A DNA stretch of 51,380 nucleotides from Bacteroidales bacterium (GTDB taxonomy: Bacteria > Bacteroidota > Bacteroidia > Bacteroidales > F082). Location of the stretch: assembly GCA_017965765.1 (NCBI GenBank), contig JAGCPJ010000070.1, positions 1 to 51,380 of the forward strand. The letters are read 5' to 3'. The notes beneath the pieces are model-generated. The model worked only from the letters and a program-made list of their open reading frames with translations, was not told where the DNA came from and made no database searches. Positions 1-51,380 of the stretch are shown here, piece after piece (the first letter of the stretch is position 1; each line of letters begins with the position of its first letter). A program made the position numbers and the translations under genes.

Positions 1-9
1 TATACCAAT

Positions 10-1482
10 ATGGCAAAAGAATTGACGACCCGCGCAGAAAATTATTCGCAGTGGTACAACGACCTTGTGGTGAAGGCAGATTTGGCGGAACAGTCCGCCT
101 TGAGAGGCTGTATGGTGATCAAACCTTACGGCTATGCAATATGGGAGTTTATGCATGACGCTCTGGACAAGATGTTCAAGGAGACTGGTCATGTGAATGC
201 CTACTTCCCGTTGTTTATCCCGAAGAGTTTCTTCAGCCGCGAAGCTGACCATGTGGAGGGCTTTGCCAAGGAGTGCGCCGTGGTGACGCACCACCGTTTG
301 ATGAACGACCCCAACGGCAATGGCGTGGTGGTCGATCCTTCCGCCAAATTGGAAGAGGAACTGATTGTCCGCCCCACCTCTGAAACGATCATCTGGGATA
401 CCTATCGCAACTGGGTGAAGAGCTACCGCGACCTCCCCATCCTCTGTAACCAATGGGCCAACGTGGTTCGCTGGGAGATGCGTACCCGTCTCTTCCTCCG
501 TACGGCTGAGTTCCTGTGGCAGGAAGGTCATACCGCCCACGCTACCATGGAGGAGGCTGAGATCGAGGCGAAGAAGATGTTGGGCGTCTATACCGAGTTT
601 GCCGAGAAATACCTCGCCATTCCTGTGTATCAAGGCGTCAAGTCGGCCAATGAGCGTTTCGCCGGGGCATTGAACACCTACTGCATCGAAGCCATGATGC
701 AGGACGGCAAGGCGTTGCAAGCTGGCACCTCGCACTTCCTGGGACAGAACTTCGCCAAGGCCTTCGACGTGAAGTTCCTCAACAAGGAAAACAAGCTGGA
801 ATACGTGTGGGCTACGTCTTGGGGCGTTTCCACCCGTCTGATGGGTGCCCTCATCATGTCGCACTCCGACGATGACGGCCTGGTGCTACCTCCTAAGATC
901 GCCCCGATCCAAGTGGTGATCGTGCCTATCTATAAGAACGACGAGGAGAAAGCCTTGACCTTCGCACGCTGTGAAGAGATGAAACAGCAACTCATTGCTG
1001 CGGGTCTTCGCGTCAAGTTCGACGACCGCGACACGCAGAAGCCGGGCTTCAAGTTCCACGAGTGGGAACTCAAAGGTGTCCCGGTACGTCTGGTGGTCGG
1101 TCCTCGTGATGTCAAGGAGGGTACCGTGGAGCTGGCCCGTCGCGACACCATGACCAAGGAATCGGCTTCTTACGATGGCATCGTCAACACAGTGCTCGGC
1201 TTGATGGACGAGATCCAGCAGAACCTGTTCCTGAAAGCCTTGAAATATCGTAATGACAACACCTTTGAGGTCAATACTTGGGATGAGTTCAAGGCTCAGA
1301 TCGAGAAGGGTGGCTTCGTCCATGCCTTCTGGGATGGCACTACCGAGACAGAACTGAAGATCAAGGAAGAGACCAAGGCAACACTGCGCTTCATCCCGCT
1401 GGATGTCAAGGAAGAAGATGGCGTTGACGTCTATTCAGGCAAGCCAGCCAAGATGAAAGTATATTTCGCCAAGGCTTACTAA
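10..1482 (+). CDS. proS: Prolyl-tRNA synthetase, eukaryote/archaeal type
   Basis: A class II aminoacyl-tRNA synthetase of 490 residues that charges tRNA-Pro with proline in the cytoplasm. Visible motifs are the RPTSE stretch near residue 122, the motif 2 region [20 protein letters not shown], the motif 3 region with [12 protein letters not shown], and an anticodon-binding domain after about residue 290. The long editing insertion of the typical bacterial enzyme is absent, and the protein ends in KVYFAKAY, as in the archaeal/eukaryotic-like form (family knowledge). The ATG at 10 gives the expected N terminus. Only nine bases precede it in the window, so its promoter cannot be seen. It converges on the GIN lipoprotein gene, with 4 bases between the two stop codons. 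Confidence 0.97.
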
Positions 1483-1486
1483 TCCT

Positions 1487-2404
1487 TTACGGATCGAAAT
1501 ACTGCAACCCTGGGATGCTGTTGTCATAGGTCCAGGTGTTGTAAGACGTCCCGTTGTAACGGATGACTCTAGGACATTGCACTGGTTCGATGATGGTGTC
1601 GAACTGGTGCAATGTCTCGTTCCAGGGGTGTGTTTCGATGGTGGTCCGGTACCTTAGATAGCGTATCACGCCAATGTTGCCGTTTTCCACATCCAGCATA
1701 TAATAGGCTTGTGCATCGATGAGGCTGTTGCTATAGAATGGCTTGATGTAGTGGATGTGTGAATTCAGATCCTTGGCGTGAATCTGTCCATGGCAGTTGT
1801 AACTGGCCGAGGTGTGAGCGAAGGTGGTTTCTCCGGAAAGATTGACAGTGGCCGTGCCTTCCTGGTATTTTGTGGTGGTTTTCTCGCAAGACAACTTCAC
1901 GTAGAGTTCGCCGGAGCCTCCTTCGATCTTGATGGCACAGATGCGTCTGACGACGGTGTCGGTTTCGCGGATGGCCACTCCTCTGAGGGTGTCGGTGTGG
2001 AGGATGCCGTTGGAATTGAAGATGATTTGATATAAGGAGTCGTAATAGACAGTCATGCTGATGTCATAATCGTAAGGACGGAAATGGCTGAGTGTGTTGT
2101 CGTTGCGGATGACGAGTTTGGTGAACTTCATGGGTTCGAGAGCCTCGGTTTCCTCCACTTCCATCGTTTCGGTGCTGATGCCATCCATCAGTTTCTCTCC
2201 GGTTTGGATTTCAATGGTACCCGCTGGATGGTTGGCGTCGGCATGTAACAGGGTCACGTTGACATTGTCGCGCAACTCGATGATGCGGAAGGTTTCATCG
2301 ACTTGCCGTGTTTCGCTGATAGTGACGCCGTTGGACCACTTGTTACAAGAGCCCAGAATGACGCTTGCGAACACCAGGAGGAAGACGCTTCGTGCTGTTT
2401 TCAT
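1487..2404 (-). CDS. GIN-domain (DUF2807-like) lipoprotein
   Basis: A predicted lipoprotein of 305 residues. The N terminus from the ATG at 2404 has a basic start, a hydrophobic stretch and the lipobox LGSC. After it comes ISETRQVDETFRIIELRDNVNVTLL, typical of the start of the putative auto-transporter adhesin head (GIN/DUF2807) beta-helical family found in many Bacteroidota. The C-terminal part is beta-rich and ends in LQYFDP. An in-frame ATG at 2434 would put ten polar residues before the signal peptide, so 2404 is preferred. The first 62 bases overlap the 3' end of the PagL-like gene upstream, so the two are probably co-transcribed. Function is unknown; a surface or periplasmic location is inferred. 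Confidence 0.8.
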   Translation of the reverse strand: MKTARSVFLLVFASVILGSCNKWSNGVTISETRQVDETFRIIELRDNVNVTLLHADANHPAGTIEIQTGEKLMDGISTETMEVEETEALEPMKFTKLVIRNDNTLSHFRPYDYDISMTVYYDSLYQIIFNSNGILHTDTLRGVAIRETDTVVRRICAIKIEGGSGELYVKLSCEKTTTKYQEGTATVNLSGETTFAHTSASYNCHGQIHAKDLNSHIHYIKPFYSNSLIDAQAYYMLDVENGNIGVIRYLRYRTTIETHPWNETLHQFDTIIEPVQCPRVIRYNGTSYNTWTYDNSIPGLQYFDP

Positions 2405-3674
2405 GACGGAATAGGTTGAGGTAATACTTTTCATTGAAACGATAGCCCAAGCCGAAGCAGAGGTAGTCGGCCTGACCGAAGTGGGTAGTGAGGGCCAGTT
2501 GTGTGAAGAGGTTGTCGCTGAACTGATACCGTAGGCTCACCTTCTGATAGATGTTGCCTTTGCTGAGGTCAGTCACCTCGAAGACCCTCAAGTGCCATCC
2601 GAACTCGAAAAGATAGGATAGGCGGGTCATGGACAGGGAATAGCAGACGCTGAGGTTGGGTTTGGTCATCTGGATCGGCTTGACGATCCGGTCATCCTTT
2701 CCAATGAGGTGTCCGTCGTTGTCCCTGATGTCCACGATCACATGGATGTGGCCTTCGTCGTCCACATAATGGTTGGGTCGGCGCTGGTCGGAGAGGTCGA
2801 GCGCCAAGGTGAAACCGAGACCTGCACTGCTTCTTAAGGAGAAGGGGACCATGAAATAGGAGGAGAATTCATGGACCCTGAAATGGGTGGCACTTCCGCC
2901 ATAGAGCTTCGACACGTCTTTGAAGCCGATACCGTAGGCGAGGTCTATGGAGAACCACCGTTTGTTGTCGAACTCAAAGGGATAATACTCGGGACGTTTG
3001 GAAAGGGTGAGGTTCACCCTGGGGGTGCGAAGGTAGTAGGCCAGTCCCCAAGCACCGCTGAAGGTATTTAGCCCATAGTTGGGCAGTACGGTGGCGCCAT
3101 TGGAGAAGTGGGTGAGACCGAGGGAGGCCACAGACATCAGCCGCTTGGTAAGACGTTGACGGTATTCGAAAGATAGGTTGACAGCGGCGTTGAAGTGCGA
3201 GCCGATGGCATAGTTGTAGTTGTTCTCTATGGGATCGAAACGTTTGGTGAGGAAGCCGAGACCTACGCCTAGCTTAAAGGTGAGCTGACTGTTCTCGCTG
3301 CCAATCAATGGGTAGTTGACAAAAGGATACAAAGCGAAGACGCTGCCCAGTACTTCTCCGATATGAGGATCGTTTTGGAAATTGAGTCCATAGTTGGCAT
3401 GGTAAAAGGTCACACCGATATAGGGATAGTTGTAAAGGGTCTCCCATTCGTTCCGGCCAAAAGTGTTCTGGTAGATGGACGCCTCAAAGGCAGGGTAGAA
3501 GGCGTTAAATCGTTGCATCTCAAAGTGATGATGCCAAAAGACACTGTAATGCGCCCGGGCTTCCACCATGATGTTGTTGTTGGAGACCCACGGGTAATCC
3601 TGAGCTTTGACTTTGAGGCTTCCACACAACAAAACCAAGACCCACAAGGTGATATGTGCCTTCTTTAATTTCAT
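2343..3674 (-). CDS. PagL-like acyloxyacyl hydrolase / lipid A deacylase family outer membrane protein
   Basis: A 443-residue protein with a signal peptide ending near KVKAQ and many alternating beta strands. It resembles the Bacteroidota branch of the PagL lipid A 3-O-deacylase family. The PagL catalytic His-x-Ser motif is visible as THFSNG, with His189 and Ser191, and the preceding GSHFN segment also fits. The protein is longer than the roughly 180 residues of classical PagL, with an extra C-terminal barrel-like half of unknown role. The last 20 residues (basic, FRHENSTKRLPPGVRKRHSG) are read through the start of the following GIN lipoprotein gene. A TATCTTTG box on this strand (3689-3696) lies just before the ATG. 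Deacylase activity is inferred from the motif only. Confidence 0.75.
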   Translation of the reverse strand: MKLKKAHITLWVLVLLCGSLKVKAQDYPWVSNNNIMVEARAHYSVFWHHHFEMQRFNAFYPAFEASIYQNTFGRNEWETLYNYPYIGVTFYHANYGLNFQNDPHIGEVLGSVFALYPFVNYPLIGSENSQLTFKLGVGLGFLTKRFDPIENNYNYAIGSHFNAAVNLSFEYRQRLTKRLMSVASLGLTHFSNGATVLPNYGLNTFSGAWGLAYYLRTPRVNLTLSKRPEYYPFEFDNKRWFSIDLAYGIGFKDVSKLYGGSATHFRVHEFSSYFMVPFSLRSSAGLGFTLALDLSDQRRPNHYVDDEGHIHVIVDIRDNDGHLIGKDDRIVKPIQMTKPNLSVCYSLSMTRLSYLFEFGWHLRVFEVTDLSKGNIYQKVSLRYQFSDNLFTQLALTTHFGQADYLCFGLGYRFNEKYYLNLFRHENSTKRLPPGVRKRHSGLL

Positions 3675-3688
3675 TCCGAATACAACGA

Positions 3689-3724
3689 CAAAGATACGTT
3701 TTTTATTATAAATGCTTATTTTTG
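3689..3724. promoter_or_regulatory. Divergent promoter pair for the PagL-like gene and mazG
   Basis: TATCTTTG is read on the minus strand at 3689-3696 and TATTTTTG on the plus strand at 3717-3724. Both match the Bacteroidota -7 consensus TAnnTTTG and point away from each other. The plus-strand box implies transcription starts near 3730. That makes the in-frame ATG at 3712 unusable and supports the mazG start at 3745. Confidence 0.65.
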
Positions 3725-3744
3725 CAACCCTAATTCAATCAAAC

Positions 3745-4614
3745 ATGGACAAACGTTTAGAAGCTTTCAAGCGGCTGCTCGACATCATGGACGCCGTCAG
3801 GGCAGGATGCCCGTGGGACAGTACCCAAACCATCGAGAGCCTGCGCCATCTGACGATCGAGGAGACCTACGAGCTGAGCGAGGCGATTCTTGCCAACAAT
3901 CTGAATGAAGTGAAGAAGGAGTTGGGCGACTTGATGCTCCATCTGGTGTTCTATGCCAAGATTGGGAGTGAAAAAGGCGCTTTCGACATCACCGACGTGC
4001 TGAACGGCATCTGCGACAAGATGGTGGTTCGTCATCCGCATATCTTCGGAGGGGAGAAGGTGGAGAACGCCGAACAGGTGGAACAAAACTGGGAGAAAAT
4101 CAAGTTGGAAAGGGAACACAACCGCAGTGTTTTGGGTGGTGTCCCTTCTGGCCTGCCTTCGTTGTTGAAAGCTTATCGGATGCAGTCGAAAACGGCGGGT
4201 GTGGGCTTCCGTTGGCCGAACGCCGAGGCAGCATGGGATAAGGTGGAGGAGGAGAAAAAGGAACTATTTGATGAATTGGGGAAACCTGACAATCACGAAA
4301 ACATAGAGGCGGAATATGGCGACTTGCTGTTCGCCTTGGCCGCCTACGGAATATATATAGGTGTGAATCCGGACGATGCCTTGGAAAAGACGGACAAGAA
4401 GTTCCGGGCGAGGTTCAACTACTTGGAGCGAAAAGCCCGAGAGCAAGGGAAAGGGGTGCAGCACTTGACCCTGGAAGAGATGATTGCGATTTGGAAAGAG
4501 GCGAAGGGAACGGAGAACGGAAAACGGAAAGTGGAAAACGGAAAGTGGAAAACTAAAAAAAACCGAAAAACCCGCCAATTAATAAAATATTGCTATATTT
4601 GTAACCCAAAATAG
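3745..4614 (+). CDS. mazG: Nucleoside triphosphate pyrophosphohydrolase MazG
   Basis: A cytoplasmic NTP pyrophosphohydrolase of 289 residues that hydrolyses (d)NTPs to monophosphates and pyrophosphate. The N-terminal MazG domain begins with the usual CPWDSTQT segment and carries the metal-binding pattern EETYE...ELGDL. A second MazG-like half follows, with FRWPNAEAAWDKVEEE and EAEYGDLLFALA. The ATG at 3745 is chosen because the upstream in-frame ATG at 3712 lies inside the promoter. The domain should end near IWKEAKG. The remaining ~36 residues (TENGKRKVENGKWKT and a basic tail) are encoded by an AACGGAA heptad array and the DNA after it, so they look like an accidental extension. The promoter of the next gene lies inside this tail. 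Confidence 0.93.
   Translation: MDKRLEAFKRLLDIMDAVRAGCPWDSTQTIESLRHLTIEETYELSEAILANNLNEVKKELGDLMLHLVFYAKIGSEKGAFDITDVLNGICDKMVVRHPHIFGGEKVENAEQVEQNWEKIKLEREHNRSVLGGVPSGLPSLLKAYRMQSKTAGVGFRWPNAEAAWDKVEEEKKELFDELGKPDNHENIEAEYGDLLFALAAYGIYIGVNPDDALEKTDKKFRARFNYLERKAREQGKGVQHLTLEEMIAIWKEAKGTENGKRKVENGKWKTKKNRKTRQLIKYCYICNPK
4509..4553 (+). repeat. Heptanucleotide array, unit AACGGAA
   Basis: Six 7-bp units in a row (AACGGAG, AACGGAA, AACGGAA, AGTGGAA, AACGGAA, AGTGGAA) lie inside the 3' end of mazG. Seven is not a multiple of three, so successive units are read in different frames and give TENGKRKVENGKWKT. The purine-rich strand is the mRNA strand. Confidence 0.9.
4594..4601 (+). promoter_or_regulatory. 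-7 promoter element for the T9SS protein at 4666
   Basis: TATATTTG matches TAnnTTTG and lies 64 bases before the ATG of the large secreted protein. It is still inside the mazG reading frame, which ends at 4614. No good -33 TTG at the usual spacing is apparent. Confidence 0.55.
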
Positions 4615-4665
4615 AAAAATGACAATAAGGATCATTCTCAATTATTATTAACTAAATCACTCATT

Positions 4666-7167
4666 ATGAAAAAATTAGCTTTACTCTTAGCAATGGTTGT
4701 GTTCGTTTGCACTGGTGCATTCGCACAATCGATGTACTTCGATTTCGAAGGACAAACTGCTGGTAACAAGATCGCCCAGACCCTTGGTGATCCTTGGACA
4801 ACATGGAGCAACGCTCCCGGTGGCGCTGAAGACGGTGTCTTCGACATGGCGGATGGTTCCATGGCCGCTCACTTCACCTATGGCAACGACCAAGTGTTGA
4901 GACTTGGCGGTATTGAGACGGGTGTTTTCGACCTCGTTTTCGATGCCTTCGTTCCGAACGGAAAGAACGGCTACTTCAACGTGCTTCACAACTTCAACGG
5001 TAGTGGTTCCACTTGGGCTGCTCAGTTCTATCTCTGCGCTTCCAACGACGGTCAAAACACCACTCCTGGTGTCGGTCACGGCACCGTCCACGCTGGTAGC
5101 AACGGCACTGCCGACATCCCTTGCGTCTATGATGAATGGATGCAGTACAGAGTGCATATCGACATGGACCAAGACCTGGCTACCCTTTACTGGAACATTG
5201 CTGGTCAGCCGGAACAGGAAATCTGCTCCTGGCAGTGGTCACTCGACAGCTTCGGTGATAATACCGTGGGCCGTAAACTCGATGCCATGGACTTCTATCC
5301 TCCGGAGAATGCCGCTACTTCAGAATTCTACATCGACAACATCGGTATCATCAGCGGTGCTGAGGATCAAGTGCTGATCGACGATAACTTCGAGGCTTAC
5401 AATGTAGGTGACAAGATCGCTGTCGCAGCTCAGGCTATCGGCAACGACTGGTGGACCACTTGGACCAACAACCCCGGTTCCGCTGAAGACGGTGTCATCG
5501 CTGAAGCCGGTGGCTCAAAGTGCGGTTACATCTCTGGCAGCAACGACAACGTCCTCCTTCTCGGTGGTCAGGAGTCGGGTGCCTACGACCTTGAATTCGC
5601 CATCTTCTGCGAAGAAGGCAAATACGGTTACTTCAACATCCTCCACGAGTTCAATGGCTCTGGCTCAACTTGGGCTATGCAGGCTTACTTGAATGCTACC
5701 AATGACGGTAACAGCACCACGAATTACTCCGTGGGACATGGTACCGTTCACGCTGGTGCCAACAGCAATGGTGACATCCCTGCTGTTGTGAATGAATGGA
5801 TGTACTTCCGTATCCATGTGGATTGCGATACCGACCAAGCTGAACTCTTCTATCGTTCTGAGACGACTCAGCCTACTGAAATCTCCATCGTTGCTTGGCA
5901 GTGGAGCTTGGACAGCTTTGGTGAGAACACCGTGGGCCGCAAGATGGACGCTATGGACTTCTTCGCACCTAACGCCACACTGGGTTGCTACTATCTCGAC
6001 AACTTCAAGTTCACCAGAATCGGTGCTGAATCCGCTCCTTCACTGGATTTCGATACCGAATCCCTGTATGTGGAACTCGAAGCTGACGATGTCAACGCTT
6101 ACCAGATCGGTATCAGCAATGCCAATGGTACTTCCATCGGTGACTGGACTGCTTGGGTTGACTTTGGCGAAGGCCAAAGCGGTGGTAGCACCTCTCAGAT
6201 CAACTACGATGCTGAACCCGGTGCCAACACTTCATTGGTGGGTTGGAACTATGAAGAACCAGTCTTGGTTGAGGTCGCTGCTATGTTCCCCGGCTCATCC
6301 TATGCTGGCGTCATGGGTACTTCCATCACGAGTGTCCAGTACTATTGCGTTGCCGCTTCTGATGGCTTCGGCGTTGAAGCAGGTACTCCTCTTACCTTCC
6401 GTGTGTATGGCCAAGGTATGAACGGCCAGCCCGCTGAGGTCCTTGCTGAAAAGGTTATCCCTTATGCACAGATCAACCAAGAGGATTGGACTATCGCTAC
6501 TTTCGACACGCCTGTCCCGTTGACGGGTTACAATGTCTGGGTTGCTTGCGAATACACCCAGTCTGTTGGTGGCTACGCCATGGCATTTGACGGCACTGCT
6601 TACGTTCCTGGCAGCGGTTACTACCGTACCCAGGGTGGTGGCGCCTTCATGTCACTCGGTCCGGACAACCTGTCACAAGACTATGGTAACCTCCACATCC
6701 GTGCCAACGTCCAGGGTACTCCTGTCACCGCTGGTTGGGCTACCTTGAGCAAGTCAGAAGGCTCGATGCCTATCGGTGGCAGCGATGACGTGACCCTCAC
6801 CGTCAACTCCTTCGGTCTGGCTGATGGTTCAGTCTATGAAGCTGAAGTGATCTTCAAGACCAACGATCCTGAAAACGCATTGGTCAGCATTCCTTTGACC
6901 CTGCACGTCGGTGTCACTGCTGTTGCTGACAACACCAACAGCATGGCTTCCATCTATCCTAACCCTGCTACCAACAGAGTGACTGTGGAAGGTGAAAACC
7001 TGAGCGTCGTGGCCATCTACAACGTGGCTGGTCAGCTGATTCGCATCGTGAACCTCGACAGCGTGGTCAACAGCATCGACATGAATGTTGAAGCTGGTAT
7101 CTACTTCTTCAACATCTATGATGTCAATGGCAAGAGCAACGTCCAGCGCGTTGTGATCACCAAGTAA
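4666..7167 (+). CDS. Large T9SS type A cargo protein with a tandem N-terminal domain
   Basis: An 833-residue secreted protein. It has a signal peptide ending at GAFAQ, then two homologous domains of about 210 residues (roughly 20-228 and 230-450). Each contains the landmarks DPWTTW/NDWWTTW, GxAEDGV, a GYFN(V/I)LH(N/E)FNGSGSTWA stretch and WQWSLDSFG(D/E)NTVGRK, and looks like a jelly-roll/LamG-type binding fold. A middle domain (about 500-690) and a short Ig-like domain with IFKTNDPENALVSIPL follow. The end is a type A T9SS sorting domain (IYPNPATNRV, GIYFFN, final VVITK). The coding sequence is very rich in GGT, GCT, CGT, AAC and TTC codons compared with its neighbours, which suggests strong expression. 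Ligand and function are unknown. It is followed by a strong terminator. Confidence 0.85.
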   Translation: MKKLALLLAMVVFVCTGAFAQSMYFDFEGQTAGNKIAQTLGDPWTTWSNAPGGAEDGVFDMADGSMAAHFTYGNDQVLRLGGIETGVFDLVFDAFVPNGKNGYFNVLHNFNGSGSTWAAQFYLCASNDGQNTTPGVGHGTVHAGSNGTADIPCVYDEWMQYRVHIDMDQDLATLYWNIAGQPEQEICSWQWSLDSFGDNTVGRKLDAMDFYPPENAATSEFYIDNIGIISGAEDQVLIDDNFEAYNVGDKIAVAAQAIGNDWWTTWTNNPGSAEDGVIAEAGGSKCGYISGSNDNVLLLGGQESGAYDLEFAIFCEEGKYGYFNILHEFNGSGSTWAMQAYLNATNDGNSTTNYSVGHGTVHAGANSNGDIPAVVNEWMYFRIHVDCDTDQAELFYRSETTQPTEISIVAWQWSLDSFGENTVGRKMDAMDFFAPNATLGCYYLDNFKFTRIGAESAPSLDFDTESLYVELEADDVNAYQIGISNANGTSIGDWTAWVDFGEGQSGGSTSQINYDAEPGANTSLVGWNYEEPVLVEVAAMFPGSSYAGVMGTSITSVQYYCVAASDGFGVEAGTPLTFRVYGQGMNGQPAEVLAEKVIPYAQINQEDWTIATFDTPVPLTGYNVWVACEYTQSVGGYAMAFDGTAYVPGSGYYRTQGGGAFMSLGPDNLSQDYGNLHIRANVQGTPVTAGWATLSKSEGSMPIGGSDDVTLTVNSFGLADGSVYEAEVIFKTNDPENALVSIPLTLHVGVTAVADNTNSMASIYPNPATNRVTVEGENLSVVAIYNVAGQLIRIVNLDSVVNSIDMNVEAGIYFFNIYDVNGKSNVQRVVITK

Positions 7168-7190
7168 TCTTTGAAGAAAGATTTTGAAAA

Positions 7191-7218
7191 AAAGCCGTCC
7201 GTATGGGCGGCTTTTTTT
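7191..7218 (+). terminator. Intrinsic terminator after the T9SS gene
   Basis: The stem GCCGTCC (7194-7200) pairs with GGGCGGC (7205-7211) around the loop GTAT and is followed by seven T. It lies 24 bases after the stop codon at 7167. The T run merges with the promoter of cdsA. Confidence 0.85.
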
Positions 7219-7225
7219 ATTTTTG
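7218..7225 (+). promoter_or_regulatory. -7 promoter element for cdsA-psd
   Basis: TATTTTTG begins on the last T of the preceding terminator and lies 21 bases before the cdsA ATG. Terminator and promoter are thus packed into about 35 bases. Confidence 0.55.
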
Positions 7226-7246
7226 CAATACCAATAACTATAAAAA

Positions 7247-8059
7247 ATGCGCGAATTGCTGATCAGAACGGTTTCCGGGGCGGTGTTGGTGGCGGTCATC
7301 GTCGCCTCCATCCTGTATTCACCTTGGACCTGTGCCGCCTTGGGTGTGCTCATCGTCGTGGTGGGGACCTTCGAGATGAGCAAACTTCAAAATGTGGAGA
7401 GCCTCCCTCATTTTTTGGCGGTCCTGGTCCTTTCCCTAGGGTCGTTCGCTGTTGCCGCTCTTGTGGCCTTGGAGATCCTTCCGACACGCTGGCTCTTCTT
7501 GGAGTTGCTGTTCCTGCTGATGCCCTTGTTGCTGGGGCTGTTTTCCTCCACCTTTGATTACAAGAGGATTGCCGCATTTGCCTATAGCTCCATGGCTCTC
7601 CTGAGTATGCCCATGACGTTGATGCTGTTCATGTACCAGTACCAGTTGTTCGGCGAATTGGCCGGTGCCAAGTTGATCTTGCTGGTGTTTGCCTTGTTGT
7701 GGACCAACGACACCTTTGCCTATCTCACGGGAAGATTGCTGGGCAAGCACAAACTGTTTGTCCGCGTATCCCCCGGGAAGACCGTTGAGGGCAGTCTTGG
7801 AGGGTTGTTGTTCACCGTGGGTGGCGTGATGTTGTTCAGTCATTTCACCCCATGGTTGCCGATGAAAGAGGCTATCATCATGGGCGTCATCGCTGTGTTT
7901 TTCGGGACCTTGGGCGACCTTTGCGAATCGATGCTGAAACGTCAAGCCCGCGTGAAAGATTCTGGAAGGCTGATTCCTGGCCACGGGGGCATCCTTGACC
8001 GTTTCGATTCGGTGTTGTTCGCCATCCCCTTTGTTTTTGTTATCTTGCTATTGTTATGA
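7247..8059 (+). CDS. cdsA: Phosphatidate cytidylyltransferase
   Basis: A 270-residue polytopic inner membrane enzyme that makes CDP-diacylglycerol from phosphatidic acid and CTP. The full CDS family signature is visible near the C terminus: SMLKRQARVKDSGR followed by IPGHGGILDRFD. The SPGKTVEGSLGG segment comes before it. Several hydrophobic helices precede the signature. It overlaps psd by four bases (ATGA), so the two are translationally coupled. This fits because CDP-diacylglycerol feeds phosphatidylserine and then phosphatidylethanolamine synthesis; the phosphatidylserine synthase itself is not in the window. Confidence 0.95.
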   Translation: MRELLIRTVSGAVLVAVIVASILYSPWTCAALGVLIVVVGTFEMSKLQNVESLPHFLAVLVLSLGSFAVAALVALEILPTRWLFLELLFLLMPLLLGLFSSTFDYKRIAAFAYSSMALLSMPMTLMLFMYQYQLFGELAGAKLILLVFALLWTNDTFAYLTGRLLGKHKLFVRVSPGKTVEGSLGGLLFTVGGVMLFSHFTPWLPMKEAIIMGVIAVFFGTLGDLCESMLKRQARVKDSGRLIPGHGGILDRFDSVLFAIPFVFVILLLL

Positions 8060-8733
8060 GACAAATCCACAAACGCATTCACGAAGAAGGTACCAAGGCG
8101 ATAATCGTAGCGTTGCTGATTGCTGCAGTGGTTGTGACAGGCATCAACCTGCTTTGGCCACACCAAACGGTGTGGCATGTGCTGGCCTACGTGTTTTTTG
8201 CCATCGTTTTTGGCATCATCGTACGTTTCTTCAGGGTGCCGATCCATCGTAAGACCACCATCATGGAAAATGCGGTGGTATCGCCTGCCGATGGCATCCT
8301 CTCCGCGGATGAGGTGGTGTTTGAGGATGAGTATTTCCATGAGCAACGTCGCAAGTTGTCGATCTTCATGTCAATCTATAACGTGCATATCAACTTCTTC
8401 CCGTTTGACGGCATGGTCACCTATTATAAATACCACCCGGGAAAATACCTGGTAGCCTTCAAACCGAAGTCATCGGTGGACAATGAGCACAACAGCATCG
8501 TGATTAAGGATCATCAAGGCCGTGAGATGCTTGTGCGTCAGATCGCTGGCTTCGTGGCCCGCCGTATCGTGTGCGAATTGGAGCCTGGTGATGCCTCCGT
8601 CGTTGGTGAGGAGTTTGGCATGATCCGTTTTGGCTCACGAGTGGATGTGTTCCTTCCGCTGGATGCCGAGGTGGAGGTGCATCTCGGACAGATCATCCGC
8701 GCCAAGTCCACGGTGCTGGCGAAGCTGTTATGA
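8056..8733 (+). CDS. psd: Phosphatidylserine decarboxylase proenzyme, short form
   Basis: A 225-residue enzyme that converts phosphatidylserine to phosphatidylethanolamine at the inner membrane. Two hydrophobic segments occupy residues 15-56. The conserved VVSPADG motif follows at 74-80, then NVHINFFPFDG. The self-cleavage site Gly193-Ser194 lies in RFGSRVD, where Ser194 would become the pyruvoyl group. The length fits the compact PSD-A type rather than the longer E. coli type. The start codon is set by the ATGA overlap with cdsA. A palindromic repeat element follows immediately. Confidence 0.94.
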   Translation: MRQIHKRIHEEGTKAIIVALLIAAVVVTGINLLWPHQTVWHVLAYVFFAIVFGIIVRFFRVPIHRKTTIMENAVVSPADGILSADEVVFEDEYFHEQRRKLSIFMSIYNVHINFFPFDGMVTYYKYHPGKYLVAFKPKSSVDNEHNSIVIKDHQGREMLVRQIAGFVARRIVCELEPGDASVVGEEFGMIRFGSRVDVFLPLDAEVEVHLGQIIRAKSTVLAKLL

Positions 8734-8740
8734 ATGGTGC

Positions 8741-8916
8741 GATAGCTGTCATTGCGAGAACCCCGAAGGGCTCACCGACCGAATGGGAGGTAACCGAAGC
8801 TTTGCGGAGCTTAGCCTGCCACGAGTGAAGCGTGGTGGTGGCAATCCAGTATTACTCAAAACAAGTTCCAGTAGTACTGGATTGCTTCGTCGTTCCTCCT
8901 CGCAATGACAGCTATC
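8741..8916. repeat. Palindromic MITE-like element, complete copy
   Basis: A 176-bp element bounded by a perfect 18-bp inverted repeat: GATAGCTGTCATTGCGAG at 8741-8758 and its reverse complement at 8899-8916. Inside are the family landmarks GAACCCCGAAGGGCTCACCG, a GCGGAGC core, GTGGCAATCCAGTA and an inverted ACTGGATT. It has no reading frame of its own. It fills the 223-base gap between psd and the TrmH-HAD gene; the rest of the gap shows nothing else. Confidence 0.9.
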
Positions 8917-8956
8917 GGTCACTCCCAACTACTAGATAATAGATTGGGCTTGGTGA

Positions 8957-10177
8957 TTAAAGTATTGAAGTGATTTCTAAAAGATTACGAACTTCATACG
9001 TGCGTTCGCCTTCGACTTTTTCTCCTGTAGGGTTGTAGAAGATTTGGTCCATTCCTGCAGCTCTTGCCCCATCGATGTCCACGGCCATCTCGTCTCCGAT
9101 CATCAGGCTTTCCTCGGGCGTGGCTCCCGCTTTCTTCAAGGCATAGAGGAAGATTTCGGGGTTGGGCTTTTTCACGCCGACTTCCTCTGAAACGGTCAAG
9201 GTCTCAAAGTAGGGCTCCATGCCAGAACCGCTGAGTTTGGTGTGTTGCACCTCTTCAAAACCATTGGTGATCAGGTGGAGATGGTATTTGGGCTTGAGAT
9301 ATTCCAGCAGTTCCATTGTGCCGGGGACCAGACGCACGATGCGGGGCGACCAATACACATAGTCTTCGCTGAGATGGTCGGCCAGTTCGACATCGTGGAT
9401 GCCGTAGTGCTCCAAAGGTTTCAGGAAACGGGTGCGGTTGAGCTCGTCCTTGGTGATTTGGTCAGCACGGTAGCGTTCCCAGAGCTTCTCGTTCAGTGGA
9501 TGATACACCTCATGGAACTCATGGGCACTAGGAATGCCAAGTTCATGGAGGTGGTATTTGTCGTAGATGCGTTCAAAGGCCACTTCGGCGGCAGCATCGA
9601 AGTCCCATAGCGTTCGGTCGAGGTCGAAGAAGAGGTGACGGTAATGAGGAATTCGGAATTCCGCATTCATCTGCCGTTGCCACTCGAAAAGAGCTACTGC
9701 GGCGGCGTGGCTGACGTTAAGGGAACGTGTGGGACCGGGAACGGGGATATAGACGACCATGTCGCACTGCTTGAGCAATGCTTCGCTGAGGCCATGGCTC
9801 TCGCTACCCACGATGAAGGCTGCATCCTCGGGGAGTTTGGTATCATAGATGCACGTGGCATTGTCGGCAGTCTCAATGGCGACGATGCGTTTCCCTTCGG
9901 GGACGATCTTGCGAAGATTGGTCTCCTCGGTAAAATACCAATGGATGTTGCCTCGGCTGGAAGCGGCGGCGCGACGGATCTTTCCCAGGCTGTGTTTGCT
10001 TTCTTCGCCGAGGAAACACATCTCGCTGGCACCGATGTTATCGGCGATGCGGATCATGGCTCCCATGTTGTCCGGTGTCATCAGATGGTCGGCGATGACG
10101 ATGGGACGGGGGATGCGTTGGTAGATTTCCTCCGTTGGGATACTTTCAAATAAGTCGTTTGATTTAAGGTAGGTCAT
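8957..10177 (-). CDS. Fusion of a SpoU/TrmH-type RNA methyltransferase and a YjjG-type HAD phosphatase
   Basis: A single uninterrupted 406-residue frame with two unrelated enzymes. Residues 1-170 are a SPOUT 2'-O-ribose methyltransferase: motif 1 NMGAMIRIADNIGA, motif 2 VGSESHGLSE, motif 3 IPVPGPTRSLNVSHAAAVALFEW. From about 180 it is a HAD hydrolase of the YjjG/nucleotidase type: motif I FFDLDRTLWDFD, motif II LITNG, motif III KKPNPEIF, motif IV MIGDEMAVDIDGA. The joint is MNAEFRIPHYRH, encoded by the duplicated GGAATTC-type heptad. The HAD half looks like a complete stand-alone protein with its own Met just before, so the fusion may have arisen by repeat insertion. It is the last gene of a minus-strand operon and overlaps the cytochrome peroxidase gene by 14 bases. 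Confidence 0.85.
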   Translation of the reverse strand: MTYLKSNDLFESIPTEEIYQRIPRPIVIADHLMTPDNMGAMIRIADNIGASEMCFLGEESKHSLGKIRRAAASSRGNIHWYFTEETNLRKIVPEGKRIVAIETADNATCIYDTKLPEDAAFIVGSESHGLSEALLKQCDMVVYIPVPGPTRSLNVSHAAAVALFEWQRQMNAEFRIPHYRHLFFDLDRTLWDFDAAAEVAFERIYDKYHLHELGIPSAHEFHEVYHPLNEKLWERYRADQITKDELNRTRFLKPLEHYGIHDVELADHLSEDYVYWSPRIVRLVPGTMELLEYLKPKYHLHLITNGFEEVQHTKLSGSGMEPYFETLTVSEEVGVKKPNPEIFLYALKKAGATPEESLMIGDEMAVDIDGARAAGMDQIFYNPTGEKVEGERTYEVRNLLEITSIL

Positions 10178-11123
10178 CCGTCAAGGTATTGAGAAATGCT
10201 TTGAGTTGTTTTTTCTCTTCCGGGGTGAGTTGTACGCCGCCTTGCATCACATGGTGCATCAGCGGACTGATTTGCTCGGAGTATTGGACGCCTTCGGAAT
10301 AAAAGTCGATGACTTCGTCGAGGGTGCGGAAGCGTCCATCGTGCATGTAGGGCGCGGTGAGTGCGATATTGCGGAGCGTTGGAGCCTTGAACTCGCCATG
10401 GTTTTCCGTGTCAAGGCCGTTGTTGTAGGATTGGTTGGTGGTAAATAGGGCGTTAGAGCCTCCGCCGTGGCAATGGAAGCAGTCGGCCCCTGTTTCCGTA
10501 GTGAATAGCAGATACCCGTTCAACTCGTCTTGGTTGAGTTGTTCCTCGCCTCTGAGGTAGCGGTCGAATTTGCTGTCGGCAAAGACCAGGCTTCTGACAT
10601 ATTGGGCAATGGCTTTCTCCACAAGGATGAAGCTAATCTCGTCTGTCCCGAAAGCTTTCTTGAACAGTTCCGGATAGGTGGCAGACTGCTGCAAGCGTCT
10701 AACGACTTCACTGGTGTCGGCGTTGATCTCTGAAGGGTCGGTATAGGCGGCGTAAACCATGTCCTCCAGGGTGGGTACATTGGCTTTCCATCCGAATCCC
10801 GTGGTGTTCCAAGCCAGGTTGATGAGTGGGAGCATGGTGTGCTGTGTGCCCAGATGCTCCAGCGTGGCTTCGGGGCCGCCCTCAAAACTAAATTGCTCAC
10901 GATGACATTGAGAACAACTGTTTTCCTCAAAAAACAATTTCTTACCCAAGGCAACGCCTTCCTCGGTCATGGGATTGTCGGCAGGGATGTTGTTCTTCGT
11001 GGGGAAAAACAAGGGTTGGGGCAACTCGTAGGGCGTTGGCGTATAGGTGTCTTCATGGCTGGGACGACAAGCAGTCAAGGCTATCACAAACAGGGCAAAA
11101 AAGAAGCAGAAATGTGTTTTCAT
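10164..11123 (-). CDS. Di-heme cytochrome c peroxidase family protein, MbnH/MauG-like lipoprotein
   Basis: A 319-residue periplasmic di-heme protein. From the ATG at 11123 it has a signal sequence with lipobox ALTAC, so it is probably membrane anchored. Two c-type heme sites are visible: CSQCH near residue 75 and CFHCH near residue 215. MHDGRFRTLDEVIDFYSEG is typical of the MauG/CcpA family. Its start overlaps the stop of the MbnP-like gene (ATGA), so the two are coupled. Paired MbnP/MbnH proteins are known from methanobactin operons, where the MauG-like MbnH oxidises a tryptophan of MbnP. By that precedent this protein more likely modifies its neighbour than detoxifies peroxide. A longer frame upstream to 11249 is not used because it has no signal peptide. 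Confidence 0.87.
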   Translation of the reverse strand: MKTHFCFFFALFVIALTACRPSHEDTYTPTPYELPQPLFFPTKNNIPADNPMTEEGVALGKKLFFEENSCSQCHREQFSFEGGPEATLEHLGTQHTMLPLINLAWNTTGFGWKANVPTLEDMVYAAYTDPSEINADTSEVVRRLQQSATYPELFKKAFGTDEISFILVEKAIAQYVRSLVFADSKFDRYLRGEEQLNQDELNGYLLFTTETGADCFHCHGGGSNALFTTNQSYNNGLDTENHGEFKAPTLRNIALTAPYMHDGRFRTLDEVIDFYSEGVQYSEQISPLMHHVMQGGVQLTPEEKKQLKAFLNTLTDDLP

Positions 11124-11872
11124 GGTTGATTTCCGTTTGCTTGAAACACATCGTGACCGTTTTCTTTGAGGAGTTGCTGGGCTTCTTGGTTTTGCATGAT
11201 GGCCGAGCCGAAGGTGTTGAAGTCGTAAACATGAGGGTTGCGGAACCATCGGTTGATGTTCATGACAATGTCAACAGGATGGTCTTGGCCTTCCCACACG
11301 TTGAGTTCAATGGGTAGCTCAACTGCGAAGCTGTTGTCATAAAACTCGGTGTGACTGGCATTTTGTCCCCTGCCGAGGTGGATGGCAAGAGGGATGAGGA
11401 GGCCGTCTGTGTTCTGGTATTTGCCGTTGAGTTTCATGTAATGATAGCCGCCCCCCAGTTCATCGGGCCAGAACATGTTGCTTTCCGGTGGGTTGCTGAA
11501 GATACCCGACTGGTTGTCGGTATCATTGAGGCCAAAGGTGAACCGAATCATGCGGTAGTCGCCAATGGGGACATCGGATATCTGCCGGGACTGGGTCTCG
11601 GGAATGTCGGTGTCGATATACCAGGTTTTCGCCAACAAAATGCAGTTGCCGTTGTAGTCCTCCATCTCCAAATTCGAGATGAACCACTGCACTTCGTTGA
11701 CGAGGTAAGGGTTCCAAGCCTCGTTGGTGTAGCGAAGGGTATCGAAGATCAACGGCGTGCCGTCAACCTCGTGTAAAACAGAGAGGGTGATACTACCGTG
11801 CTTGTTGCGGTCGGTACAGGTTGCCATGAGCAGCGCCAACATCAATAATAGGATTGGTTTTATCCTTGTCAT
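11120..11872 (-). CDS. MbnP-like periplasmic lipoprotein
   Basis: A 250-residue predicted lipoprotein with lipobox MATC. The body begins with a beta strand (GSITLSVLHEVDGTPL) and contains the MbnP family landmarks: NEVQWFISNLEM, a GDYRMIRFTFGLN segment, and NMFWP followed by GGGYHYMKLNGKY. Several Trp, His and Met residues could bind copper or be targets of oxidation. It is the first gene of the operon MbnP, MbnH-like cytochrome, TrmH-HAD. No methanobactin precursor or biosynthesis gene is nearby, so the pair is the stand-alone type. A copper role is inferred from family knowledge, not shown here. Confidence 0.8.
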   Translation of the reverse strand: MTRIKPILLLMLALLMATCTDRNKHGSITLSVLHEVDGTPLIFDTLRYTNEAWNPYLVNEVQWFISNLEMEDYNGNCILLAKTWYIDTDIPETQSRQISDVPIGDYRMIRFTFGLNDTDNQSGIFSNPPESNMFWPDELGGGYHYMKLNGKYQNTDGLLIPLAIHLGRGQNASHTEFYDNSFAVELPIELNVWEGQDHPVDIVMNINRWFRNPHVYDFNTFGSAIMQNQEAQQLLKENGHDVFQANGNQP

Positions 11873-11919
11873 GTTTCTTCAAATACTGCTGCAATGTTAC
11901 GAAAATCTTTCCAATTTCA

Positions 11920-11927
11920 TATCTTTG
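11920..11927 (+). promoter_or_regulatory. -7 promoter element for the DUF2027-Smr gene
   Basis: TATCTTTG matches TAnnTTTG exactly, 20 bases before the ATG at 11948. Confidence 0.6.
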
Positions 11928-11947
11928 CGGTCTAAAACAAATGTGTT

Positions 11948-13030
11948 ATGGCAGAATTCAAGATTGGAGACAGGGTGAATTTCCTGAACAATGTGGGCGG
12001 CGGCAAGGTGACGAAGATCATCGATTCACGCATGGTGATGGTGGAAGTGGAGGACGGTTTTGAGATCCCCACGTTGATTTCTGAGATTGTCCCTGATTTC
12101 AGGAACCAGCCTTCGCGTCAGCAGCAGATTGTTGACACGGTCCAGAAGGAAATCAAGGAGAAAGAGATTGTGCAGCAGCAACAGCAGGAGGATGCCCGTC
12201 ATGGTGCGCTGCGACGGTTTGCCAAGGAGGCGGAGAAGGAAGGCGTTTACCTCGCTTTTGTTCCTCATGAGCAGCAATGGCTGTTGACGGGTCCGATCGA
12301 TGTGATGCTGGTGAACCATACCCCGTTTGAGATGCTCTACACCTTCACGATCAAGGAGGAGGACAAGTTCGTCAATGTGGATTATGGCCAGTTGGAGAAA
12401 TACGAGAAGGTGGTGGTGGAGACGATTTCCCGTGAGGATTTGGACTATTGGTGCAACGGCATCGTGCAAGCCATCTTCACGAAAGATACCTCCGACATGG
12501 TTTTGATGCCCTTAAATGCACCTTTCTCGTTGCGAACCAACCGTTTCTTCAAGGAAGGAAGCTACTTGATGTCAGGCGTGCTTGGCGAGAAGGCGGTGAC
12601 AGTATGTCTTTCGGAACTAGTGGCGTTAAAGAGTGTTGACGCCGACTTGATGAAGATTGCGAAGGAAGGCGTTGGATCGCAGGCACCTAAGAAGGACCTT
12701 GTGAAACAGGAATCGCCTATCGACAAGCACAAGACCGGTCAAGGTGAGGCTACCGTCGATCTCCATATCGCCGAGTTGGTGGACAATATCGCCGGTCTTT
12801 CAAGCCATGACATGTTCAAGATCCAGATGGACTACTTCAGGAAGATGCTCGACAGTGCCATCGCTGCCGATTATACCAAGGTGACATTCATCCACGGCGT
12901 GGGCAACGGTGTTCTGAAGAATGCCATCATTGAAGAACTGAAGAAATATAAGAATACCGAAAACAGAATGGCTTCGATTGCCAAGTTTGGCGTGGGAGCG
13001 ATTGATGTGGTTATTAAAGATAGGAGTTAG
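11948..13030 (+). CDS. DUF2027 and Smr domain protein
   Basis: A 360-residue cytoplasmic protein of a Bacteroidota-specific architecture. The N terminus (residues 1-60) is a small SH3-like beta domain, FKIGDRVNFLNNVGGGKVTKI. A Gln/Glu-rich charged helix (about 65-90) and the DUF2027 central domain follow. The C terminus is a Smr domain with the DLH motif (VDLHIAELVD) and the loop HGVGNGVLKNAI. Smr domains elsewhere are nucleases acting on branched DNA or on RNA; which applies here is unknown. The last residues (KDRS) and the TAG stop are read from the first units of an AGGAGTT heptad array. Confidence 0.88.
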   Translation: MAEFKIGDRVNFLNNVGGGKVTKIIDSRMVMVEVEDGFEIPTLISEIVPDFRNQPSRQQQIVDTVQKEIKEKEIVQQQQQEDARHGALRRFAKEAEKEGVYLAFVPHEQQWLLTGPIDVMLVNHTPFEMLYTFTIKEEDKFVNVDYGQLEKYEKVVVETISREDLDYWCNGIVQAIFTKDTSDMVLMPLNAPFSLRTNRFFKEGSYLMSGVLGEKAVTVCLSELVALKSVDADLMKIAKEGVGSQAPKKDLVKQESPIDKHKTGQGEATVDLHIAELVDNIAGLSSHDMFKIQMDYFRKMLDSAIAADYTKVTFIHGVGNGVLKNAIIEELKKYKNTENRMASIAKFGVGAIDVVIKDRS

Positions 13031-13045
13031 GAGTTAGGAGTGAGG
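13019..13045 (+). repeat. Heptanucleotide array, unit AGGAGTT
   Basis: Three AGGAGTT/AGGAGTG units start inside the last codons of the Smr gene, supply its stop codon, and run directly into the palindromic element at 13053. The purine strand is the mRNA strand. Confidence 0.85.
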
Positions 13046-13052
13046 AGGGAAC

Positions 13053-13146
13053 GATAGTTGTCATTGCGAGAACCCCGAAGGGCTCACCGACCGAATGGGA
13101 GGTAACCGGAGCTTCGCGGAGCGACGTGGCAATCTAGTATTACCCC
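13053..13146. repeat. Palindromic MITE-like element, truncated copy
   Basis: The left half of the element is present: GATAGTTGTCATTGCGAG, GAACCCCGAAGGGCTCACCG, the GCGGAGCGACGTGGCAATC core. It breaks off after AGTATTACC, without the right terminal repeat. It joins an ATCGGTAG-type short palindrome at about 13142. Confidence 0.85.
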
Positions 13147-13173
13147 ATAGGGGTTAAATATCGGTAGATTCGA
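13142..13173. repeat. Short palindrome with ATCGGTAG tail
   Basis: ACCCCATAGGGGT followed by TAAATATCGGTAG. The same layout recurs at 16615 as CACCCCATCGGGGTG followed by CCACATCGGTAG. Two copies in one window suggest a dispersed REP-like family. Confidence 0.6.
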
Positions 13174-13192
13174 AAAGTTAAGAGTATAATAA

Positions 13193-13594
13193 GTGAAAAG
13201 TAAAAAGTTATTTTATCGGTATCCTGTGAAGGTTATTCTGCTGGCCATGATGGTGCTATTGCTAGCATCCTGCCATCGAGACAACGATCCTTTCATCGGC
13301 CGTTGGACGGTGGAGAAGGTCAACGTTGAATTTGACGAGGCCAAGTCCACGCCGGAGTTGGTGCGACAATACGGTGAAATGGAGAAGGGGAACCTTATTG
13401 AAATCAGCAATGATTCGTTGATGACATTTATCTCGGATGGGGATACGCTTCGGGGAAAGTGTTCGCTGCGCGGTCAGTCCCTCTATTGCCAGAATGTCTT
13501 GTTTGGACAGTTCAAGAACGGAATTATCCTAACCGAGACGCTCACTCCGATAGGAAAAGTGAAGGTGTCTTACAAAAAACTCCCCTCTCCTTGA
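13193..13594 (+). CDS. Small lipoprotein, lipocalin-like
   Basis: A 133-residue predicted lipoprotein. The frame opens with GTG at 13193; the only internal ATGs fall within the hydrophobic core, so GTG is the only start that keeps a full signal sequence ending in the lipobox LASC. The body begins DPFIGRWTVEKVNVEF and continues with beta strands (LIEISNDSLMTFISDGDTLRG), the pattern of small Bacteroidota lipocalin-like proteins. Function is unknown. The last residues (KKLPSP) and the stop are read from a CCCCTCTCC inverted repeat. The upstream space holds repeats and no clear promoter. Confidence 0.65.
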   Translation: MKSKKLFYRYPVKVILLAMMVLLLASCHRDNDPFIGRWTVEKVNVEFDEAKSTPELVRQYGEMEKGNLIEISNDSLMTFISDGDTLRGKCSLRGQSLYCQNVLFGQFKNGIILTETLTPIGKVKVSYKKLPSP

Positions 13595-13604
13595 GGAGAG
13601 GGGG
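13582..13604. repeat. Inverted repeat CCCCTCTCC-TTGA-GGAGAGGGG
   Basis: A perfect 9-bp stem (13582-13590 with 13595-13603) and a TTGA loop, followed by GCAGGGGGTGAGG. There is no T run. It encodes the C terminus of the lipoprotein. It could stop transcription poorly at best; it resembles a dispersed palindromic repeat more than a terminator. Confidence 0.65.
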
Positions 13605-13616
13605 CAGGGGGTGAGG

Positions 13617-13688
13617 TGAACCCGCAGGGAATCGAACCCTGATCGAAGGAACCGGAATCCTTTATTCTATCCATTAAACTACGGGTCC
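13617..13688 (-). tRNA. tRNA-Arg (anticodon CCG)
   Basis: A 72-nt cloverleaf on the minus strand. Acceptor GGACCCG pairs with CGGGTTC, the anticodon stem AAGGA/TCCTT encloses the loop TTCCGGT with anticodon CCG (codon CGG), and the T arm is CAGGG-TTCGATT-CCCTG. The discriminator is A and CCA is not encoded. Confidence 0.93.
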
Positions 13689-13705
13689 AGGCGCTAAAAG
13701 CGCTG

Positions 13706-13713
13706 CAAAGATA
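13706..13713 (-). promoter_or_regulatory. -7 promoter element for tRNA-Arg
   Basis: TATCTTTG on the minus strand, 17 bases before the mature tRNA 5' end. A small GGCGCT/AGCGCC hairpin lies between them. Confidence 0.55.
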
Positions 13714-13719
13714 AAAAAC

Positions 13720-13750
13720 TTTCCGTTCTCCGTTGTCCGTTTCCCGTTTT
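13720..13750 (-). repeat. Heptanucleotide array, unit AACGGAA (minus strand)
   Basis: On the plus strand it reads as TTTCCGT, TCTCCGT, TGTCCGT, TTCCCGT. It abuts the stop codon of the aldo/keto reductase gene at 13751 on its mRNA side. Confidence 0.85.
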
Positions 13751-15151
13751 TTAGCTTTGCTTCAGATGTTCCACATAATCGTCGATGCGATGTAACTCTT
13801 TCGGGATGTCGATGTTTTGTGGGCAATGCGGTGAGCATTGGTTGCAGCCGATGCAGTGACTGGCTTGGCGTTCGTAGGGCAATTTGCGGTCATAACCTAG
13901 CAGGAAGGCACGGCGGTTGCGACGGTATTCCTCGGCTTCGGGGTTTCCGGCAGGCATGTTGCCTTCGGTGATGCAGTCATTGTAGTGGGCAAAGATGGTA
14001 GGAATGTTCAGTCCGTATGGACAGGGCATGCAGTAGTTACAGGCGGTACAGGGCACGGTTTTCAATTCGACGATCTCTTCGGCGACTTTCATCAGGAACT
14101 CGTCCTCCTCAGGGGTGATGGGCCGCAAGGGGGAGAAGGTGGCCACGTTCTGCACCAGATGTTCCATATAGGTCATGCCGCTGAGCACGACAAGGATGCC
14201 CTCTGGAGTGCCGGCATAGCGGAAGGCCCAACGTGCCAAGGGACTCTCGGGTTCCCGTTCTTTCATCTGTTTCGCAATGAAGTCGGGTTGGTTGGCGAGA
14301 CGACCGCCGAGGAGTGGTTCCATAATCACCCCTGGGATGCCGCGACGATGCAGCTCGTTGTATAGATAAGAGGCATTGGTGTTACGGGTGTTGAGGCGTT
14401 TGGCGTAGTTCCAATCCACAAAATTCATCTGGATTTGCACGAAGTCCCAGTGATAACGACCTTCGTCCATCCATCGCAGTAACATGTCGAAGATCTTGAT
14501 GTCGCCATGATAGGAGAAACCCAGGTTGCGGATGCGCCCTTTCTCTTTCTGTTCGACGAGCCAGTCGAGGATGCCGTTGTCCATGAAGCGGGCATTGAAC
14601 AGTTGCTCGCTGTTCAGTTCTTGGGTCTCGCCGCCGATGCTATGTAGAAGCAGGTAATCGACATAGTCGGTTTGCAATTCCTTGAGTGAGTTCTCAAACA
14701 TGTTGATCGAGGCCTCCCGACTCCAGGTGCTGGGGCTGAAGTTGGACATTTTGGTGGCGATGTAGTAGCTGTTGCGCGGATGGCGTGACAGGGCGATGCC
14801 CGTGGCGTGTTCCGACTTCCCTCGGCAATAGGCCGGAGAGGTGTCGAAATAGTTGACGCCATGTGCCAAGGCGTAGTCGATCTCTTGGTTGACCATGTCC
14901 TGGTCGATCTCGGAGTCGGGGTTTTCGCGTCCTGAGCCTCCCCCTTCTACAGGAAGTCGCATCATGCCATAACCCAAGATGGATACGCGGTCGCCGCTGT
15001 TAGGGTTGATACGGTAGGTCATCTCACCTTGTCCGTCGATGACGTCATTGGGTGTGATGGTGGGTTTATCATTGGATTTGCAGGCGGAAAGCACCACTGA
15101 GGTTGCCACGGCAGCGCCGCCCATTTTCTTTATGAAGTCTCTGCGTTTCAT
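13751..15151 (-). CDS. Aldo/keto reductase with C-terminal ferredoxin domain, Tat signal
   Basis: A 466-residue protein. The N terminus MKRRDFIKKMGGAAVATSV is a twin-arginine signal, with a Cys in VVLSACK that may be lipidated. Residues about 45-365 form an aldo/keto reductase barrel with DTSPAYCRGKSE (catalytic Asp/Tyr region), YIATKMS (Lys) and LLLHSIGG (His). The C terminus carries two 4Fe-4S motifs, CTACNYCMPCPYG and CIGCNQCSPHCPQ. It lies one base downstream of the polyferredoxin gene, so the two probably form an electron-transfer pair at or outside the inner membrane. The substrate is unknown. A heptad array lies directly after the stop. Confidence 0.9.
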   Translation of the reverse strand: MKRRDFIKKMGGAAVATSVVLSACKSNDKPTITPNDVIDGQGEMTYRINPNSGDRVSILGYGMMRLPVEGGGSGRENPDSEIDQDMVNQEIDYALAHGVNYFDTSPAYCRGKSEHATGIALSRHPRNSYYIATKMSNFSPSTWSREASINMFENSLKELQTDYVDYLLLHSIGGETQELNSEQLFNARFMDNGILDWLVEQKEKGRIRNLGFSYHGDIKIFDMLLRWMDEGRYHWDFVQIQMNFVDWNYAKRLNTRNTNASYLYNELHRRGIPGVIMEPLLGGRLANQPDFIAKQMKEREPESPLARWAFRYAGTPEGILVVLSGMTYMEHLVQNVATFSPLRPITPEEDEFLMKVAEEIVELKTVPCTACNYCMPCPYGLNIPTIFAHYNDCITEGNMPAGNPEAEEYRRNRRAFLLGYDRKLPYERQASHCIGCNQCSPHCPQNIDIPKELHRIDDYVEHLKQS

Positions 15152-15152
15152 G

Positions 15153-16562
15153 TTAGTCGATTTGATGCATTAGGTTTCCTTCCACGTAAATAGCGCTAAA
15201 TGGTCTCGATGGACACAGGTTTTCGCAGGCGCCGCAGCCGATGCAACGGCTCTCGTTGACGGTGGGTACCATGACGGTCTGGCCGTTGTGGTCGTATTCC
15301 ACCATCTGGATGGCGCCAGTAGGGCAGTGGCGGGCGCAGTTGCCGCAACTCACGCCGTCGGTGAGCACCACGCAGTTGTCTTTGATCCACACGGCATGAC
15401 CGACATGGATGGCTGTCTTCTCTTCCTTTGTGATGGGTTTGATGGCACTGCTGGGACATACCTGGCCGCAACGGGTGCACTCGGGGCGGCAGTAGCCGAC
15501 TTCAAACGACATGGTAGGTTGCATGAAATGCATCAAGTCGGTCGAAGGGCGCAAGACGTGGTTGGGACAGGCTGAAACACAGAGTTGGCAGGCAGTACAG
15601 TGTTGCTGCATGCGTTTGGCGGATACGGATCCTGGAGGCGTGATGGGGGTCTGCCGTTTCGGGGCTTTCTTTTCCTCAATGACAGCCAAACCGCCATCTA
15701 CCTTCATCTGGGTCTGGGCTGTGGCTGCGGTAGCAGTGGCTAAGGCTGCTCCCACCAGGAACGAGCGACGACCTTGGTCAGGCGTGTCATTGCGAGGAGC
15801 GGAGCTTTGCGGAGCGACGTGGCAATCCACGTGCTTCTTCGAGGTATAATGTAACGCGTCGAAATTGCATTTGGTGAGACAGTCGCCGCAGACTACGCAA
15901 CGGGAAGTGTCCACCGTGCCCGCCTTGGAGTCGATGGCTCTGGACTTGCAGTTTTTCTCACAGAGACCGCAATGCTTGCATTTGCTTTCGTCGAAACGCA
16001 CACGGAAAGGTGCGAATTTGGCAAAGAGACCTAGAATCGTGCCCACAGGACAAATCGAGTTGCAATAGGCCCTGCCATAAAGGAAGGCCAACACCCCGAG
16101 GACGAGCATCACCACCCAAGCGATGATGGAGACCGTGATGTTGCGCATGTAAAAACTGGTGACGATGCGGCCGTAGTTGCCGTAAGGATCCAGCAGCGTT
16201 GTCACTGGAGCGAAGCCGATAATGAGGCAAACGATGAAGATGACCAATACGATGTAACGGAGCCATTTGTGCTCTCTCACATAACTGAAACGGTTTTTCT
16301 TGAATTTGCCACCGAGCCAAGAGTAAAAGTCTTGCATGATGCCCAAGGGACAGATTACGCTACAGTAGATCCTGCCAAACGTCGCCGCGACGAGAAGGAT
16401 GGCGACTGTTATGATGTAAGGCAGTGAGAGCAAGGCCGGGATGAACTGGATTTTGGCCGCCCAGCCAGCCCAATGGCTGACGCCGTAGCCGACGCCCACA
16501 AAGAGAAGCGTTACCATCAAGATCATGATGATCGCCAAAGTGATTCTGAGTTTTCTTAACAT
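15153..16562 (-). CDS. NapH/CcoG-like membrane polyferredoxin
   Basis: A 469-residue membrane iron-sulfur protein. Membrane helices occupy the first ~190 residues and carry the paired motifs YCSVICPLG and YCNSICPVG, as in NapH-type electron carriers. Then come ferredoxin motifs CKHCGLCEKNC and CVVCGDCLTKC, a linker, an internal twin-arginine-like segment RRSFLVGAALATATA, and further cluster motifs CTACQLCVSAC, CRPECTRCGQVC, CGNCARHC and CIGCGACENLC. The linker [18 protein letters not shown] is encoded by a copy of the palindromic repeat (15785-15830), so a repeat has been tolerated inside the gene. Likely role: passing electrons from the quinone pool to the adjacent reductase (inference). Confidence 0.87.
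   Translation of the reverse strand: MLRKLRITLAIIMILMVTLLFVGVGYGVSHWAGWAAKIQFIPALLSLPYIITVAILLVAATFGRIYCSVICPLGIMQDFYSWLGGKFKKNRFSYVREHKWLRYIVLVIFIVCLIIGFAPVTTLLDPYGNYGRIVTSFYMRNITVSIIAWVVMLVLGVLAFLYGRAYCNSICPVGTILGLFAKFAPFRVRFDESKCKHCGLCEKNCKSRAIDSKAGTVDTSRCVVCGDCLTKCNFDALHYTSKKHVDCHVAPQSSAPRNDTPDQGRRSFLVGAALATATAATAQTQMKVDGGLAVIEEKKAPKRQTPITPPGSVSAKRMQQHCTACQLCVSACPNHVLRPSTDLMHFMQPTMSFEVGYCRPECTRCGQVCPSSAIKPITKEEKTAIHVGHAVWIKDNCVVLTDGVSCGNCARHCPTGAIQMVEYDHNGQTVMVPTVNESRCIGCGACENLCPSRPFSAIYVEGNLMHQID
15785..15830. repeat. Palindromic element fragment inside a coding region
   Basis: TGTCATTGCGAGGAGCGGAG, CTTTGCGGAGCGACGTGG and CAATCCAC match the core of the dispersed element. They lie in frame within the polyferredoxin gene, between the second and third ferredoxin motifs. 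Confidence 0.85.
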
Positions 16563-16572
16563 AAGATTAAAG

Positions 16573-16601
16573 TTAGGAGTTGGGAGTTAGGAGTTAGGAG
16601 T
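16573..16601 (+). repeat. Heptanucleotide array, unit AGGAGTT
   Basis: AGGAGTT, GGGAGTT, AGGAGTT, AGGAGTT on the plus strand, just upstream of the minus-strand polyferredoxin gene. Here the purine strand is antisense to the flanking genes, an exception to the usual polarity. Confidence 0.85.
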
Positions 16602-16612
16602 TTGACTATCTG

Positions 16613-16641
16613 CACCCCATCGGGGTGCCACATCGGTAGGT
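16613..16641. repeat. Short palindrome with ATCGGTAG tail, second copy
   Basis: CACCCCATCGGGGTG followed by CCACATCGGTAG, ending at the stop codon of the beta-helix T9SS gene. Compare with the copy at 13142. Confidence 0.6.
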
Positions 16642-17996
16642 TATTGAATTACAATTTTATTAATGCCTTGTTTGGTCATGACAATATAAACACCTGGTTT
16701 CAGGGATTTGTGGTTGACTCGTTGCCCCGTAATGCTATAGATGACGGCGCTGGTGAGGTCGATGGTTGCGGATTCAATCGGGAGTTCTTCGATTTGGTCG
16801 TAACCGAAGAAGGGGATAAAGGTGACGAGGCCGAGACTGGGGTCGTCAGTCTGATGGAAGATGTGGTCTTCCACGACTTGTTCTTGGGTGGCACCCCAGT
16901 TGTTGCCTATGGCCATGATATTGCAGGTTGAATTGTTGTATAAGTCGTATATGGTGCCATTGTTGCCGTTGTCATGGATTTCGTTTTTGCCCCAATCTTC
17001 TTCGGTACCCAGGTCGATGTCGTGGATGTTGATGGCGGTGATGCCCCATAGGTTGCCGGTGATGACGTTGTCGCGTAAGATGGCTTTGCAGTTGGCGGAG
17101 GTGCCATAGATGGAGATGCCGCTGCCGCCGTTCATCGGGTTATCCTCGTGGTTGTTGTCGGTAAACTGGTTTCCGGTGATGACTGAAGAGATGGTTTGTC
17201 CCTGTTGGTTGTAGCCGTAACGGCATTCCCGGATGATATTGTCTTTCAGGAGTACTTTGGTATCGCCGACACCCATGAGGTCGGCCACCGAGACGCCGCC
17301 GCCGAACCAGGAGGCGTAGAAGGTATAGATCTCGTTTCCGACGATACGGATGGTATCGGAACTTCCAGGTCCAAGGTTGATTTGCGGGCTGTTGATGCCG
17401 TTGACGTTGGTGTCGAATTCACAATTCAGGATTTGGGGCGAGGCCTGTCCGTTGGCCGGAGAGCTGATGGCTGCGCCTTGGTTCAGCATAAAATAGCAGT
17501 TCTTGATTTCCGGGTCGCAGTTGAAGATGTCGATCACGGCGTTGCAGTAGCCTCTGGTGAAGTAGGTGAATTTGACATCGTCGAAGGTGATGTCCGACTC
17601 AATCACCTTGATGCCTGCGCCGTCGGAGAGGTACAGTTTTTTCATCAGGCAGTTGGAGGCGTTTTCGAATCTCATGCTGAACTGTTGGGTCTCGGTGCCG
17701 TAGAGTTTCACACGGTCGCCGGTGATGTTGCAGTTGATTGACCCGTTGATGGTGATCAGCACGCCGGGGGCATCGATACGTGAGACCTGGTTGTCGATGA
17801 GCAGCACGTCGTTGCTCGAGATGGTGAGGTCTTGGTGGATGGTGAACACGGTTCCAACGTTGGTGACCACGCCGTCAGTGGCGGTAACAAGGTCGGGCAG
17901 CGTGTAGGTGGTGCCGTCGCCGGGGCTGGTCCACTGGGCGTTTGCGAAGGAGGATAATGCGATGATGAATAGGAGGGTGGGTAAAAGTTTTCTCAT
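16641..17996 (-). CDS. Right-handed parallel beta-helix T9SS cargo protein
   Basis: A 451-residue secreted protein. The signal peptide ends at SFANAQ. The body consists of short repeated strands rich in Asn, Asp, Ile and Gly (GVLITINGSINCNITGD, IDIFNCDPEIKNCYF, SPQILNCEFDTNVNG), the pattern of a right-handed parallel beta-helix as in pectate lyase-like and NosD-like proteins. The end (AVIYSITGQRVNHKSLKPG, VYIVMTKQGINKIVIQ) is a shortened type A T9SS sorting domain. Whether it is enzymatic is not clear. On the minus strand upstream, a TTG and an AACTTTG sequence at about 18024-18052 could form the promoter. Confidence 0.8.
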   Translation of the reverse strand: MRKLLPTLLFIIALSSFANAQWTSPGDGTTYTLPDLVTATDGVVTNVGTVFTIHQDLTISSNDVLLIDNQVSRIDAPGVLITINGSINCNITGDRVKLYGTETQQFSMRFENASNCLMKKLYLSDGAGIKVIESDITFDDVKFTYFTRGYCNAVIDIFNCDPEIKNCYFMLNQGAAISSPANGQASPQILNCEFDTNVNGINSPQINLGPGSSDTIRIVGNEIYTFYASWFGGGVSVADLMGVGDTKVLLKDNIIRECRYGYNQQGQTISSVITGNQFTDNNHEDNPMNGGSGISIYGTSANCKAILRDNVITGNLWGITAINIHDIDLGTEEDWGKNEIHDNGNNGTIYDLYNNSTCNIMAIGNNWGATQEQVVEDHIFHQTDDPSLGLVTFIPFFGYDQIEELPIESATIDLTSAVIYSITGQRVNHKSLKPGVYIVMTKQGINKIVIQ

Positions 17997-18076
17997 AGAT
18001 CACATGAATTTGGATTAAAATGCAAAGTTGGGAAAAAATAATTAAAGAACAAATGAAAAACGGGATGTGAAACAAA

Positions 18077-18106
18077 AAACCCGCTGATATTTCAGCGGGT
18101 TTTTTG
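18077..18106. terminator. Terminator of tmRNA
   Basis: ACCCGCTGA pairs with TCAGCGGGT around TATT. A runs on one side and T runs on the other, so it can work in both directions. On the minus strand it lies just after the tmRNA 3' end. Confidence 0.85.
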
Positions 18107-18113
18107 AATAGTG

Positions 18114-18511
18114 TGGAGATGGAGGGAGTCGAACCCTCGTCCAAACAAGGAACCCCCAAGGTTTCTACATGCTTATTCCGCTGTTGGTTTTCGTGCCAGG
18201 CAAGGGAACGGACGCCCTAAACCTGACCTTATCTCCTAAATTTAACCCGTGTGTCGGAGCTCCACACAAGCGATCCCGAAATTGATTAGCACCCCGTGCT
18301 CAGGCCGGAATCAGGCATCTCCACCTGCGGGATGTTTCGTCCACCCACCTTGTGGGCGGATTAAGCCAGTAATCTACTGTACTTCGATTAGGCAGCGAAA
18401 GCGTAGTTATTCTCGCCAATTACTTTTTTGCAGTTAAGATTTACGAGCGTCGCTGCGAGGCTCGGCATGCTTCCGTGACAATTCATCTTGCTGTCAAAAC
18501 CGGTCACCCCC
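18114..18511 (-). ncRNA. ssrA: tmRNA
   Basis: A 398-nt transfer-messenger RNA that rescues stalled ribosomes. The 5' end GGGGGTGACCGGTTTTGACA and the 3' end with T arm GGGTTCGACTCCC and acceptor CATCTCC form the tRNA-Ala-like half; GGGGGUG pairs with CAUCUCC with two G-U pairs. The discriminator is A and CCA is not encoded. The tag frame lies at 18417-18388 and reads GGC GAG AAT AAC TAC GCT TTC GCT GCC TAA, giving GENNYAFAA. A stretch after it (CCACAAGGTGGGTGG region) fits the usual pseudoknots. An alaS-charged A precedes the tag. Confidence 0.96.
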
Positions 18512-18517
18512 AATGAA

Positions 18518-18545
18518 GTGGAAAGTTGAAAACGGATAACGGAAA
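18518..18545 (+). repeat. Degenerate heptanucleotide array in the tmRNA precursor region
   Basis: GTGGAAA, GTTGAAA, ACGGATA, ACGGAAA on the plus strand. It lies between the tmRNA promoter box and the mature 5' end, so it would be transcribed as part of the precursor. Confidence 0.7.
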
Positions 18546-18570
18546 GTATCTGCCTTCAAAGAACACGGTG

Positions 18571-18578
18571 CAAAATTA
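18571..18578 (-). promoter_or_regulatory. -7 promoter element for tmRNA
   Basis: TAATTTTG on the minus strand, about 60 bases before the mature 5' end, implying a processed leader. Confidence 0.5.
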
Positions 18579-18620
18579 CAACAAATATCGTTCCACCGCA
18601 AGGGATGCTTCGGAATTTGC

Positions 18621-19361
18621 TTAGAAATCCAGGCAAATACCGTAATAGAACATGCCCGGTCTGGGGTCAGTGCCTACAGTGTGGTTAAACATATATTCGT
18701 ATTCTACGAAGAGAAGACCAATCAGCGACACCCTGACGTGTCCGGAGAAATAACCGCGTTTTATCCCAGTGAGATCCATCTTTTCGCCTGCCAATCGCAT
18801 CGAGGTGATGTAATTGTAGCTCACGCCAGCGTGTACCTGGGCCCACTCTGTATCTCTCCCAATGCCGTAACGAAGTGTCAAAGGCACCGACAACGTCCTG
18901 GTCTTCAGCTTTTCCTTCACGGTGTTCCCCGACAAATCCATCGACTCAATTTTGACACGGTTTTTGTCATAACCAACACCCAGCAGCCAAGCCAGATGGT
19001 CGGTCAGATAAGTGCCATATTGAAACCGCGGATGCCAATCATACATTCCCCTTTCAAAATGAAAACTCGTCAATGTAAAGAAAAAGGCAGTATTCCCTTT
19101 ATTACTATGACTATAGGAGCGAACGGTGTTGGTGCTGTTGGTGCTGTTGGTGCTGGTGGTGCTGGCGCTGGTGGTGTTGGTGGTGTTAGTGGTGTTAGTG
19201 GTGTTAGTGGTGATGGTAGCTCCGGTATGGGTCGTCTCAGTCTTGTCCTTCTTCTTAATAACGACCGATCCCTGCATGTTTTGAGAGGGATTTTGTGCAT
19301 CGGCCAACATGAATGCGCCGCAAAGCAGCAAAACCATTAGTGCGAGTAGTCTTTTTTTCAT
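18621..19361 (-). CDS. Outer membrane beta-barrel-like protein with a Thr/Asn repeat
   Basis: A 246-residue exported protein with a signal peptide ending near MLADAQ. Residues 50-78 are a low-complexity linker of TNT/TTS triplets (TNTTNTTNTTNTTSASTTST), encoded by 9-bp units between about 19128 and 19215. The rest has amphipathic beta strands typical of a small outer membrane barrel (FFFTLTSFHFERGMYDWHPR, LSVPLTLRYGIGR, VHAGVSYNYITSMRL), and the protein ends in Phe, as barrel proteins do. Function is unknown. The repeat could vary in length in whole codons without breaking the frame. Confidence 0.7.
   Translation of the reverse strand: MKKRLLALMVLLLCGAFMLADAQNPSQNMQGSVVIKKKDKTETTHTGATITTNTTNTTNTTNTTSASTTSTNSTNSTNTVRSYSHSNKGNTAFFFTLTSFHFERGMYDWHPRFQYGTYLTDHLAWLLGVGYDKNRVKIESMDLSGNTVKEKLKTRTLSVPLTLRYGIGRDTEWAQVHAGVSYNYITSMRLAGEKMDLTGIKRGYFSGHVRVSLIGLLFVEYEYMFNHTVGTDPRPGMFYYGICLDF
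19128..19215 (-). repeat. In-frame trinucleotide/9-bp coding repeat
   Basis: On the plus strand, runs of GGTGTTGGT, GGTGCTGTT and GGTGTTAGT encode the Thr/Asn/Ser-rich linker on the minus strand. Confidence 0.75.
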
Positions 19362-19419
19362 GAAATTCTCCCTAAATACGTGTCGGGCGCAACCTCGTTT
19401 TTATTAATAAAGGAAAACT

Positions 19420-19460
19420 CTCCGTTTCCCGTTTTCCGTTTTCCGTTTTCCGTTCTCCGT
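19420..19460 (-). repeat. Heptanucleotide array, unit AACGGAA (minus strand)
   Basis: Five to six units (plus strand TCTCCGT, TTCCCGT, TTTCCGT, TTTCCGT, TTTCCGT, TCTCCGT). It abuts the TAA stop codon of the NtrC-like gene. Confidence 0.9.
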
Positions 19461-20621
19461 TTACTTCAGCGGGTTCCCAAAGTGGATGACGTCGTCCTTG
19501 GTGATGGTGCTTCCGCAAAGGATTACCAGTCGCTCCACGATGTTGTGAAGCTCGCGGATGTTGCCCGTCCACTGGTATTGCTTCATCTCCTCCATGGCTT
19601 CATCGGTGAACTTCGGTATCGCCTTGCCCATGGACTGCGAGATGTTCTCAATGAAACTGTTGACCAGCAACGGGATGTCATCCTTCCGTTCCCGCAACGG
19701 CGGTACATGAATCACGATGACACTTAAACGATGGTATAAGTCCTCGCGGAAAGCGTTCTCTTCGATCATCTTCTTTAGGTCCTTGTTGGTCGCCGCGATG
19801 ATGCGTACATCGACGGGGATCTCCTTCTCGCCGCCGACACGCACAATCTTGTTCTCCTGCAAGGCACGCAACACCTTGGCCTGGGCTGCCAGACTCATGT
19901 CGCCGATCTCGTCCAAGAACAGTGTTCCGCCATTGGCCAACTCGAAATCGCCCTTCTTCTGCTTGATGGCCGAGGTGAAGGATCCTTTTTCATGGCCGAA
20001 CAGCTGACTCTCGATGAGCTCTGCGGGGATCGCGGCGCAGTTGACCTCGATGAAGGGACCATAGCGACGGGGACTGAGCTCGTGCAGCTGTTTGGCAACA
20101 AGCTCTTTGCCCGTGCCGTTCTCACCCGTGATGAGCACCCTCGCGCCTGTGGGGGCAACCTTCTCGATCATCTCCCTGACTTCCATCATCGGAGCGGAAG
20201 TGCCAACCATCTCGTTCTGCTTGCTGACGGCTTTCTTCAAGGCCTTGTTCTCCGTGATCAACTTGCTCTTATCCATGGCATTGCGTACCGTGGTGAGCAG
20301 GTTGTTCAGATCGGGCGGTTTCTGGATGTAGTGGAAGGCACCTTTCAAGATGGCCTCCACCGCATTGTCCACTGTTGCGTGGCCGGTGATCATGATGACG
20401 GGCGTGTCACACATCGCCTTGACTTGCTCCAACACCTCAATGCCGTCCATGTCGGGCATCTTGATGTCGCACAGGATAACGTCGTATTCCTGCTCCTTGA
20501 CCATCTCAAGGGCCGAGGAGCCATTGGCAGCGTCATCCACGAGGTATTTCTCGTTCTCGAGTATCTCACGTAACACCCGACGGATGGGATCTTGGTCGTC
20601 GATAATCAGTATTCTTGGCAT
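19461..20621 (-). CDS. NtrC-family response regulator without a visible DNA-binding domain
   Basis: A 386-residue regulator. Residues 1-120 are a receiver domain (ILIIDDQDP, phosphoacceptor Asp in VILCDIKMPDMDG, Thr in ITGHAT, Lys in QKP). Residues 140-370 are a sigma-54 type AAA+ domain with Walker A GENGTGKE, Walker B GGTLFLDEIGD and arginine fingers in FREDLYHRL. Two oddities: the sigma-54 contact loop, normally GAFTGA, reads GSFTSA, and the protein ends at IHFGNPLK, about 50-80 residues short of the usual Fis-type helix-turn-helix. A heptad array starts right at the stop. The start at 20621 is chosen because upstream in-frame Mets fall inside or before the promoter. It may act without DNA binding or have lost it; no partner kinase lies in the window. 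Confidence 0.9.
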   Translation of the reverse strand: MPRILIIDDQDPIRRVLREILENEKYLVDDAANGSSALEMVKEQEYDVILCDIKMPDMDGIEVLEQVKAMCDTPVIMITGHATVDNAVEAILKGAFHYIQKPPDLNNLLTTVRNAMDKSKLITENKALKKAVSKQNEMVGTSAPMMEVREMIEKVAPTGARVLITGENGTGKELVAKQLHELSPRRYGPFIEVNCAAIPAELIESQLFGHEKGSFTSAIKQKKGDFELANGGTLFLDEIGDMSLAAQAKVLRALQENKIVRVGGEKEIPVDVRIIAATNKDLKKMIEENAFREDLYHRLSVIVIHVPPLRERKDDIPLLVNSFIENISQSMGKAIPKFTDEAMEEMKQYQWTGNIRELHNIVERLVILCGSTITKDDVIHFGNPLK

Positions 20622-20640
20622 AATCGTACTCCTTTCCATG

Positions 20641-20658
20641 CAAAAATAATTATTTTTG
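20641..20658. promoter_or_regulatory. Palindromic divergent promoter
   Basis: CAAAAATA-AT-TATTTTTG is a perfect palindrome carrying a TATTTTTG -7 box on each strand, two bases apart. The minus box serves the NtrC-like gene (start 20621) and the plus box the FG-GAP protein (start 20676). The two polymerases could not bind at once. Confidence 0.65.
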
Positions 20659-20675
20659 TGGTCAAAACATCGAAG

Positions 20676-22637
20676 ATGAAACATTTTCTTTTGACGGTAT
20701 TGTTTTTTATGGCGTTGGCCTCACCCGCACCATGCCAAGCAACTTTCCGTTCTCCGTTTTCCGTTTCCCGTTCCCCTTGGGTCGGCGGCCTCAACGCTTG
20801 TCAGTTTGGACGGATGGACCTGGACGGCGATGGACAAAAGGACTTGCTGGTGTTCGATCGGCATGGTAACCGGTTGCTCTGCTTTTTGAATAAAGGTGGT
20901 GTACAAGAAATTGATTATCAATATACTAATGTGTACAATGGCGTTTTCCCGGATTTCAAGGATTGGGTCGTCTTCGCTGATTACGACGGCGATGGCAAGG
21001 AGGATATCTTCACCTACTCCCAGGGCTGGGCGGGCATGAAGGTGTACCGTAATGTCTCCACCGCTGAACAGCTGGACTTTGAACTCGTTGTGGAGCCCTA
21101 TCTAACTTCCTATCAAGGCGGAGGAGCGGTGAATCTCTTGGCGACGAATGCCGACTATCCGGCCATTGCCGATCTGGATGGCGATGGTGACCTTGACATC
21201 TTGACTTTCGGGGTGATGGGAACCTTTATCGAGAAGCATCTGAATTGTTCCATGGAACGCTATGGTTGTCGCGACTCGCTGGTGTTTGAGCGGACCGAGA
21301 TGTGTTGGGGTAGGGTGGCCGAAAGCGAGGAGAACAACCTGATGTACCTGGATACCTGCCTGTTTGGCCGTGGCCTGATGCTGTCGGCTGAGGGTTTCAG
21401 ACATCGTGGCGCCACTGTCGCGGTTCGTGATTTGGATGGTGACGGGCTATTGGACTTGCTACTGGCCGATGTGGACTACCCTGGCTTGACGGCTTTGTAC
21501 AATGGCGGCGACCCATCGCAGGCGTTGATGGTTCGCCAGGAGGACTTCCCGCCCCAACAGCCTGTGCAGCTCCATTCCATGCCGGTGCCGTATTTCACGG
21601 ATGTCAACAACGACGGCTTCGACGATCTGCTGGTCTCGCCATTCGATCCCGACCCAATGGCTTCCGTGGGAGTGGAGAGCGTATGGCTGTATTTGAATCA
21701 TGGAACGAATGAATATCCTGATTTCCAACTTTATACAAAGTCATTTCTGCAAGATTCGATGATTGATGTGGGGAAGGGCGCCTATCCGAAATTTATGGAT
21801 TGGGATGCCGATGGGTTGCTGGATCTGTTGGTGGCGGACCTCGATGGCCGAATCACGTTTTTCAGGAACGTGGGTACTTCCAGCCAACCTGAGTTTGCCC
21901 AAATGAGTGAAGCCTTGGAAGAGGATTTGGAATGGTCAGAACGTTGTTACTTCGATGTAGATCAAGATGGGCTGCTGGATCTGGTGGAGGGCAATGAGTC
22001 AGGTAAACTGACTTATTATCACGGCCGTGGCAACGGCTTCGATTGGGTTACGGACTTCTGGGGTGGCATCGATGTGCGTGACTACAATACCTCTTATTAT
22101 GGTTACAGTATCCCCACTTTGTTTTATTACGAGGGCCAGTTGCTGCTTTGTGTCGGCTCGGAGCAAGGGAAACTGTTTTTGTACAAAGTGTCGGGAGATC
22201 CTGTCTTTGAGGAAGTTGACAATTTGTGGGAGAAGATTTGCGGCGACATGCCCAGCACCTTTGGGATGCGTTCTGCTGCGGCCGTGGCAGACCTCAACAA
22301 CGACGGGCAACTGGAGATCGTGGTGGGCAACTTCGCTGGAGGGCTGCAACTCTACAATGCGGAAATTGCGGTGAATAACCTTGGCCTTCCTGAGACTCAG
22401 GAAGCTATCAATGTGATGATATTCCCGAATCCGGTACAATCGCAAATCCGTATGGTATCGAAGGAGGATGATATCCTTCGGGTGATGGTTTCGGATTTGT
22501 GGGGGCGAAAGATCTTGGAGCGGCCCGTGAGTGGGAGGGAGGCCGTGTTGGAACTGCCAGAGCTAAGCCATGGCGTTTATTTGCTCACTTTGGTCTTTGA
22601 CCGTGGCTTGGTGAACCGTATCTTCTTCAAACGGTAG
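20676..22637 (+). CDS. FG-GAP/VCBS repeat T9SS cargo protein
   Basis: A 653-residue secreted protein. The signal peptide ends near ASPAPC or PCQA. The mature start FRSPFSVSRSPW is encoded by a heptad array. At least eight FG-GAP/VCBS-type calcium loops follow (DLDGDGQKDLL, DYDGDGKEDIF, DLDGDGDLDIL, DLDGDGLLDLL, DVNNDGFDDLL, DWDADGLLDLL, DVDQDGLLDLV, DLNNDGQLEIV), predicting a beta-propeller. The C terminus is a type A T9SS sorting domain (IFPNPVQSQIRM, LWGRKILE, HGVYLLTL). The start at 20676 follows the plus-strand promoter box; upstream in-frame codons would be outside the transcript. The last 61 bases overlap the convergent retropepsin gene. A cell-surface adhesion or carbohydrate-binding role is possible but not shown. 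Confidence 0.85.
   Translation: MKHFLLTVLFFMALASPAPCQATFRSPFSVSRSPWVGGLNACQFGRMDLDGDGQKDLLVFDRHGNRLLCFLNKGGVQEIDYQYTNVYNGVFPDFKDWVVFADYDGDGKEDIFTYSQGWAGMKVYRNVSTAEQLDFELVVEPYLTSYQGGGAVNLLATNADYPAIADLDGDGDLDILTFGVMGTFIEKHLNCSMERYGCRDSLVFERTEMCWGRVAESEENNLMYLDTCLFGRGLMLSAEGFRHRGATVAVRDLDGDGLLDLLLADVDYPGLTALYNGGDPSQALMVRQEDFPPQQPVQLHSMPVPYFTDVNNDGFDDLLVSPFDPDPMASVGVESVWLYLNHGTNEYPDFQLYTKSFLQDSMIDVGKGAYPKFMDWDADGLLDLLVADLDGRITFFRNVGTSSQPEFAQMSEALEEDLEWSERCYFDVDQDGLLDLVEGNESGKLTYYHGRGNGFDWVTDFWGGIDVRDYNTSYYGYSIPTLFYYEGQLLLCVGSEQGKLFLYKVSGDPVFEEVDNLWEKICGDMPSTFGMRSAAAVADLNNDGQLEIVVGNFAGGLQLYNAEIAVNNLGLPETQEAINVMIFPNPVQSQIRMVSKEDDILRVMVSDLWGRKILERPVSGREAVLELPELSHGVYLLTLVFDRGLVNRIFFKR
20742..20775 (-). 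repeat. Heptanucleotide array inside a coding region
   Basis: The plus strand reads TTTCCGT, TCTCCGT, TTTCCGT, TTCCCGT, TCCCC. It is translated on the plus strand as FRSPFSVSRSP just after the signal peptide. Confidence 0.85.
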
Positions 22638-23023
22638 TTGATGGTGGCTTTGAGGCGGTAAAGCAGGTCGCCCCCGATGATGCCGTGGATCGGAGGAAGC
22701 CCTAACTTTTCATAATTCTCATGAATAGTATCCAGATCGAGGGCTACGGCTTCATAGTTGTTGATTACGATGTCGCCAAACGAAAGGGAATCCATCACAA
22801 AAGTGGAGTTTTCCAGATCGTTGCCGCCTACGCCTGCGGTGATGCCTTCTTTTTTCTCAAAACAGGGATTGTCAATGAATTTTGAGATGACAATGGGGTC
22901 GAACACAGAACGCGAGGCACCGGTGTCAATAATGAAGTTGGCCTCCATGCCATTGATCTTGCCTTGGATCATGACATGGAAGCCTTCGCCTTCGATATCC
23001 AGCAATCGGATAGGGATCTCCAT
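22577..23023 (-). CDS. Retropepsin-like aspartic protease domain protein
   Basis: A 148-residue protein with one aspartic protease half: the active-site triad DTGAS in FIIDTGASRSVFD and the hydrophobic-hydrophobic-Gly motif GIIGGDLL near the C terminus. Retropepsin-like enzymes of this size act as dimers. No signal peptide is seen, so it is probably cytoplasmic. Its ATG shares one base with the stop of the LOG gene (TAATG), so the two are translationally coupled. Its 3' end runs 61 bases into the convergent FG-GAP gene, and those basic residues (PRSKTKVSK) may be dispensable. The substrate is unknown. Confidence 0.82.
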   Translation of the reverse strand: MEIPIRLLDIEGEGFHVMIQGKINGMEANFIIDTGASRSVFDPIVISKFIDNPCFEKKEGITAGVGGNDLENSTFVMDSLSFGDIVINNYEAVALDLDTIHENYEKLGLPPIHGIIGGDLLYRLKATINYRLKKIRFTKPRSKTKVSK

Positions 23024-23745
23024 TAGAGTTCAAGGTTGGGTTTGACGCTGAATCTCTCGTAGAAGTCCTTGATGACTTGCACGGCTTCTTCGGCGGTGTC
23101 CACCACATGGAAGATGTCGAAGTCTTCTTCCTTGATCATGTTCTCTTTGAGCAAGGTGTTGCGGAACCAGTCGATGAGTCCCTGCCAATAGTCTTTGCCG
23201 ACGAGCACGACGGGGAAGTCGGAGAGCTTTTCGGTTTGGATGAGTGTGAGGGCTTCCGACATCTCGTCGAGGGTGCCGAAGCCGCCCGGCATGGCGATAT
23301 AGCCTTGGGCGTAGCGCATGAAGATATTCTTGCGGACGAAGAAGTAGTTGAAACGGATGTTTTTGTCAAAGTCCACGTAGTCGTTGCATTTGCCTTCGAA
23401 GGGCAGAAGGATCTCGAGTCCCACACTGGTTCCTCCGGCTTCTTTGGCGCCTTTGTTTCCGGCTTCCATGATGCCAGGCCCGCCGCCGGTGATGACGCCG
23501 AAGCCAAGTTTGGTGATGCCGCGGGCGATGTCCTCAGTCATCTGATAGTATTTCTCTCCGGGTTTGGTACGGGCGGAGCCGAAGATGGCCACGCAGGGAC
23601 CGATTTTCGACATCTTTTCCATACCGTCCACGAATTCGGCCATGATCTTGAAGACCGACCAGGAGTCATGGGTTTTGACATCGTTCCAGGACTTGGGCTG
23701 GAAGCTTTTCTGGATGATTTGTACTTCTCTTTCTGTGATAGGCAT
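23023..23745 (-). CDS. LOG family protein (nucleotide 5'-monophosphate phosphoribohydrolase type)
   Basis: A 240-residue cytoplasmic protein with a Rossmann fold. The family motifs are clear: GGGPGIMEAGNKGA in the first half and PGGFGTLDEMSE (the PGGxGTxxE motif) in the second. Such proteins were once called lysine decarboxylase-like; characterised members release the base from nucleoside monophosphates such as AMP or cytokinin ribotides. Which nucleotide is used here cannot be told. It is the first gene of a two-gene unit with the retropepsin. Upstream lies an AATTCGG-type heptad array. Confidence 0.92.
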   Translation of the reverse strand: MPITEREVQIIQKSFQPKSWNDVKTHDSWSVFKIMAEFVDGMEKMSKIGPCVAIFGSARTKPGEKYYQMTEDIARGITKLGFGVITGGGPGIMEAGNKGAKEAGGTSVGLEILLPFEGKCNDYVDFDKNIRFNYFFVRKNIFMRYAQGYIAMPGGFGTLDEMSEALTLIQTEKLSDFPVVLVGKDYWQGLIDWFRNTLLKENMIKEEDFDIFHVVDTAEEAVQVIKDFYERFSVKPNLEL

Positions 23746-23751
23746 GATAAA

Positions 23752-23787
23752 AAATTCGGAATTATGGATTATGAATTCGGAATTATT
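23752..23787 (+). repeat. Heptanucleotide array, unit AATTCGG/AATTATG
   Basis: AATTCGG, AATTATG, GATTATG, AATTCGG, AATTATT in a row between the LOG gene and tRNA-Gly. The same type of unit is seen at the TrmH-HAD joint (9649-9662). Confidence 0.8.
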
Positions 23788-23789
23788 CG

Positions 23790-23797
23790 TATTTTTG
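23790..23797 (+). promoter_or_regulatory. -7 promoter element for tRNA-Gly
   Basis: TATTTTTG lies 10 bases before the mature tRNA 5' end. Confidence 0.55.
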
Positions 23798-23807
23798 CGG
23801 ACGTATT

Positions 23808-23880
23808 GCGAATGTAGCTCAGTTGGTAGAGCATCAGCTTCCCAAGCTGAGGGTCGCGGGTTCGAACCCCGTTATTCGCT
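23808..23880 (+). tRNA. tRNA-Gly (anticodon CCC)
   Basis: A 73-nt cloverleaf: acceptor GCGAATG with TATTCGC, D arm GCTCAGTTGGTAGAGC, anticodon stem TCAGC/GCTGA around TTCCCAA (anticodon CCC, codon GGG), T arm CGGGTTCGAACCCCG. CCA is not encoded. Confidence 0.93.
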
Positions 23881-23894
23881 CGTCGTAAAACCAA

Positions 23895-23930
23895 GTAGGG
23901 CTGTCACGATGTGGCAGCCCTACGTTTTTT
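23895..23930 (+). terminator. Terminator after tRNA-Gly, also facing the SPFH gene
   Basis: A 13-bp stem GTAGGGCTGTCAC / GTGGCAGCCCTAC with loop GAT, then GTTTTTT. It ends six bases before the SPFH gene stop, so it separates two convergent units. Confidence 0.88.
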
Positions 23931-23935
23931 GTGCA

Positions 23936-25186
23936 TTAGGCCACAGGGGTTCCGCACTCAGGGCAGAACTTGCCAGTGGTCTCCGTGCCGCACTTCGGAC
24001 ATTTCTTCGGTCCGTCATCGGCAGGGATCGGGGTTCCGCATTCAGGGCAGAACTTGCCGGTAGTCTCGGTGCCGCACTTCGGGCATTTCTTTGCTGCTTT
24101 CGGAGCGGGTGCCGGTTCGCCGCAGTTGGGGCAGAACTTACCGGTGATCATGGTGCCGCATTTGGGGCAGGGGACACCTTGCACTTGCGGAGCGGCTTGT
24201 GGAGCCTGTTGCTGCTGGTGTTGCGGGGGAACCATGCTTCCCATCATGTTGCCAGCAGTACCGAAGCCCATGCCGGCCATGCCGATGCCCATGAAGCCTG
24301 CGCCTGCGCCAGCGGAGTTGCCAGCGGCGGTTTCCATGGTGTTGAGCATGCTTCCTCTGGCCAGGTTGCCGGAGCCACCGGTCTGGTACTTTCTGAGGAA
24401 CTCCTTGCTCTCGTCGTCGAGGGAGACGGACTCGATGGTGAAGCTTACCAGACGGACACCTCTGGCACGGATCGGGGCGTCGAACACCCTGGCGTCCATG
24501 ATCTCTTTCATCTTCTGTGTCTTGCTGGGCAACTCAAGGGCGCCAACCGGGTCGGCACCACTGCCAAGTTCGTTGATCACAGACTGCAGGGCGGCAATCA
24601 CCTCGCTGCGCATCTGCTCGGTGATGGCTTCTTTCTTGATGATGTTGCCTGTACCGGCGTGGTTGCGCATGAATACGCCCATGTCATCCAGCTGGAAAGT
24701 GTATTTACCGTAGCAACGGATGTTCATGAAGGTGCCGTCTTTCTGTCCGTCTTCTGTGTAGGACGGGTGCTTCCAGTCCTGGAACATGATCGGCGTGGCG
24801 GTGCCGAACTTGTTGTCGAGGATCTCCTTGGCGTTGAAGAAGAACACCGCTTGTTCCTTGGCGGGCGTGCCACCGTAGGTGAAACGCTGCCACATCTCCT
24901 TGAACACGGGGCCGAACTGTCCACCGAAGAAGGAAGGTGAGGACGACTGGTCGAAGGTATAGACACCTTCTTCAGCCGAAGCGTCGAGAACGGAGCCGCT
25001 GTCATAGATCACGACCACCTGGCCGGGAGCCACGATGATACGGCTGCCTTTTGAAATCTGTCCGGATTTGGTGGTTTGTTTCACCATCAAGGTGTCCATG
25101 TCCATGTTGTCACATTTGATGAGATCCAACCACTGGTCTTTCATAGTGCTACCAATAGCACTTCCGATAGCTTTAATAAGTCCCAT
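23936..25186 (-). CDS. SPFH domain protein with three C-terminal zinc ribbons
   Basis: A 416-residue protein of the SPFH/band 7 class related to the 'virion core protein' (YdjI-like) group. The SPFH core covers about residues 30-270 (VAPGQVVVIYDSGSVLD, RCYGKYTFQLDD, RGVRLVSFTIESVSLDDESKEF). A Gly/Ala/Met-rich stretch and a Gln-rich linker follow (about 285-340), then three double-CxxC zinc ribbons: CPKCGTMITGKFCPNCGEP and two near-identical CPKCGTETTGKFCPECGTP units. No signal peptide or membrane helix is visible. The last two ribbon units are near-duplicates at DNA level. Its neighbour also ends in a zinc ribbon, suggesting a shared process, possibly membrane stress, by analogy with YdjFGHI loci. 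Confidence 0.85.
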   Translation of the reverse strand: MGLIKAIGSAIGSTMKDQWLDLIKCDNMDMDTLMVKQTTKSGQISKGSRIIVAPGQVVVIYDSGSVLDASAEEGVYTFDQSSSPSFFGGQFGPVFKEMWQRFTYGGTPAKEQAVFFFNAKEILDNKFGTATPIMFQDWKHPSYTEDGQKDGTFMNIRCYGKYTFQLDDMGVFMRNHAGTGNIIKKEAITEQMRSEVIAALQSVINELGSGADPVGALELPSKTQKMKEIMDARVFDAPIRARGVRLVSFTIESVSLDDESKEFLRKYQTGGSGNLARGSMLNTMETAAGNSAGAGAGFMGIGMAGMGFGTAGNMMGSMVPPQHQQQQAPQAAPQVQGVPCPKCGTMITGKFCPNCGEPAPAPKAAKKCPKCGTETTGKFCPECGTPIPADDGPKKCPKCGTETTGKFCPECGTPVA

Positions 25187-25211
25187 AATTTTTATTTTAA
25201 GTTAATATTAA

Positions 25212-25275
25212 AAGATTTCAAGATTTCAAGATTTCAAGATTTCAAGATTCCAAGATTTCAAGATTTCAAGATTTA
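25212..25275. repeat. Octanucleotide array, unit AAGATTTC
   Basis: About eight copies of AAGATTTC, one with a C for T change, between the SPFH gene and the Tim44-like gene. Two more units of the same motif lie at 50082-50100. Confidence 0.9.
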
Positions 25276-25286
25276 AGTTTCAGCGC

Positions 25287-26192
25287 TCAGCTTCTTGAGT
25301 GGATGTCCGTCAGCACCCAGTCGTGCTCGCCATTGGTGACGACGCTGCCGCAGTACGGGCATTGTCCAGAAGAGGTGATTTCCGTCGGGGCACCGCAGTT
25401 GGGGCAGTTGGTGATGGCGTTGCCTTTTCGGCCGGGATCGGTCTTGACGCCGGCTTTGCGGTTGAAGACCATCTCGTAACGCATGTACCAGTCGCGGTTC
25501 GGATCGCTCTCCAATACCTTCTTGGTGGCGTCGTCGATGACATAGTCGCGCATCACGGCGTTCAGCCATACCACAAGCACCTCTTTGTCGCCGTCCTGTT
25601 GGAAGGAGTGCAGCGAGCAATGCTTGATACCGATCTTTTCCACCACGTTGGTCTTCCCGAGGCGAATGTATTCGTCAAGCTGCTGCTTGTGCATGTTGAA
25701 TAAGGTCTCGCTCTCGAAAGGACGGATGGGCTTCCAGTCCTTGGCAGTCCAGGCCTGTTGGATGGTCATGAACACCTCACGGGCGAAACCGATGAATTTA
25801 TCACCGGAGAATGCGGGGTCAATCGCCTGAATCTGCGCAGCTACCATGGGGCTGTAGTCAGGCGTGACATCGGTGTTGACTTCGTTGTTGACTTGCCTGT
25901 TGATATAAGAGGGGTCGGAAGCTTGGTTCTTGGCTTTCTTTTTGTGGATGAGCACATAAGCCACGAGGATGATCAAGACGATCAGTCCGACGATGGGATG
26001 TTCGATGAAGAGGCCCAACAGGTAGCCGATGAGGACTCCCCAATCGCCGTCACCTCCGGAACTACTTCCTCCAGAACTATATCGGTTTTGGTTGCCTACG
26101 TCGCCAAAGGCAAAAGTACATGCTAATAAACTTATAATCAATAAGATAAACGGAAGAAACCGTTGTGCTTTTCTCAGAAAACCTCGCTTCAT
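25287..26192 (-). CDS. Tim44-like domain membrane protein with a C-terminal zinc ribbon
   Basis: A 301-residue membrane protein. From the ATG at 26192 it has an N-terminal hydrophobic segment (FLPFILLIISLLACTFAFG), a Gly/Ser-rich stretch, a second membrane helix (HPIVGLIVLIILVAYVLI) followed by KKKAKN, then a Tim44-like alpha/beta domain (DPAFSGDKFIGFAREVFMTI, IRPFESETLF). It ends with a zinc ribbon CPNCGAPTEI...CPYCGSVV. The longer frame to 26222 starts before the promoter box at 26211-26218. Its gene precedes the SPFH gene on the same strand, 100 bases apart, so they may be co-expressed. Confidence 0.78.
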   Translation of the reverse strand: MKRGFLRKAQRFLPFILLIISLLACTFAFGDVGNQNRYSSGGSSSGGDGDWGVLIGYLLGLFIEHPIVGLIVLIILVAYVLIHKKKAKNQASDPSYINRQVNNEVNTDVTPDYSPMVAAQIQAIDPAFSGDKFIGFAREVFMTIQQAWTAKDWKPIRPFESETLFNMHKQQLDEYIRLGKTNVVEKIGIKHCSLHSFQQDGDKEVLVVWLNAVMRDYVIDDATKKVLESDPNRDWYMRYEMVFNRKAGVKTDPGRKGNAITNCPNCGAPTEITSSGQCPYCGSVVTNGEHDWVLTDIHSRS

Positions 26193-26210
26193 GATTAAAG
26201 ATTTGAAGAG

Positions 26211-26267
26211 CAAAGATAACAAAAAAAATAAAAAATGGCAATTTGTACGTAAAAAACGCTATCTTTG
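26211..26267. promoter_or_regulatory. Divergent promoters for the Tim44-like gene and tRNA-Val
   Basis: TATCTTTG on the minus strand at 26211-26218 lies 19 bases before the ATG at 26192. TATCTTTG on the plus strand at 26260-26267 lies 11 bases before tRNA-Val. The region between is A-rich. Confidence 0.6.
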
Positions 26268-26278
26268 CACCCGCAAAA

Positions 26279-26353
26279 GGGAGTTTAGCTCAGTTGGTTC
26301 AGAGCACCTGCCTTACAAGCAGGGGGTCGCTGGTTCGAATCCAACAATTCCCA
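26279..26353 (+). tRNA. tRNA-Val (anticodon TAC)
   Basis: A 75-nt cloverleaf: acceptor GGGAGTT with AATTCCC, D arm GCTCAGTTGGTTCAGAGC, anticodon stem CCTGC/GCAGG around CTTACAA (anticodon TAC, codon GTA), T loop TTCGAAT. The discriminator is A and CCA is not encoded. Confidence 0.93.
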
Positions 26354-26360
26354 CAAAAAA

Positions 26361-26389
26361 GAGGGTGACTAAGCAGTCACCCTCTTTTT
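26361..26389. terminator. Bidirectional terminator between tRNA-Val and a lipoprotein gene
   Basis: The 10-bp stem GAGGGTGACT / AGTCACCCTC with loop AAGC is flanked by six A on the left and five T on the right, so it can serve both convergent units. Confidence 0.88.
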
Positions 26390-26411
26390 GTTTTATGGGT
26401 TCTGAAAAGCC

Positions 26412-27353
26412 TTACAGTTTGTAAACCTCCAGGATGTTGACGATGTCGTCGCCAAAACTGCCTTCAACCCAAACGCGGCCGATCTTCTCATCGACTTTCT
26501 TGACCTTGTAACCGGTTTTCATGCTGCCGGCAAAGATGGACATCACCTCGTCGCCGGGTTTCAGGTTCTGCTTCAGAGGAATCAGCTTGCATGCTGACCT
26601 CTTGAACACCCTGATCTTACCGGCAAAGCACTTCAACAGGACTTTGTCGTCAGTGCAGGAGATGAGGGTCCCGACATCGAAGCTGCCGTCGCCGCTGACA
26701 ACGACCTGGGCGCCAGGTTGCCATTCGCCATCCTTAAGGACGACAAACGAATTGGGCTTGAGTTGCTCGTCGGCGTGTTCATTGGCGAATCCTTTGCCGT
26801 CCTCTTTATAGTTGAGGTCGAGGTAATCCACCTTAGGAGCGGAAGGGTTGGAGGCATCTTTCACGATGGCACGTTGCATGCCTGAACCGGACTGCCACCA
26901 GGTCAGGACGATGTCGCCTTTCTTGGCTTGCTGGTCAGCAGGGATGGGGATGATGAGGGCGTTTGGCATCGGGATCTCCTCCCCGAAGTAGCGAACGGAG
27001 GATTGGGTGTTGCCGACGGAAGTCAAGATGGCATTGTAGAAGATGTAGGTCTCATTCGCCGGATTGTCTTTCTCCTTCAAGGCATTGGGATAGAAGGATT
27101 GAATGGAGAGAATGGTCTGTCCTTCTTCAAGTCCTTCATTCTTGTTGCCTTCCGGGAAGTCCCAAGGGAATTTGGGTTCTTTGACTTCAGGTTCGGCTTC
27201 CTGCGCAACTTCCTGAGGGGTTTCAACGACCTCGGTTGTGGGCTGTTGGTCCTGGGATTTGTCTTTGTTGTTTTCTTTGGGTGTGGATGATCCGCAACCA
27301 GCCATAGCCATTGCCAAGGGTAGGGCGATGGCGAAAATCAATGTCTTTTTCAT
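26412..27353 (-). CDS. Predicted lipoprotein of unknown function
   Basis: A 313-residue lipoprotein with lipobox AMAGC. The mature N terminus is a disordered, acidic, Gln/Glu/Pro-rich linker (SQDQQPTTEVVETPQEVAQE). The rest holds paired beta-rich modules with similar wording: KKGDIVLTWWQSGSGMQRAIV, DGEWQPGAQVVVSGDGSFDV and KPGDEVMSIFAGSMKTGYKV. This suggests two or three SH3/Tudor-like repeats. I do not recognise a named family. Its ATG overlaps the stop of the upstream T9SS gene by four bases, so it belongs to the operon with the two paralogous secreted proteins and may help place them at the outer membrane (inference). Confidence 0.72.
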   Translation of the reverse strand: MKKTLIFAIALPLAMAMAGCGSSTPKENNKDKSQDQQPTTEVVETPQEVAQEAEPEVKEPKFPWDFPEGNKNEGLEEGQTILSIQSFYPNALKEKDNPANETYIFYNAILTSVGNTQSSVRYFGEEIPMPNALIIPIPADQQAKKGDIVLTWWQSGSGMQRAIVKDASNPSAPKVDYLDLNYKEDGKGFANEHADEQLKPNSFVVLKDGEWQPGAQVVVSGDGSFDVGTLISCTDDKVLLKCFAGKIRVFKRSACKLIPLKQNLKPGDEVMSIFAGSMKTGYKVKKVDEKIGRVWVEGSFGDDIVNILEVYKL

Positions 27354-29212
27354 GGTTTTGCTATGATTCTTTTTTGTTGGATTAGTTTTCCGTTTTGCGT
27401 AAGACCTTGGAAGATGTAGATGCCGGGGCTGAGTTCATCGGTGTGTTCCTTGGCCACCAGTTGTCCGTTCATGTTATAGACTTTCAGCAGGGTGACGATG
27501 GTTTCATCGTTGGTTTCTGGGACTGAGGTCACTTCGATCAGTACATAATCGGCGCCATTGGGTGTCAAAGCGTATTCTGATTCGCAATCATCATAAACGG
27601 CGGTGAGTCTGTAAACGTAGTTTCCAATTTCCTTGTCCTCAAAGTAGGAAGTGTATTGACCATCGATTTCGATGACTTCCTTTGTGGCTTCGCAATAGAG
27701 GTTGTAGTGCAGCGGTTGGATTTCAGGGGCTTCCCATGAGAGCATGGGACCGAACATCTCGCTGGTATAGACATATTCGCCTTGGAAGTTGGTGGGGGCG
27801 AGGCAAGGTGTCGGAGGTTCTGGGGGCAGCACTTCGCCCATCTCACCGTCTTGTCCGATGTTTTGGCCATAGAGGCCTCCGCTTTCAGCGTTGACCCATG
27901 CGACGATGTTCTGTCCGCCGTGGAATCCCGTGCTGTTTTCGTCGCCAGTCTTGGCGTAGCTATTGGTGCACATCTCGGTGGTCCATGAGAGTATCCCGTC
28001 CATGGTAAACCCTTTGGCTTCGACGGTGGATTGGTATCCGGTCAGGTTGGTGCCTTTGTGGTAAATCACAGAGAAGCCTCCGCCATATTCGTAGGCATCG
28101 ATACGCAGTCCGCCACAAGGGATGGTGCCATTGTCAAGGATGCGTATGCCATCGCCCCAGGCAACAACGCCGATTTCGTTGATGCGGTTGATGAGGAGGG
28201 TGCATTGGGTTTGCGTGTCGGCATCGGTTTGCTGATAGGCAATGAGCAGGTCATGGCTCTCAGGGTCAACGGTGGCGTAGGCGTCAAGATAGTAGTTGTA
28301 TGGGTCACTGCTGTGTACAGGGATGCCATTGGTGTTAGAGATGGTTGAAGCACCATACTGGTCAAAGTGGAAGACGTAGGTGTTGAAGACGCTTCCGATA
28401 CCTGGATGCCAGAGGTAAACATAACCGCCGCCGATGCCATCAGGTACAGCGGTGTGGATATAGGTGACTTGGAACGCCTGGGTTGGCATCAACAAGGTCT
28501 CAGGGCTGAATTGGGAGCCGTCGGGGTTGTAACCAGCGACGAAGATCTGCTTGTCGGTGTAAAAACCGTTGCCACATTTCTCGTAGGTCACGAAGACACG
28601 GTTTTCGTAGCTTAAGGTAAGTTGGCCGTACATGCATTTTTGACCTCCGTTGTCGGAGATGGTTACCGTGGGGTTTGTAGTGCCGTCGGCGTTGACATAC
28701 TGCAAATAGAGATTGCTGTAATCGAAGCCTAAAGTCCAGACACCTCCGTCATCTCCAGCAATGACTTCAGCACGAGAGAAGCCCATGCCTCCAAACAACA
28801 TGACGCCTTGCTCACCCCATGCGAAGGTGCCGTCGGGGTTGAGCTTTACTGCGTAGGTGTAACCGTCGTAGGCCGCAAAGCAACTGACTACGCCGCCATC
28901 GGTAGTGGTGGCCATGGCCACTCCTTCCGACATGGAGGAGAACTCGTGGGCTCCGATGTGGATGCCACTGGCTCCCCACTGTGGTGTGCCTTCGGAGTTA
29001 AGCCGCTGTAACGTCGGCGACCATCCGTTGGGAAAAAACTGGTTCCATTGCAGGTAGGTGTCGCCAGTATTGGTGTTGGTGGAGAGATAGATCTCACCCG
29101 CGTCAGCGGAGGTGTTCGCGATGAAGGTGTTTGTAGTTGGGTTGTTGACCCATTGGGCTTGTAAGGTTATGAACGAGAACAAGCTCAGAAATAGTAGTGA
29201 TAGCTTTTTCAT
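27350..29212 (-). CDS. T9SS type A cargo protein, paralogue B
   Basis: A 620-residue secreted protein. The signal peptide ends at TLQAQ. The body is a set of propeller-like repeats with phrases such as YLQWNQFFPNGWSPTLQRLN, GTPQWGASGIHI, AVKLNPDGTFAWGEQGVML, FLLI-like strands and GLYGQNIGQDGEMGEV. A fibronectin-like module (about 490-570: LSWEAPEIQPLHYNLYCEAT, GNYVYRLTAVYDDCESEYAL) precedes a type A sorting domain (VYNMNGQLVAKE, LSPGIYIFQ). It is homologous along its whole length to the next gene upstream. It lies 12 bases downstream of that gene and overlaps the lipoprotein gene by four bases. Function is unknown. Confidence 0.85.
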   Translation of the reverse strand: MKKLSLLFLSLFSFITLQAQWVNNPTTNTFIANTSADAGEIYLSTNTNTGDTYLQWNQFFPNGWSPTLQRLNSEGTPQWGASGIHIGAHEFSSMSEGVAMATTTDGGVVSCFAAYDGYTYAVKLNPDGTFAWGEQGVMLFGGMGFSRAEVIAGDDGGVWTLGFDYSNLYLQYVNADGTTNPTVTISDNGGQKCMYGQLTLSYENRVFVTYEKCGNGFYTDKQIFVAGYNPDGSQFSPETLLMPTQAFQVTYIHTAVPDGIGGGYVYLWHPGIGSVFNTYVFHFDQYGASTISNTNGIPVHSSDPYNYYLDAYATVDPESHDLLIAYQQTDADTQTQCTLLINRINEIGVVAWGDGIRILDNGTIPCGGLRIDAYEYGGGFSVIYHKGTNLTGYQSTVEAKGFTMDGILSWTTEMCTNSYAKTGDENSTGFHGGQNIVAWVNAESGGLYGQNIGQDGEMGEVLPPEPPTPCLAPTNFQGEYVYTSEMFGPMLSWEAPEIQPLHYNLYCEATKEVIEIDGQYTSYFEDKEIGNYVYRLTAVYDDCESEYALTPNGADYVLIEVTSVPETNDETIVTLLKVYNMNGQLVAKEHTDELSPGIYIFQGLTQNGKLIQQKRIIAKP

Positions 29213-29224
29213 ATCGGTGTGTTT

Positions 29225-31099
29225 TTAGTTTACAATCACTTTTCGGGTAACGAGTTTTCCGGTTGCGGTCAAACCTTGAACGATGTAAAGGCCTGGGCTC
29301 AGTTGCTCAAGGTTGGCCTGGTGGATGCGTTGACCCGTGGTGGTATAGATGTTAGTAAGAGTGACGATTTCTTTGGTGGTGTCCTCAGGGGATGAGGTCA
29401 CCGTGATGAGCAGGTAGTCCTCGCCGTTCAGGGTGAACGCATATCCTGACTCGACATCCTCATACTGTGCGGTAAGTCTGTACCTGTAGTTCCCGGGAGC
29501 GACCTCGTCAAAATAGGAGGTGGCATTGGCATCGACTTCGATGACTTCTATGCTGTCTTTGCCAAGTTGTTCTCGGTAAAGGTTATAGTGCAGAGGAAGG
29601 TCATCGCCGGGTAGAACCCAAGTGAGGAGCGCACCCCAAGCTGCGGTTTCCTCGTTATAATAATAGGTGCCGTCGAAATCTTGCGGATCAAAGCAGCAGG
29701 GGATTGGCGGAGGCGGTAGGGGAGTGATCTCTCCCAGGACACCGTCGTAGCCGATATTCTGTCCGTAGAGGCCTCCGGAGTCACTATTGATCCACACGAC
29801 GATATCTTGTCCGTTATGATATCCCGTGGTGTTTTCTCCGATGGTTTTATTGTAGTAGGTTGAACTCATCGTGGTGTTCCACAACAGGTTGCCTTCAAGG
29901 TCGTAGCCCACGGCCTCGATGGTGCCTTGCCCTGTGCCGTAGGTCACGACGAAACCGTCCACAAAATCGTTGGCATCCACGCGGATGTCGCTATAGGATT
30001 GGCCCGTGTAATCAGCCACCAGGATCCCGTCTCCCCAGGGTTTTTCGCCTGTCTCCGTGATGCGGTTGACATAGATCCGGTGTTGGGATTGGGAGTCGGC
30101 ATCCTTCTGCAGATAGGCGATGATAACATCGTTGGTCCAAAGACCGATGGAGGCGTAGGCATTGGTATAATAGTGGCTGTAGTCGGGACTGTGTACGGCG
30201 ATGCCGTTGGGATCAAGGATGGTGGGGGTGCCGTTCTCATCGAAATGTGTGACGTAAGTGTTATACACACCGCCTATGGCATTGTGGAATTGATACACGT
30301 ATGCGCCTCCGTGGTTGTCGGGAATCGCATAATGGATGTAACTTGCACCGACAGTCTGTTGTCCTAGCAACAACGTCTCAGGGATAATTTGCTCGCCGTT
30401 CTTGTTGTATCCGGCGACATAGATTTCCTTGTTGTAATTGGTGTAACCTTGGAGGGTTTGTTTGGCATACACGACGAAGACACCGTTTTCGGCGGGTATC
30501 AATTTGCCGTTGGTGCATTTTTTCGCAGGGTCGCTGATGGTGGCCATGGTTCTCAGCGTGCCGTCGGCATTGATATATTGCAGGAACGAGTTGTCCATGT
30601 CCGTGCCCAAGGCCCAGAGCCCGAGGTCATGGTTAAAATAGTCGGTTGACAGCAGTTCAGAGCGGCCGCCACCTGCACCATTGAAGAGCATGATGCCATG
30701 TTCGCCCCAGGGGAAGGTGCCGTCGGTGTTGATTTTGACCACCCAGTGATGGGCATCGGCGGTGCGGAACATGCTCGCCACGCCTTCCCTATTGGTTGTC
30801 AGGGCATAGCCAGGCGACCAAGTAGCGAGGTTGGGGGTGGTGATGTGGATGCCTTCGGGAGCCCATTGGGGCACACCTTCACGGTTGACTCGTTGGATCC
30901 ATGGTGACCATCCGTTGTCGGCGCCGTAATCCCATTGCACGTATGTGTCGCCGGTGATATCATCGGTGGAAGTGTAGATCTCTCCTGCTCCAGGGGCGCA
31001 GTTGGCAAGAAAAGTGTTGTTCACTGGGTCGTTGACCCATTGCGCCTTAATTCCTGAAAAGACACATAGGAACGCAAAAAGTAGTAAAAGCTTTTTCAT
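29225..31099 (-). CDS. T9SS type A cargo protein, paralogue A
   Basis: A 624-residue secreted protein with a signal peptide ending at GIKAQ and the same architecture as its downstream neighbour: YVQWDYGADNGWSPWIQRVN, GVPQWAPEGIHI, VVKINTDGTFPWGEHGIML, SDSGGLYGQNIGYDGVLGEI, then a fibronectin-like module (LTWVLPGDDLPLHYNLYREQ, GNYRYRLTAQYEDVESGYAF) and a type A sorting domain (IYTTTGQRIHQANLEQLSPG, LYIVQGLTATGKL). The start at 31099 rather than 31108 gives a proper signal peptide. A TATTTTTG box on the minus strand (31128-31135) is the likely operon promoter. Similarity to its neighbour indicates tandem duplication. Confidence 0.85.
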   Translation of the reverse strand: MKKLLLLFAFLCVFSGIKAQWVNDPVNNTFLANCAPGAGEIYTSTDDITGDTYVQWDYGADNGWSPWIQRVNREGVPQWAPEGIHITTPNLATWSPGYALTTNREGVASMFRTADAHHWVVKINTDGTFPWGEHGIMLFNGAGGGRSELLSTDYFNHDLGLWALGTDMDNSFLQYINADGTLRTMATISDPAKKCTNGKLIPAENGVFVVYAKQTLQGYTNYNKEIYVAGYNKNGEQIIPETLLLGQQTVGASYIHYAIPDNHGGAYVYQFHNAIGGVYNTYVTHFDENGTPTILDPNGIAVHSPDYSHYYTNAYASIGLWTNDVIIAYLQKDADSQSQHRIYVNRITETGEKPWGDGILVADYTGQSYSDIRVDANDFVDGFVVTYGTGQGTIEAVGYDLEGNLLWNTTMSSTYYNKTIGENTTGYHNGQDIVVWINSDSGGLYGQNIGYDGVLGEITPLPPPPIPCCFDPQDFDGTYYYNEETAAWGALLTWVLPGDDLPLHYNLYREQLGKDSIEVIEVDANATSYFDEVAPGNYRYRLTAQYEDVESGYAFTLNGEDYLLITVTSSPEDTTKEIVTLTNIYTTTGQRIHQANLEQLSPGLYIVQGLTATGKLVTRKVIVN

Positions 31100-31127
31100 C
31101 GTGAACACTTTTTTGGATTTGATAACG

Positions 31128-31135
31128 CAAAAATA
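31128..31135 (-). promoter_or_regulatory. -7 promoter element for the tandem T9SS operon
   Basis: TATTTTTG on the minus strand, 28 bases before the ATG at 31099. Confidence 0.6.
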
Positions 31136-31190
31136 AAAAAGAAAGTTGTTTTTGCAAAAACCTATCTAGAAAGTGTTAGAAAAAAAGAGA

Positions 31191-31306
31191 TGGATTGCCA
31201 CGCTCGCGCCTCGCTCGCAATGACAGTGGGAGCGATAGCTGTCATTGCGAGGATCAGGGTGACCGGTAGCTGTCATTGCGAGGAGCGGAGCGACGTGGCA
31301 ATCCAC
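31191..31306. repeat. Palindromic MITE-like element, rearranged copy
   Basis: TGGATTGCCACG (31191) and its reverse complement CGTGGCAATCCA (ending 31306) bound this copy. Inside, CTCGCAATGACA faces two successive AGCTGTCATTGCGAG units. The 383-base gap 31100-31482 otherwise contains only the two promoters, AT-rich DNA and the leader hairpin. Confidence 0.8.
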
Positions 31307-31416
31307 ATTCGCCAACAATGGATAAAAATGATAGCGTATAGAATTTGTCTAATAAGTTAGAGAAGCCATATTTTATTTATTTTTTCAATAACAACCCATA
31401 ATTCAAATATTTGTTG

Positions 31417-31457
31417 TACCTTTGAACCGCGAATGCAGTCTTGCGTTCGCGGTTTTT
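31417..31457 (+). promoter_or_regulatory. Promoter box and terminator-like leader hairpin before the polysaccharide export operon
   Basis: TACCTTTG at 31417-31424 fits the -7 consensus. Immediately after it, CCGCGAATGCA (31427-31437) pairs with TGCGTTCGCGG (31442-31452) around GTCT and is followed by TTTTT and ATTATG. It looks like an intrinsic terminator placed 26 bases before the first gene, as expected for an attenuator. No plus-strand gene lies upstream that would need terminating. If transcription starts inside the hairpin, it cannot form in full, so the function is open. Confidence 0.55.
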
Positions 31458-31482
31458 ATTATGAATTAAAGCTGTTGATCCT

Positions 31483-32337
31483 ATGCATACTTACCAAGAA
31501 AACAAACGTAAGCTTTTGAAAACCAGTTCTTTATTTCTATTCGCCACGTTGCTTCTGCTGTCTTCATGCGATGTGTCAAAAAGAATCACCTACTTTCAGG
31601 ATGTCCAAGAGCAAACTTCATACACCAACGAGCAGCCTGCTCCAGAAATCCGTCTGCGGCCTGAAGACAAGATATCCATCATTGTCAACACCAAGGTGCC
31701 AGAATTGACTGCTCTTTTCAATTTGCCCTATACCTCTCGTATTTTGGGTTCAACAACTGATAACCTCAATTCAAATTCTCAAGGTACTTCTGGTTATATC
31801 ATCAAAGCTGACGGCTCCATTGATTTCCCGGTATTGGGTCCTGTGCAGGCTGCGGGTAAGACACGCGATGAGTTGGGAGGGTTTATCAAGTCGGAACTCA
31901 TCAACCGCAATTTGGTGAATGACCCCGTGGTGACGGTGGAGTTTGTCAACCTCCAGTTCTCGGTGATGGGTGAAGTGAAATCGCCGGGTACTTACAAGAT
32001 CACCCGTGATCATATCACCCTCTTGGAGGCCTTGTCGATGGCGGGCGATTTGACCATTGACGGCAAACGCGACAATGTTCTGGTGCTTCGCCCCAATGCC
32101 TCGGGCGAACTCACCTCCTATACCGTTGACCTGCGCTCTAGCAACGAGGTGCAGCATTCCCCCGCCTATTTCATCCATCAAAACGATTATATCTACGTTG
32201 CGCCGAGCAAGAAGCGGGCTAACCAATCAACCGTCAATGCCAACACGGTTCAATCCGCGTCCTTCTGGATCTCCGTGATCTCGTTGCTCGCCTCTGTAGT
32301 CACCACCGTATCGGTATTGATGACAAGATCCCACTGA
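31483..32337 (+). CDS. Polysaccharide export outer membrane lipoprotein, Wza-like
   Basis: A 284-residue lipoprotein with lipobox LSSC (LLLLSSCDVSKRITYFQD). It contains the polysaccharide biosynthesis/export domain (RLRPEDKISIIVNTKVPE, GYIIKADGSIDFPVLGPVQA) and an SLBB domain (EFVNLQFSVMGEVKSPGTY, AGDLTIDGKRDNVLVLRP). The C-terminal helix FWISVISLLASVVTTVSVLM may span a membrane, as in Bacteroidota homologues. It would form the outer membrane exit of a capsule or exopolysaccharide system. It is the first gene of a three-gene operon with the Wzc-like kinase, 24 bases upstream of it. Confidence 0.93.
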   Translation: MHTYQENKRKLLKTSSLFLFATLLLLSSCDVSKRITYFQDVQEQTSYTNEQPAPEIRLRPEDKISIIVNTKVPELTALFNLPYTSRILGSTTDNLNSNSQGTSGYIIKADGSIDFPVLGPVQAAGKTRDELGGFIKSELINRNLVNDPVVTVEFVNLQFSVMGEVKSPGTYKITRDHITLLEALSMAGDLTIDGKRDNVLVLRPNASGELTSYTVDLRSSNEVQHSPAYFIHQNDYIYVAPSKKRANQSTVNANTVQSASFWISVISLLASVVTTVSVLMTRSH

Positions 32338-32361
32338 TAACAAAAAAACCATAATAGCATT

Positions 32362-34836
32362 ATGCAAGACGAAGTAATGATAGTCAATGAGGATGATTCA
32401 AAGGAAGAACATCCAGTTGATATAAAGGCCATTTTTTATCTTTGCCTGTCACATTGGTATTGGTTCCTGATCTCCTTGGTGTTGGCTTTAGGTGTGGCCA
32501 CCTACTATCTCCACAAGACCGTTCCGGTATATACCCGTACCGCCAAAGTGCTGGTGAAACCGGATAAGCAAGATGGGTATAATGTTCTTGATTATTCGAA
32601 TATGGGTTGGATGGACAGGAGTTCAAGAATCTCCGACGAACTGCAGTCCCTCAGCTCTATTGACAACGTTAGAGAGGCCGTACGGCGTTTGCACTTGAAT
32701 ACGAACTATACGATTGATGGTCGTTTCCACCCTGTTTTGCTTTATGACAAGACCCTCCCCGTGAATGTGGATCTGTTAGGGGACTTTGATAACGTTTCGG
32801 CATCGTTCGACCTGAAGATTTTAGACGAAGGTGTAAAGCTTTCGGGTTTTGTGCTTAACGGTAGGGAAGTGTCAGGTGAGGTCTCGACGTTATTGGGTGA
32901 TACGGTCACTACCCCCATCGGTTTGCTGTGTGTACACCCCACCGATTATTTTGAAAGAGAAAACGGGGAGAAAACGAAATATGACATCATCCATGTGAAC
33001 CATTCCAGTCTTGAAAGGGCAGCCTATAGTTATGCCCACAAGTTGCATGTTTCCTTGTCGGATAAAAAGACGGATGTTATGGTGTTGTCTGTGAACGACA
33101 TTTCCCCAAAAAGAGCCGATGACTTCATCAACATGGTGATTGCGGTCTATAACGACAACTGGATGAAAGACAAGAACCAGATCATGGCAAGCACCTCCGT
33201 GTTTATCGATGAGCGTCTGAAACTGATCGAGCAGGAATTGGGCAATGTGGATAGCGATATTTCTTCCTACAAGAGTGAACACCTGTTGCCTAATGTGGAT
33301 GAGGTATCCAGGATGTACTTGTCGCAGAACTCTGAAACGAGCAAAAAAATATTGGACATCAACAACCAGATTTCCATTACCAATTATATTCGCAAGATGT
33401 TGAGTAATGAGACCTTGAAGAACCAGCTTTTGCCGGTGAATTCGGGAATCAATAGCAGCAATATCGAAAGTCAGATTAGTGCCTACAACACCATGATGCT
33501 TCGCCGCAACAGCTTGGTGGCCAACAGTAGTGAGGAAAACCCCTTGGTGCTCGACTTGGATGAAAGTCTTGCCGATATGCGTCAAGCCATTATCTCCAGC
33601 ATCGACAACCAATTGGTGACGCTCAATAACCAATTGGCCAGCTTGCAGGGTACGGAACGCCAAATCACCGCTCGTCTTGCCGCCAACCCCACCCAAGCCA
33701 AGTACCTGCTTTCGGTGGAACGTCAGCAGAAGGTGAAAGAGTCCTTGTATATCTACATGCTCCAGAAACGTGAGGAGAATCAATTGACGCAGGCGTTCAC
33801 GGCTTATAACACCAGGGTCATTGAACAACCGCATGGCTCCTTCAGTCCTTCCAAGCCCAACATATCTCGAATTCGGCTGATTGCCTTATTGATAGGCCTT
33901 GCTATCCCCGCGCTGATTCTTTTCCTGAAGGAACGGCTCAACACCACGGTTCGTGGCCGCAAGGATCTGGAGAAGCTCTCCATGCCGTTTGTGGGTGAAA
34001 TACCTTTGGCCTACAGTTCGGCTGACCAAAAGAGAATAAACAAAGAAGCCAAGAAGAAACGGGAGGAGCAGAAAGATCGGGAGGTTAAGGAAGGCTTCGC
34101 AGGGGGCATTGTAGTGAAACAGGGTAGCCGTAATGTCGTCAACGAGGCTTTCCGCGTGTTCCGCACCAACCTGGAGTTTATGTGCAAGGACAAAGAGTCC
34201 AATGTCTTCATGTTTACCTCCTTTAACCCTGGTTCTGGAAAGTCTTTCATCTGCATCAACGCTGCCATCGCCCTGGCCATTAAGGGCAAAAAAGTGTTGG
34301 TCATCGACGGTGACTTGCGTCATGCCTCCATTTCGGCTTATATTTTCGCACCCAAGAAAGGTATTGCCAACTACCTGGCCCATCAGGAGGAGGATATCAA
34401 TCAACTCATTCTGCCGAGTAATGACTATCCTTCTTTGAGCTATCTGCCCGTGGGCGTGATCCCGCCCAACCCGACAGAGTTGCTCGAAGATGAGCGTTTT
34501 GGCGCATTGATAGAACGTTTCAGAAATGAATACGACTTCGTGTTGATCGACTGTCCTCCGGTTGACATGGTGGCTGACCCCCAGATTGTCAACAAGTATG
34601 TCGATCGTACCATCTTCGTGGTCCGTGCCGGCTTGTTGGAGCGCAGTATGGTTCCCGAATTGGAAGACCTCTACAATCAGCATAAGTATAAGAACATGTG
34701 TCTGGTGCTCAATGGTACCACAGGCAACGACGCACGCTATGGCAACAAGTACGGTTACAGGTATGGCTATAGGTACGGCGGCAAATATGGTTACCATGCC
34801 GAAGGCAAAGACGGGTATTATCACGAAGAAGCCTAA
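32362..34836 (+). CDS. Polysaccharide co-polymerase / tyrosine autokinase, Wzc-like
   Basis: An 824-residue inner membrane protein. An N-terminal Wzz domain starts with a membrane helix (HWYWFLISLVLALGVATYYL), then come long periplasmic coiled-coil helices and a second membrane helix (LIALLIGLAIPALILFL, about 505). The cytoplasmic BY-kinase domain has Walker A NPGSGKSF, Walker A' VLVIDGDLRHAS and Walker B DFVLIDCPPVD. The tail is a dense Tyr cluster with a YGYRYGYRYGGKYGYH run, the autophosphorylation site. It would regulate chain length and export together with the Wza-like protein and be reset by the downstream phosphatase. Confidence 0.95.
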   Translation: MQDEVMIVNEDDSKEEHPVDIKAIFYLCLSHWYWFLISLVLALGVATYYLHKTVPVYTRTAKVLVKPDKQDGYNVLDYSNMGWMDRSSRISDELQSLSSIDNVREAVRRLHLNTNYTIDGRFHPVLLYDKTLPVNVDLLGDFDNVSASFDLKILDEGVKLSGFVLNGREVSGEVSTLLGDTVTTPIGLLCVHPTDYFERENGEKTKYDIIHVNHSSLERAAYSYAHKLHVSLSDKKTDVMVLSVNDISPKRADDFINMVIAVYNDNWMKDKNQIMASTSVFIDERLKLIEQELGNVDSDISSYKSEHLLPNVDEVSRMYLSQNSETSKKILDINNQISITNYIRKMLSNETLKNQLLPVNSGINSSNIESQISAYNTMMLRRNSLVANSSEENPLVLDLDESLADMRQAIISSIDNQLVTLNNQLASLQGTERQITARLAANPTQAKYLLSVERQQKVKESLYIYMLQKREENQLTQAFTAYNTRVIEQPHGSFSPSKPNISRIRLIALLIGLAIPALILFLKERLNTTVRGRKDLEKLSMPFVGEIPLAYSSADQKRINKEAKKKREEQKDREVKEGFAGGIVVKQGSRNVVNEAFRVFRTNLEFMCKDKESNVFMFTSFNPGSGKSFICINAAIALAIKGKKVLVIDGDLRHASISAYIFAPKKGIANYLAHQEEDINQLILPSNDYPSLSYLPVGVIPPNPTELLEDERFGALIERFRNEYDFVLIDCPPVDMVADPQIVNKYVDRTIFVVRAGLLERSMVPELEDLYNQHKYKNMCLVLNGTTGNDARYGNKYGYRYGYRYGGKYGYHAEGKDGYYHEEA

Positions 34837-34855
34837 TTATCGGTGATAAACGCTT

Positions 34856-35533
34856 ATGTTGTTTCCTAAGATTTCCGCGCTGCTCTTGAATTTCACGGAC
34901 TATCATTCCCATATCCTACCTGGGGTGGATGATGGCGTGAAGAAGATGGAGGTGTCGCTGAAAGTCTTGGAACGCTACGAGCAGTTGGGCATTGCCGAAG
35001 TGTGGTGCACGCCTCACATCATGGAAGACATCCCCAATTCGACCACGGCGTTGAAGGCGCGTTTCGCTGAGTTATGCGAAGCTTATCAAGGTCCCGTCAA
35101 ACTGCATCTTGCGGCAGAATATATGATGGATGCGCTCTTTGAGGAAAGGTTGCAACAAAGCGACTTGCTCCCCTTGGGTGACAAAGGCAACCGACTTTTG
35201 GTGGAGACTTCCTATTTCACTCCTCCCATGGACATGGACGCCATCTTGAACCGGGTCAAGCAAAAGGGCTATTATCCCGTGTTGGCGCACCCCGAGCGCT
35301 ATGTTTATATGGGTAAGGAACGCTATTCTGCGTTGAAGGACAAAGACATCCTTTTCCAATTGAACCTCTCGTCCTTGGGAGGCGCCTACGGCTCCGAAGC
35401 CAAGGACAAGGCCCGTTGGTTACTCAAACACAACTATTATAACCTGGCAGGCTCGGACCTCCATTCCCTACATAACATGGAGTACTGGTCCACACGTGCC
35501 CCCCGAGCCTTGAGGCAGTTACTCCAGCACTAA
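34856..35533 (+). CDS. PHP-type tyrosine phosphatase, CpsB/YwqE-like
   Basis: A 225-residue cytoplasmic phosphatase of the PHP superfamily. Metal ligands are visible: DYHSHILPGVDDG at the N terminus, CTPHIMED, AAEYMMD, LAHPERY and GSDLHS near the C terminus. Enzymes of this type remove phosphate from the Tyr cluster of BY-kinases, which fits the gene 20 bases upstream. This completes a kinase-phosphatase pair. No glycosyltransferase, flippase or polymerase gene follows in the window; a palindromic repeat does. Confidence 0.94.
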   Translation: MLFPKISALLLNFTDYHSHILPGVDDGVKKMEVSLKVLERYEQLGIAEVWCTPHIMEDIPNSTTALKARFAELCEAYQGPVKLHLAAEYMMDALFEERLQQSDLLPLGDKGNRLLVETSYFTPPMDMDAILNRVKQKGYYPVLAHPERYVYMGKERYSALKDKDILFQLNLSSLGGAYGSEAKDKARWLLKHNYYNLAGSDLHSLHNMEYWSTRAPRALRQLLQH

Positions 35534-35561
35534 TTGTCATCGCGACTCCCAATAACAGAGG

Positions 35562-35722
35562 GAACGGCAGTTGTCATTGCGAGAACCCCGAAGGGCTCAC
35601 CGACCGAATGGGAGGTAACCGGAGCTTAGCGGAGCGACGTGGCAATCCAGTACTACCCTAACTTGTTCCAGTAGTACTGGATTGCCACGCTCGTTCCTCG
35701 CTCGCAATGACAACTATCGTTC
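35562..35722. repeat. Palindromic MITE-like element, complete copy
   Basis: A 161-bp copy bounded by 22-bp imperfect inverted repeats at 35562-35583 and 35701-35722. Inside is a second perfect 18-bp pair, GTGGCAATCCAGTACTAC and its reverse complement, so the whole element can fold into a long cruciform. It ends with TTCCCTC, running into a heptad array. Confidence 0.9.
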
Positions 35723-35723
35723 C

Positions 35724-35750
35724 CTCTTCTGTCTTCCGACTTCTGTCTCC
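35724..35750 (-). repeat. Heptanucleotide array, unit AGAAGAC/GGAAGAC (minus strand)
   Basis: The plus strand reads TCTTCTG, TCTTCCG, ACTTCTG, TCTCC. It ends exactly at the stop codon of the MFS gene (35751). The purine strand is the mRNA strand. Confidence 0.75.
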
Positions 35751-37367
35751 TTACTTAATATTCGGCTCTTCCAGTCCCAGATGCTTCTTGGCATCCACGC
35801 GTTTCAGGATGATACCGATGATCAAAGCGGCGACGCCGAGGCAGGCCAGCATGACCAAAGCCCAAGTGTAGTTGAGTTGGTCAGGAGGTGTGCCAGCTTC
35901 GTTGGTGCTGGTCAGCACATTGCCAATGAGGATGGGGAACAGCCACAGACCGATGTTCTGGATCCAGAAGATCAGTGCATAGGCGGAACCGATGATCTTT
36001 TCATCGACGAGCTTCGGAACGCTTGGCCACAAGGCAGCAGGCACCAATGAGAACGAAGCACCCAATACCAGGATGGTCACGTAGGCCACGATGACGCTGC
36101 CGACAGCGCTGCCCTTGGTCAACGGCAGGATGAAGGCAAAAGTGAGGTGGCAGAGGATGAGCAGCAAGGAACCGATCATCAGCATGGAAGCGGCCTTGCC
36201 CTTGTTATCGACATAGCTGCCAAGGATGGGGGTGATGGCCACAGCCAACAGCGGGAACACGGCGAAGATGGTCTCGGCAGTGCCACGCATGTAACCCATG
36301 TAGCAATAGATAACCAACGCCACAACGGCAACCAGCATCAAACCGACCTTCATGCCTCTCTTCTTGGAGAAGTTGCTGGCGAAAGAGCAGACAGCTACCA
36401 CGAGCATGATGATGTATTGAACGATGGTGACGGTGTCGCCAGCCCAGAAGGAACCCGCGGCGGGCTCAGTAAGGGTGAGGTTGCACTGCAGCATGTTGAC
36501 AGCGTACTTCTGGAAGGGGAAGATGGCTGAGTAATACAGCACGCAGAGCAAAGCGACCAGCCAGAAACCGAGGCTTGACAAGATCTTGCCGATATCGGAA
36601 ACTTTGAAAGGATCGTCCTTCTCTTCAGCTTCGCCAGTCTGCTTGTCGAGTTTCTTATCCATGAAGAAATAGACGACGAACATGATAAGGGCGATGCAGA
36701 GCAGCACCACGCCGAATGCTACGGAACGGCTCACGTTGACGTGACCGCCGAGTTTGGCGAAGTAGGGGGAGAAGATCATGCAGGTGGCGACACCCAGACG
36801 GGCCAAAGCCATCTCGGAACCCATAGCCAAGGCTGTTTCACGGCCCTTGAACCATTTCACGATACCGCGGCTGACCGTGATACCGGCCATCTCAGTACCG
36901 CAACCGAAAATCATGAAACCGATGGCGGCCAGCTTGGCAGAGGCAGGCATGCCGTGGTAGAACGGCAAAATGTCGTCGATGAAGCCGACACCGGTGTGCC
37001 AGTTGAGGTTGTTGGTGAACCAGGTCTCAAGGTTGCTTCCCATAAACGAGTCGCTGATGGCGTAATACTTGATTAAACCACCGACCAGCATGACGGCGCC
37101 TGAAAGCACTGCGGTGAAACGCACACCCATCTTGTCGAGGATGATACCTGCAAAGATGAGGAAGAACACAAAGACGTTGAGGAAGGTCTCAGAGCCTTCC
37201 ATGGTGCCGAACGCCTTGGAGTCCCAACCACGCGTCGATTCCATTAAGTCCTTGATGGGGGACAAGATGTCCATGAAGATGTAGCTGCAGAACATGGCCA
37301 AGGCCAAGAGCAGCAGGGCAATCCACCTAAAGGTGGCATTGTCTCTCATTGTCAGTTTCTCTGTCAT
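35751..37367 (-). CDS. Major facilitator superfamily transporter
   Basis: A 538-residue inner membrane protein with about twelve hydrophobic helices, starting with FRWIALLLLALAMFCSYIFM. A large cytoplasmic loop between helices 6 and 7 is charged (DKKLDKQTGEAEEKDDPFK). The cytoplasmic loop between helices 6 and 7 and the KGRETALAMGSEMALARLG segment fit the MFS fold, and the overall look is of the MFSD1-like/NNP-like branch common in Bacteroidota. The substrate cannot be deduced. Its neighbours (M16 protease, rsmG) give no hint. No clear promoter box was found in the short upstream space, which contains a heptad array. Confidence 0.85.
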   Translation of the reverse strand: MTEKLTMRDNATFRWIALLLLALAMFCSYIFMDILSPIKDLMESTRGWDSKAFGTMEGSETFLNVFVFFLIFAGIILDKMGVRFTAVLSGAVMLVGGLIKYYAISDSFMGSNLETWFTNNLNWHTGVGFIDDILPFYHGMPASAKLAAIGFMIFGCGTEMAGITVSRGIVKWFKGRETALAMGSEMALARLGVATCMIFSPYFAKLGGHVNVSRSVAFGVVLLCIALIMFVVYFFMDKKLDKQTGEAEEKDDPFKVSDIGKILSSLGFWLVALLCVLYYSAIFPFQKYAVNMLQCNLTLTEPAAGSFWAGDTVTIVQYIIMLVVAVCSFASNFSKKRGMKVGLMLVAVVALVIYCYMGYMRGTAETIFAVFPLLAVAITPILGSYVDNKGKAASMLMIGSLLLILCHLTFAFILPLTKGSAVGSVIVAYVTILVLGASFSLVPAALWPSVPKLVDEKIIGSAYALIFWIQNIGLWLFPILIGNVLTSTNEAGTPPDQLNYTWALVMLACLGVAALIIGIILKRVDAKKHLGLEEPNIK

Positions 37368-37393
37368 TATTCTTGATTTTTTAATGTTTTATA

Positions 37394-37423
37394 GTTTTCC
37401 GTTCTCCGTTTTCCGTTTTCCGT
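37394..37423 (-). repeat. Heptanucleotide array, unit AACGGAA (minus strand)
   Basis: The plus strand reads TTTTCCG, TTCTCCG, TTTTCCG, TTTTCCG. It abuts the TAA of the M16 protease gene on its mRNA side. Confidence 0.9.
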
Positions 37424-40228
37424 TTATTTCGGCAGTTGTACCACTTCCTTACGGTAACCGATGAGGATGGTCTTGACCATCTTGGCGATGTCCTCACCCG
37501 TGATGCTGTTGACCAACTCGTCATAACCCTTCATCATGTTGATGCCGTCGCGGACGTTGTCTTGGATAGCGCTCATCCAATAACGGTTGCTTTCCATGTC
37601 CTCAGCATGCTTCTTGAGCTTGTATTCCTTCACTTTCTGAAGGTCTTGCTCGCGAGGACCTTCGTTGCCGATACGCTCGAGTTCGGTCTTGGCGATGCCC
37701 ATGAGCTTTTCATACATTTCCTTGTTGGTCTCGAATCCAATCATCATCACGTATGATCCTTCCGGGATGTTATCCAGCCTACCGTTGGTGCCGACACCGT
37801 AGGTTCCTCCTTCGTCCTCGCGTATCTTCTCCGTGTAAACGATGTCAAGGATGTCGTTCAGCAACTCCATGGTCATGATGTTCTTCTCATTGTATTCCAT
37901 CTTGCCGTTGTAGAACATATAGCAGGTAGCTTTCGGGTTCTCCATGGTCTTGGCGTAATGGCAGAAATGGTCTTTCTTCGCGATGCCCAGACCCTTGTCT
38001 TGCCAAGTCTCTTTGTTCTTTTTGGCTTTCATGCCACCGAGATATTGGGTGACCAAGGGTTCGAAGGTCTGCGGGTCGATGGTACCCACAAAAGTAAATA
38101 CGAAGTTGTTCGGGTCGGCAAAGCGTTCTGCAGCCATCTTCAGGGCCTTGGCATAGTCGATCTTGTCGTAATCCTCAGCTTTCATGCGCTTGTACAACGG
38201 ATTGTTGTCATAAAGCACAGCGACCAAGCTGTCGCTGAAGGCGGTCATGGGGTTGGACTCTATGTTGGCCAGCATGGCTTTGCTGCGGGTGAGGTAGGAT
38301 TGGAAGGCTTCCTCATCGCTACGTAAATTATTGAAATACAGATAGGTAACCTGTAACATGGTTTCCAAGTCCTTGACGGAGCAGTTGCCGTTGATACCTT
38401 CGGTGTAGGTGCTGATGTTGGGATCGACTCTCAAGCGTTTTCCAGCGAGGATCTTGGGAAGGTCGATGGCGCTGAAGTTGCCCAAACCACCCAGATCCAT
38501 CAAAGCGTTGATTTCCTGAAGGTTGTATGGGTTGCTGTCATCCATGACGGAGAGGCCGCCGAAGCTGTAGGCGTTCATCAAGATTTCATCGTCCTTGAAG
38601 TCGGTGCTCTTGTAGATGACTTTCACGCCGTTCTTCATGGTGAGCACGGTAGCGTCGAAATCGGGGAGGATCTCGGTCTTGACAATCTTGCCGGGTTCTG
38701 GAAGCTCAGCAAGCAGAGGCTCGTTGGAAACTGTCTCCTGGTAGGCTTCCACTGTCTCGGCGTTGGCTTTGTTGAAGAGTTGGAGCAACTCGTCTCTGGT
38801 CGGCAAGATCTCGCCTTCTTTTTCCGGGGCGGTGAGCACGATGACGATATTGTTGTCGCTAACCATTTCCTTGGCGTAGGCATTGATGGCTTCCAGGGGA
38901 ATGTTGGGCAGGAGTTGCTGCATCAGAGGATATTCGGTTTCGATGCCCATCAACGGCTCATTGCTGAGGAAGTGCGCCAGCATCGGGTTGAAATAACGAC
39001 CCGTTTCTTGCTTGTTTCTTTCCTCGAATTGGGTTTCGTACTGACGGAGCATGTCGGCCTTGGCGCGTTCATATTCTGAAGCAGTGAAGCCGAATTCCTT
39101 CATGCGGTTGCTCTCGTTAATGAGTGCAGTCATGGCTTCGTCGATGCCATCCTTATCTTTGGCAGCGGCAGCGATGGACCAGGCATCCTTGGTGTCGGAG
39201 ACCATGAAAGTGCCGTAATAGCCATAGCCATAGATGAACGGAGGATTGGGCTTCTGGGTGAGCTCTTGCATGCGGTTGTTGAACATGCGGGAGATCAGGT
39301 TCTCGACCACGGAGCCAATCCAGTAGTTGATGTCGTTTCTCATCTCAACAGGCGTGATGTCGTGTTTGTAGAACACAGAGATGTCGTAGCTGGTCTCTTC
39401 CACGTCGGTGGCGACGGTCACGATGGGCTCCTCGTTGTCGGCCACGGGGAAGTGGATGCGTTCAGCGGGATTCACGGGAGCCGGGATGTCGGCAAACATC
39501 TCTTTCAGACGGTTCTCAATCTGATCCACGTCGATGTCGCCAATGATAATGATGCCTTGAAGGTCGGGACGATACCATTTGTGATAGTAGTCACGCAGGA
39601 ACTGATGGTCGAAGTGCGCAACGACTTCCTCAGTGCCGATGATGGGCATGGGCGCGCCGTAAGGGCTGTTGGGATAGATCTCGGGCAAAATTTTGTCGTA
39701 GATACGTGACTGGGCATCCAAGCCTTGACGCATCTCTTCCAAAATGACGCCACGTTCGTTCTCGATTTCGTCATCTTCAAGGGAGATGAAGCTTGACCAG
39801 TCGTGCAACACGAGCAAGCATGAATCCACCAAACCGGGATTGGTGGTGGGGACATTGTTGAGCATGTAAACGGTCTGCTCAAAGCTGGTGTAGGCATTCA
39901 CGTTGGTGCCGAACTTCACGCCGTTGCGCTCCATGTAGTCGAGCATGGCTTTCTTGGGGAAGTGTTCCAGACCGTTGAAGGCCATGTGCTCCAGGAAGTG
40001 GGCCAGACCGCGTTGGTTCTCTTCTTCCAGGATGGAGCCGACTTTCTGCGCGATGTAGAAATTGGCGCGTTTGGCGGGTTTCTCATTATGGCGGATTAAA
40101 TAAGTAAGTCCGTTGTCAAGTTTTCCCTGTCGAACATTGGGATCCAACGGAGCGGGCATGGCCTGCTGCGCCATCGTGGCGAGACTCATGGCCAATACCA
40201 TAAACATTGATAAAGCAATACGTTTCAT
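37424..40228 (-). CDS. M16 family zinc metallopeptidase, pitrilysin-like, secreted
   Basis: A 934-residue protease with a signal peptide ending near LATMAQQ, so it is periplasmic or outer membrane associated. The inverted zinc motif HxxEH is visible as HFLEHMAFNG, with the downstream Glu in a DDEIENERGVILEE stretch. The remaining length matches the usual four M16 domains, with the second, inactive half after about residue 500. It probably degrades oligopeptides. The gene starts 7 bases after rsmG on the same strand. Confidence 0.94.
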   Translation of the reverse strand: MKRIALSMFMVLAMSLATMAQQAMPAPLDPNVRQGKLDNGLTYLIRHNEKPAKRANFYIAQKVGSILEEENQRGLAHFLEHMAFNGLEHFPKKAMLDYMERNGVKFGTNVNAYTSFEQTVYMLNNVPTTNPGLVDSCLLVLHDWSSFISLEDDEIENERGVILEEMRQGLDAQSRIYDKILPEIYPNSPYGAPMPIIGTEEVVAHFDHQFLRDYYHKWYRPDLQGIIIIGDIDVDQIENRLKEMFADIPAPVNPAERIHFPVADNEEPIVTVATDVEETSYDISVFYKHDITPVEMRNDINYWIGSVVENLISRMFNNRMQELTQKPNPPFIYGYGYYGTFMVSDTKDAWSIAAAAKDKDGIDEAMTALINESNRMKEFGFTASEYERAKADMLRQYETQFEERNKQETGRYFNPMLAHFLSNEPLMGIETEYPLMQQLLPNIPLEAINAYAKEMVSDNNIVIVLTAPEKEGEILPTRDELLQLFNKANAETVEAYQETVSNEPLLAELPEPGKIVKTEILPDFDATVLTMKNGVKVIYKSTDFKDDEILMNAYSFGGLSVMDDSNPYNLQEINALMDLGGLGNFSAIDLPKILAGKRLRVDPNISTYTEGINGNCSVKDLETMLQVTYLYFNNLRSDEEAFQSYLTRSKAMLANIESNPMTAFSDSLVAVLYDNNPLYKRMKAEDYDKIDYAKALKMAAERFADPNNFVFTFVGTIDPQTFEPLVTQYLGGMKAKKNKETWQDKGLGIAKKDHFCHYAKTMENPKATCYMFYNGKMEYNEKNIMTMELLNDILDIVYTEKIREDEGGTYGVGTNGRLDNIPEGSYVMMIGFETNKEMYEKLMGIAKTELERIGNEGPREQDLQKVKEYKLKKHAEDMESNRYWMSAIQDNVRDGINMMKGYDELVNSITGEDIAKMVKTILIGYRKEVVQLPK

Positions 40229-40235
40229 AGCGCTA

Positions 40236-40862
40236 TTAGTATAAATGAACTACATATTTTTCCAAAAAGTATTCTTCGGCAAACCACTTGCTGACCGCCG
40301 TTTTCTTGTATTTCCAATACTTGTTGATGGCCCTAAACTCCTCTTGCAGGTCGCCACCTTTTAGGTAGAGGATGCCACCGGCTTCGATGTCACCTCGGCA
40401 ACGCAGCTTGTTGCCTGCCAGGTTGGCAATCTCGGGCAAGGTCATGACGGCACGGCCAGTGATGACATCGAACTTGTCCTTCACTTCCTCGGCCCGCTTG
40501 TGTTCGGCCACGACATTTTTCAGACCAATGGCGTCCTTCACGGCGTTCACCACCGTGATCTTCTTGCCCGTGCCGTCGATAAGATAGAATTCCGTGTCGG
40601 GGAAAAGAATGGCTAAGGGAATGCCTGGGAATCCACCGCCCGTGCCCAGGTCCATCACCTTCATTCCAGGGAGCAACTCAAAATATTTCGCGATGGCCAG
40701 CGAATGCAACACGTGATGCTCATAGAAATGATCCATGTCCTTTCTGGAGATCACGTTGATTTTGCTGTTCCAGTCCAAATAGATGGATTTCAGCTGATTG
40801 TACTGATCCTTCTGGGTTTCAGTGAGATTCTTGAAGTATTTGAAAATGCTCGTTGTGTCCAT
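40236..40862 (-). CDS. rsmG: 16S rRNA (guanine527-N7) methyltransferase
   Basis: A 208-residue SAM-dependent enzyme that methylates G527 of 16S rRNA. The SAM loop DLGTGGGFPGIPLAI is diagnostic. The N-terminal stretch with WNSKINVISRKD and the EHHVLHSLAI segment also match. The ATG at 40862 is preferred over a TTG two codons upstream, because the promoter box TACTTTTG (minus strand, 40881-40888) puts the transcript start only about a dozen bases before it. It leads the unit rsmG, M16 protease. Confidence 0.96.
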   Translation of the reverse strand: MDTTSIFKYFKNLTETQKDQYNQLKSIYLDWNSKINVISRKDMDHFYEHHVLHSLAIAKYFELLPGMKVMDLGTGGGFPGIPLAILFPDTEFYLIDGTGKKITVVNAVKDAIGLKNVVAEHKRAEEVKDKFDVITGRAVMTLPEIANLAGNKLRCRGDIEAGGILYLKGGDLQEEFRAINKYWKYKKTAVSKWFAEEYFLEKYVVHLY

Positions 40863-40880
40863 AGACAATTATAAAACTTA

Positions 40881-40936
40881 CAAAAGTACGGAATTATTGA
40901 ATATGCTCGTCAGTTTCTGAAAATTTTGTAATTTTA
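40881..40936. promoter_or_regulatory. Divergent promoters for rsmG and the glucosaminidase gene
   Basis: TACTTTTG on the minus strand at 40881-40888 fits the consensus. TAATTTTA on the plus strand at 40929-40936 fits with one mismatch, 21 bases before the ATG at 40958. Confidence 0.5.
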
Positions 40937-40957
40937 CACTCTCAAACCATCCGTGTT

Positions 40958-41932
40958 ATGTCAAGGCGTCTATTGTTGCTGCTGCTGTTGCTGCCCATCG
41001 GTCTGATGGCGCAGAAGATCACTCCCGAGGAGTATATCGAAACGTATAAGGATATCGCCATGCGGGAGATGAAGAAGCATAAGATACCGGCATCCATCAC
41101 CCTGGCACAAGGCCTGCTGGAATCGGGAGCGGGCAACAGCGACTTGGCAAAGAAAGCGAGGAACCATTTCGGCATCAAGTGCCATAAGGACTGGAATGGA
41201 AAGACTTATACCCAAGATGACGATGCGAAGGACGAATGCTTCCGCAAATATAAAAAGGCGGAGGACTCGTTTAAGGACCATTCGGAGTTCCTCACTTCCA
41301 GACCTCGCTACGCCAAACTCTTTGAACTTGACATCATGGATTACAAGGGATGGGCCAAAGGTCTGAAGGCCGCTGGCTATGCCACGAATCCCAAATATGC
41401 ACAGATGCTGATCGACCGTATCGAACTGTACCATCTCGACAAATACGATAAAATCGCCATGGGCCTACTGACGGAGAAACAGGCTGAAAAACTGGAAGCG
41501 GAAGGTTGGGGGACGGATGATTTCGGCCCTGAACTAGCTTTCTCTCCATTCGACAAATCCATGTACGAAGTCGTTGATGTGACTGAAGACGGACGCTTCA
41601 TCTATGAGAACAACCATGTGAAGTTCGTTTTTGCCAAGGCAGGGGAGACCCCTCGCGGAATCGCCAAGGATTTCCATGTCAGGAGAAAGAAACTCTACCG
41701 CTACAACCTGCTGAAGCATCCTGAAATCGTGGTGTTCCGTAGTGGCGATGTGGTGTATCTGGAGGCCCTAAGGAAACGTAACCGCAAAGCGAAATACCAT
41801 ATCGTAGAGGAAGGCGAGACGGTCCGTGACGTGGCTTTGCGCTTTGCCGTGAACCCGGATCGAATCCGCAAGAAAAACCGTCTCGAGGAGGGGACAAGAC
41901 TCTATCCGGGACAGAAGTTGAAATTGAAATAA
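40958..41932 (+). CDS. Peptidoglycan hydrolase: glucosaminidase plus LysM
   Basis: A 324-residue exported protein. The signal peptide is a run of Leu ending at GLMAQ. A glucosaminidase (FlgJ/LytG-type) domain covers about residues 25-160 (IPASITLAQGLLESGAGNS with the catalytic Glu, ARNHFGIKCHKDW, FRKYKKAEDSFKDHSEFL, YATNPKYAQMLIDRI). The C-terminal third holds two LysM-like modules (FVFAKAGETPRGIAKDF and YHIVEEGETVRDVALRF) for binding peptidoglycan. It cuts the glycan backbone in the periplasm. It lies 15 bases upstream of queF and may share its transcript. Confidence 0.93.
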   Translation: MSRRLLLLLLLLPIGLMAQKITPEEYIETYKDIAMREMKKHKIPASITLAQGLLESGAGNSDLAKKARNHFGIKCHKDWNGKTYTQDDDAKDECFRKYKKAEDSFKDHSEFLTSRPRYAKLFELDIMDYKGWAKGLKAAGYATNPKYAQMLIDRIELYHLDKYDKIAMGLLTEKQAEKLEAEGWGTDDFGPELAFSPFDKSMYEVVDVTEDGRFIYENNHVKFVFAKAGETPRGIAKDFHVRRKKLYRYNLLKHPEIVVFRSGDVVYLEALRKRNRKAKYHIVEEGETVRDVALRFAVNPDRIRKKNRLEEGTRLYPGQKLKLK

Positions 41933-41947
41933 TCAAAGATAGCGATC

Positions 41948-42457
41948 ATGCCAAGAAATGAACAAGAACTGAAAGGCGTCACCCTTCTAGGGAACCAGGA
42001 TACGCACTATAGCTACGACTACACCCCGGAAGTGCTGGAGACCTTTGACAACAAGCATCCGGAGAACGAATACCTGGTGACACTGGACTGCCCTGAATTC
42101 ACCTCACTATGCCCCAAGACGGGCCAACCTGACTTCGGACGTCTGATCATCAACTATATCCCACGCATCAAGATGGTGGAGAGCAAAAGCCTGAAGCTGT
42201 ACCTATTCAGCTTTCGTAACCATGGCGACTTCCATGAAGATTGTGTGAATATCATCATGAAGGACTTGGTCAAGTTGATGGATCCCAAGTATTTGGAGGT
42301 GATCGGCCTGTTCAACCCCAGGGGCGGCATCTCCATCAAGCCTTTCGCCAATTACGGTGACCCGGAGCATCAAGATATGGTCAAGCAACGCCTACTCCGT
42401 CATTGCGAGGAGCGAGTGAACGGTAGCTGTCATTGCGAGGAGCGGAGCTTTGCGTAG
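41948..42457 (+). CDS. queF: preQ0 reductase QueF with a repeat-encoded tail
   Basis: A 169-residue NADPH-dependent 7-cyano-7-deazaguanine reductase that makes preQ1 for queuosine. The QueF signature is visible: [12 protein letters not shown] with the nucleophile Cys55 and Asp62, and [20 protein letters not shown]. It is the short, unimodular type. The last 19 residues ([19 protein letters not shown]) and the TAG stop come from an inserted palindromic repeat that starts at 42399; the enzyme should normally end just before. This shows the repeat arrived within the gene's 3' end. It starts the preQ1 gene run with queC, queD and queE. Confidence 0.95.
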
Positions 42458-42520
42458 CGACGTGGCAATCCACTGTTGACGATGGTGGATTGCCACGCTC
42501 GTGCCTCGCTCGCAATGACA
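42399..42520. repeat. Palindromic MITE-like element overlapping the queF 3' end
   Basis: GTCATTGCGAGGAGCGAG, a second AGCTGTCATTGCGAGGAGCG unit, GACGTGGCAATCCAC, then the inverted half GTGGATTGCCACGCTCG and CTCGCAATGACA ending at 42520. It supplies the last queF codons and fills the 102-base spacer to queC. Confidence 0.9.
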
Positions 42521-42559
42521 TGATCGACGACTGATCAACTTAATAACTGAAAAATTGAA

Positions 42560-43228
42560 ATGAAAGACGCAGTAATCATTATTTCAGGTGGCATGGACTC
42601 CACCACGATGCTTTACGAATACAAGGACGAGATCGCCCTAGCCATCACCTTCGACTATGGCTCCACCCAGAATGGACGTGAACGCATCTGTGCCGTCACG
42701 CATTGCCAACGCCTGGGGATCAAACATATCGTTATCCCGTTGGACTTCATGCATCGCTACTTCAAGAGCGCCCTGCTGATGACTGCTGCTGATATCCCGG
42801 ATGGCAATTACGATGATGAGAACATGAAATCCACCGTGGTACCTTTCCGTAATGGCATCATGTTGGCCATCGCGTGCGGTGTGGCGGAGAGCAACGGCTT
42901 GAAACGGGTGATGATCGCCAACCATGCCGGCGACCATTCCATCTATCCCGACTGCCGCCCAGGCTTTGTCGATGCCATGTCAAAGGCCATGTCAGCGGGG
43001 ACGTATGACAACATCGAGGTGTTTGCTCCCTATACCTTCTTGGACAAAGCGGAAATAGCGAGACACGGCAAGGCCCTGGGCCTGGATTACAGCGAGACCT
43101 ACTCTTGTTACAAGGGTGGAGAGAAACATTGTGGGAAGTGCGGAACCTGTCGCGAACGCATCAAAGCGCTCCACGATGCCGGCATCGTCGATACCACAGA
43201 ATACGAAATTCTGACTTCTGACTTCTAA
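42560..43228 (+). CDS. queC: 7-cyano-7-deazaguanine synthase
   Basis: A 222-residue ATP-dependent enzyme that converts 7-carboxy-7-deazaguanine and ammonia to preQ0. The PP-loop SGGMDSTTM at the N terminus and the zinc-binding cysteines in CYKGGEKHCGKCGTCRERI near the C terminus are diagnostic. FRNGIMLAIACGVAESNG and HAGDHSIYPDCRPGF also fit. The final residues EILTSDF and the TAA stop lie in a CTGACTT heptad array, so the natural end was probably slightly different. It is followed 18 bases later by queD. Confidence 0.96.
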   Translation: MKDAVIIISGGMDSTTMLYEYKDEIALAITFDYGSTQNGRERICAVTHCQRLGIKHIVIPLDFMHRYFKSALLMTAADIPDGNYDDENMKSTVVPFRNGIMLAIACGVAESNGLKRVMIANHAGDHSIYPDCRPGFVDAMSKAMSAGTYDNIEVFAPYTFLDKAEIARHGKALGLDYSETYSCYKGGEKHCGKCGTCRERIKALHDAGIVDTTEYEILTSDF

Positions 43229-43240
43229 CTTCTGACTTCT
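43209..43240 (-). repeat. Heptanucleotide array, unit GAAGTCA (minus strand)
   Basis: The plus strand reads CTGACTT, CTGACTT, CTAACTT, CTGACTT, CT. It contains the stop codon of queC. The pyrimidine strand is the mRNA strand here, unlike most stop-adjacent arrays. Confidence 0.85.
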
Positions 43241-43246
43241 ATAAAT

Positions 43247-43600
43247 ATGTATTACGTAAGAAAAACTTTGGAGATTTCTTCTTGCCACCAGCTTTATCTG
43301 GACTATGAGAGCAAGTGTGAGAACCTGCATGGACATAATTGGAAAATCAATGTATATTGCCGCTCGGAAAAACTCGACAGCAACGGCATGGTGTGCGATT
43401 TTACGGAAATCAAACGTTTGATCCACGGGAAGATCGATCACACCAACCTGAACGAGGTACTCGATTTCAATCCTACGGCTGAGAATGTCGCCAAGTGGAT
43501 TGTCGATACAGTGCCGAATTGCTATCGTGCCGATGTATGGGAGTCGCGTGACAATAAGGCTTCCTATATCAAGGATGACGCTCCGCAAAACTTCGACTGA
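43247..43600 (+). CDS. queD: 6-carboxytetrahydropterin synthase
   Basis: A 117-residue PTPS-fold enzyme that makes 6-carboxy-tetrahydropterin from dihydroneopterin triphosphate, the first dedicated step to preQ0. Zinc-binding and catalytic residues are visible in SSCHQLYL and KCENLHGHNWKI (catalytic Cys and the HGH zinc pair), then MVCDFTEIK, DHTNLNE and NPTAENVAKW. It overlaps the queE start codon by one base, so the two are coupled. Confidence 0.96.
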   Translation: MYYVRKTLEISSCHQLYLDYESKCENLHGHNWKINVYCRSEKLDSNGMVCDFTEIKRLIHGKIDHTNLNEVLDFNPTAENVAKWIVDTVPNCYRADVWESRDNKASYIKDDAPQNFD

Positions 43601-44190
43601 TGTACAAAATCAACGAGATCTTCCATTCTCTTCAAGGCGAGGGCTTCCATACAGGCACGCCTTCGGTTTTTGTCCGGTTTAGCGGATGCAACTTACATTG
43701 CGTTTTCTGCGATACGGATCATCAAGAGGGGACCATGATGACCGTCGAGGAGATTGTGGATGCCATCAATCGATATCCCGACGCACCGATGGTAGTGTTG
43801 ACCGGTGGAGAACCATCGTTATTTGTTGACGACAGTTTTGTGGATTCCATAAAACAGCAAACCGGTAAGCGTATCGCCATGGAGACCAATGGTACCCATT
43901 CTTTGCCTAGTGGACTGGATTGGATCACCCTGTCGCCGAAATTTGGCTTCAAAGGCGCTGAAGCGGCAACCTGCATCGTCACTTGCTGTGATGAGTTGAA
44001 AGTGGTGTATTGTGGTCAGGATCTTTCGAAATACGACCACATTCAAGCACAGTATCGTTTTTTGCAGCCCTGCTATTGCGAGGATGCGGAACAATGCCAA
44101 TCAAACATTAAGGCTTGCGTGGATGCCGTGATGGCTCATCCTTGTTGGCGTTTATCGCTGCAGACGCACCGGATCCTAGGCATCCGGTGA
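43600..44190 (+). CDS. queE: 7-carboxy-7-deazaguanine synthase
   Basis: A 196-residue radical SAM enzyme. The cluster motif is CNLHCVFC in RFSGCNLHCVFCDTDHQEG, preceded by the substrate-binding SLQGEGFHTGTPSVF. VLTGGEP is the SAM-binding GGE motif. The length fits the compact QueE type. It ends the queF-C-D-E run, which covers all steps from dihydroneopterin triphosphate to preQ1. The GTP cyclohydrolase step and the tRNA transfer enzymes (tgt, queA, queG) are not in the window. The stop lies 5 bases from the convergent uvrA stop, with no terminator between. Confidence 0.95.
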   Translation: MYKINEIFHSLQGEGFHTGTPSVFVRFSGCNLHCVFCDTDHQEGTMMTVEEIVDAINRYPDAPMVVLTGGEPSLFVDDSFVDSIKQQTGKRIAMETNGTHSLPSGLDWITLSPKFGFKGAEAATCIVTCCDELKVVYCGQDLSKYDHIQAQYRFLQPCYCEDAEQCQSNIKACVDAVMAHPCWRLSLQTHRILGIR

Positions 44191-44195
44191 GCAAT

Positions 44196-47045
44196 TCACC
44201 TTTTTGTTTGCTGGAGTTCTTTCTTCAGGTAAGTCGCGGTGTAGCTTTCCTTGCACTTGGCCACTTCCTCAGGCGTGCCTTGGCAGAGGATGTAACCGCC
44301 GCGGTCGCCACCTTCGGGTCCCATGTCGATGATGTAATCTGCCAATTTGATGACATCCAAGTTGTGCTCGATGATGACGACGCTGTTTCCTTTGTCCACG
44401 AGTTTGTTCAACACGTTCATCAGCACCTTGATATCTTCAAAATGTAGGCCTGTGGTAGGCTCATCAAGGACGTATAAGGTCTTTCCGGTATCCCGTTTCG
44501 CCAATTCCGTGGCCAGTTTCACACGTTGCGCCTCGCCGCCCGAGATGGTGGTGGAAGCTTGGCCCAAGGTGAGGTAGCCCAATCCGACTTCTTTCAGCGT
44601 TCTGATTTTCTGTATGATACTTGGGATGTTTTCGAAGAACTCCACGGCTTCGTTGATGGTCATGTTCAGCACGTCGTTGATGCTCTTGCCTTTGTATCGC
44701 ACTTCCAAGGTCTCGCGGTTGTAGCGTTTGCCTTGGCATTCCTCACACATCACCGAGACATCCGGGAGGAAGTTCATTTCAATGAGCTTCACGCCAGCGC
44801 CTTTACAAGCCTCGCAGCGTCCACCTTTCACGTTGAAGGAAAACCGTCCGGCTTTATAGTTACGGATCTTCGACTCGGGTAGCTCGCCAAAGAGTTTCCG
44901 GATGTCGTCGAATACCTTGGTGTAAGTGGCGGGATTGCTGCGAGGGGTGCGCCCAATGGGGGCCTGGTCTATTTGGATGATCTTGTCAATGAACTCCATG
45001 CCTTCGATGCTGTCGTAGGGTAAAGGCTCCTTCACCGAGCGGTAGAACTTCTGGCTGAGGATGGGGGTGAGGGTCTCGTTGACCAGGGTGGACTTGCCCG
45101 AGCCGGAGACGCCAGTGATGCAGGTCATCACGCCAAGCGGCAACTTGAAGTCGATGTTCTTGAGGTTGTGGCCTGAGGCGCCGTGGATGGTGAGGTGTTG
45201 TCCTTCGAGTGGTTTGCGTCGGCTAGCCGGCAGGTCGATTTGCCGTTTCCCGTTCAGATAGTCGCATGTGATGGAATGCCCTTCGAGTGCTTCTTTGGGA
45301 GTGCCCGCAAAAACCACTTCGCCGCCATGTCGTCCAGCACCTGGACCGATGTCGATGAGATAGTCGGCGTTGAGCATGGTGTCCTTGTCGTGTTCCACGA
45401 CGATGACGGAGTTCCCGATGTCACGCAGCTCTTTGAGCGATTCGATGAGACGGTGGTTGTCCCGTTGGTGCAATCCGATACTGGGTTCGTCAAGGATATA
45501 GAGTACTCCGGTCAGTTGGGAGCCGATTTGCGTGGCCAACCTGATGCGTTGGGCTTCGCCTCCAGAGAGGGAGGCTGCCGGTCGGTTCAAGCTCAGATAG
45601 TCGATGCCAATGTCGAGCAGGAAATGAACTCGCTTGTCGATCTCGCGGAGTATCTCGCGCCCGATTTCTAGTTGGCGTTCGTTGAGTTTCGAGGGGAGGC
45701 TCTCAATCCAATGGCATAGTGTATAGGTGTCCATCTGTGCCACTTCGGCAATGTTCTTTCCGTCAATCAGGAAATATTGGGCTTCCTTCTTGAGTCGGGT
45801 GCCGTTGCAGACGGGGCAGGTGACGTGGTTCATGAAAGAGTTCGCCCATCGGGCAATGCTTGCGGAGGCTTCTTCGTTGTTTTGGCTTTCGATGAAGTTG
45901 ATGATGCCTTCGAAGTTGATCTTGTAGATGGCGTTGATGCCGATCAATTCGCGTTTGACTTCAAAGGTCTCATGGGTGCCGTAAAGGATCACGTCCAAAG
46001 CTTCGTCGGAGATGTCCTTCATGGGGGTGTCAAGGGTGAATCCATAACGTAATCCTATGGATTCCAGCTGATGGAAGATCCAACTGCCCGCCTTGTACTC
46101 GCCTGCAGGGGCTAACCCGCCTTTTTTGATGCTGAGATTGGGGTCGGGAATCAGTTTTTCCTTATCGACCACGGTGATCTCGCCCATGCCCATGCATTTC
46201 GGACAGGCTCCGTAGGGGGAGTTGAAGGAGAAGGTGTTGGGCTCAGGGTCTTCGTAGGACAACCCTGTGCTGGGACACATGAGCAGCCTACTAAAATATC
46301 GGAGTGAGGAGTCCTCACTAGAAAGAACCATCAACAGTCCCTTGCCATAGCGGAAAGCGGTTTGCACCGACTTGCCGATACGGCTTTTGCAGTCGTCTCT
46401 CACTTCGATACGGTCAACGACGATTTCAATGTCATGGGTCTTGTACCGGTCGAGCATCATGCCGAACTCGATTTCGCGCAGCTCTCCGTCCACACGAACC
46501 CTGGTGAAACCTGCTTGACGGATATGCTCGAAGAGTTCGCGGTAATGGCCCTTCCTACCTCTGACGCTGGGGGCAAGGATGCAGATTCTTTTCCCTTTGA
46601 AGTCATTGAGAATCAGGTCTGTAATCTGTTCCTCGGAGTAACGGACCATCTTTTCTCCGGTATTATAGGAGTAGGCTTCGCCAATGCGGGCATACAGCAA
46701 TCGGAGGAAGTCGTAGATCTCAGTGATGGTCCCCACGGTAGATCTGGGGTTTTTGTTTACGGATTTCTGCTCAATGGAGATGACAGGGCTCAAGCCGGTG
46801 ATCTTATCGACGTCTGGGCGTTCCATATTGCCGATGAACTGCCGGGCGTAGGCAGAGAAACTCTCCATATAGCGCCGTTGCCCTTCGGCATAGATGGTGT
46901 CGAAGGCCAAGGACGACTTACCGCTGCCACTGATGCCGGTGACGACCACCAAGGCATTACGTGGTATGGATAGGTCGATGTTTTTTAGGTTGTTCTCTCT
47001 TGCCCCTAAAATCTCTAAGGTCCTGTCTTCCGAGAACTCATTCAT
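44196..47045 (-). CDS. uvrA: Excinuclease ABC subunit A
   Basis: A 949-residue ATPase of nucleotide excision repair that detects bulky DNA damage and loads UvrB. The two ABC modules are complete: Walker A GISGSGKSSLAF near residue 35 and GVSGSGKSTLVN near 640, signature LSGGEAQRI and ISGGEAQRV, Walker B ILDEPSIGLHQ and VLDEPTTGLHF. Zinc-finger cysteines occur in CPVCNGTRL and in CEACKGAGV...CEECQGKRY. Its start codon lies directly after an AGGAGTT-type heptad array that separates it from the lytic transglycosylase gene, so it is probably transcribed with that gene. Confidence 0.98.
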   Translation of the reverse strand: MNEFSEDRTLEILGARENNLKNIDLSIPRNALVVVTGISGSGKSSLAFDTIYAEGQRRYMESFSAYARQFIGNMERPDVDKITGLSPVISIEQKSVNKNPRSTVGTITEIYDFLRLLYARIGEAYSYNTGEKMVRYSEEQITDLILNDFKGKRICILAPSVRGRKGHYRELFEHIRQAGFTRVRVDGELREIEFGMMLDRYKTHDIEIVVDRIEVRDDCKSRIGKSVQTAFRYGKGLLMVLSSEDSSLRYFSRLLMCPSTGLSYEDPEPNTFSFNSPYGACPKCMGMGEITVVDKEKLIPDPNLSIKKGGLAPAGEYKAGSWIFHQLESIGLRYGFTLDTPMKDISDEALDVILYGTHETFEVKRELIGINAIYKINFEGIINFIESQNNEEASASIARWANSFMNHVTCPVCNGTRLKKEAQYFLIDGKNIAEVAQMDTYTLCHWIESLPSKLNERQLEIGREILREIDKRVHFLLDIGIDYLSLNRPAASLSGGEAQRIRLATQIGSQLTGVLYILDEPSIGLHQRDNHRLIESLKELRDIGNSVIVVEHDKDTMLNADYLIDIGPGAGRHGGEVVFAGTPKEALEGHSITCDYLNGKRQIDLPASRRKPLEGQHLTIHGASGHNLKNIDFKLPLGVMTCITGVSGSGKSTLVNETLTPILSQKFYRSVKEPLPYDSIEGMEFIDKIIQIDQAPIGRTPRSNPATYTKVFDDIRKLFGELPESKIRNYKAGRFSFNVKGGRCEACKGAGVKLIEMNFLPDVSVMCEECQGKRYNRETLEVRYKGKSINDVLNMTINEAVEFFENIPSIIQKIRTLKEVGLGYLTLGQASTTISGGEAQRVKLATELAKRDTGKTLYVLDEPTTGLHFEDIKVLMNVLNKLVDKGNSVVIIEHNLDVIKLADYIIDMGPEGGDRGGYILCQGTPEEVAKCKESYTATYLKKELQQTKR

Positions 47046-47092
47046 ACTCCTAACTCCTAACTCCTAACTCCTCACTCTCCTCACTCTCTCGG
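47046..47092 (-). repeat. Heptanucleotide array, unit AGGAGTT (minus strand)
   Basis: The plus strand reads ACTCCTA repeated three times, then ACTCCTC and ACTCTCC. On the minus strand it begins in the last codons of the lytic transglycosylase gene, supplies its TGA, and ends at the uvrA ATG. The AGGAG units in the mRNA resemble a Shine-Dalgarno core just before uvrA. Confidence 0.85.
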
Positions 47093-48028
47093 CAGCTTAA
47101 TCACGTAACTGTTGCCTTCAGAGATGGTGAGCGAAGTTCCTCTTAGCCAAGGGTTATAATACTTGAGCATCTTGAGGTTGGTGCCTTTCTCGATGGCGAA
47201 GTCCACCAAGTCAGGGATGCTCTCAGTAACAGTAACGGTCTTGTATTCCAAGGGTTGGTACCAGCCTTCGTCGCTGATGTTGAACCCGTATTTCTGAGGG
47301 TTCTCAGTGATCAACTTCAGGGCGAGGATACGGTAAACATAGCGTTCTGTCTCGTTGGGAAGCAGCATGTCGTAATAGGAGTCCACCCTTTGTTCATTGA
47401 TGGTGCGGTTGATGCGTCCGTTGCCGCAGTTGAAGGCGGCGGCGGAGAGGGTCCAGCTGTTGAAACGGCGGTAGGAGTCTTTCAGGTATTGGCAGGCAGC
47501 CTTGGTCTCCAGCTCTTGATTGTAGCGCATGTCAACTTCCTTGTTGATTTCCAGATTGTACTCTTTTCCAGTGCCTTCCAGAAACTGCCAGAAGCCGACG
47601 GCTTTGGAAGGGGAGACGGCGTTGGTAAGGGAGCTTTCGATCATGGCCAGGTATTTGAAGTCCGATGGGAGGCCGTTCGCCTTCATGATGGGCTCGATGA
47701 CAGGAAACCAGCGTGAGGTCCTTTTCAACAGCAACAGGGTGCTCGCGTGAAGATAGGAATTTACCAGAAGCTCGCGTTCCAAGCTCTCCTTGACATAGAA
47801 ACGGTCCAACGGCACCGATTCACCGCAGAAATCCAAGGTTTCCGGGAATTCAATGTCGTGGACAAACTGGTCCATGTGATCGAAGGCGAGCACATCGGGC
47901 CTGAGAGACTGGTAATAGGAGTTGTCCTTGGAGTTGGTACTTTGAGCTATGGTGAAAGTGATGGCTGCAGTTGCACCTATTAATAATATAATGATGCCGC
48001 AAGCCAGAAGGATGTCTCTAGTCTTCAT
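47081..48028 (-). CDS. Lytic transglycosylase (MltD-like SLT) with C-terminal LysM
   Basis: A 315-residue exported or membrane-anchored enzyme. The N terminus from the ATG at 48028 has one hydrophobic helix (ILLACGIIILLIGATAAITF). The SLT domain covers about 110-250: LAMIESSL with the catalytic Glu, SKAVGFWQFLEGTGKEYNL, DMRYNQELETKAACQYLKD, SAAAFNCGNGRI. The C terminus is a LysM-like module (VTVTESIPDLVDFAIEKGTN). It cleaves peptidoglycan with 1,6-anhydro product formation. The Met at 48058 is rejected because it would place ten polar residues before the helix. It is likely co-transcribed with rfbC upstream. Confidence 0.9.
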   Translation of the reverse strand: MKTRDILLACGIIILLIGATAAITFTIAQSTNSKDNSYYQSLRPDVLAFDHMDQFVHDIEFPETLDFCGESVPLDRFYVKESLERELLVNSYLHASTLLLLKRTSRWFPVIEPIMKANGLPSDFKYLAMIESSLTNAVSPSKAVGFWQFLEGTGKEYNLEINKEVDMRYNQELETKAACQYLKDSYRRFNSWTLSAAAFNCGNGRINRTINEQRVDSYYDMLLPNETERYVYRILALKLITENPQKYGFNISDEGWYQPLEYKTVTVTESIPDLVDFAIEKGTNLKMLKYYNPWLRGTSLTISEGNSYVIKLPRE

Positions 48029-48073
48029 GTTAATGCTATTTCTTAGTCTTGGTTTCAACCGTTCAAGATGGTG

Positions 48074-48619
48074 TTATTGAAAAGGGGTGACGAATTCTTT
48101 GAATAGGGGAGAGATCTTGTCCTTTTCGGATAGGATGGGATCAACGATTCCCCATTGGATGTTGAGATCGGGATCGTTCCAACGAATGCTCCCTTCGGAG
48201 GCTTTGTTATAGACGTTGGTGCACTTATAGGTGAATACGGAGTGGTCTTCGAGACACAGGAAGCCATGGGCAAAACCTTCGGGGATCCAATACATGAGCT
48301 TATTGTCGCTGGTCAGCACGACAGACTCCCATTGTCCATAGGAGGGAGAGTCTTTCCTGAGATCGACGGCGACATCCATCACGGCGCCTTTCACCACGCG
48401 CACCAGCTTGCCTTGAGCGTAGGGGGGCTTCTGGAAATGCAAGCCGCGAAGCACACCTTTCATGGACTGGCTTTCATTGTCCTGCACAAAGGTCATGTCA
48501 AGTCCGTGTTCCATGAAACGCTGACGGTTATAACTCTCGAAGAAATAACCTCGGCCATCCTGAAACACGTCTGGCTTGATGATCAAAAGGTCTTTTATTT
48601 TGGTCTCTATAATCTCCAT
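48074..48619 (-). CDS. rfbC: dTDP-4-dehydrorhamnose 3,5-epimerase
   Basis: A 181-residue cupin-fold enzyme of dTDP-L-rhamnose synthesis. Landmarks are FQDGRGYFFESYN, the catalytic His in LRGLHFQKPPYAQGKLVRV, KGAVMDVAVDLRKDSPSYG, and YWIPEGFAHGFLCLEDHS. The ATG at 48619 gives the standard length. The in-frame extension to 48691 would translate the heptad array (ETENGKRKTENGKW) and overlap lpdA, so it is rejected. rfbA, rfbB and rfbD are not nearby, so this gene is separated from the rest of the pathway. Confidence 0.95.
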   Translation of the reverse strand: MEIIETKIKDLLIIKPDVFQDGRGYFFESYNRQRFMEHGLDMTFVQDNESQSMKGVLRGLHFQKPPYAQGKLVRVVKGAVMDVAVDLRKDSPSYGQWESVVLTSDNKLMYWIPEGFAHGFLCLEDHSVFTYKCTNVYNKASEGSIRWNDPDLNIQWGIVDPILSEKDKISPLFKEFVTPFQ

Positions 48620-48624
48620 GACCG

Positions 48625-48675
48625 TTCCCGTTCTCCATTTTCCATTTTCCGTTTTCCGTTTTCCGTTCTCCGTTT
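48625..48675 (-). repeat. Heptanucleotide array, unit AACGGAA (minus strand)
   Basis: About seven units between lpdA and rfbC (plus strand TTCCCGT, TCTCCAT, TTTCCAT, TTTCCGT, TTTCCGT, TTTCCGT, TCTCCGT). It begins at the lpdA stop codon and forms almost the whole spacer. Confidence 0.9.
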
Positions 48676-50067
48676 CTAGAGGTGCACGCATTCTCCGAAC
48701 GCTGCCGCAGCTGCTTCCATGAGGCCTTCCGACATGGTGGGGTGGGGGAATACAGCGTGGATGATGTCTTCGCCTTTGGCGCCGAGTTCACGGCAGAGTA
48801 CGGCGGCGGCGACCATCTCGGTGACGTTGTCGCCTACCATGTGGCAGCCCAGCCAGTCGCCCGTCTTGGCGTCGAACACCACCTTAATGAAGCCGTCTTT
48901 GTTGCCAGCGGCGGTAGCTTTGCCTGAGGCGGTGAAGGGGAACTTGCCGATCTTCACCTCATAGCCAGCGGCGATGGCCTTGGCTTCGCTCAGACCCACT
49001 GAGGCGATTTCGGGGGTGGTATAGGTGCAGCCGGGGATGTTGGCGTAGTTCAGCGGTTTCGGGTCGAGGCCGCAGAGCTTCTCCACGCAGATCGTGGCTT
49101 CGTGGTCGGCTTTGTGCGCCAAGGCGGGACCGTGGACGATGTCGCCGATGGCATAGATACCTGGCACGTTGGTGCGGTACCATTCGTCCACGTTGATCTT
49201 GCCGCGCTCGGTGGCGATGCCCAAGGTCTCCAGTCCGAGGTCGTCGATGTTGGTCTGCACACCGACAGCGGAGAGCACGATGTCGGCTTCCACGGTCTTG
49301 TCACCTTTCTTGGTGCTGATGGTGCACACGCATTTCTCACCGGTAGTATCGACATGGGTCACTGAGGCTTCGGTCATCACGGTCATCTTGAGTTTCTTGA
49401 AGGAACGCTCCACTTGCTTGGAGACTTCCTCGTCCTCGTTCGGGACCACATTGGGCAGGAATTCCACGAGGGTGACTTTCACTCCCATGCTGGTGAAGAA
49501 GAAGGCAAACTCCGAGCCGATGGCGCCAGAGCCGACGACCACCATGCTTTCGGGCAGTTTGTCTAGGACTAAGGCTTGGCGGTAGCCGATGATCTTTTTG
49601 CCGTCGATAGGCAGTGCGGGCAGTTCGCGCACGCGAGATCCGGTGGCCAGGATGATGTGGTCGGCTTCGTACAGGGTGACATTGCCGTCTGCATCGGTGA
49701 CGGAGACTTGTTTGTCAGCGGTAAGGCGACCGTAGCCAGCGAGGACTTCCACGTTGTTTTTCTTGAGGAGGAACTGAACGCCCTTGCTCATCGTCTCGGC
49801 TACGCCACGGCTACGGGCTACGACGGCTTCCATGTCGGGTTTGGCTTCGCCTTCCACTTTGATGCCGTAGTTCTCAGCATGTTTGATGTAGTTGTAAACC
49901 TGGGCGCTTTTCAGCAACGCTTTGTTGGGGATGCATCCCCAGTTGAGGCAAATGCCGCCGAGTTCTGCTTTTTCGACCACGGCCACTTGTTTACCCAATT
50001 GTGATGCTCTGATGGCAGCCACATAGCCTCCAGGGCCGCTGCCAATAACGATGACGTCGAATTTCAT
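48676..50067 (-). CDS. lpdA: Dihydrolipoyl dehydrogenase
   Basis: A 463-residue flavoprotein, the E3 subunit of 2-oxoacid dehydrogenase or glycine cleavage complexes. It reoxidises dihydrolipoamide with NAD+. The N-terminal FAD site GSGPGGYVAAIRASQLG, the redox-active disulfide GGICLNWGCIPNKALL, the NAD site VVGSGAIGSEFAFFF and the C-terminal His-Glu pair in HAVFPHPTMSEGLMEAA are all present. No E1 or E2 genes are adjacent. A 41-residue membrane peptide gene lies 26 bases upstream and shares the promoter. Confidence 0.97.
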   Translation of the reverse strand: MKFDVIVIGSGPGGYVAAIRASQLGKQVAVVEKAELGGICLNWGCIPNKALLKSAQVYNYIKHAENYGIKVEGEAKPDMEAVVARSRGVAETMSKGVQFLLKKNNVEVLAGYGRLTADKQVSVTDADGNVTLYEADHIILATGSRVRELPALPIDGKKIIGYRQALVLDKLPESMVVVGSGAIGSEFAFFFTSMGVKVTLVEFLPNVVPNEDEEVSKQVERSFKKLKMTVMTEASVTHVDTTGEKCVCTISTKKGDKTVEADIVLSAVGVQTNIDDLGLETLGIATERGKINVDEWYRTNVPGIYAIGDIVHGPALAHKADHEATICVEKLCGLDPKPLNYANIPGCTYTTPEIASVGLSEAKAIAAGYEVKIGKFPFTASGKATAAGNKDGFIKVVFDAKTGDWLGCHMVGDNVTEMVAAAVLCRELGAKGEDIIHAVFPHPTMSEGLMEAAAAAFGECVHL

Positions 50068-50081
50068 ATTTAAAGATTTAT

Positions 50082-50100
50082 GATTTCAAGATTTCAAGAT
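50082..50100. repeat. Octanucleotide repeat, AAGATTTC type
   Basis: GATTTCAAGATTTCAAGAT between lpdA and the 41-residue gene, whose TGA stop falls inside the repeat. It is the same motif as the long array at 25212. Confidence 0.75.
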
Positions 50101-50219
50101 TGATTTCTCCGTTTTTCGTTTTTTTCGCTGATCCGTTTGACAACAAAAGCCAAAAGCGCCCATAAGGCAAAGAAGGCGACCACGGCGAGGAACCAGACAA
50201 AAACCAATTTGACGACCAT
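50094..50219 (-). CDS. Small single-span membrane protein, 41 residues
   Basis: An ATG at 50219 opens a 41-codon frame ending at TGA 50094-50096. It encodes MVVKLVFVWFLAVVAFFALW, then ALLAFVVKR and a charged tail ISEKNEKRRNQS. That is one membrane helix of about 22 residues followed by a strongly basic cytoplasmic-type end. A TATTTTTG box lies 18 bases upstream (50237-50244, minus strand), in the right place for a 5' leader of about 10 bases. The gene is too short for routine gene finding. The next gene, lpdA, starts 26 bases later on the same strand. I know no family; a small regulatory or assembly peptide is possible. Confidence 0.65.
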   Translation of the reverse strand: MVVKLVFVWFLAVVAFFALWALLAFVVKRISEKNEKRRNQS

Positions 50220-50236
50220 AATTAATAATTAAGGTG

Positions 50237-50305
50237 CAAAAATAGTAAAAATCCGTCATTTTTTTGATGCTTTTATTGGAATCTTCTGAAAAATTCCTAA
50301 ATTTG
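50237..50305. promoter_or_regulatory. Divergent promoters for the lpdA unit and the 110-residue gene
   Basis: TATTTTTG on the minus strand at 50237-50244 and TAAATTTG on the plus strand at 50298-50305 both match TAnnTTTG. Confidence 0.6.
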
Positions 50306-50331
50306 TAGAGGTAAAACAAAAAAACGTTGCT

Positions 50332-50664
50332 ATGAATACAATTGACAACAATCCGGTCCATGTCCTTTATGACAACAACAAACTTCGTGATGTCATCATG
50401 ATGATTATGAATGGCCGCACTGAGATGATGGGCATTACCTTTGTGAATCTTTGCTACCAGATCCTCCAGCTTGCCGAGCAGGAGAACATGGTGGAGAATT
50501 CTGGCGTAGTAACCCATACAAGCAACGAGATTGCTCCGGAGGACCAGGTTCGAGTGAGTCGCGTCCTATGGGAGTTGATTTGGGACAAGAAAGTCTTCCT
50601 TCTTTTCGGCAGGAGTCCTTTATTGGGATTGAGCAACGGTGAGGATAGGTTTGTGAGGTATTAG
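50332..50664 (+). CDS. Hypothetical protein of 110 residues
   Basis: A small soluble protein with its own promoter box 27 bases upstream. The sequence is mostly helical (NNKLRDVIMMIMNGRTEMMG, FVNLCYQILQLAEQENMVEN, QVRVSRVLWELIWDKKVFLL). The second half reads like a small winged-helix module (VSRVLWELIWDKKVFLLFGR), but I cannot assign a family. It has no signal peptide or membrane helix. A heptad array and a palindromic repeat follow immediately, and the next gene is rpsL. The frame is believable because the promoter, a single clear ATG and normal codon use agree. Confidence 0.7.
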   Translation: MNTIDNNPVHVLYDNNKLRDVIMMIMNGRTEMMGITFVNLCYQILQLAEQENMVENSGVVTHTSNEIAPEDQVRVSRVLWELIWDKKVFLLFGRSPLLGLSNGEDRFVRY

Positions 50665-50667
50665 AAT

Positions 50668-50716
50668 TCAGAAGACAGAAGACAGAAGTCGGAAGTCGGA
50701 AGTCGGAAGATAGAAG
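50668..50716 (+). repeat. Heptanucleotide array, unit AGAAGAC/GGAAGTC
   Basis: AGAAGAC, AGAAGAC, AGAAGTC, GGAAGTC, GGAAGTC, GGAAGAT, AGAAGAG directly after the stop of the 110-residue gene. It runs into the palindromic element at 50720. The purine strand is the mRNA strand. Confidence 0.9.
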
Positions 50717-50719
50717 AGG

Positions 50720-50797
50720 GAACGATAGTTGTCATTGCGAGCGAGGCACGAGCGCGGCAATCCAAAAACTCACCGACCCATTGGGAGGTAATCCACC
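50720..50797. repeat. Palindromic MITE-like element, degraded copy
   Basis: AACGATAGTTGTCATTGCGA followed by GCGAGGCACGAGCGCGGCAA and TCC, then a CTCACCGACCCATTGGGAGG fragment. The right terminal repeat is missing. From 50800 to 51000 the gap holds only AT-rich DNA with T runs and no gene that I can support. Confidence 0.8.
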
Positions 50798-50992
50798 ATT
50801 TTTAGCTGTTTCTTTTTCATTTTTTTGCTTTTCTTGAGCTTTTTTGCGTCGTTTTTTTGACGATAGGGCGCTTATTTTGTCCCTTTGCTATGTTTATTTC
50901 TTGCTATAAGTGCTGCTATTTTAATTTAATTAACTGATAATCAGCAAAATAACAATCTTTCAACTTTTTTTGAAAAAAAATCTTGAAAAACG

Positions 50993-51022
50993 TTGTGGAT
51001 AAAGGAAATTGTTGTACTTTTG
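50993..51022 (+). promoter_or_regulatory. Promoter of the rpsL (str) operon
   Basis: TTG at 50993-50995 and TACTTTTG at 51015-51022, 19 bases apart, fit the Bacteroidota -33/-7 promoter. The predicted start is near 51029, about 265 bases before rpsL. Confidence 0.7.
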
Positions 51023-51028
51023 CGCCGC

Positions 51029-51294
51029 TGAATTAGTGAAAGGTTTATCCTTTTGAATAGATATGGTCGGGGACCTGAAAACTAAACCGTTATAGGTCTC
51101 TGCGCGGTGTGTGACGCGAAAGTCAATGATGAATTGCACCGTGGGTTTATAGACTTCAAGCCGTAATTATGGCTTAATCTTTCCCTGACTACATCTTGAA
51201 AAACATAAATCTTGAGCTGTTTTCAGCTTGAGCAAAGAGATATTTGTCCAAAAAATAGGATTAAAAAACAAACAGTTAAACAAAACCTAACAAA
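51029..51294 (+). promoter_or_regulatory. Long structured 5' leader of rpsL
   Basis: About 265 bases without a reading frame of note. Hairpins visible by eye: GGGGACCT (from 51069) with AGGTCTCT, AAGCCGTAA/TTATGGCTT (about 51158-51176), and CTTGAGCTG/CAGCTTGAG (51211-51219 with 51224-51232, loop TTTT). None is followed by a T run, so this is not a simple attenuator. It may be a binding site for a ribosomal protein that controls the operon. Confidence 0.5.
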
Positions 51295-51380
51295 ATGCCG
51301 ACTATTCAACAATTAGTGCGCAAAGGGCGCCAAAAATTGATCGACAAGAGTAAGTCACCAGCATTGGATTCATGTCCGCA
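51295..51380 (+). CDS. rpsL: 30S ribosomal protein S12, 5' part only
   Basis: The frame from the ATG at 51295 reads [20 protein letters not shown] and then SPALDSCP, the conserved N terminus of S12, before the window ends. S12 sits at the decoding centre of the small subunit. It normally starts the str operon with rpsG and fusA. The upstream sequence shows no Shine-Dalgarno but an A-rich stretch before the ATG, as usual for ribosomal protein genes of this phylum. Confidence 0.93.

Follow-up and report, generated by a model that had tools for sequence, protein, structure and literature searches.

The tandem heptanucleotides of Calothrix are known as the cyanobacterial short tandemly repeated repetitive (STRR) sequences and, like the arrays described here, they come in more than one word. 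Three words are on record for one strain (cited in Rehm et al, 2015, PMC4692102). The original prediction for this DNA took the STRR sequences as the closest parallel, but this place belongs to the GGGNATC and GGGGAYT heptamer repeats of Xanthomonas and Nostoc (Rehm et al, 2015), which have nearly the same placement and pairing. As in our arrays, these are intergenic heptamers whose G-rich strand (the purine strand here) lies nearer the 5′ ORF and on its coding strand, in their case <50 bp from the stop codon; they are rarer between divergent ORFs and their inverted pairs have a convergent G-strand orientation. Rehm et al (2015) report a polymerase-contact hypothesis proposed by others and leave heptamer function open.

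The two systems also differ. Each lineage in that study has one G-tract word family, whereas we found 44 distinct words (most commonly AAAACGG, AGGAGTT and AAAAGAT) and no three-tetrad G-quadruplex motif (0/259) among 259 arrays from 2.03 Mb of eight same-genus genomes, with one genome per species in the comparison set. Sense and antisense repeats between tandem genes are about equally frequent in Xcc (30% versus 35%), in contrast to 91 versus 28 here. Of the Xcc and Xac repeats, 83% have kept their gene context, compared with 34 of 156 array-bearing junction pairs in our set, although species divergence is not matched in this comparison. Finally, 7–11% of those repeats are intragenic, whereas 60 of our 259 arrays lie deep inside genes (Rehm et al, 2015).

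TAACTGA direct repeats of Beggiatoaceae, cyanobacteria and some Bacteroidetes (MacGregor, 2015, PMC4679880) are likewise direct heptamers, mainly intergenic and phylogenetically scattered, and some Bacteroidetes carry other heptamers beside them. Unlike ours, they have a fixed word, include one reported indirect repeat and, in the main genome, mostly lie immediately ahead of start codons. The 259 arrays are not of this type, as other words are commonest and the main position is after stop codons. Our arrays also resemble the simple-sequence repeats of phase-variation (contingency) loci in being short tandem repeats near genes; however, they follow stop codons rather than occupying promoters, and those window genes with arrays that received a Pfam name (MazG, Smr, aldo/keto reductase and NtrC-like) are not typical surface genes. 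Units of 4–11 nt are in general normally or weakly over-represented (PMC4060949). Heptamers are prominent among the longer simple repeats of some bacteria. Among the titles and abstract openings listed by the literature searches, none reports such arrays in this genus.

Heptamer arrays of the window and the excess of period 7

The window, meaning the whole 51,380-nucleotide stretch analysed, belongs to a 2.0-Mb Bacteroidales MAG of a gut bacterium in 78 contigs (G000). It was scanned with Tandem Repeats Finder and a period scan (score cut-offs ≥14 and ≥11), and polarity refers to gene calls made in this analysis, some of them named by Pfam domains. The gene names U32, M16, lpdA, MFS and queC are presumed here, some of them after the original prediction. 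That prediction listed 14 arrays, of which 11 are clear period-7 arrays and three (18518, 23752 and 35724) proved degenerate. These arrays and one of period 8 are listed below.

4508..4553, plus strand: AACGGAR/AAGTGGA array of 6.4 units within the 3′ end of the mazG ORF (MazG, PF03819), with the stop 63 nt further on
13021..13047, plus strand: TAGGAGT array of 3.9 units that includes the stop of a Smr-domain gene
13722..13749, minus strand: AACGGAN array of 4 units, 1 nt past the stop of an aldo/keto reductase-ferredoxin gene, purine strand sense
16571..16602, plus strand: AGTTAGG array of 4.6 units flanked by two minus-strand genes, purine strand antisense
18516..18543, plus strand: degenerate array (best score 6) close to the tmRNA gene
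19421..19462, minus strand: AACGGAA array of 6 units that begins at the TAA of an NtrC-like gene
20746..20776, minus strand: AACGGAR array of about 4 units flanked by divergent genes, 37 nt from the called start of the plus-strand gene
23759..23786, plus strand: degenerate GAATTAT array (best score 8, 71% matches)
25212..25282, minus strand: strong array of period 8, not 7, GAAATCTT, 9 units, upstream of the start of a minus-strand gene; the period scan places it at 25212-25274
35725..35743, minus strand: degenerate array (best score 6) past the stop of the minus-strand gene 35751-37367
37394..37425, minus strand: AACGGAA array of 4.6 units that begins at the TAA of gene 37424-40228
43209..43240, minus strand: AGAAGTC array of 4.6 units, antisense, overlapping the 3′ end of gene 42560-43228 (queC of the original prediction)
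47046..47077, minus strand: GGAGTTA array of 4.6 units, 3 nt past the stop of gene 47081-48028
48628..48675, minus strand: AACGGAR/AATGGAA array of 6.9 units, 1 nt past the stop of gene 48676-50067
50669..50717, plus strand: AGAAGAC/GGAAGTC array of 7 units, 4 nt past the stop of a 110-residue gene

The purine strand is sense to the gene ended or occupied in 8 of the 11 clear arrays, and the array at 20746 lies between divergent genes. The array at queC had been singled out as the only antisense one among those at stop codons; it is antisense, with the next gene start 6 nt further on, but so is the previously unclassed array at 16571. The array at 20746 would fall inside the plus-strand gene if an alternative upstream start (20592) were used. 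The proposed nGGAr-like core fits many words but not all, with GG present in 154 of the 259 genus-wide and absent in 105, and GGG in 2 words.

Ten period-7 arrays in the window scored ≥14, against a mean of 0.0 in five Markov shuffles, and 11 scored ≥11 in the period scan. In the 449 kb sampled from G000, period 7 accounted for 58 arrays, periods 14 and 8 for 7 each and every other period for ≤4, which confirms the predicted excess of 7-bp units; a third-order Markov shuffle of the 449 kb (one run) gave ≤1 array per period. Period 7 was foremost in each of the three large samples from the genus, where G000, G022 and G033 had 58, 84 and 71 such arrays against 7, 2 and 7 of period 8; G061 was an exception (just 2 of period 7 in 140 kb). 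Loci around one gene in named relatives, mostly MAGs, gave 17 arrays of period 7 versus 11 of period 8, other Bacteroidales loci gave 9 versus 7, and G145, from another family, had 33 of period 7, 16 of period 8 and 15 of period 21.

The arrays are ~20–100 nt long and most often contain 4 (109/259) or 5 (81/259) units, at a detection floor of ~3. Among exact consecutive runs of five words, 2 units were at least as frequent as 4 for four words (AACGGAR: 25 runs with 2 units, 22 with 3, 25 with 4 and 2 with 5), AGTKAGG being the exception (13 versus 14). The clear four-unit mode described for the Xanthomonas and Nostoc repeats (Rehm et al, 2015) was not clearly reproduced.

Placement, strand polarity and inverted pairs

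Across the genus, arrays tend to begin at stop codons, and their purine strand is usually sense relative to the gene that has just ended. In spacers of ≥100 nt, 37 of 46 stop-side arrays begin ≤10 nt from the stop, where 2.7 would be expected. At same-direction junctions, 91 of 119 arrays have the purine strand in sense orientation after the stop and 28 have it antisense (tandem sense 19/27 in G000, p 0.05 on its own, 32/43 in G022 and 33/38 in G033), and at convergent junctions 43 of 50 arrays have its 5′ end at the nearer stop; 20 weakly skewed arrays of the 259 were omitted from strand counts and retained in the complementary-arm count below. Array density per intergenic kb is 1.56 at convergent, 1.07 at tandem and 0.25 at divergent junctions. 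The stop-side bias is weak in G145 (tandem 10 versus 6, convergent 6/8), with densities of 0.17 per kb at divergent junctions versus 0.86 and 1.06. Because the 7-bp excess, the enrichment at stop codons and the strand bias were all found, both genome-scale expectations of the original prediction hold in this genus. Its fixed polarity, however, is a strong bias and not a rule, given the antisense tandem arrays and the lack of strand bias in arrays deep inside genes of the eight genomes (32 versus 26).

Two further interpretations of this placement were tried. Polarity as pure DNA geometry, regardless of gene direction, was only half borne out: the purine strand is nearer its own 5′ ORF (d5<d3) in 81/91 stop-to-start and 43/50 stop-to-stop arrays and in 6/8 start-to-start arrays, but start-to-stop arrays fail (14/28). 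A role as an all-frame stop was dropped because purine-strand stop codons occur in sense words at about shuffle level (81/132 versus 78 expected). The pyrimidine strand has stop codons in 32 sense words versus 11 expected.

Paired arrays are nearly always ordered as purine arm, loop and pyrimidine arm. Of the 259 arrays, 71 have a complementary arm on the 3′ side of the purine array and 1 has it on the 5′ side, compared with 19 and 1 in a random-flank control. Such arms accompany 32/52 convergent arrays (control 8/52), 8/97 stop-to-start arrays and 1/27 arrays in G145. We distinguished 49 purine-loop-pyrimidine loci, 16 of them inside genes; by eye, the loops of 0–99 nt are mostly unlike between loci and arm length varies, while some loops have short REP-like pieces in common (e.g., CCGAAGG/CGGTAGA). 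Unit order was mirrored between arms in 21 of 54 cases, a negative result. A near-exception to the purine-first order was seen by eye in several named relatives outside the 259 arrays (e.g., L029, L034, L044, L046, L047, L051, L056 and L060) at the junction after gene 37424-40228, where inverted pairs have nearly purine-neutral words and the arm richer in pyrimidines comes first. Three features go beyond the original prediction: the inverted-pair rule, the copies inside genes and the change of word at recurring sites.

Turnover between species and possible origin of the arrays

Array sites recur between species, and the word usually differs. Among 643 pairs of orthologous junctions, both members carry an array in 34, one in 122 and neither in 487, which is sharing above chance (odds ratio 4.5, p 1.5e-8), although p-values here are too small, since neither junction pairs nor arrays inherited from a common ancestor count as independent. 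At 7 of the 34 shared junctions the two words are identical and at 4 they differ by one base, and the purine strand is the same in 20/29. At the junction of the 16571 array, G033, G078 (AGGAGTT) and G022 (GGAATTA) have arrays on the same strand; the junction of the 48628 array has different words in G019, G074 and G022, while G033 has an inverted pair of period 8 there; G061 and G022 carry a different-word array at their own mazG stop; and relatives at the 37394 site have 0, 1 or 2.3 units, or different words. Words match more often between two sites of one genome (0.087) than between sites of two genomes (0.032).

The slippage expansion originally suggested finds some support as growth in place. 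Array-free orthologous spacers match the neighbour's word on the same strand over 5.18 nt, against 4.29 nt in control spacers (p 3e-7 versus other spacers and 4e-7 versus the opposite strand; n=98 non-independent comparisons), and the stop of gene 37424-40228 presents a series of ~1, 2.3 and 4.5 units across two relatives and the source genome. The explanation we favour, at slightly less than even confidence, is that purine seeds at transcript ends expand in place and that purifying selection acts as well. Heptameric simple-sequence arrays would arise, grow, shrink and change their word in place. We infer that slippage-type copying duplicates a short purine-rich stretch at a stop codon in steps of 7 nt, a length that the model takes as given. 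Such duplication may be favoured where transcription leaves the purine strand as the non-template one, for example, where purine RNA is still hybridised to the template in the wake of the last ribosome. The complementary arm could come from fold-back copying of the purine strand. Purifying selection would then clear coding sequence and promoter (divergent) spacers of arrays, so that the remaining ones lie at gene ends and in protein loops that tolerate them. Several observations sit poorly with this model: independent slippage predicts neither the small vocabulary common to the genomes nor the higher word matching within a genome; the seed signal might just as well be left over from an array that has decayed; genes are transcribed, yet arrays inside them show no strand bias; recent fold-back copying should mirror unit order; and G145 combines a weak stop-side bias with frequent period-8 arrays.

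Arrays might instead be kept for work at transcript 3′ ends, each providing a purine-rich tail after the stop and, in convergent pairs, a palindrome acting as a bidirectional terminator or 3′-end block for both genes. We consider this rather unlikely, although the tight anchoring at stops, the peak density at convergent junctions and the excess of complementary arms there all speak for it. At convergent junctions of 25–600 nt, arrays and hairpin-plus-T terminators seldom occur together (both 3, array only 27, classical terminator only 32, neither 56; odds ratio 0.19, p 0.006), but the exclusion is partly a matter of space (0/11/8/19 in 60–200 nt spacers, p 0.077; p 0.15 at a free spacer of 40–200 nt) and is not seen at tandem junctions (6/109/31/462, p 0.83). 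Predicted folding is no stronger at junctions with arrays than at convergent junctions without them (medians −29.2 versus −28.7 kcal/mol). The rarity of complementary arms in stop-to-start arrays, the 122 of 156 array-bearing junction pairs with an array in one species and the arrays deep inside genes also count against it. Any array function is putative. Spread as small mobile palindromes (MITE or REP-like), with single arrays as their halves, is unlikely in our judgement. Rickettsia palindromic elements, which are in-frame, offer a parallel; the purine-loop-pyrimidine loci (16/49 within genes), the REP-like pieces, the words shared within a genome and the variable stretches of one ORF family, which bear arrays in 14/30 loci and other repeat-like inserts in some, all fit. 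Mostly locus-specific loops, variable arm lengths, partial seeds in array-free orthologs and the mostly single stop-to-start arrays do not.

A dedicated activity that writes and rewrites purine-rich words in 7-nt steps at fixed addresses just after stops, either a polymerase mode or an enzyme using a short template, appears quite improbable; if it existed, lineages would have their own dialects at shared addresses, and the Xanthomonas/Nostoc heptamers would be one dialect. The G-quadruplex elements proposed for those bacteria share nearly the same placement, and a weak two-tetrad motif fits 114/259 arrays. The three-tetrad motif is nevertheless absent and words lacking GG follow the rule no less well than GG words (tandem sense 51/60 versus 40/59, convergent 10/12 versus 33/38, stop-side anchoring 19/21 versus 18/25), so that we reject G-quadruplexes as a general cause and regard this reading as highly improbable. 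Least probable of all is an assembly artefact or genome-wide microsatellite instability through mismatch-repair loss. The MAG origin of most named relatives and the fragmented source assembly leave room for artefact, but the arrays recur at orthologous junctions of separate assemblies. Mismatch-repair loss is not needed, because MutS and MutL domains are present in 7/8 genomes, including every array-rich genome tested (the miss, G061, is array-poor and 73% complete), and it was rejected as a general cause.

A placement similar to that of these arrays has already been published for other bacteria; the arrays here are without the G-rich form proposed there as its cause. The genus supplies many natural replicates, in which the same junction carries, mostly on the same strand, the same 7-nt step with a different word. 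These replicates part step and address from sequence and remove the G-quadruplex as a general cause, and sites with ~1, 2 and 4–5 units are usable for experiments.

Abundance and spread of period-7 arrays

The window is one entire contig (C70) of a genome assembly comprising 2,006,084 bases in 78 contigs (76% complete). Its proteins include members of the Por_Secre_tail and DUF2027 families, which we take to be Bacteroidota-linked and to place this genome in that phylum. The nearest named matches of one window protein were for the most part 'Bacteroidales bacterium' MAGs from rumen and gut, with 'bacterium F082' also among them (67% identity).

The period scan of the window identified eleven period-7 arrays at score 11 or higher, and ten at 14 or higher with none in five shuffles; of the fourteen coordinates listed in the original prediction, three proved to be degenerate arrays only. 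The excess of the 7-bp unit claimed there was confirmed across 449 kb of the window's own genome (G000), with 58 arrays of period 7, seven each of periods 14 and 8, and at most four of every other period. A 17-mer of the commonest word (the 7-nt unit read on the purine-rich strand) occurs in 68 copies in this genome, the reversed control in 0. Its degenerate form, CGGARAACGGARAACGG, was present in 5/36 same-genus genomes (226 matches in G000, 161 in G022, 55 in G019, 28 in G009 and 6 in G033) and in 0/24 genomes of other families, and the reversed control matched in 3/60 genomes (G008, four; G028, one; G047, two). The heptamer arrays are a real and strong pattern.

The motif GGARTKM in three copies is patchily distributed: among 295 Bacteroidales genomes it occurs in 24, and among 183 genera in 21 (for example, 139 matches in G000, 106 in G145 and 47 in G297). 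The reversed control gave 8 matches in G000, 11 in G305 and 1–3 in some others; in G149, it exceeded the forward motif (30 vs 7). In 400 kb of G145, which belongs to another family, period 7 leads with 33 arrays (period 8, 16; period 21, 15). Divergent spacers there are poor in arrays (0.17 per kb vs 0.86 and 1.06). Strand bias in G145 is weak (tandem, 10 vs 6; convergent, 6/8), as is pairing (a complementary arm in 1/27).

Placement, strand and inverted pairs

Eight same-genus genomes (2.03 Mb; score at least 12) yielded 259 arrays: 132 at tandem, 52 at convergent and 11 at divergent junctions, 60 deep within genes and 4 at edges. Genes were called with our own script (coding model and dynamic programming), so start codons are approximate and stops firmer. 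Strand was counted for the 239 purine-skewed arrays, leaving out the other 20. The purine strand was sense to the gene just ended at 91 tandem junctions and antisense at 28 (p 6e-9), and its 5' end lay at the nearer stop at 43/50 convergent junctions (p 2e-7), although arrays common by descent are non-independent and these p-values are too small. By genome, the tandem sense fraction was 19/27 in G000, 32/43 in G022, 33/38 in G033 and 7/11 in the other five pooled; the convergent rule held in 10/11, 16/22, 13/13 and 4/4, respectively. Measured from the end of the stop codon, the 5' edge of sense arrays has its median at -2, and where the spacer is 100 nt or longer, 37/46 start within 10 nt of the stop (2.7 expected under uniform placement). 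Array density was 0.25 per kb of divergent, 1.07 of tandem and 1.56 of convergent spacer. The predicted enrichment and polarity at stop codons thus stand, but not as a universal rule: intragenic arrays showed no strand bias (32 vs 26, p 0.5). Of the 28 antisense arrays, 20 lie 1–21 nt from the following start. Sense words at stops carry pyrimidine-strand stop codons in 32/132 cases vs 11 when shuffled, about three times as often (genus word list).

Within 100 nt of the purine array, complementary sequence was found on the 3' side in 71/259 cases and on the 5' side in 1/259. When the flanks were taken at random from other arrays, these numbers were 19 and 1, because different arrays have words in common. 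Pairing was found in 32/52 convergent (control, 8), 23/60 intragenic (6) and 8/97 stop-to-start (3) arrays. Counting each pair once leaves 49 loci, of which 22 are convergent, 16 intragenic and 10 tandem, with 1 at an edge; their loops mostly seem unrelated by eye, some having short REP-like pieces in common. The site after window gene 37424–40228 is a near-exception to the purine-first order in several named relatives, with almost purine-neutral words and the more pyrimidine-rich arm first.

At one junction, just past the match end, many named relatives (loci L029, L033, L034, L036–L038, L044, L046, L056 and others) carry, as judged by eye, long inverted pairs whose words combine a constant core with variable bases (NNTTAGC, NNTCAGC, ATGGCCN). 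Several named relatives also carry AATCTTT/AAATCTT repeats (7–8 nt) immediately 5' of a start codon; together with the period-8 arrays of AAGATTTC, these look like a second, start-side class. Translated look-alikes of the CATTGCGAG repeat seem to occur in a putative U32-type gene of some relatives.

Other repeats in the window
25212–25282 and 50082–50101: AAGATTTC arrays of period 8, close to gene starts
8750, 8899, 13062, 15788, 31214, 31243, 31274, 35575, 35701, 42401, 42431, 42509 and 50733: interspersed repeat with CATTGCGAG, 13 copies of the 9-mer, both orientations
13160 and 16632: REP-like element TACCCCATCGGGGTTA...ATCGGTAGAT, adjoining several heptamer arrays; also in relatives' loci L005 (~14102–14134) and L013 (before 19921)
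23947–24169: 84-bp tandem repeat, 2.7 copies, within ORF 23936–25186; a protein-level repeat

Word turnover and possible origin in place

Among 643 orthologous junction pairs, counted per genome pair so that one junction may enter several times, arrays were present in both members of 34, one of 122 and none of 487 (odds ratio 4.5, p 1.5e-8). The word was identical in 7 of the 34 and differed by one base in 4; the purine strand agrees in 20/29 skewed pairs. Word identity was 0.206 at orthologous sites, 0.087 between two sites within one genome and 0.032 between sites in different genomes, against 0.0008 for random 7-mers, pointing to both inheritance and a genome-wide dialect. The end of mazG has three different leading words in G000, G061 and G022; in G000 the array lies within the ORF, 63 nt ahead of its stop, and the ORF looks as though it now extends through the array.

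Words at the junction near 48.6 kb in same-genus genomes
G000: AACGGAR
G019: mixed AACGGAA/AACTGAA
G074: AGAAGAC
G022: GGAATGC pair
G033: period-8 pair
G061: none

Array-free ortholog spacers match the word over 5.18 nt, vs 4.29 in control spacers (p 3e-7) and 4.18 on their own opposite strand (p 4e-7), in 98 comparisons that are also non-independent. Directly 3' of the TAA of gene 37424–40228, the same word spans about one unit in L028, 2.3 in L027 and 4.5 in the window; other relatives have no array, a period-8-like one or other words. Such partial matches and short arrays are either seeds or remnants, and the change may have run in either direction. Arrays also lie inside an ORF family that we take, by a motif, to be a putative U32-type peptidase (matches in 59/60 genomes, some weak only). 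They occur in 14 of 30 fetched loci, chiefly within two stretches of variable sequence (alignment columns 551–610 and 665–749) and in three loci also at columns 282–297. Many words are represented there, and complementary pairs occur several times; columns 551–610 hold other repeat-like inserts in some loci.

A G-quadruplex was rejected as the general cause: 0/259 arrays fit the three-tetrad form, GG is absent from 105/259 words, and words without GG kept tandem sense (51/60 vs 40/59 with GG) and stop-side anchoring (19/21 vs 18/25) no less well than those with it. Loss of mismatch repair was likewise rejected, since MutS and MutL domains were found in 7/8 genomes tested, missing from G061 alone, an incomplete and array-poor genome. 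Predicted RNA folding at array junctions was no stronger than at array-free convergent junctions.

In the account that we favour, though hold as slightly less likely than not, 7-nt slippage would expand arrays at transcript ends, with selection acting alongside.

Relation to published heptamers

According to Rehm et al., Xanthomonas and Nostoc heptamers lie near the 5' ORF, in sense within 50 bp past the stop, and rarely between divergent ORFs; Xanthomonas inverted pairs are in convergent orientation, and function is left open (PMC4692102). Our arrays obey the same placement and pairing rules, but they lack a G-quadruplex, have many words and change word at sites that recur; the preference for four units described for both organisms was not clearly reproduced. 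MacGregor's TAACTGA repeats have the unit length in common with our arrays but differ in lying mainly ahead of starts (PMC4679880). The arrays are a kind of repeat already known but unexplained, and ours differ in their many words, the turnover of these and the lack of a three-tetrad G-quadruplex.
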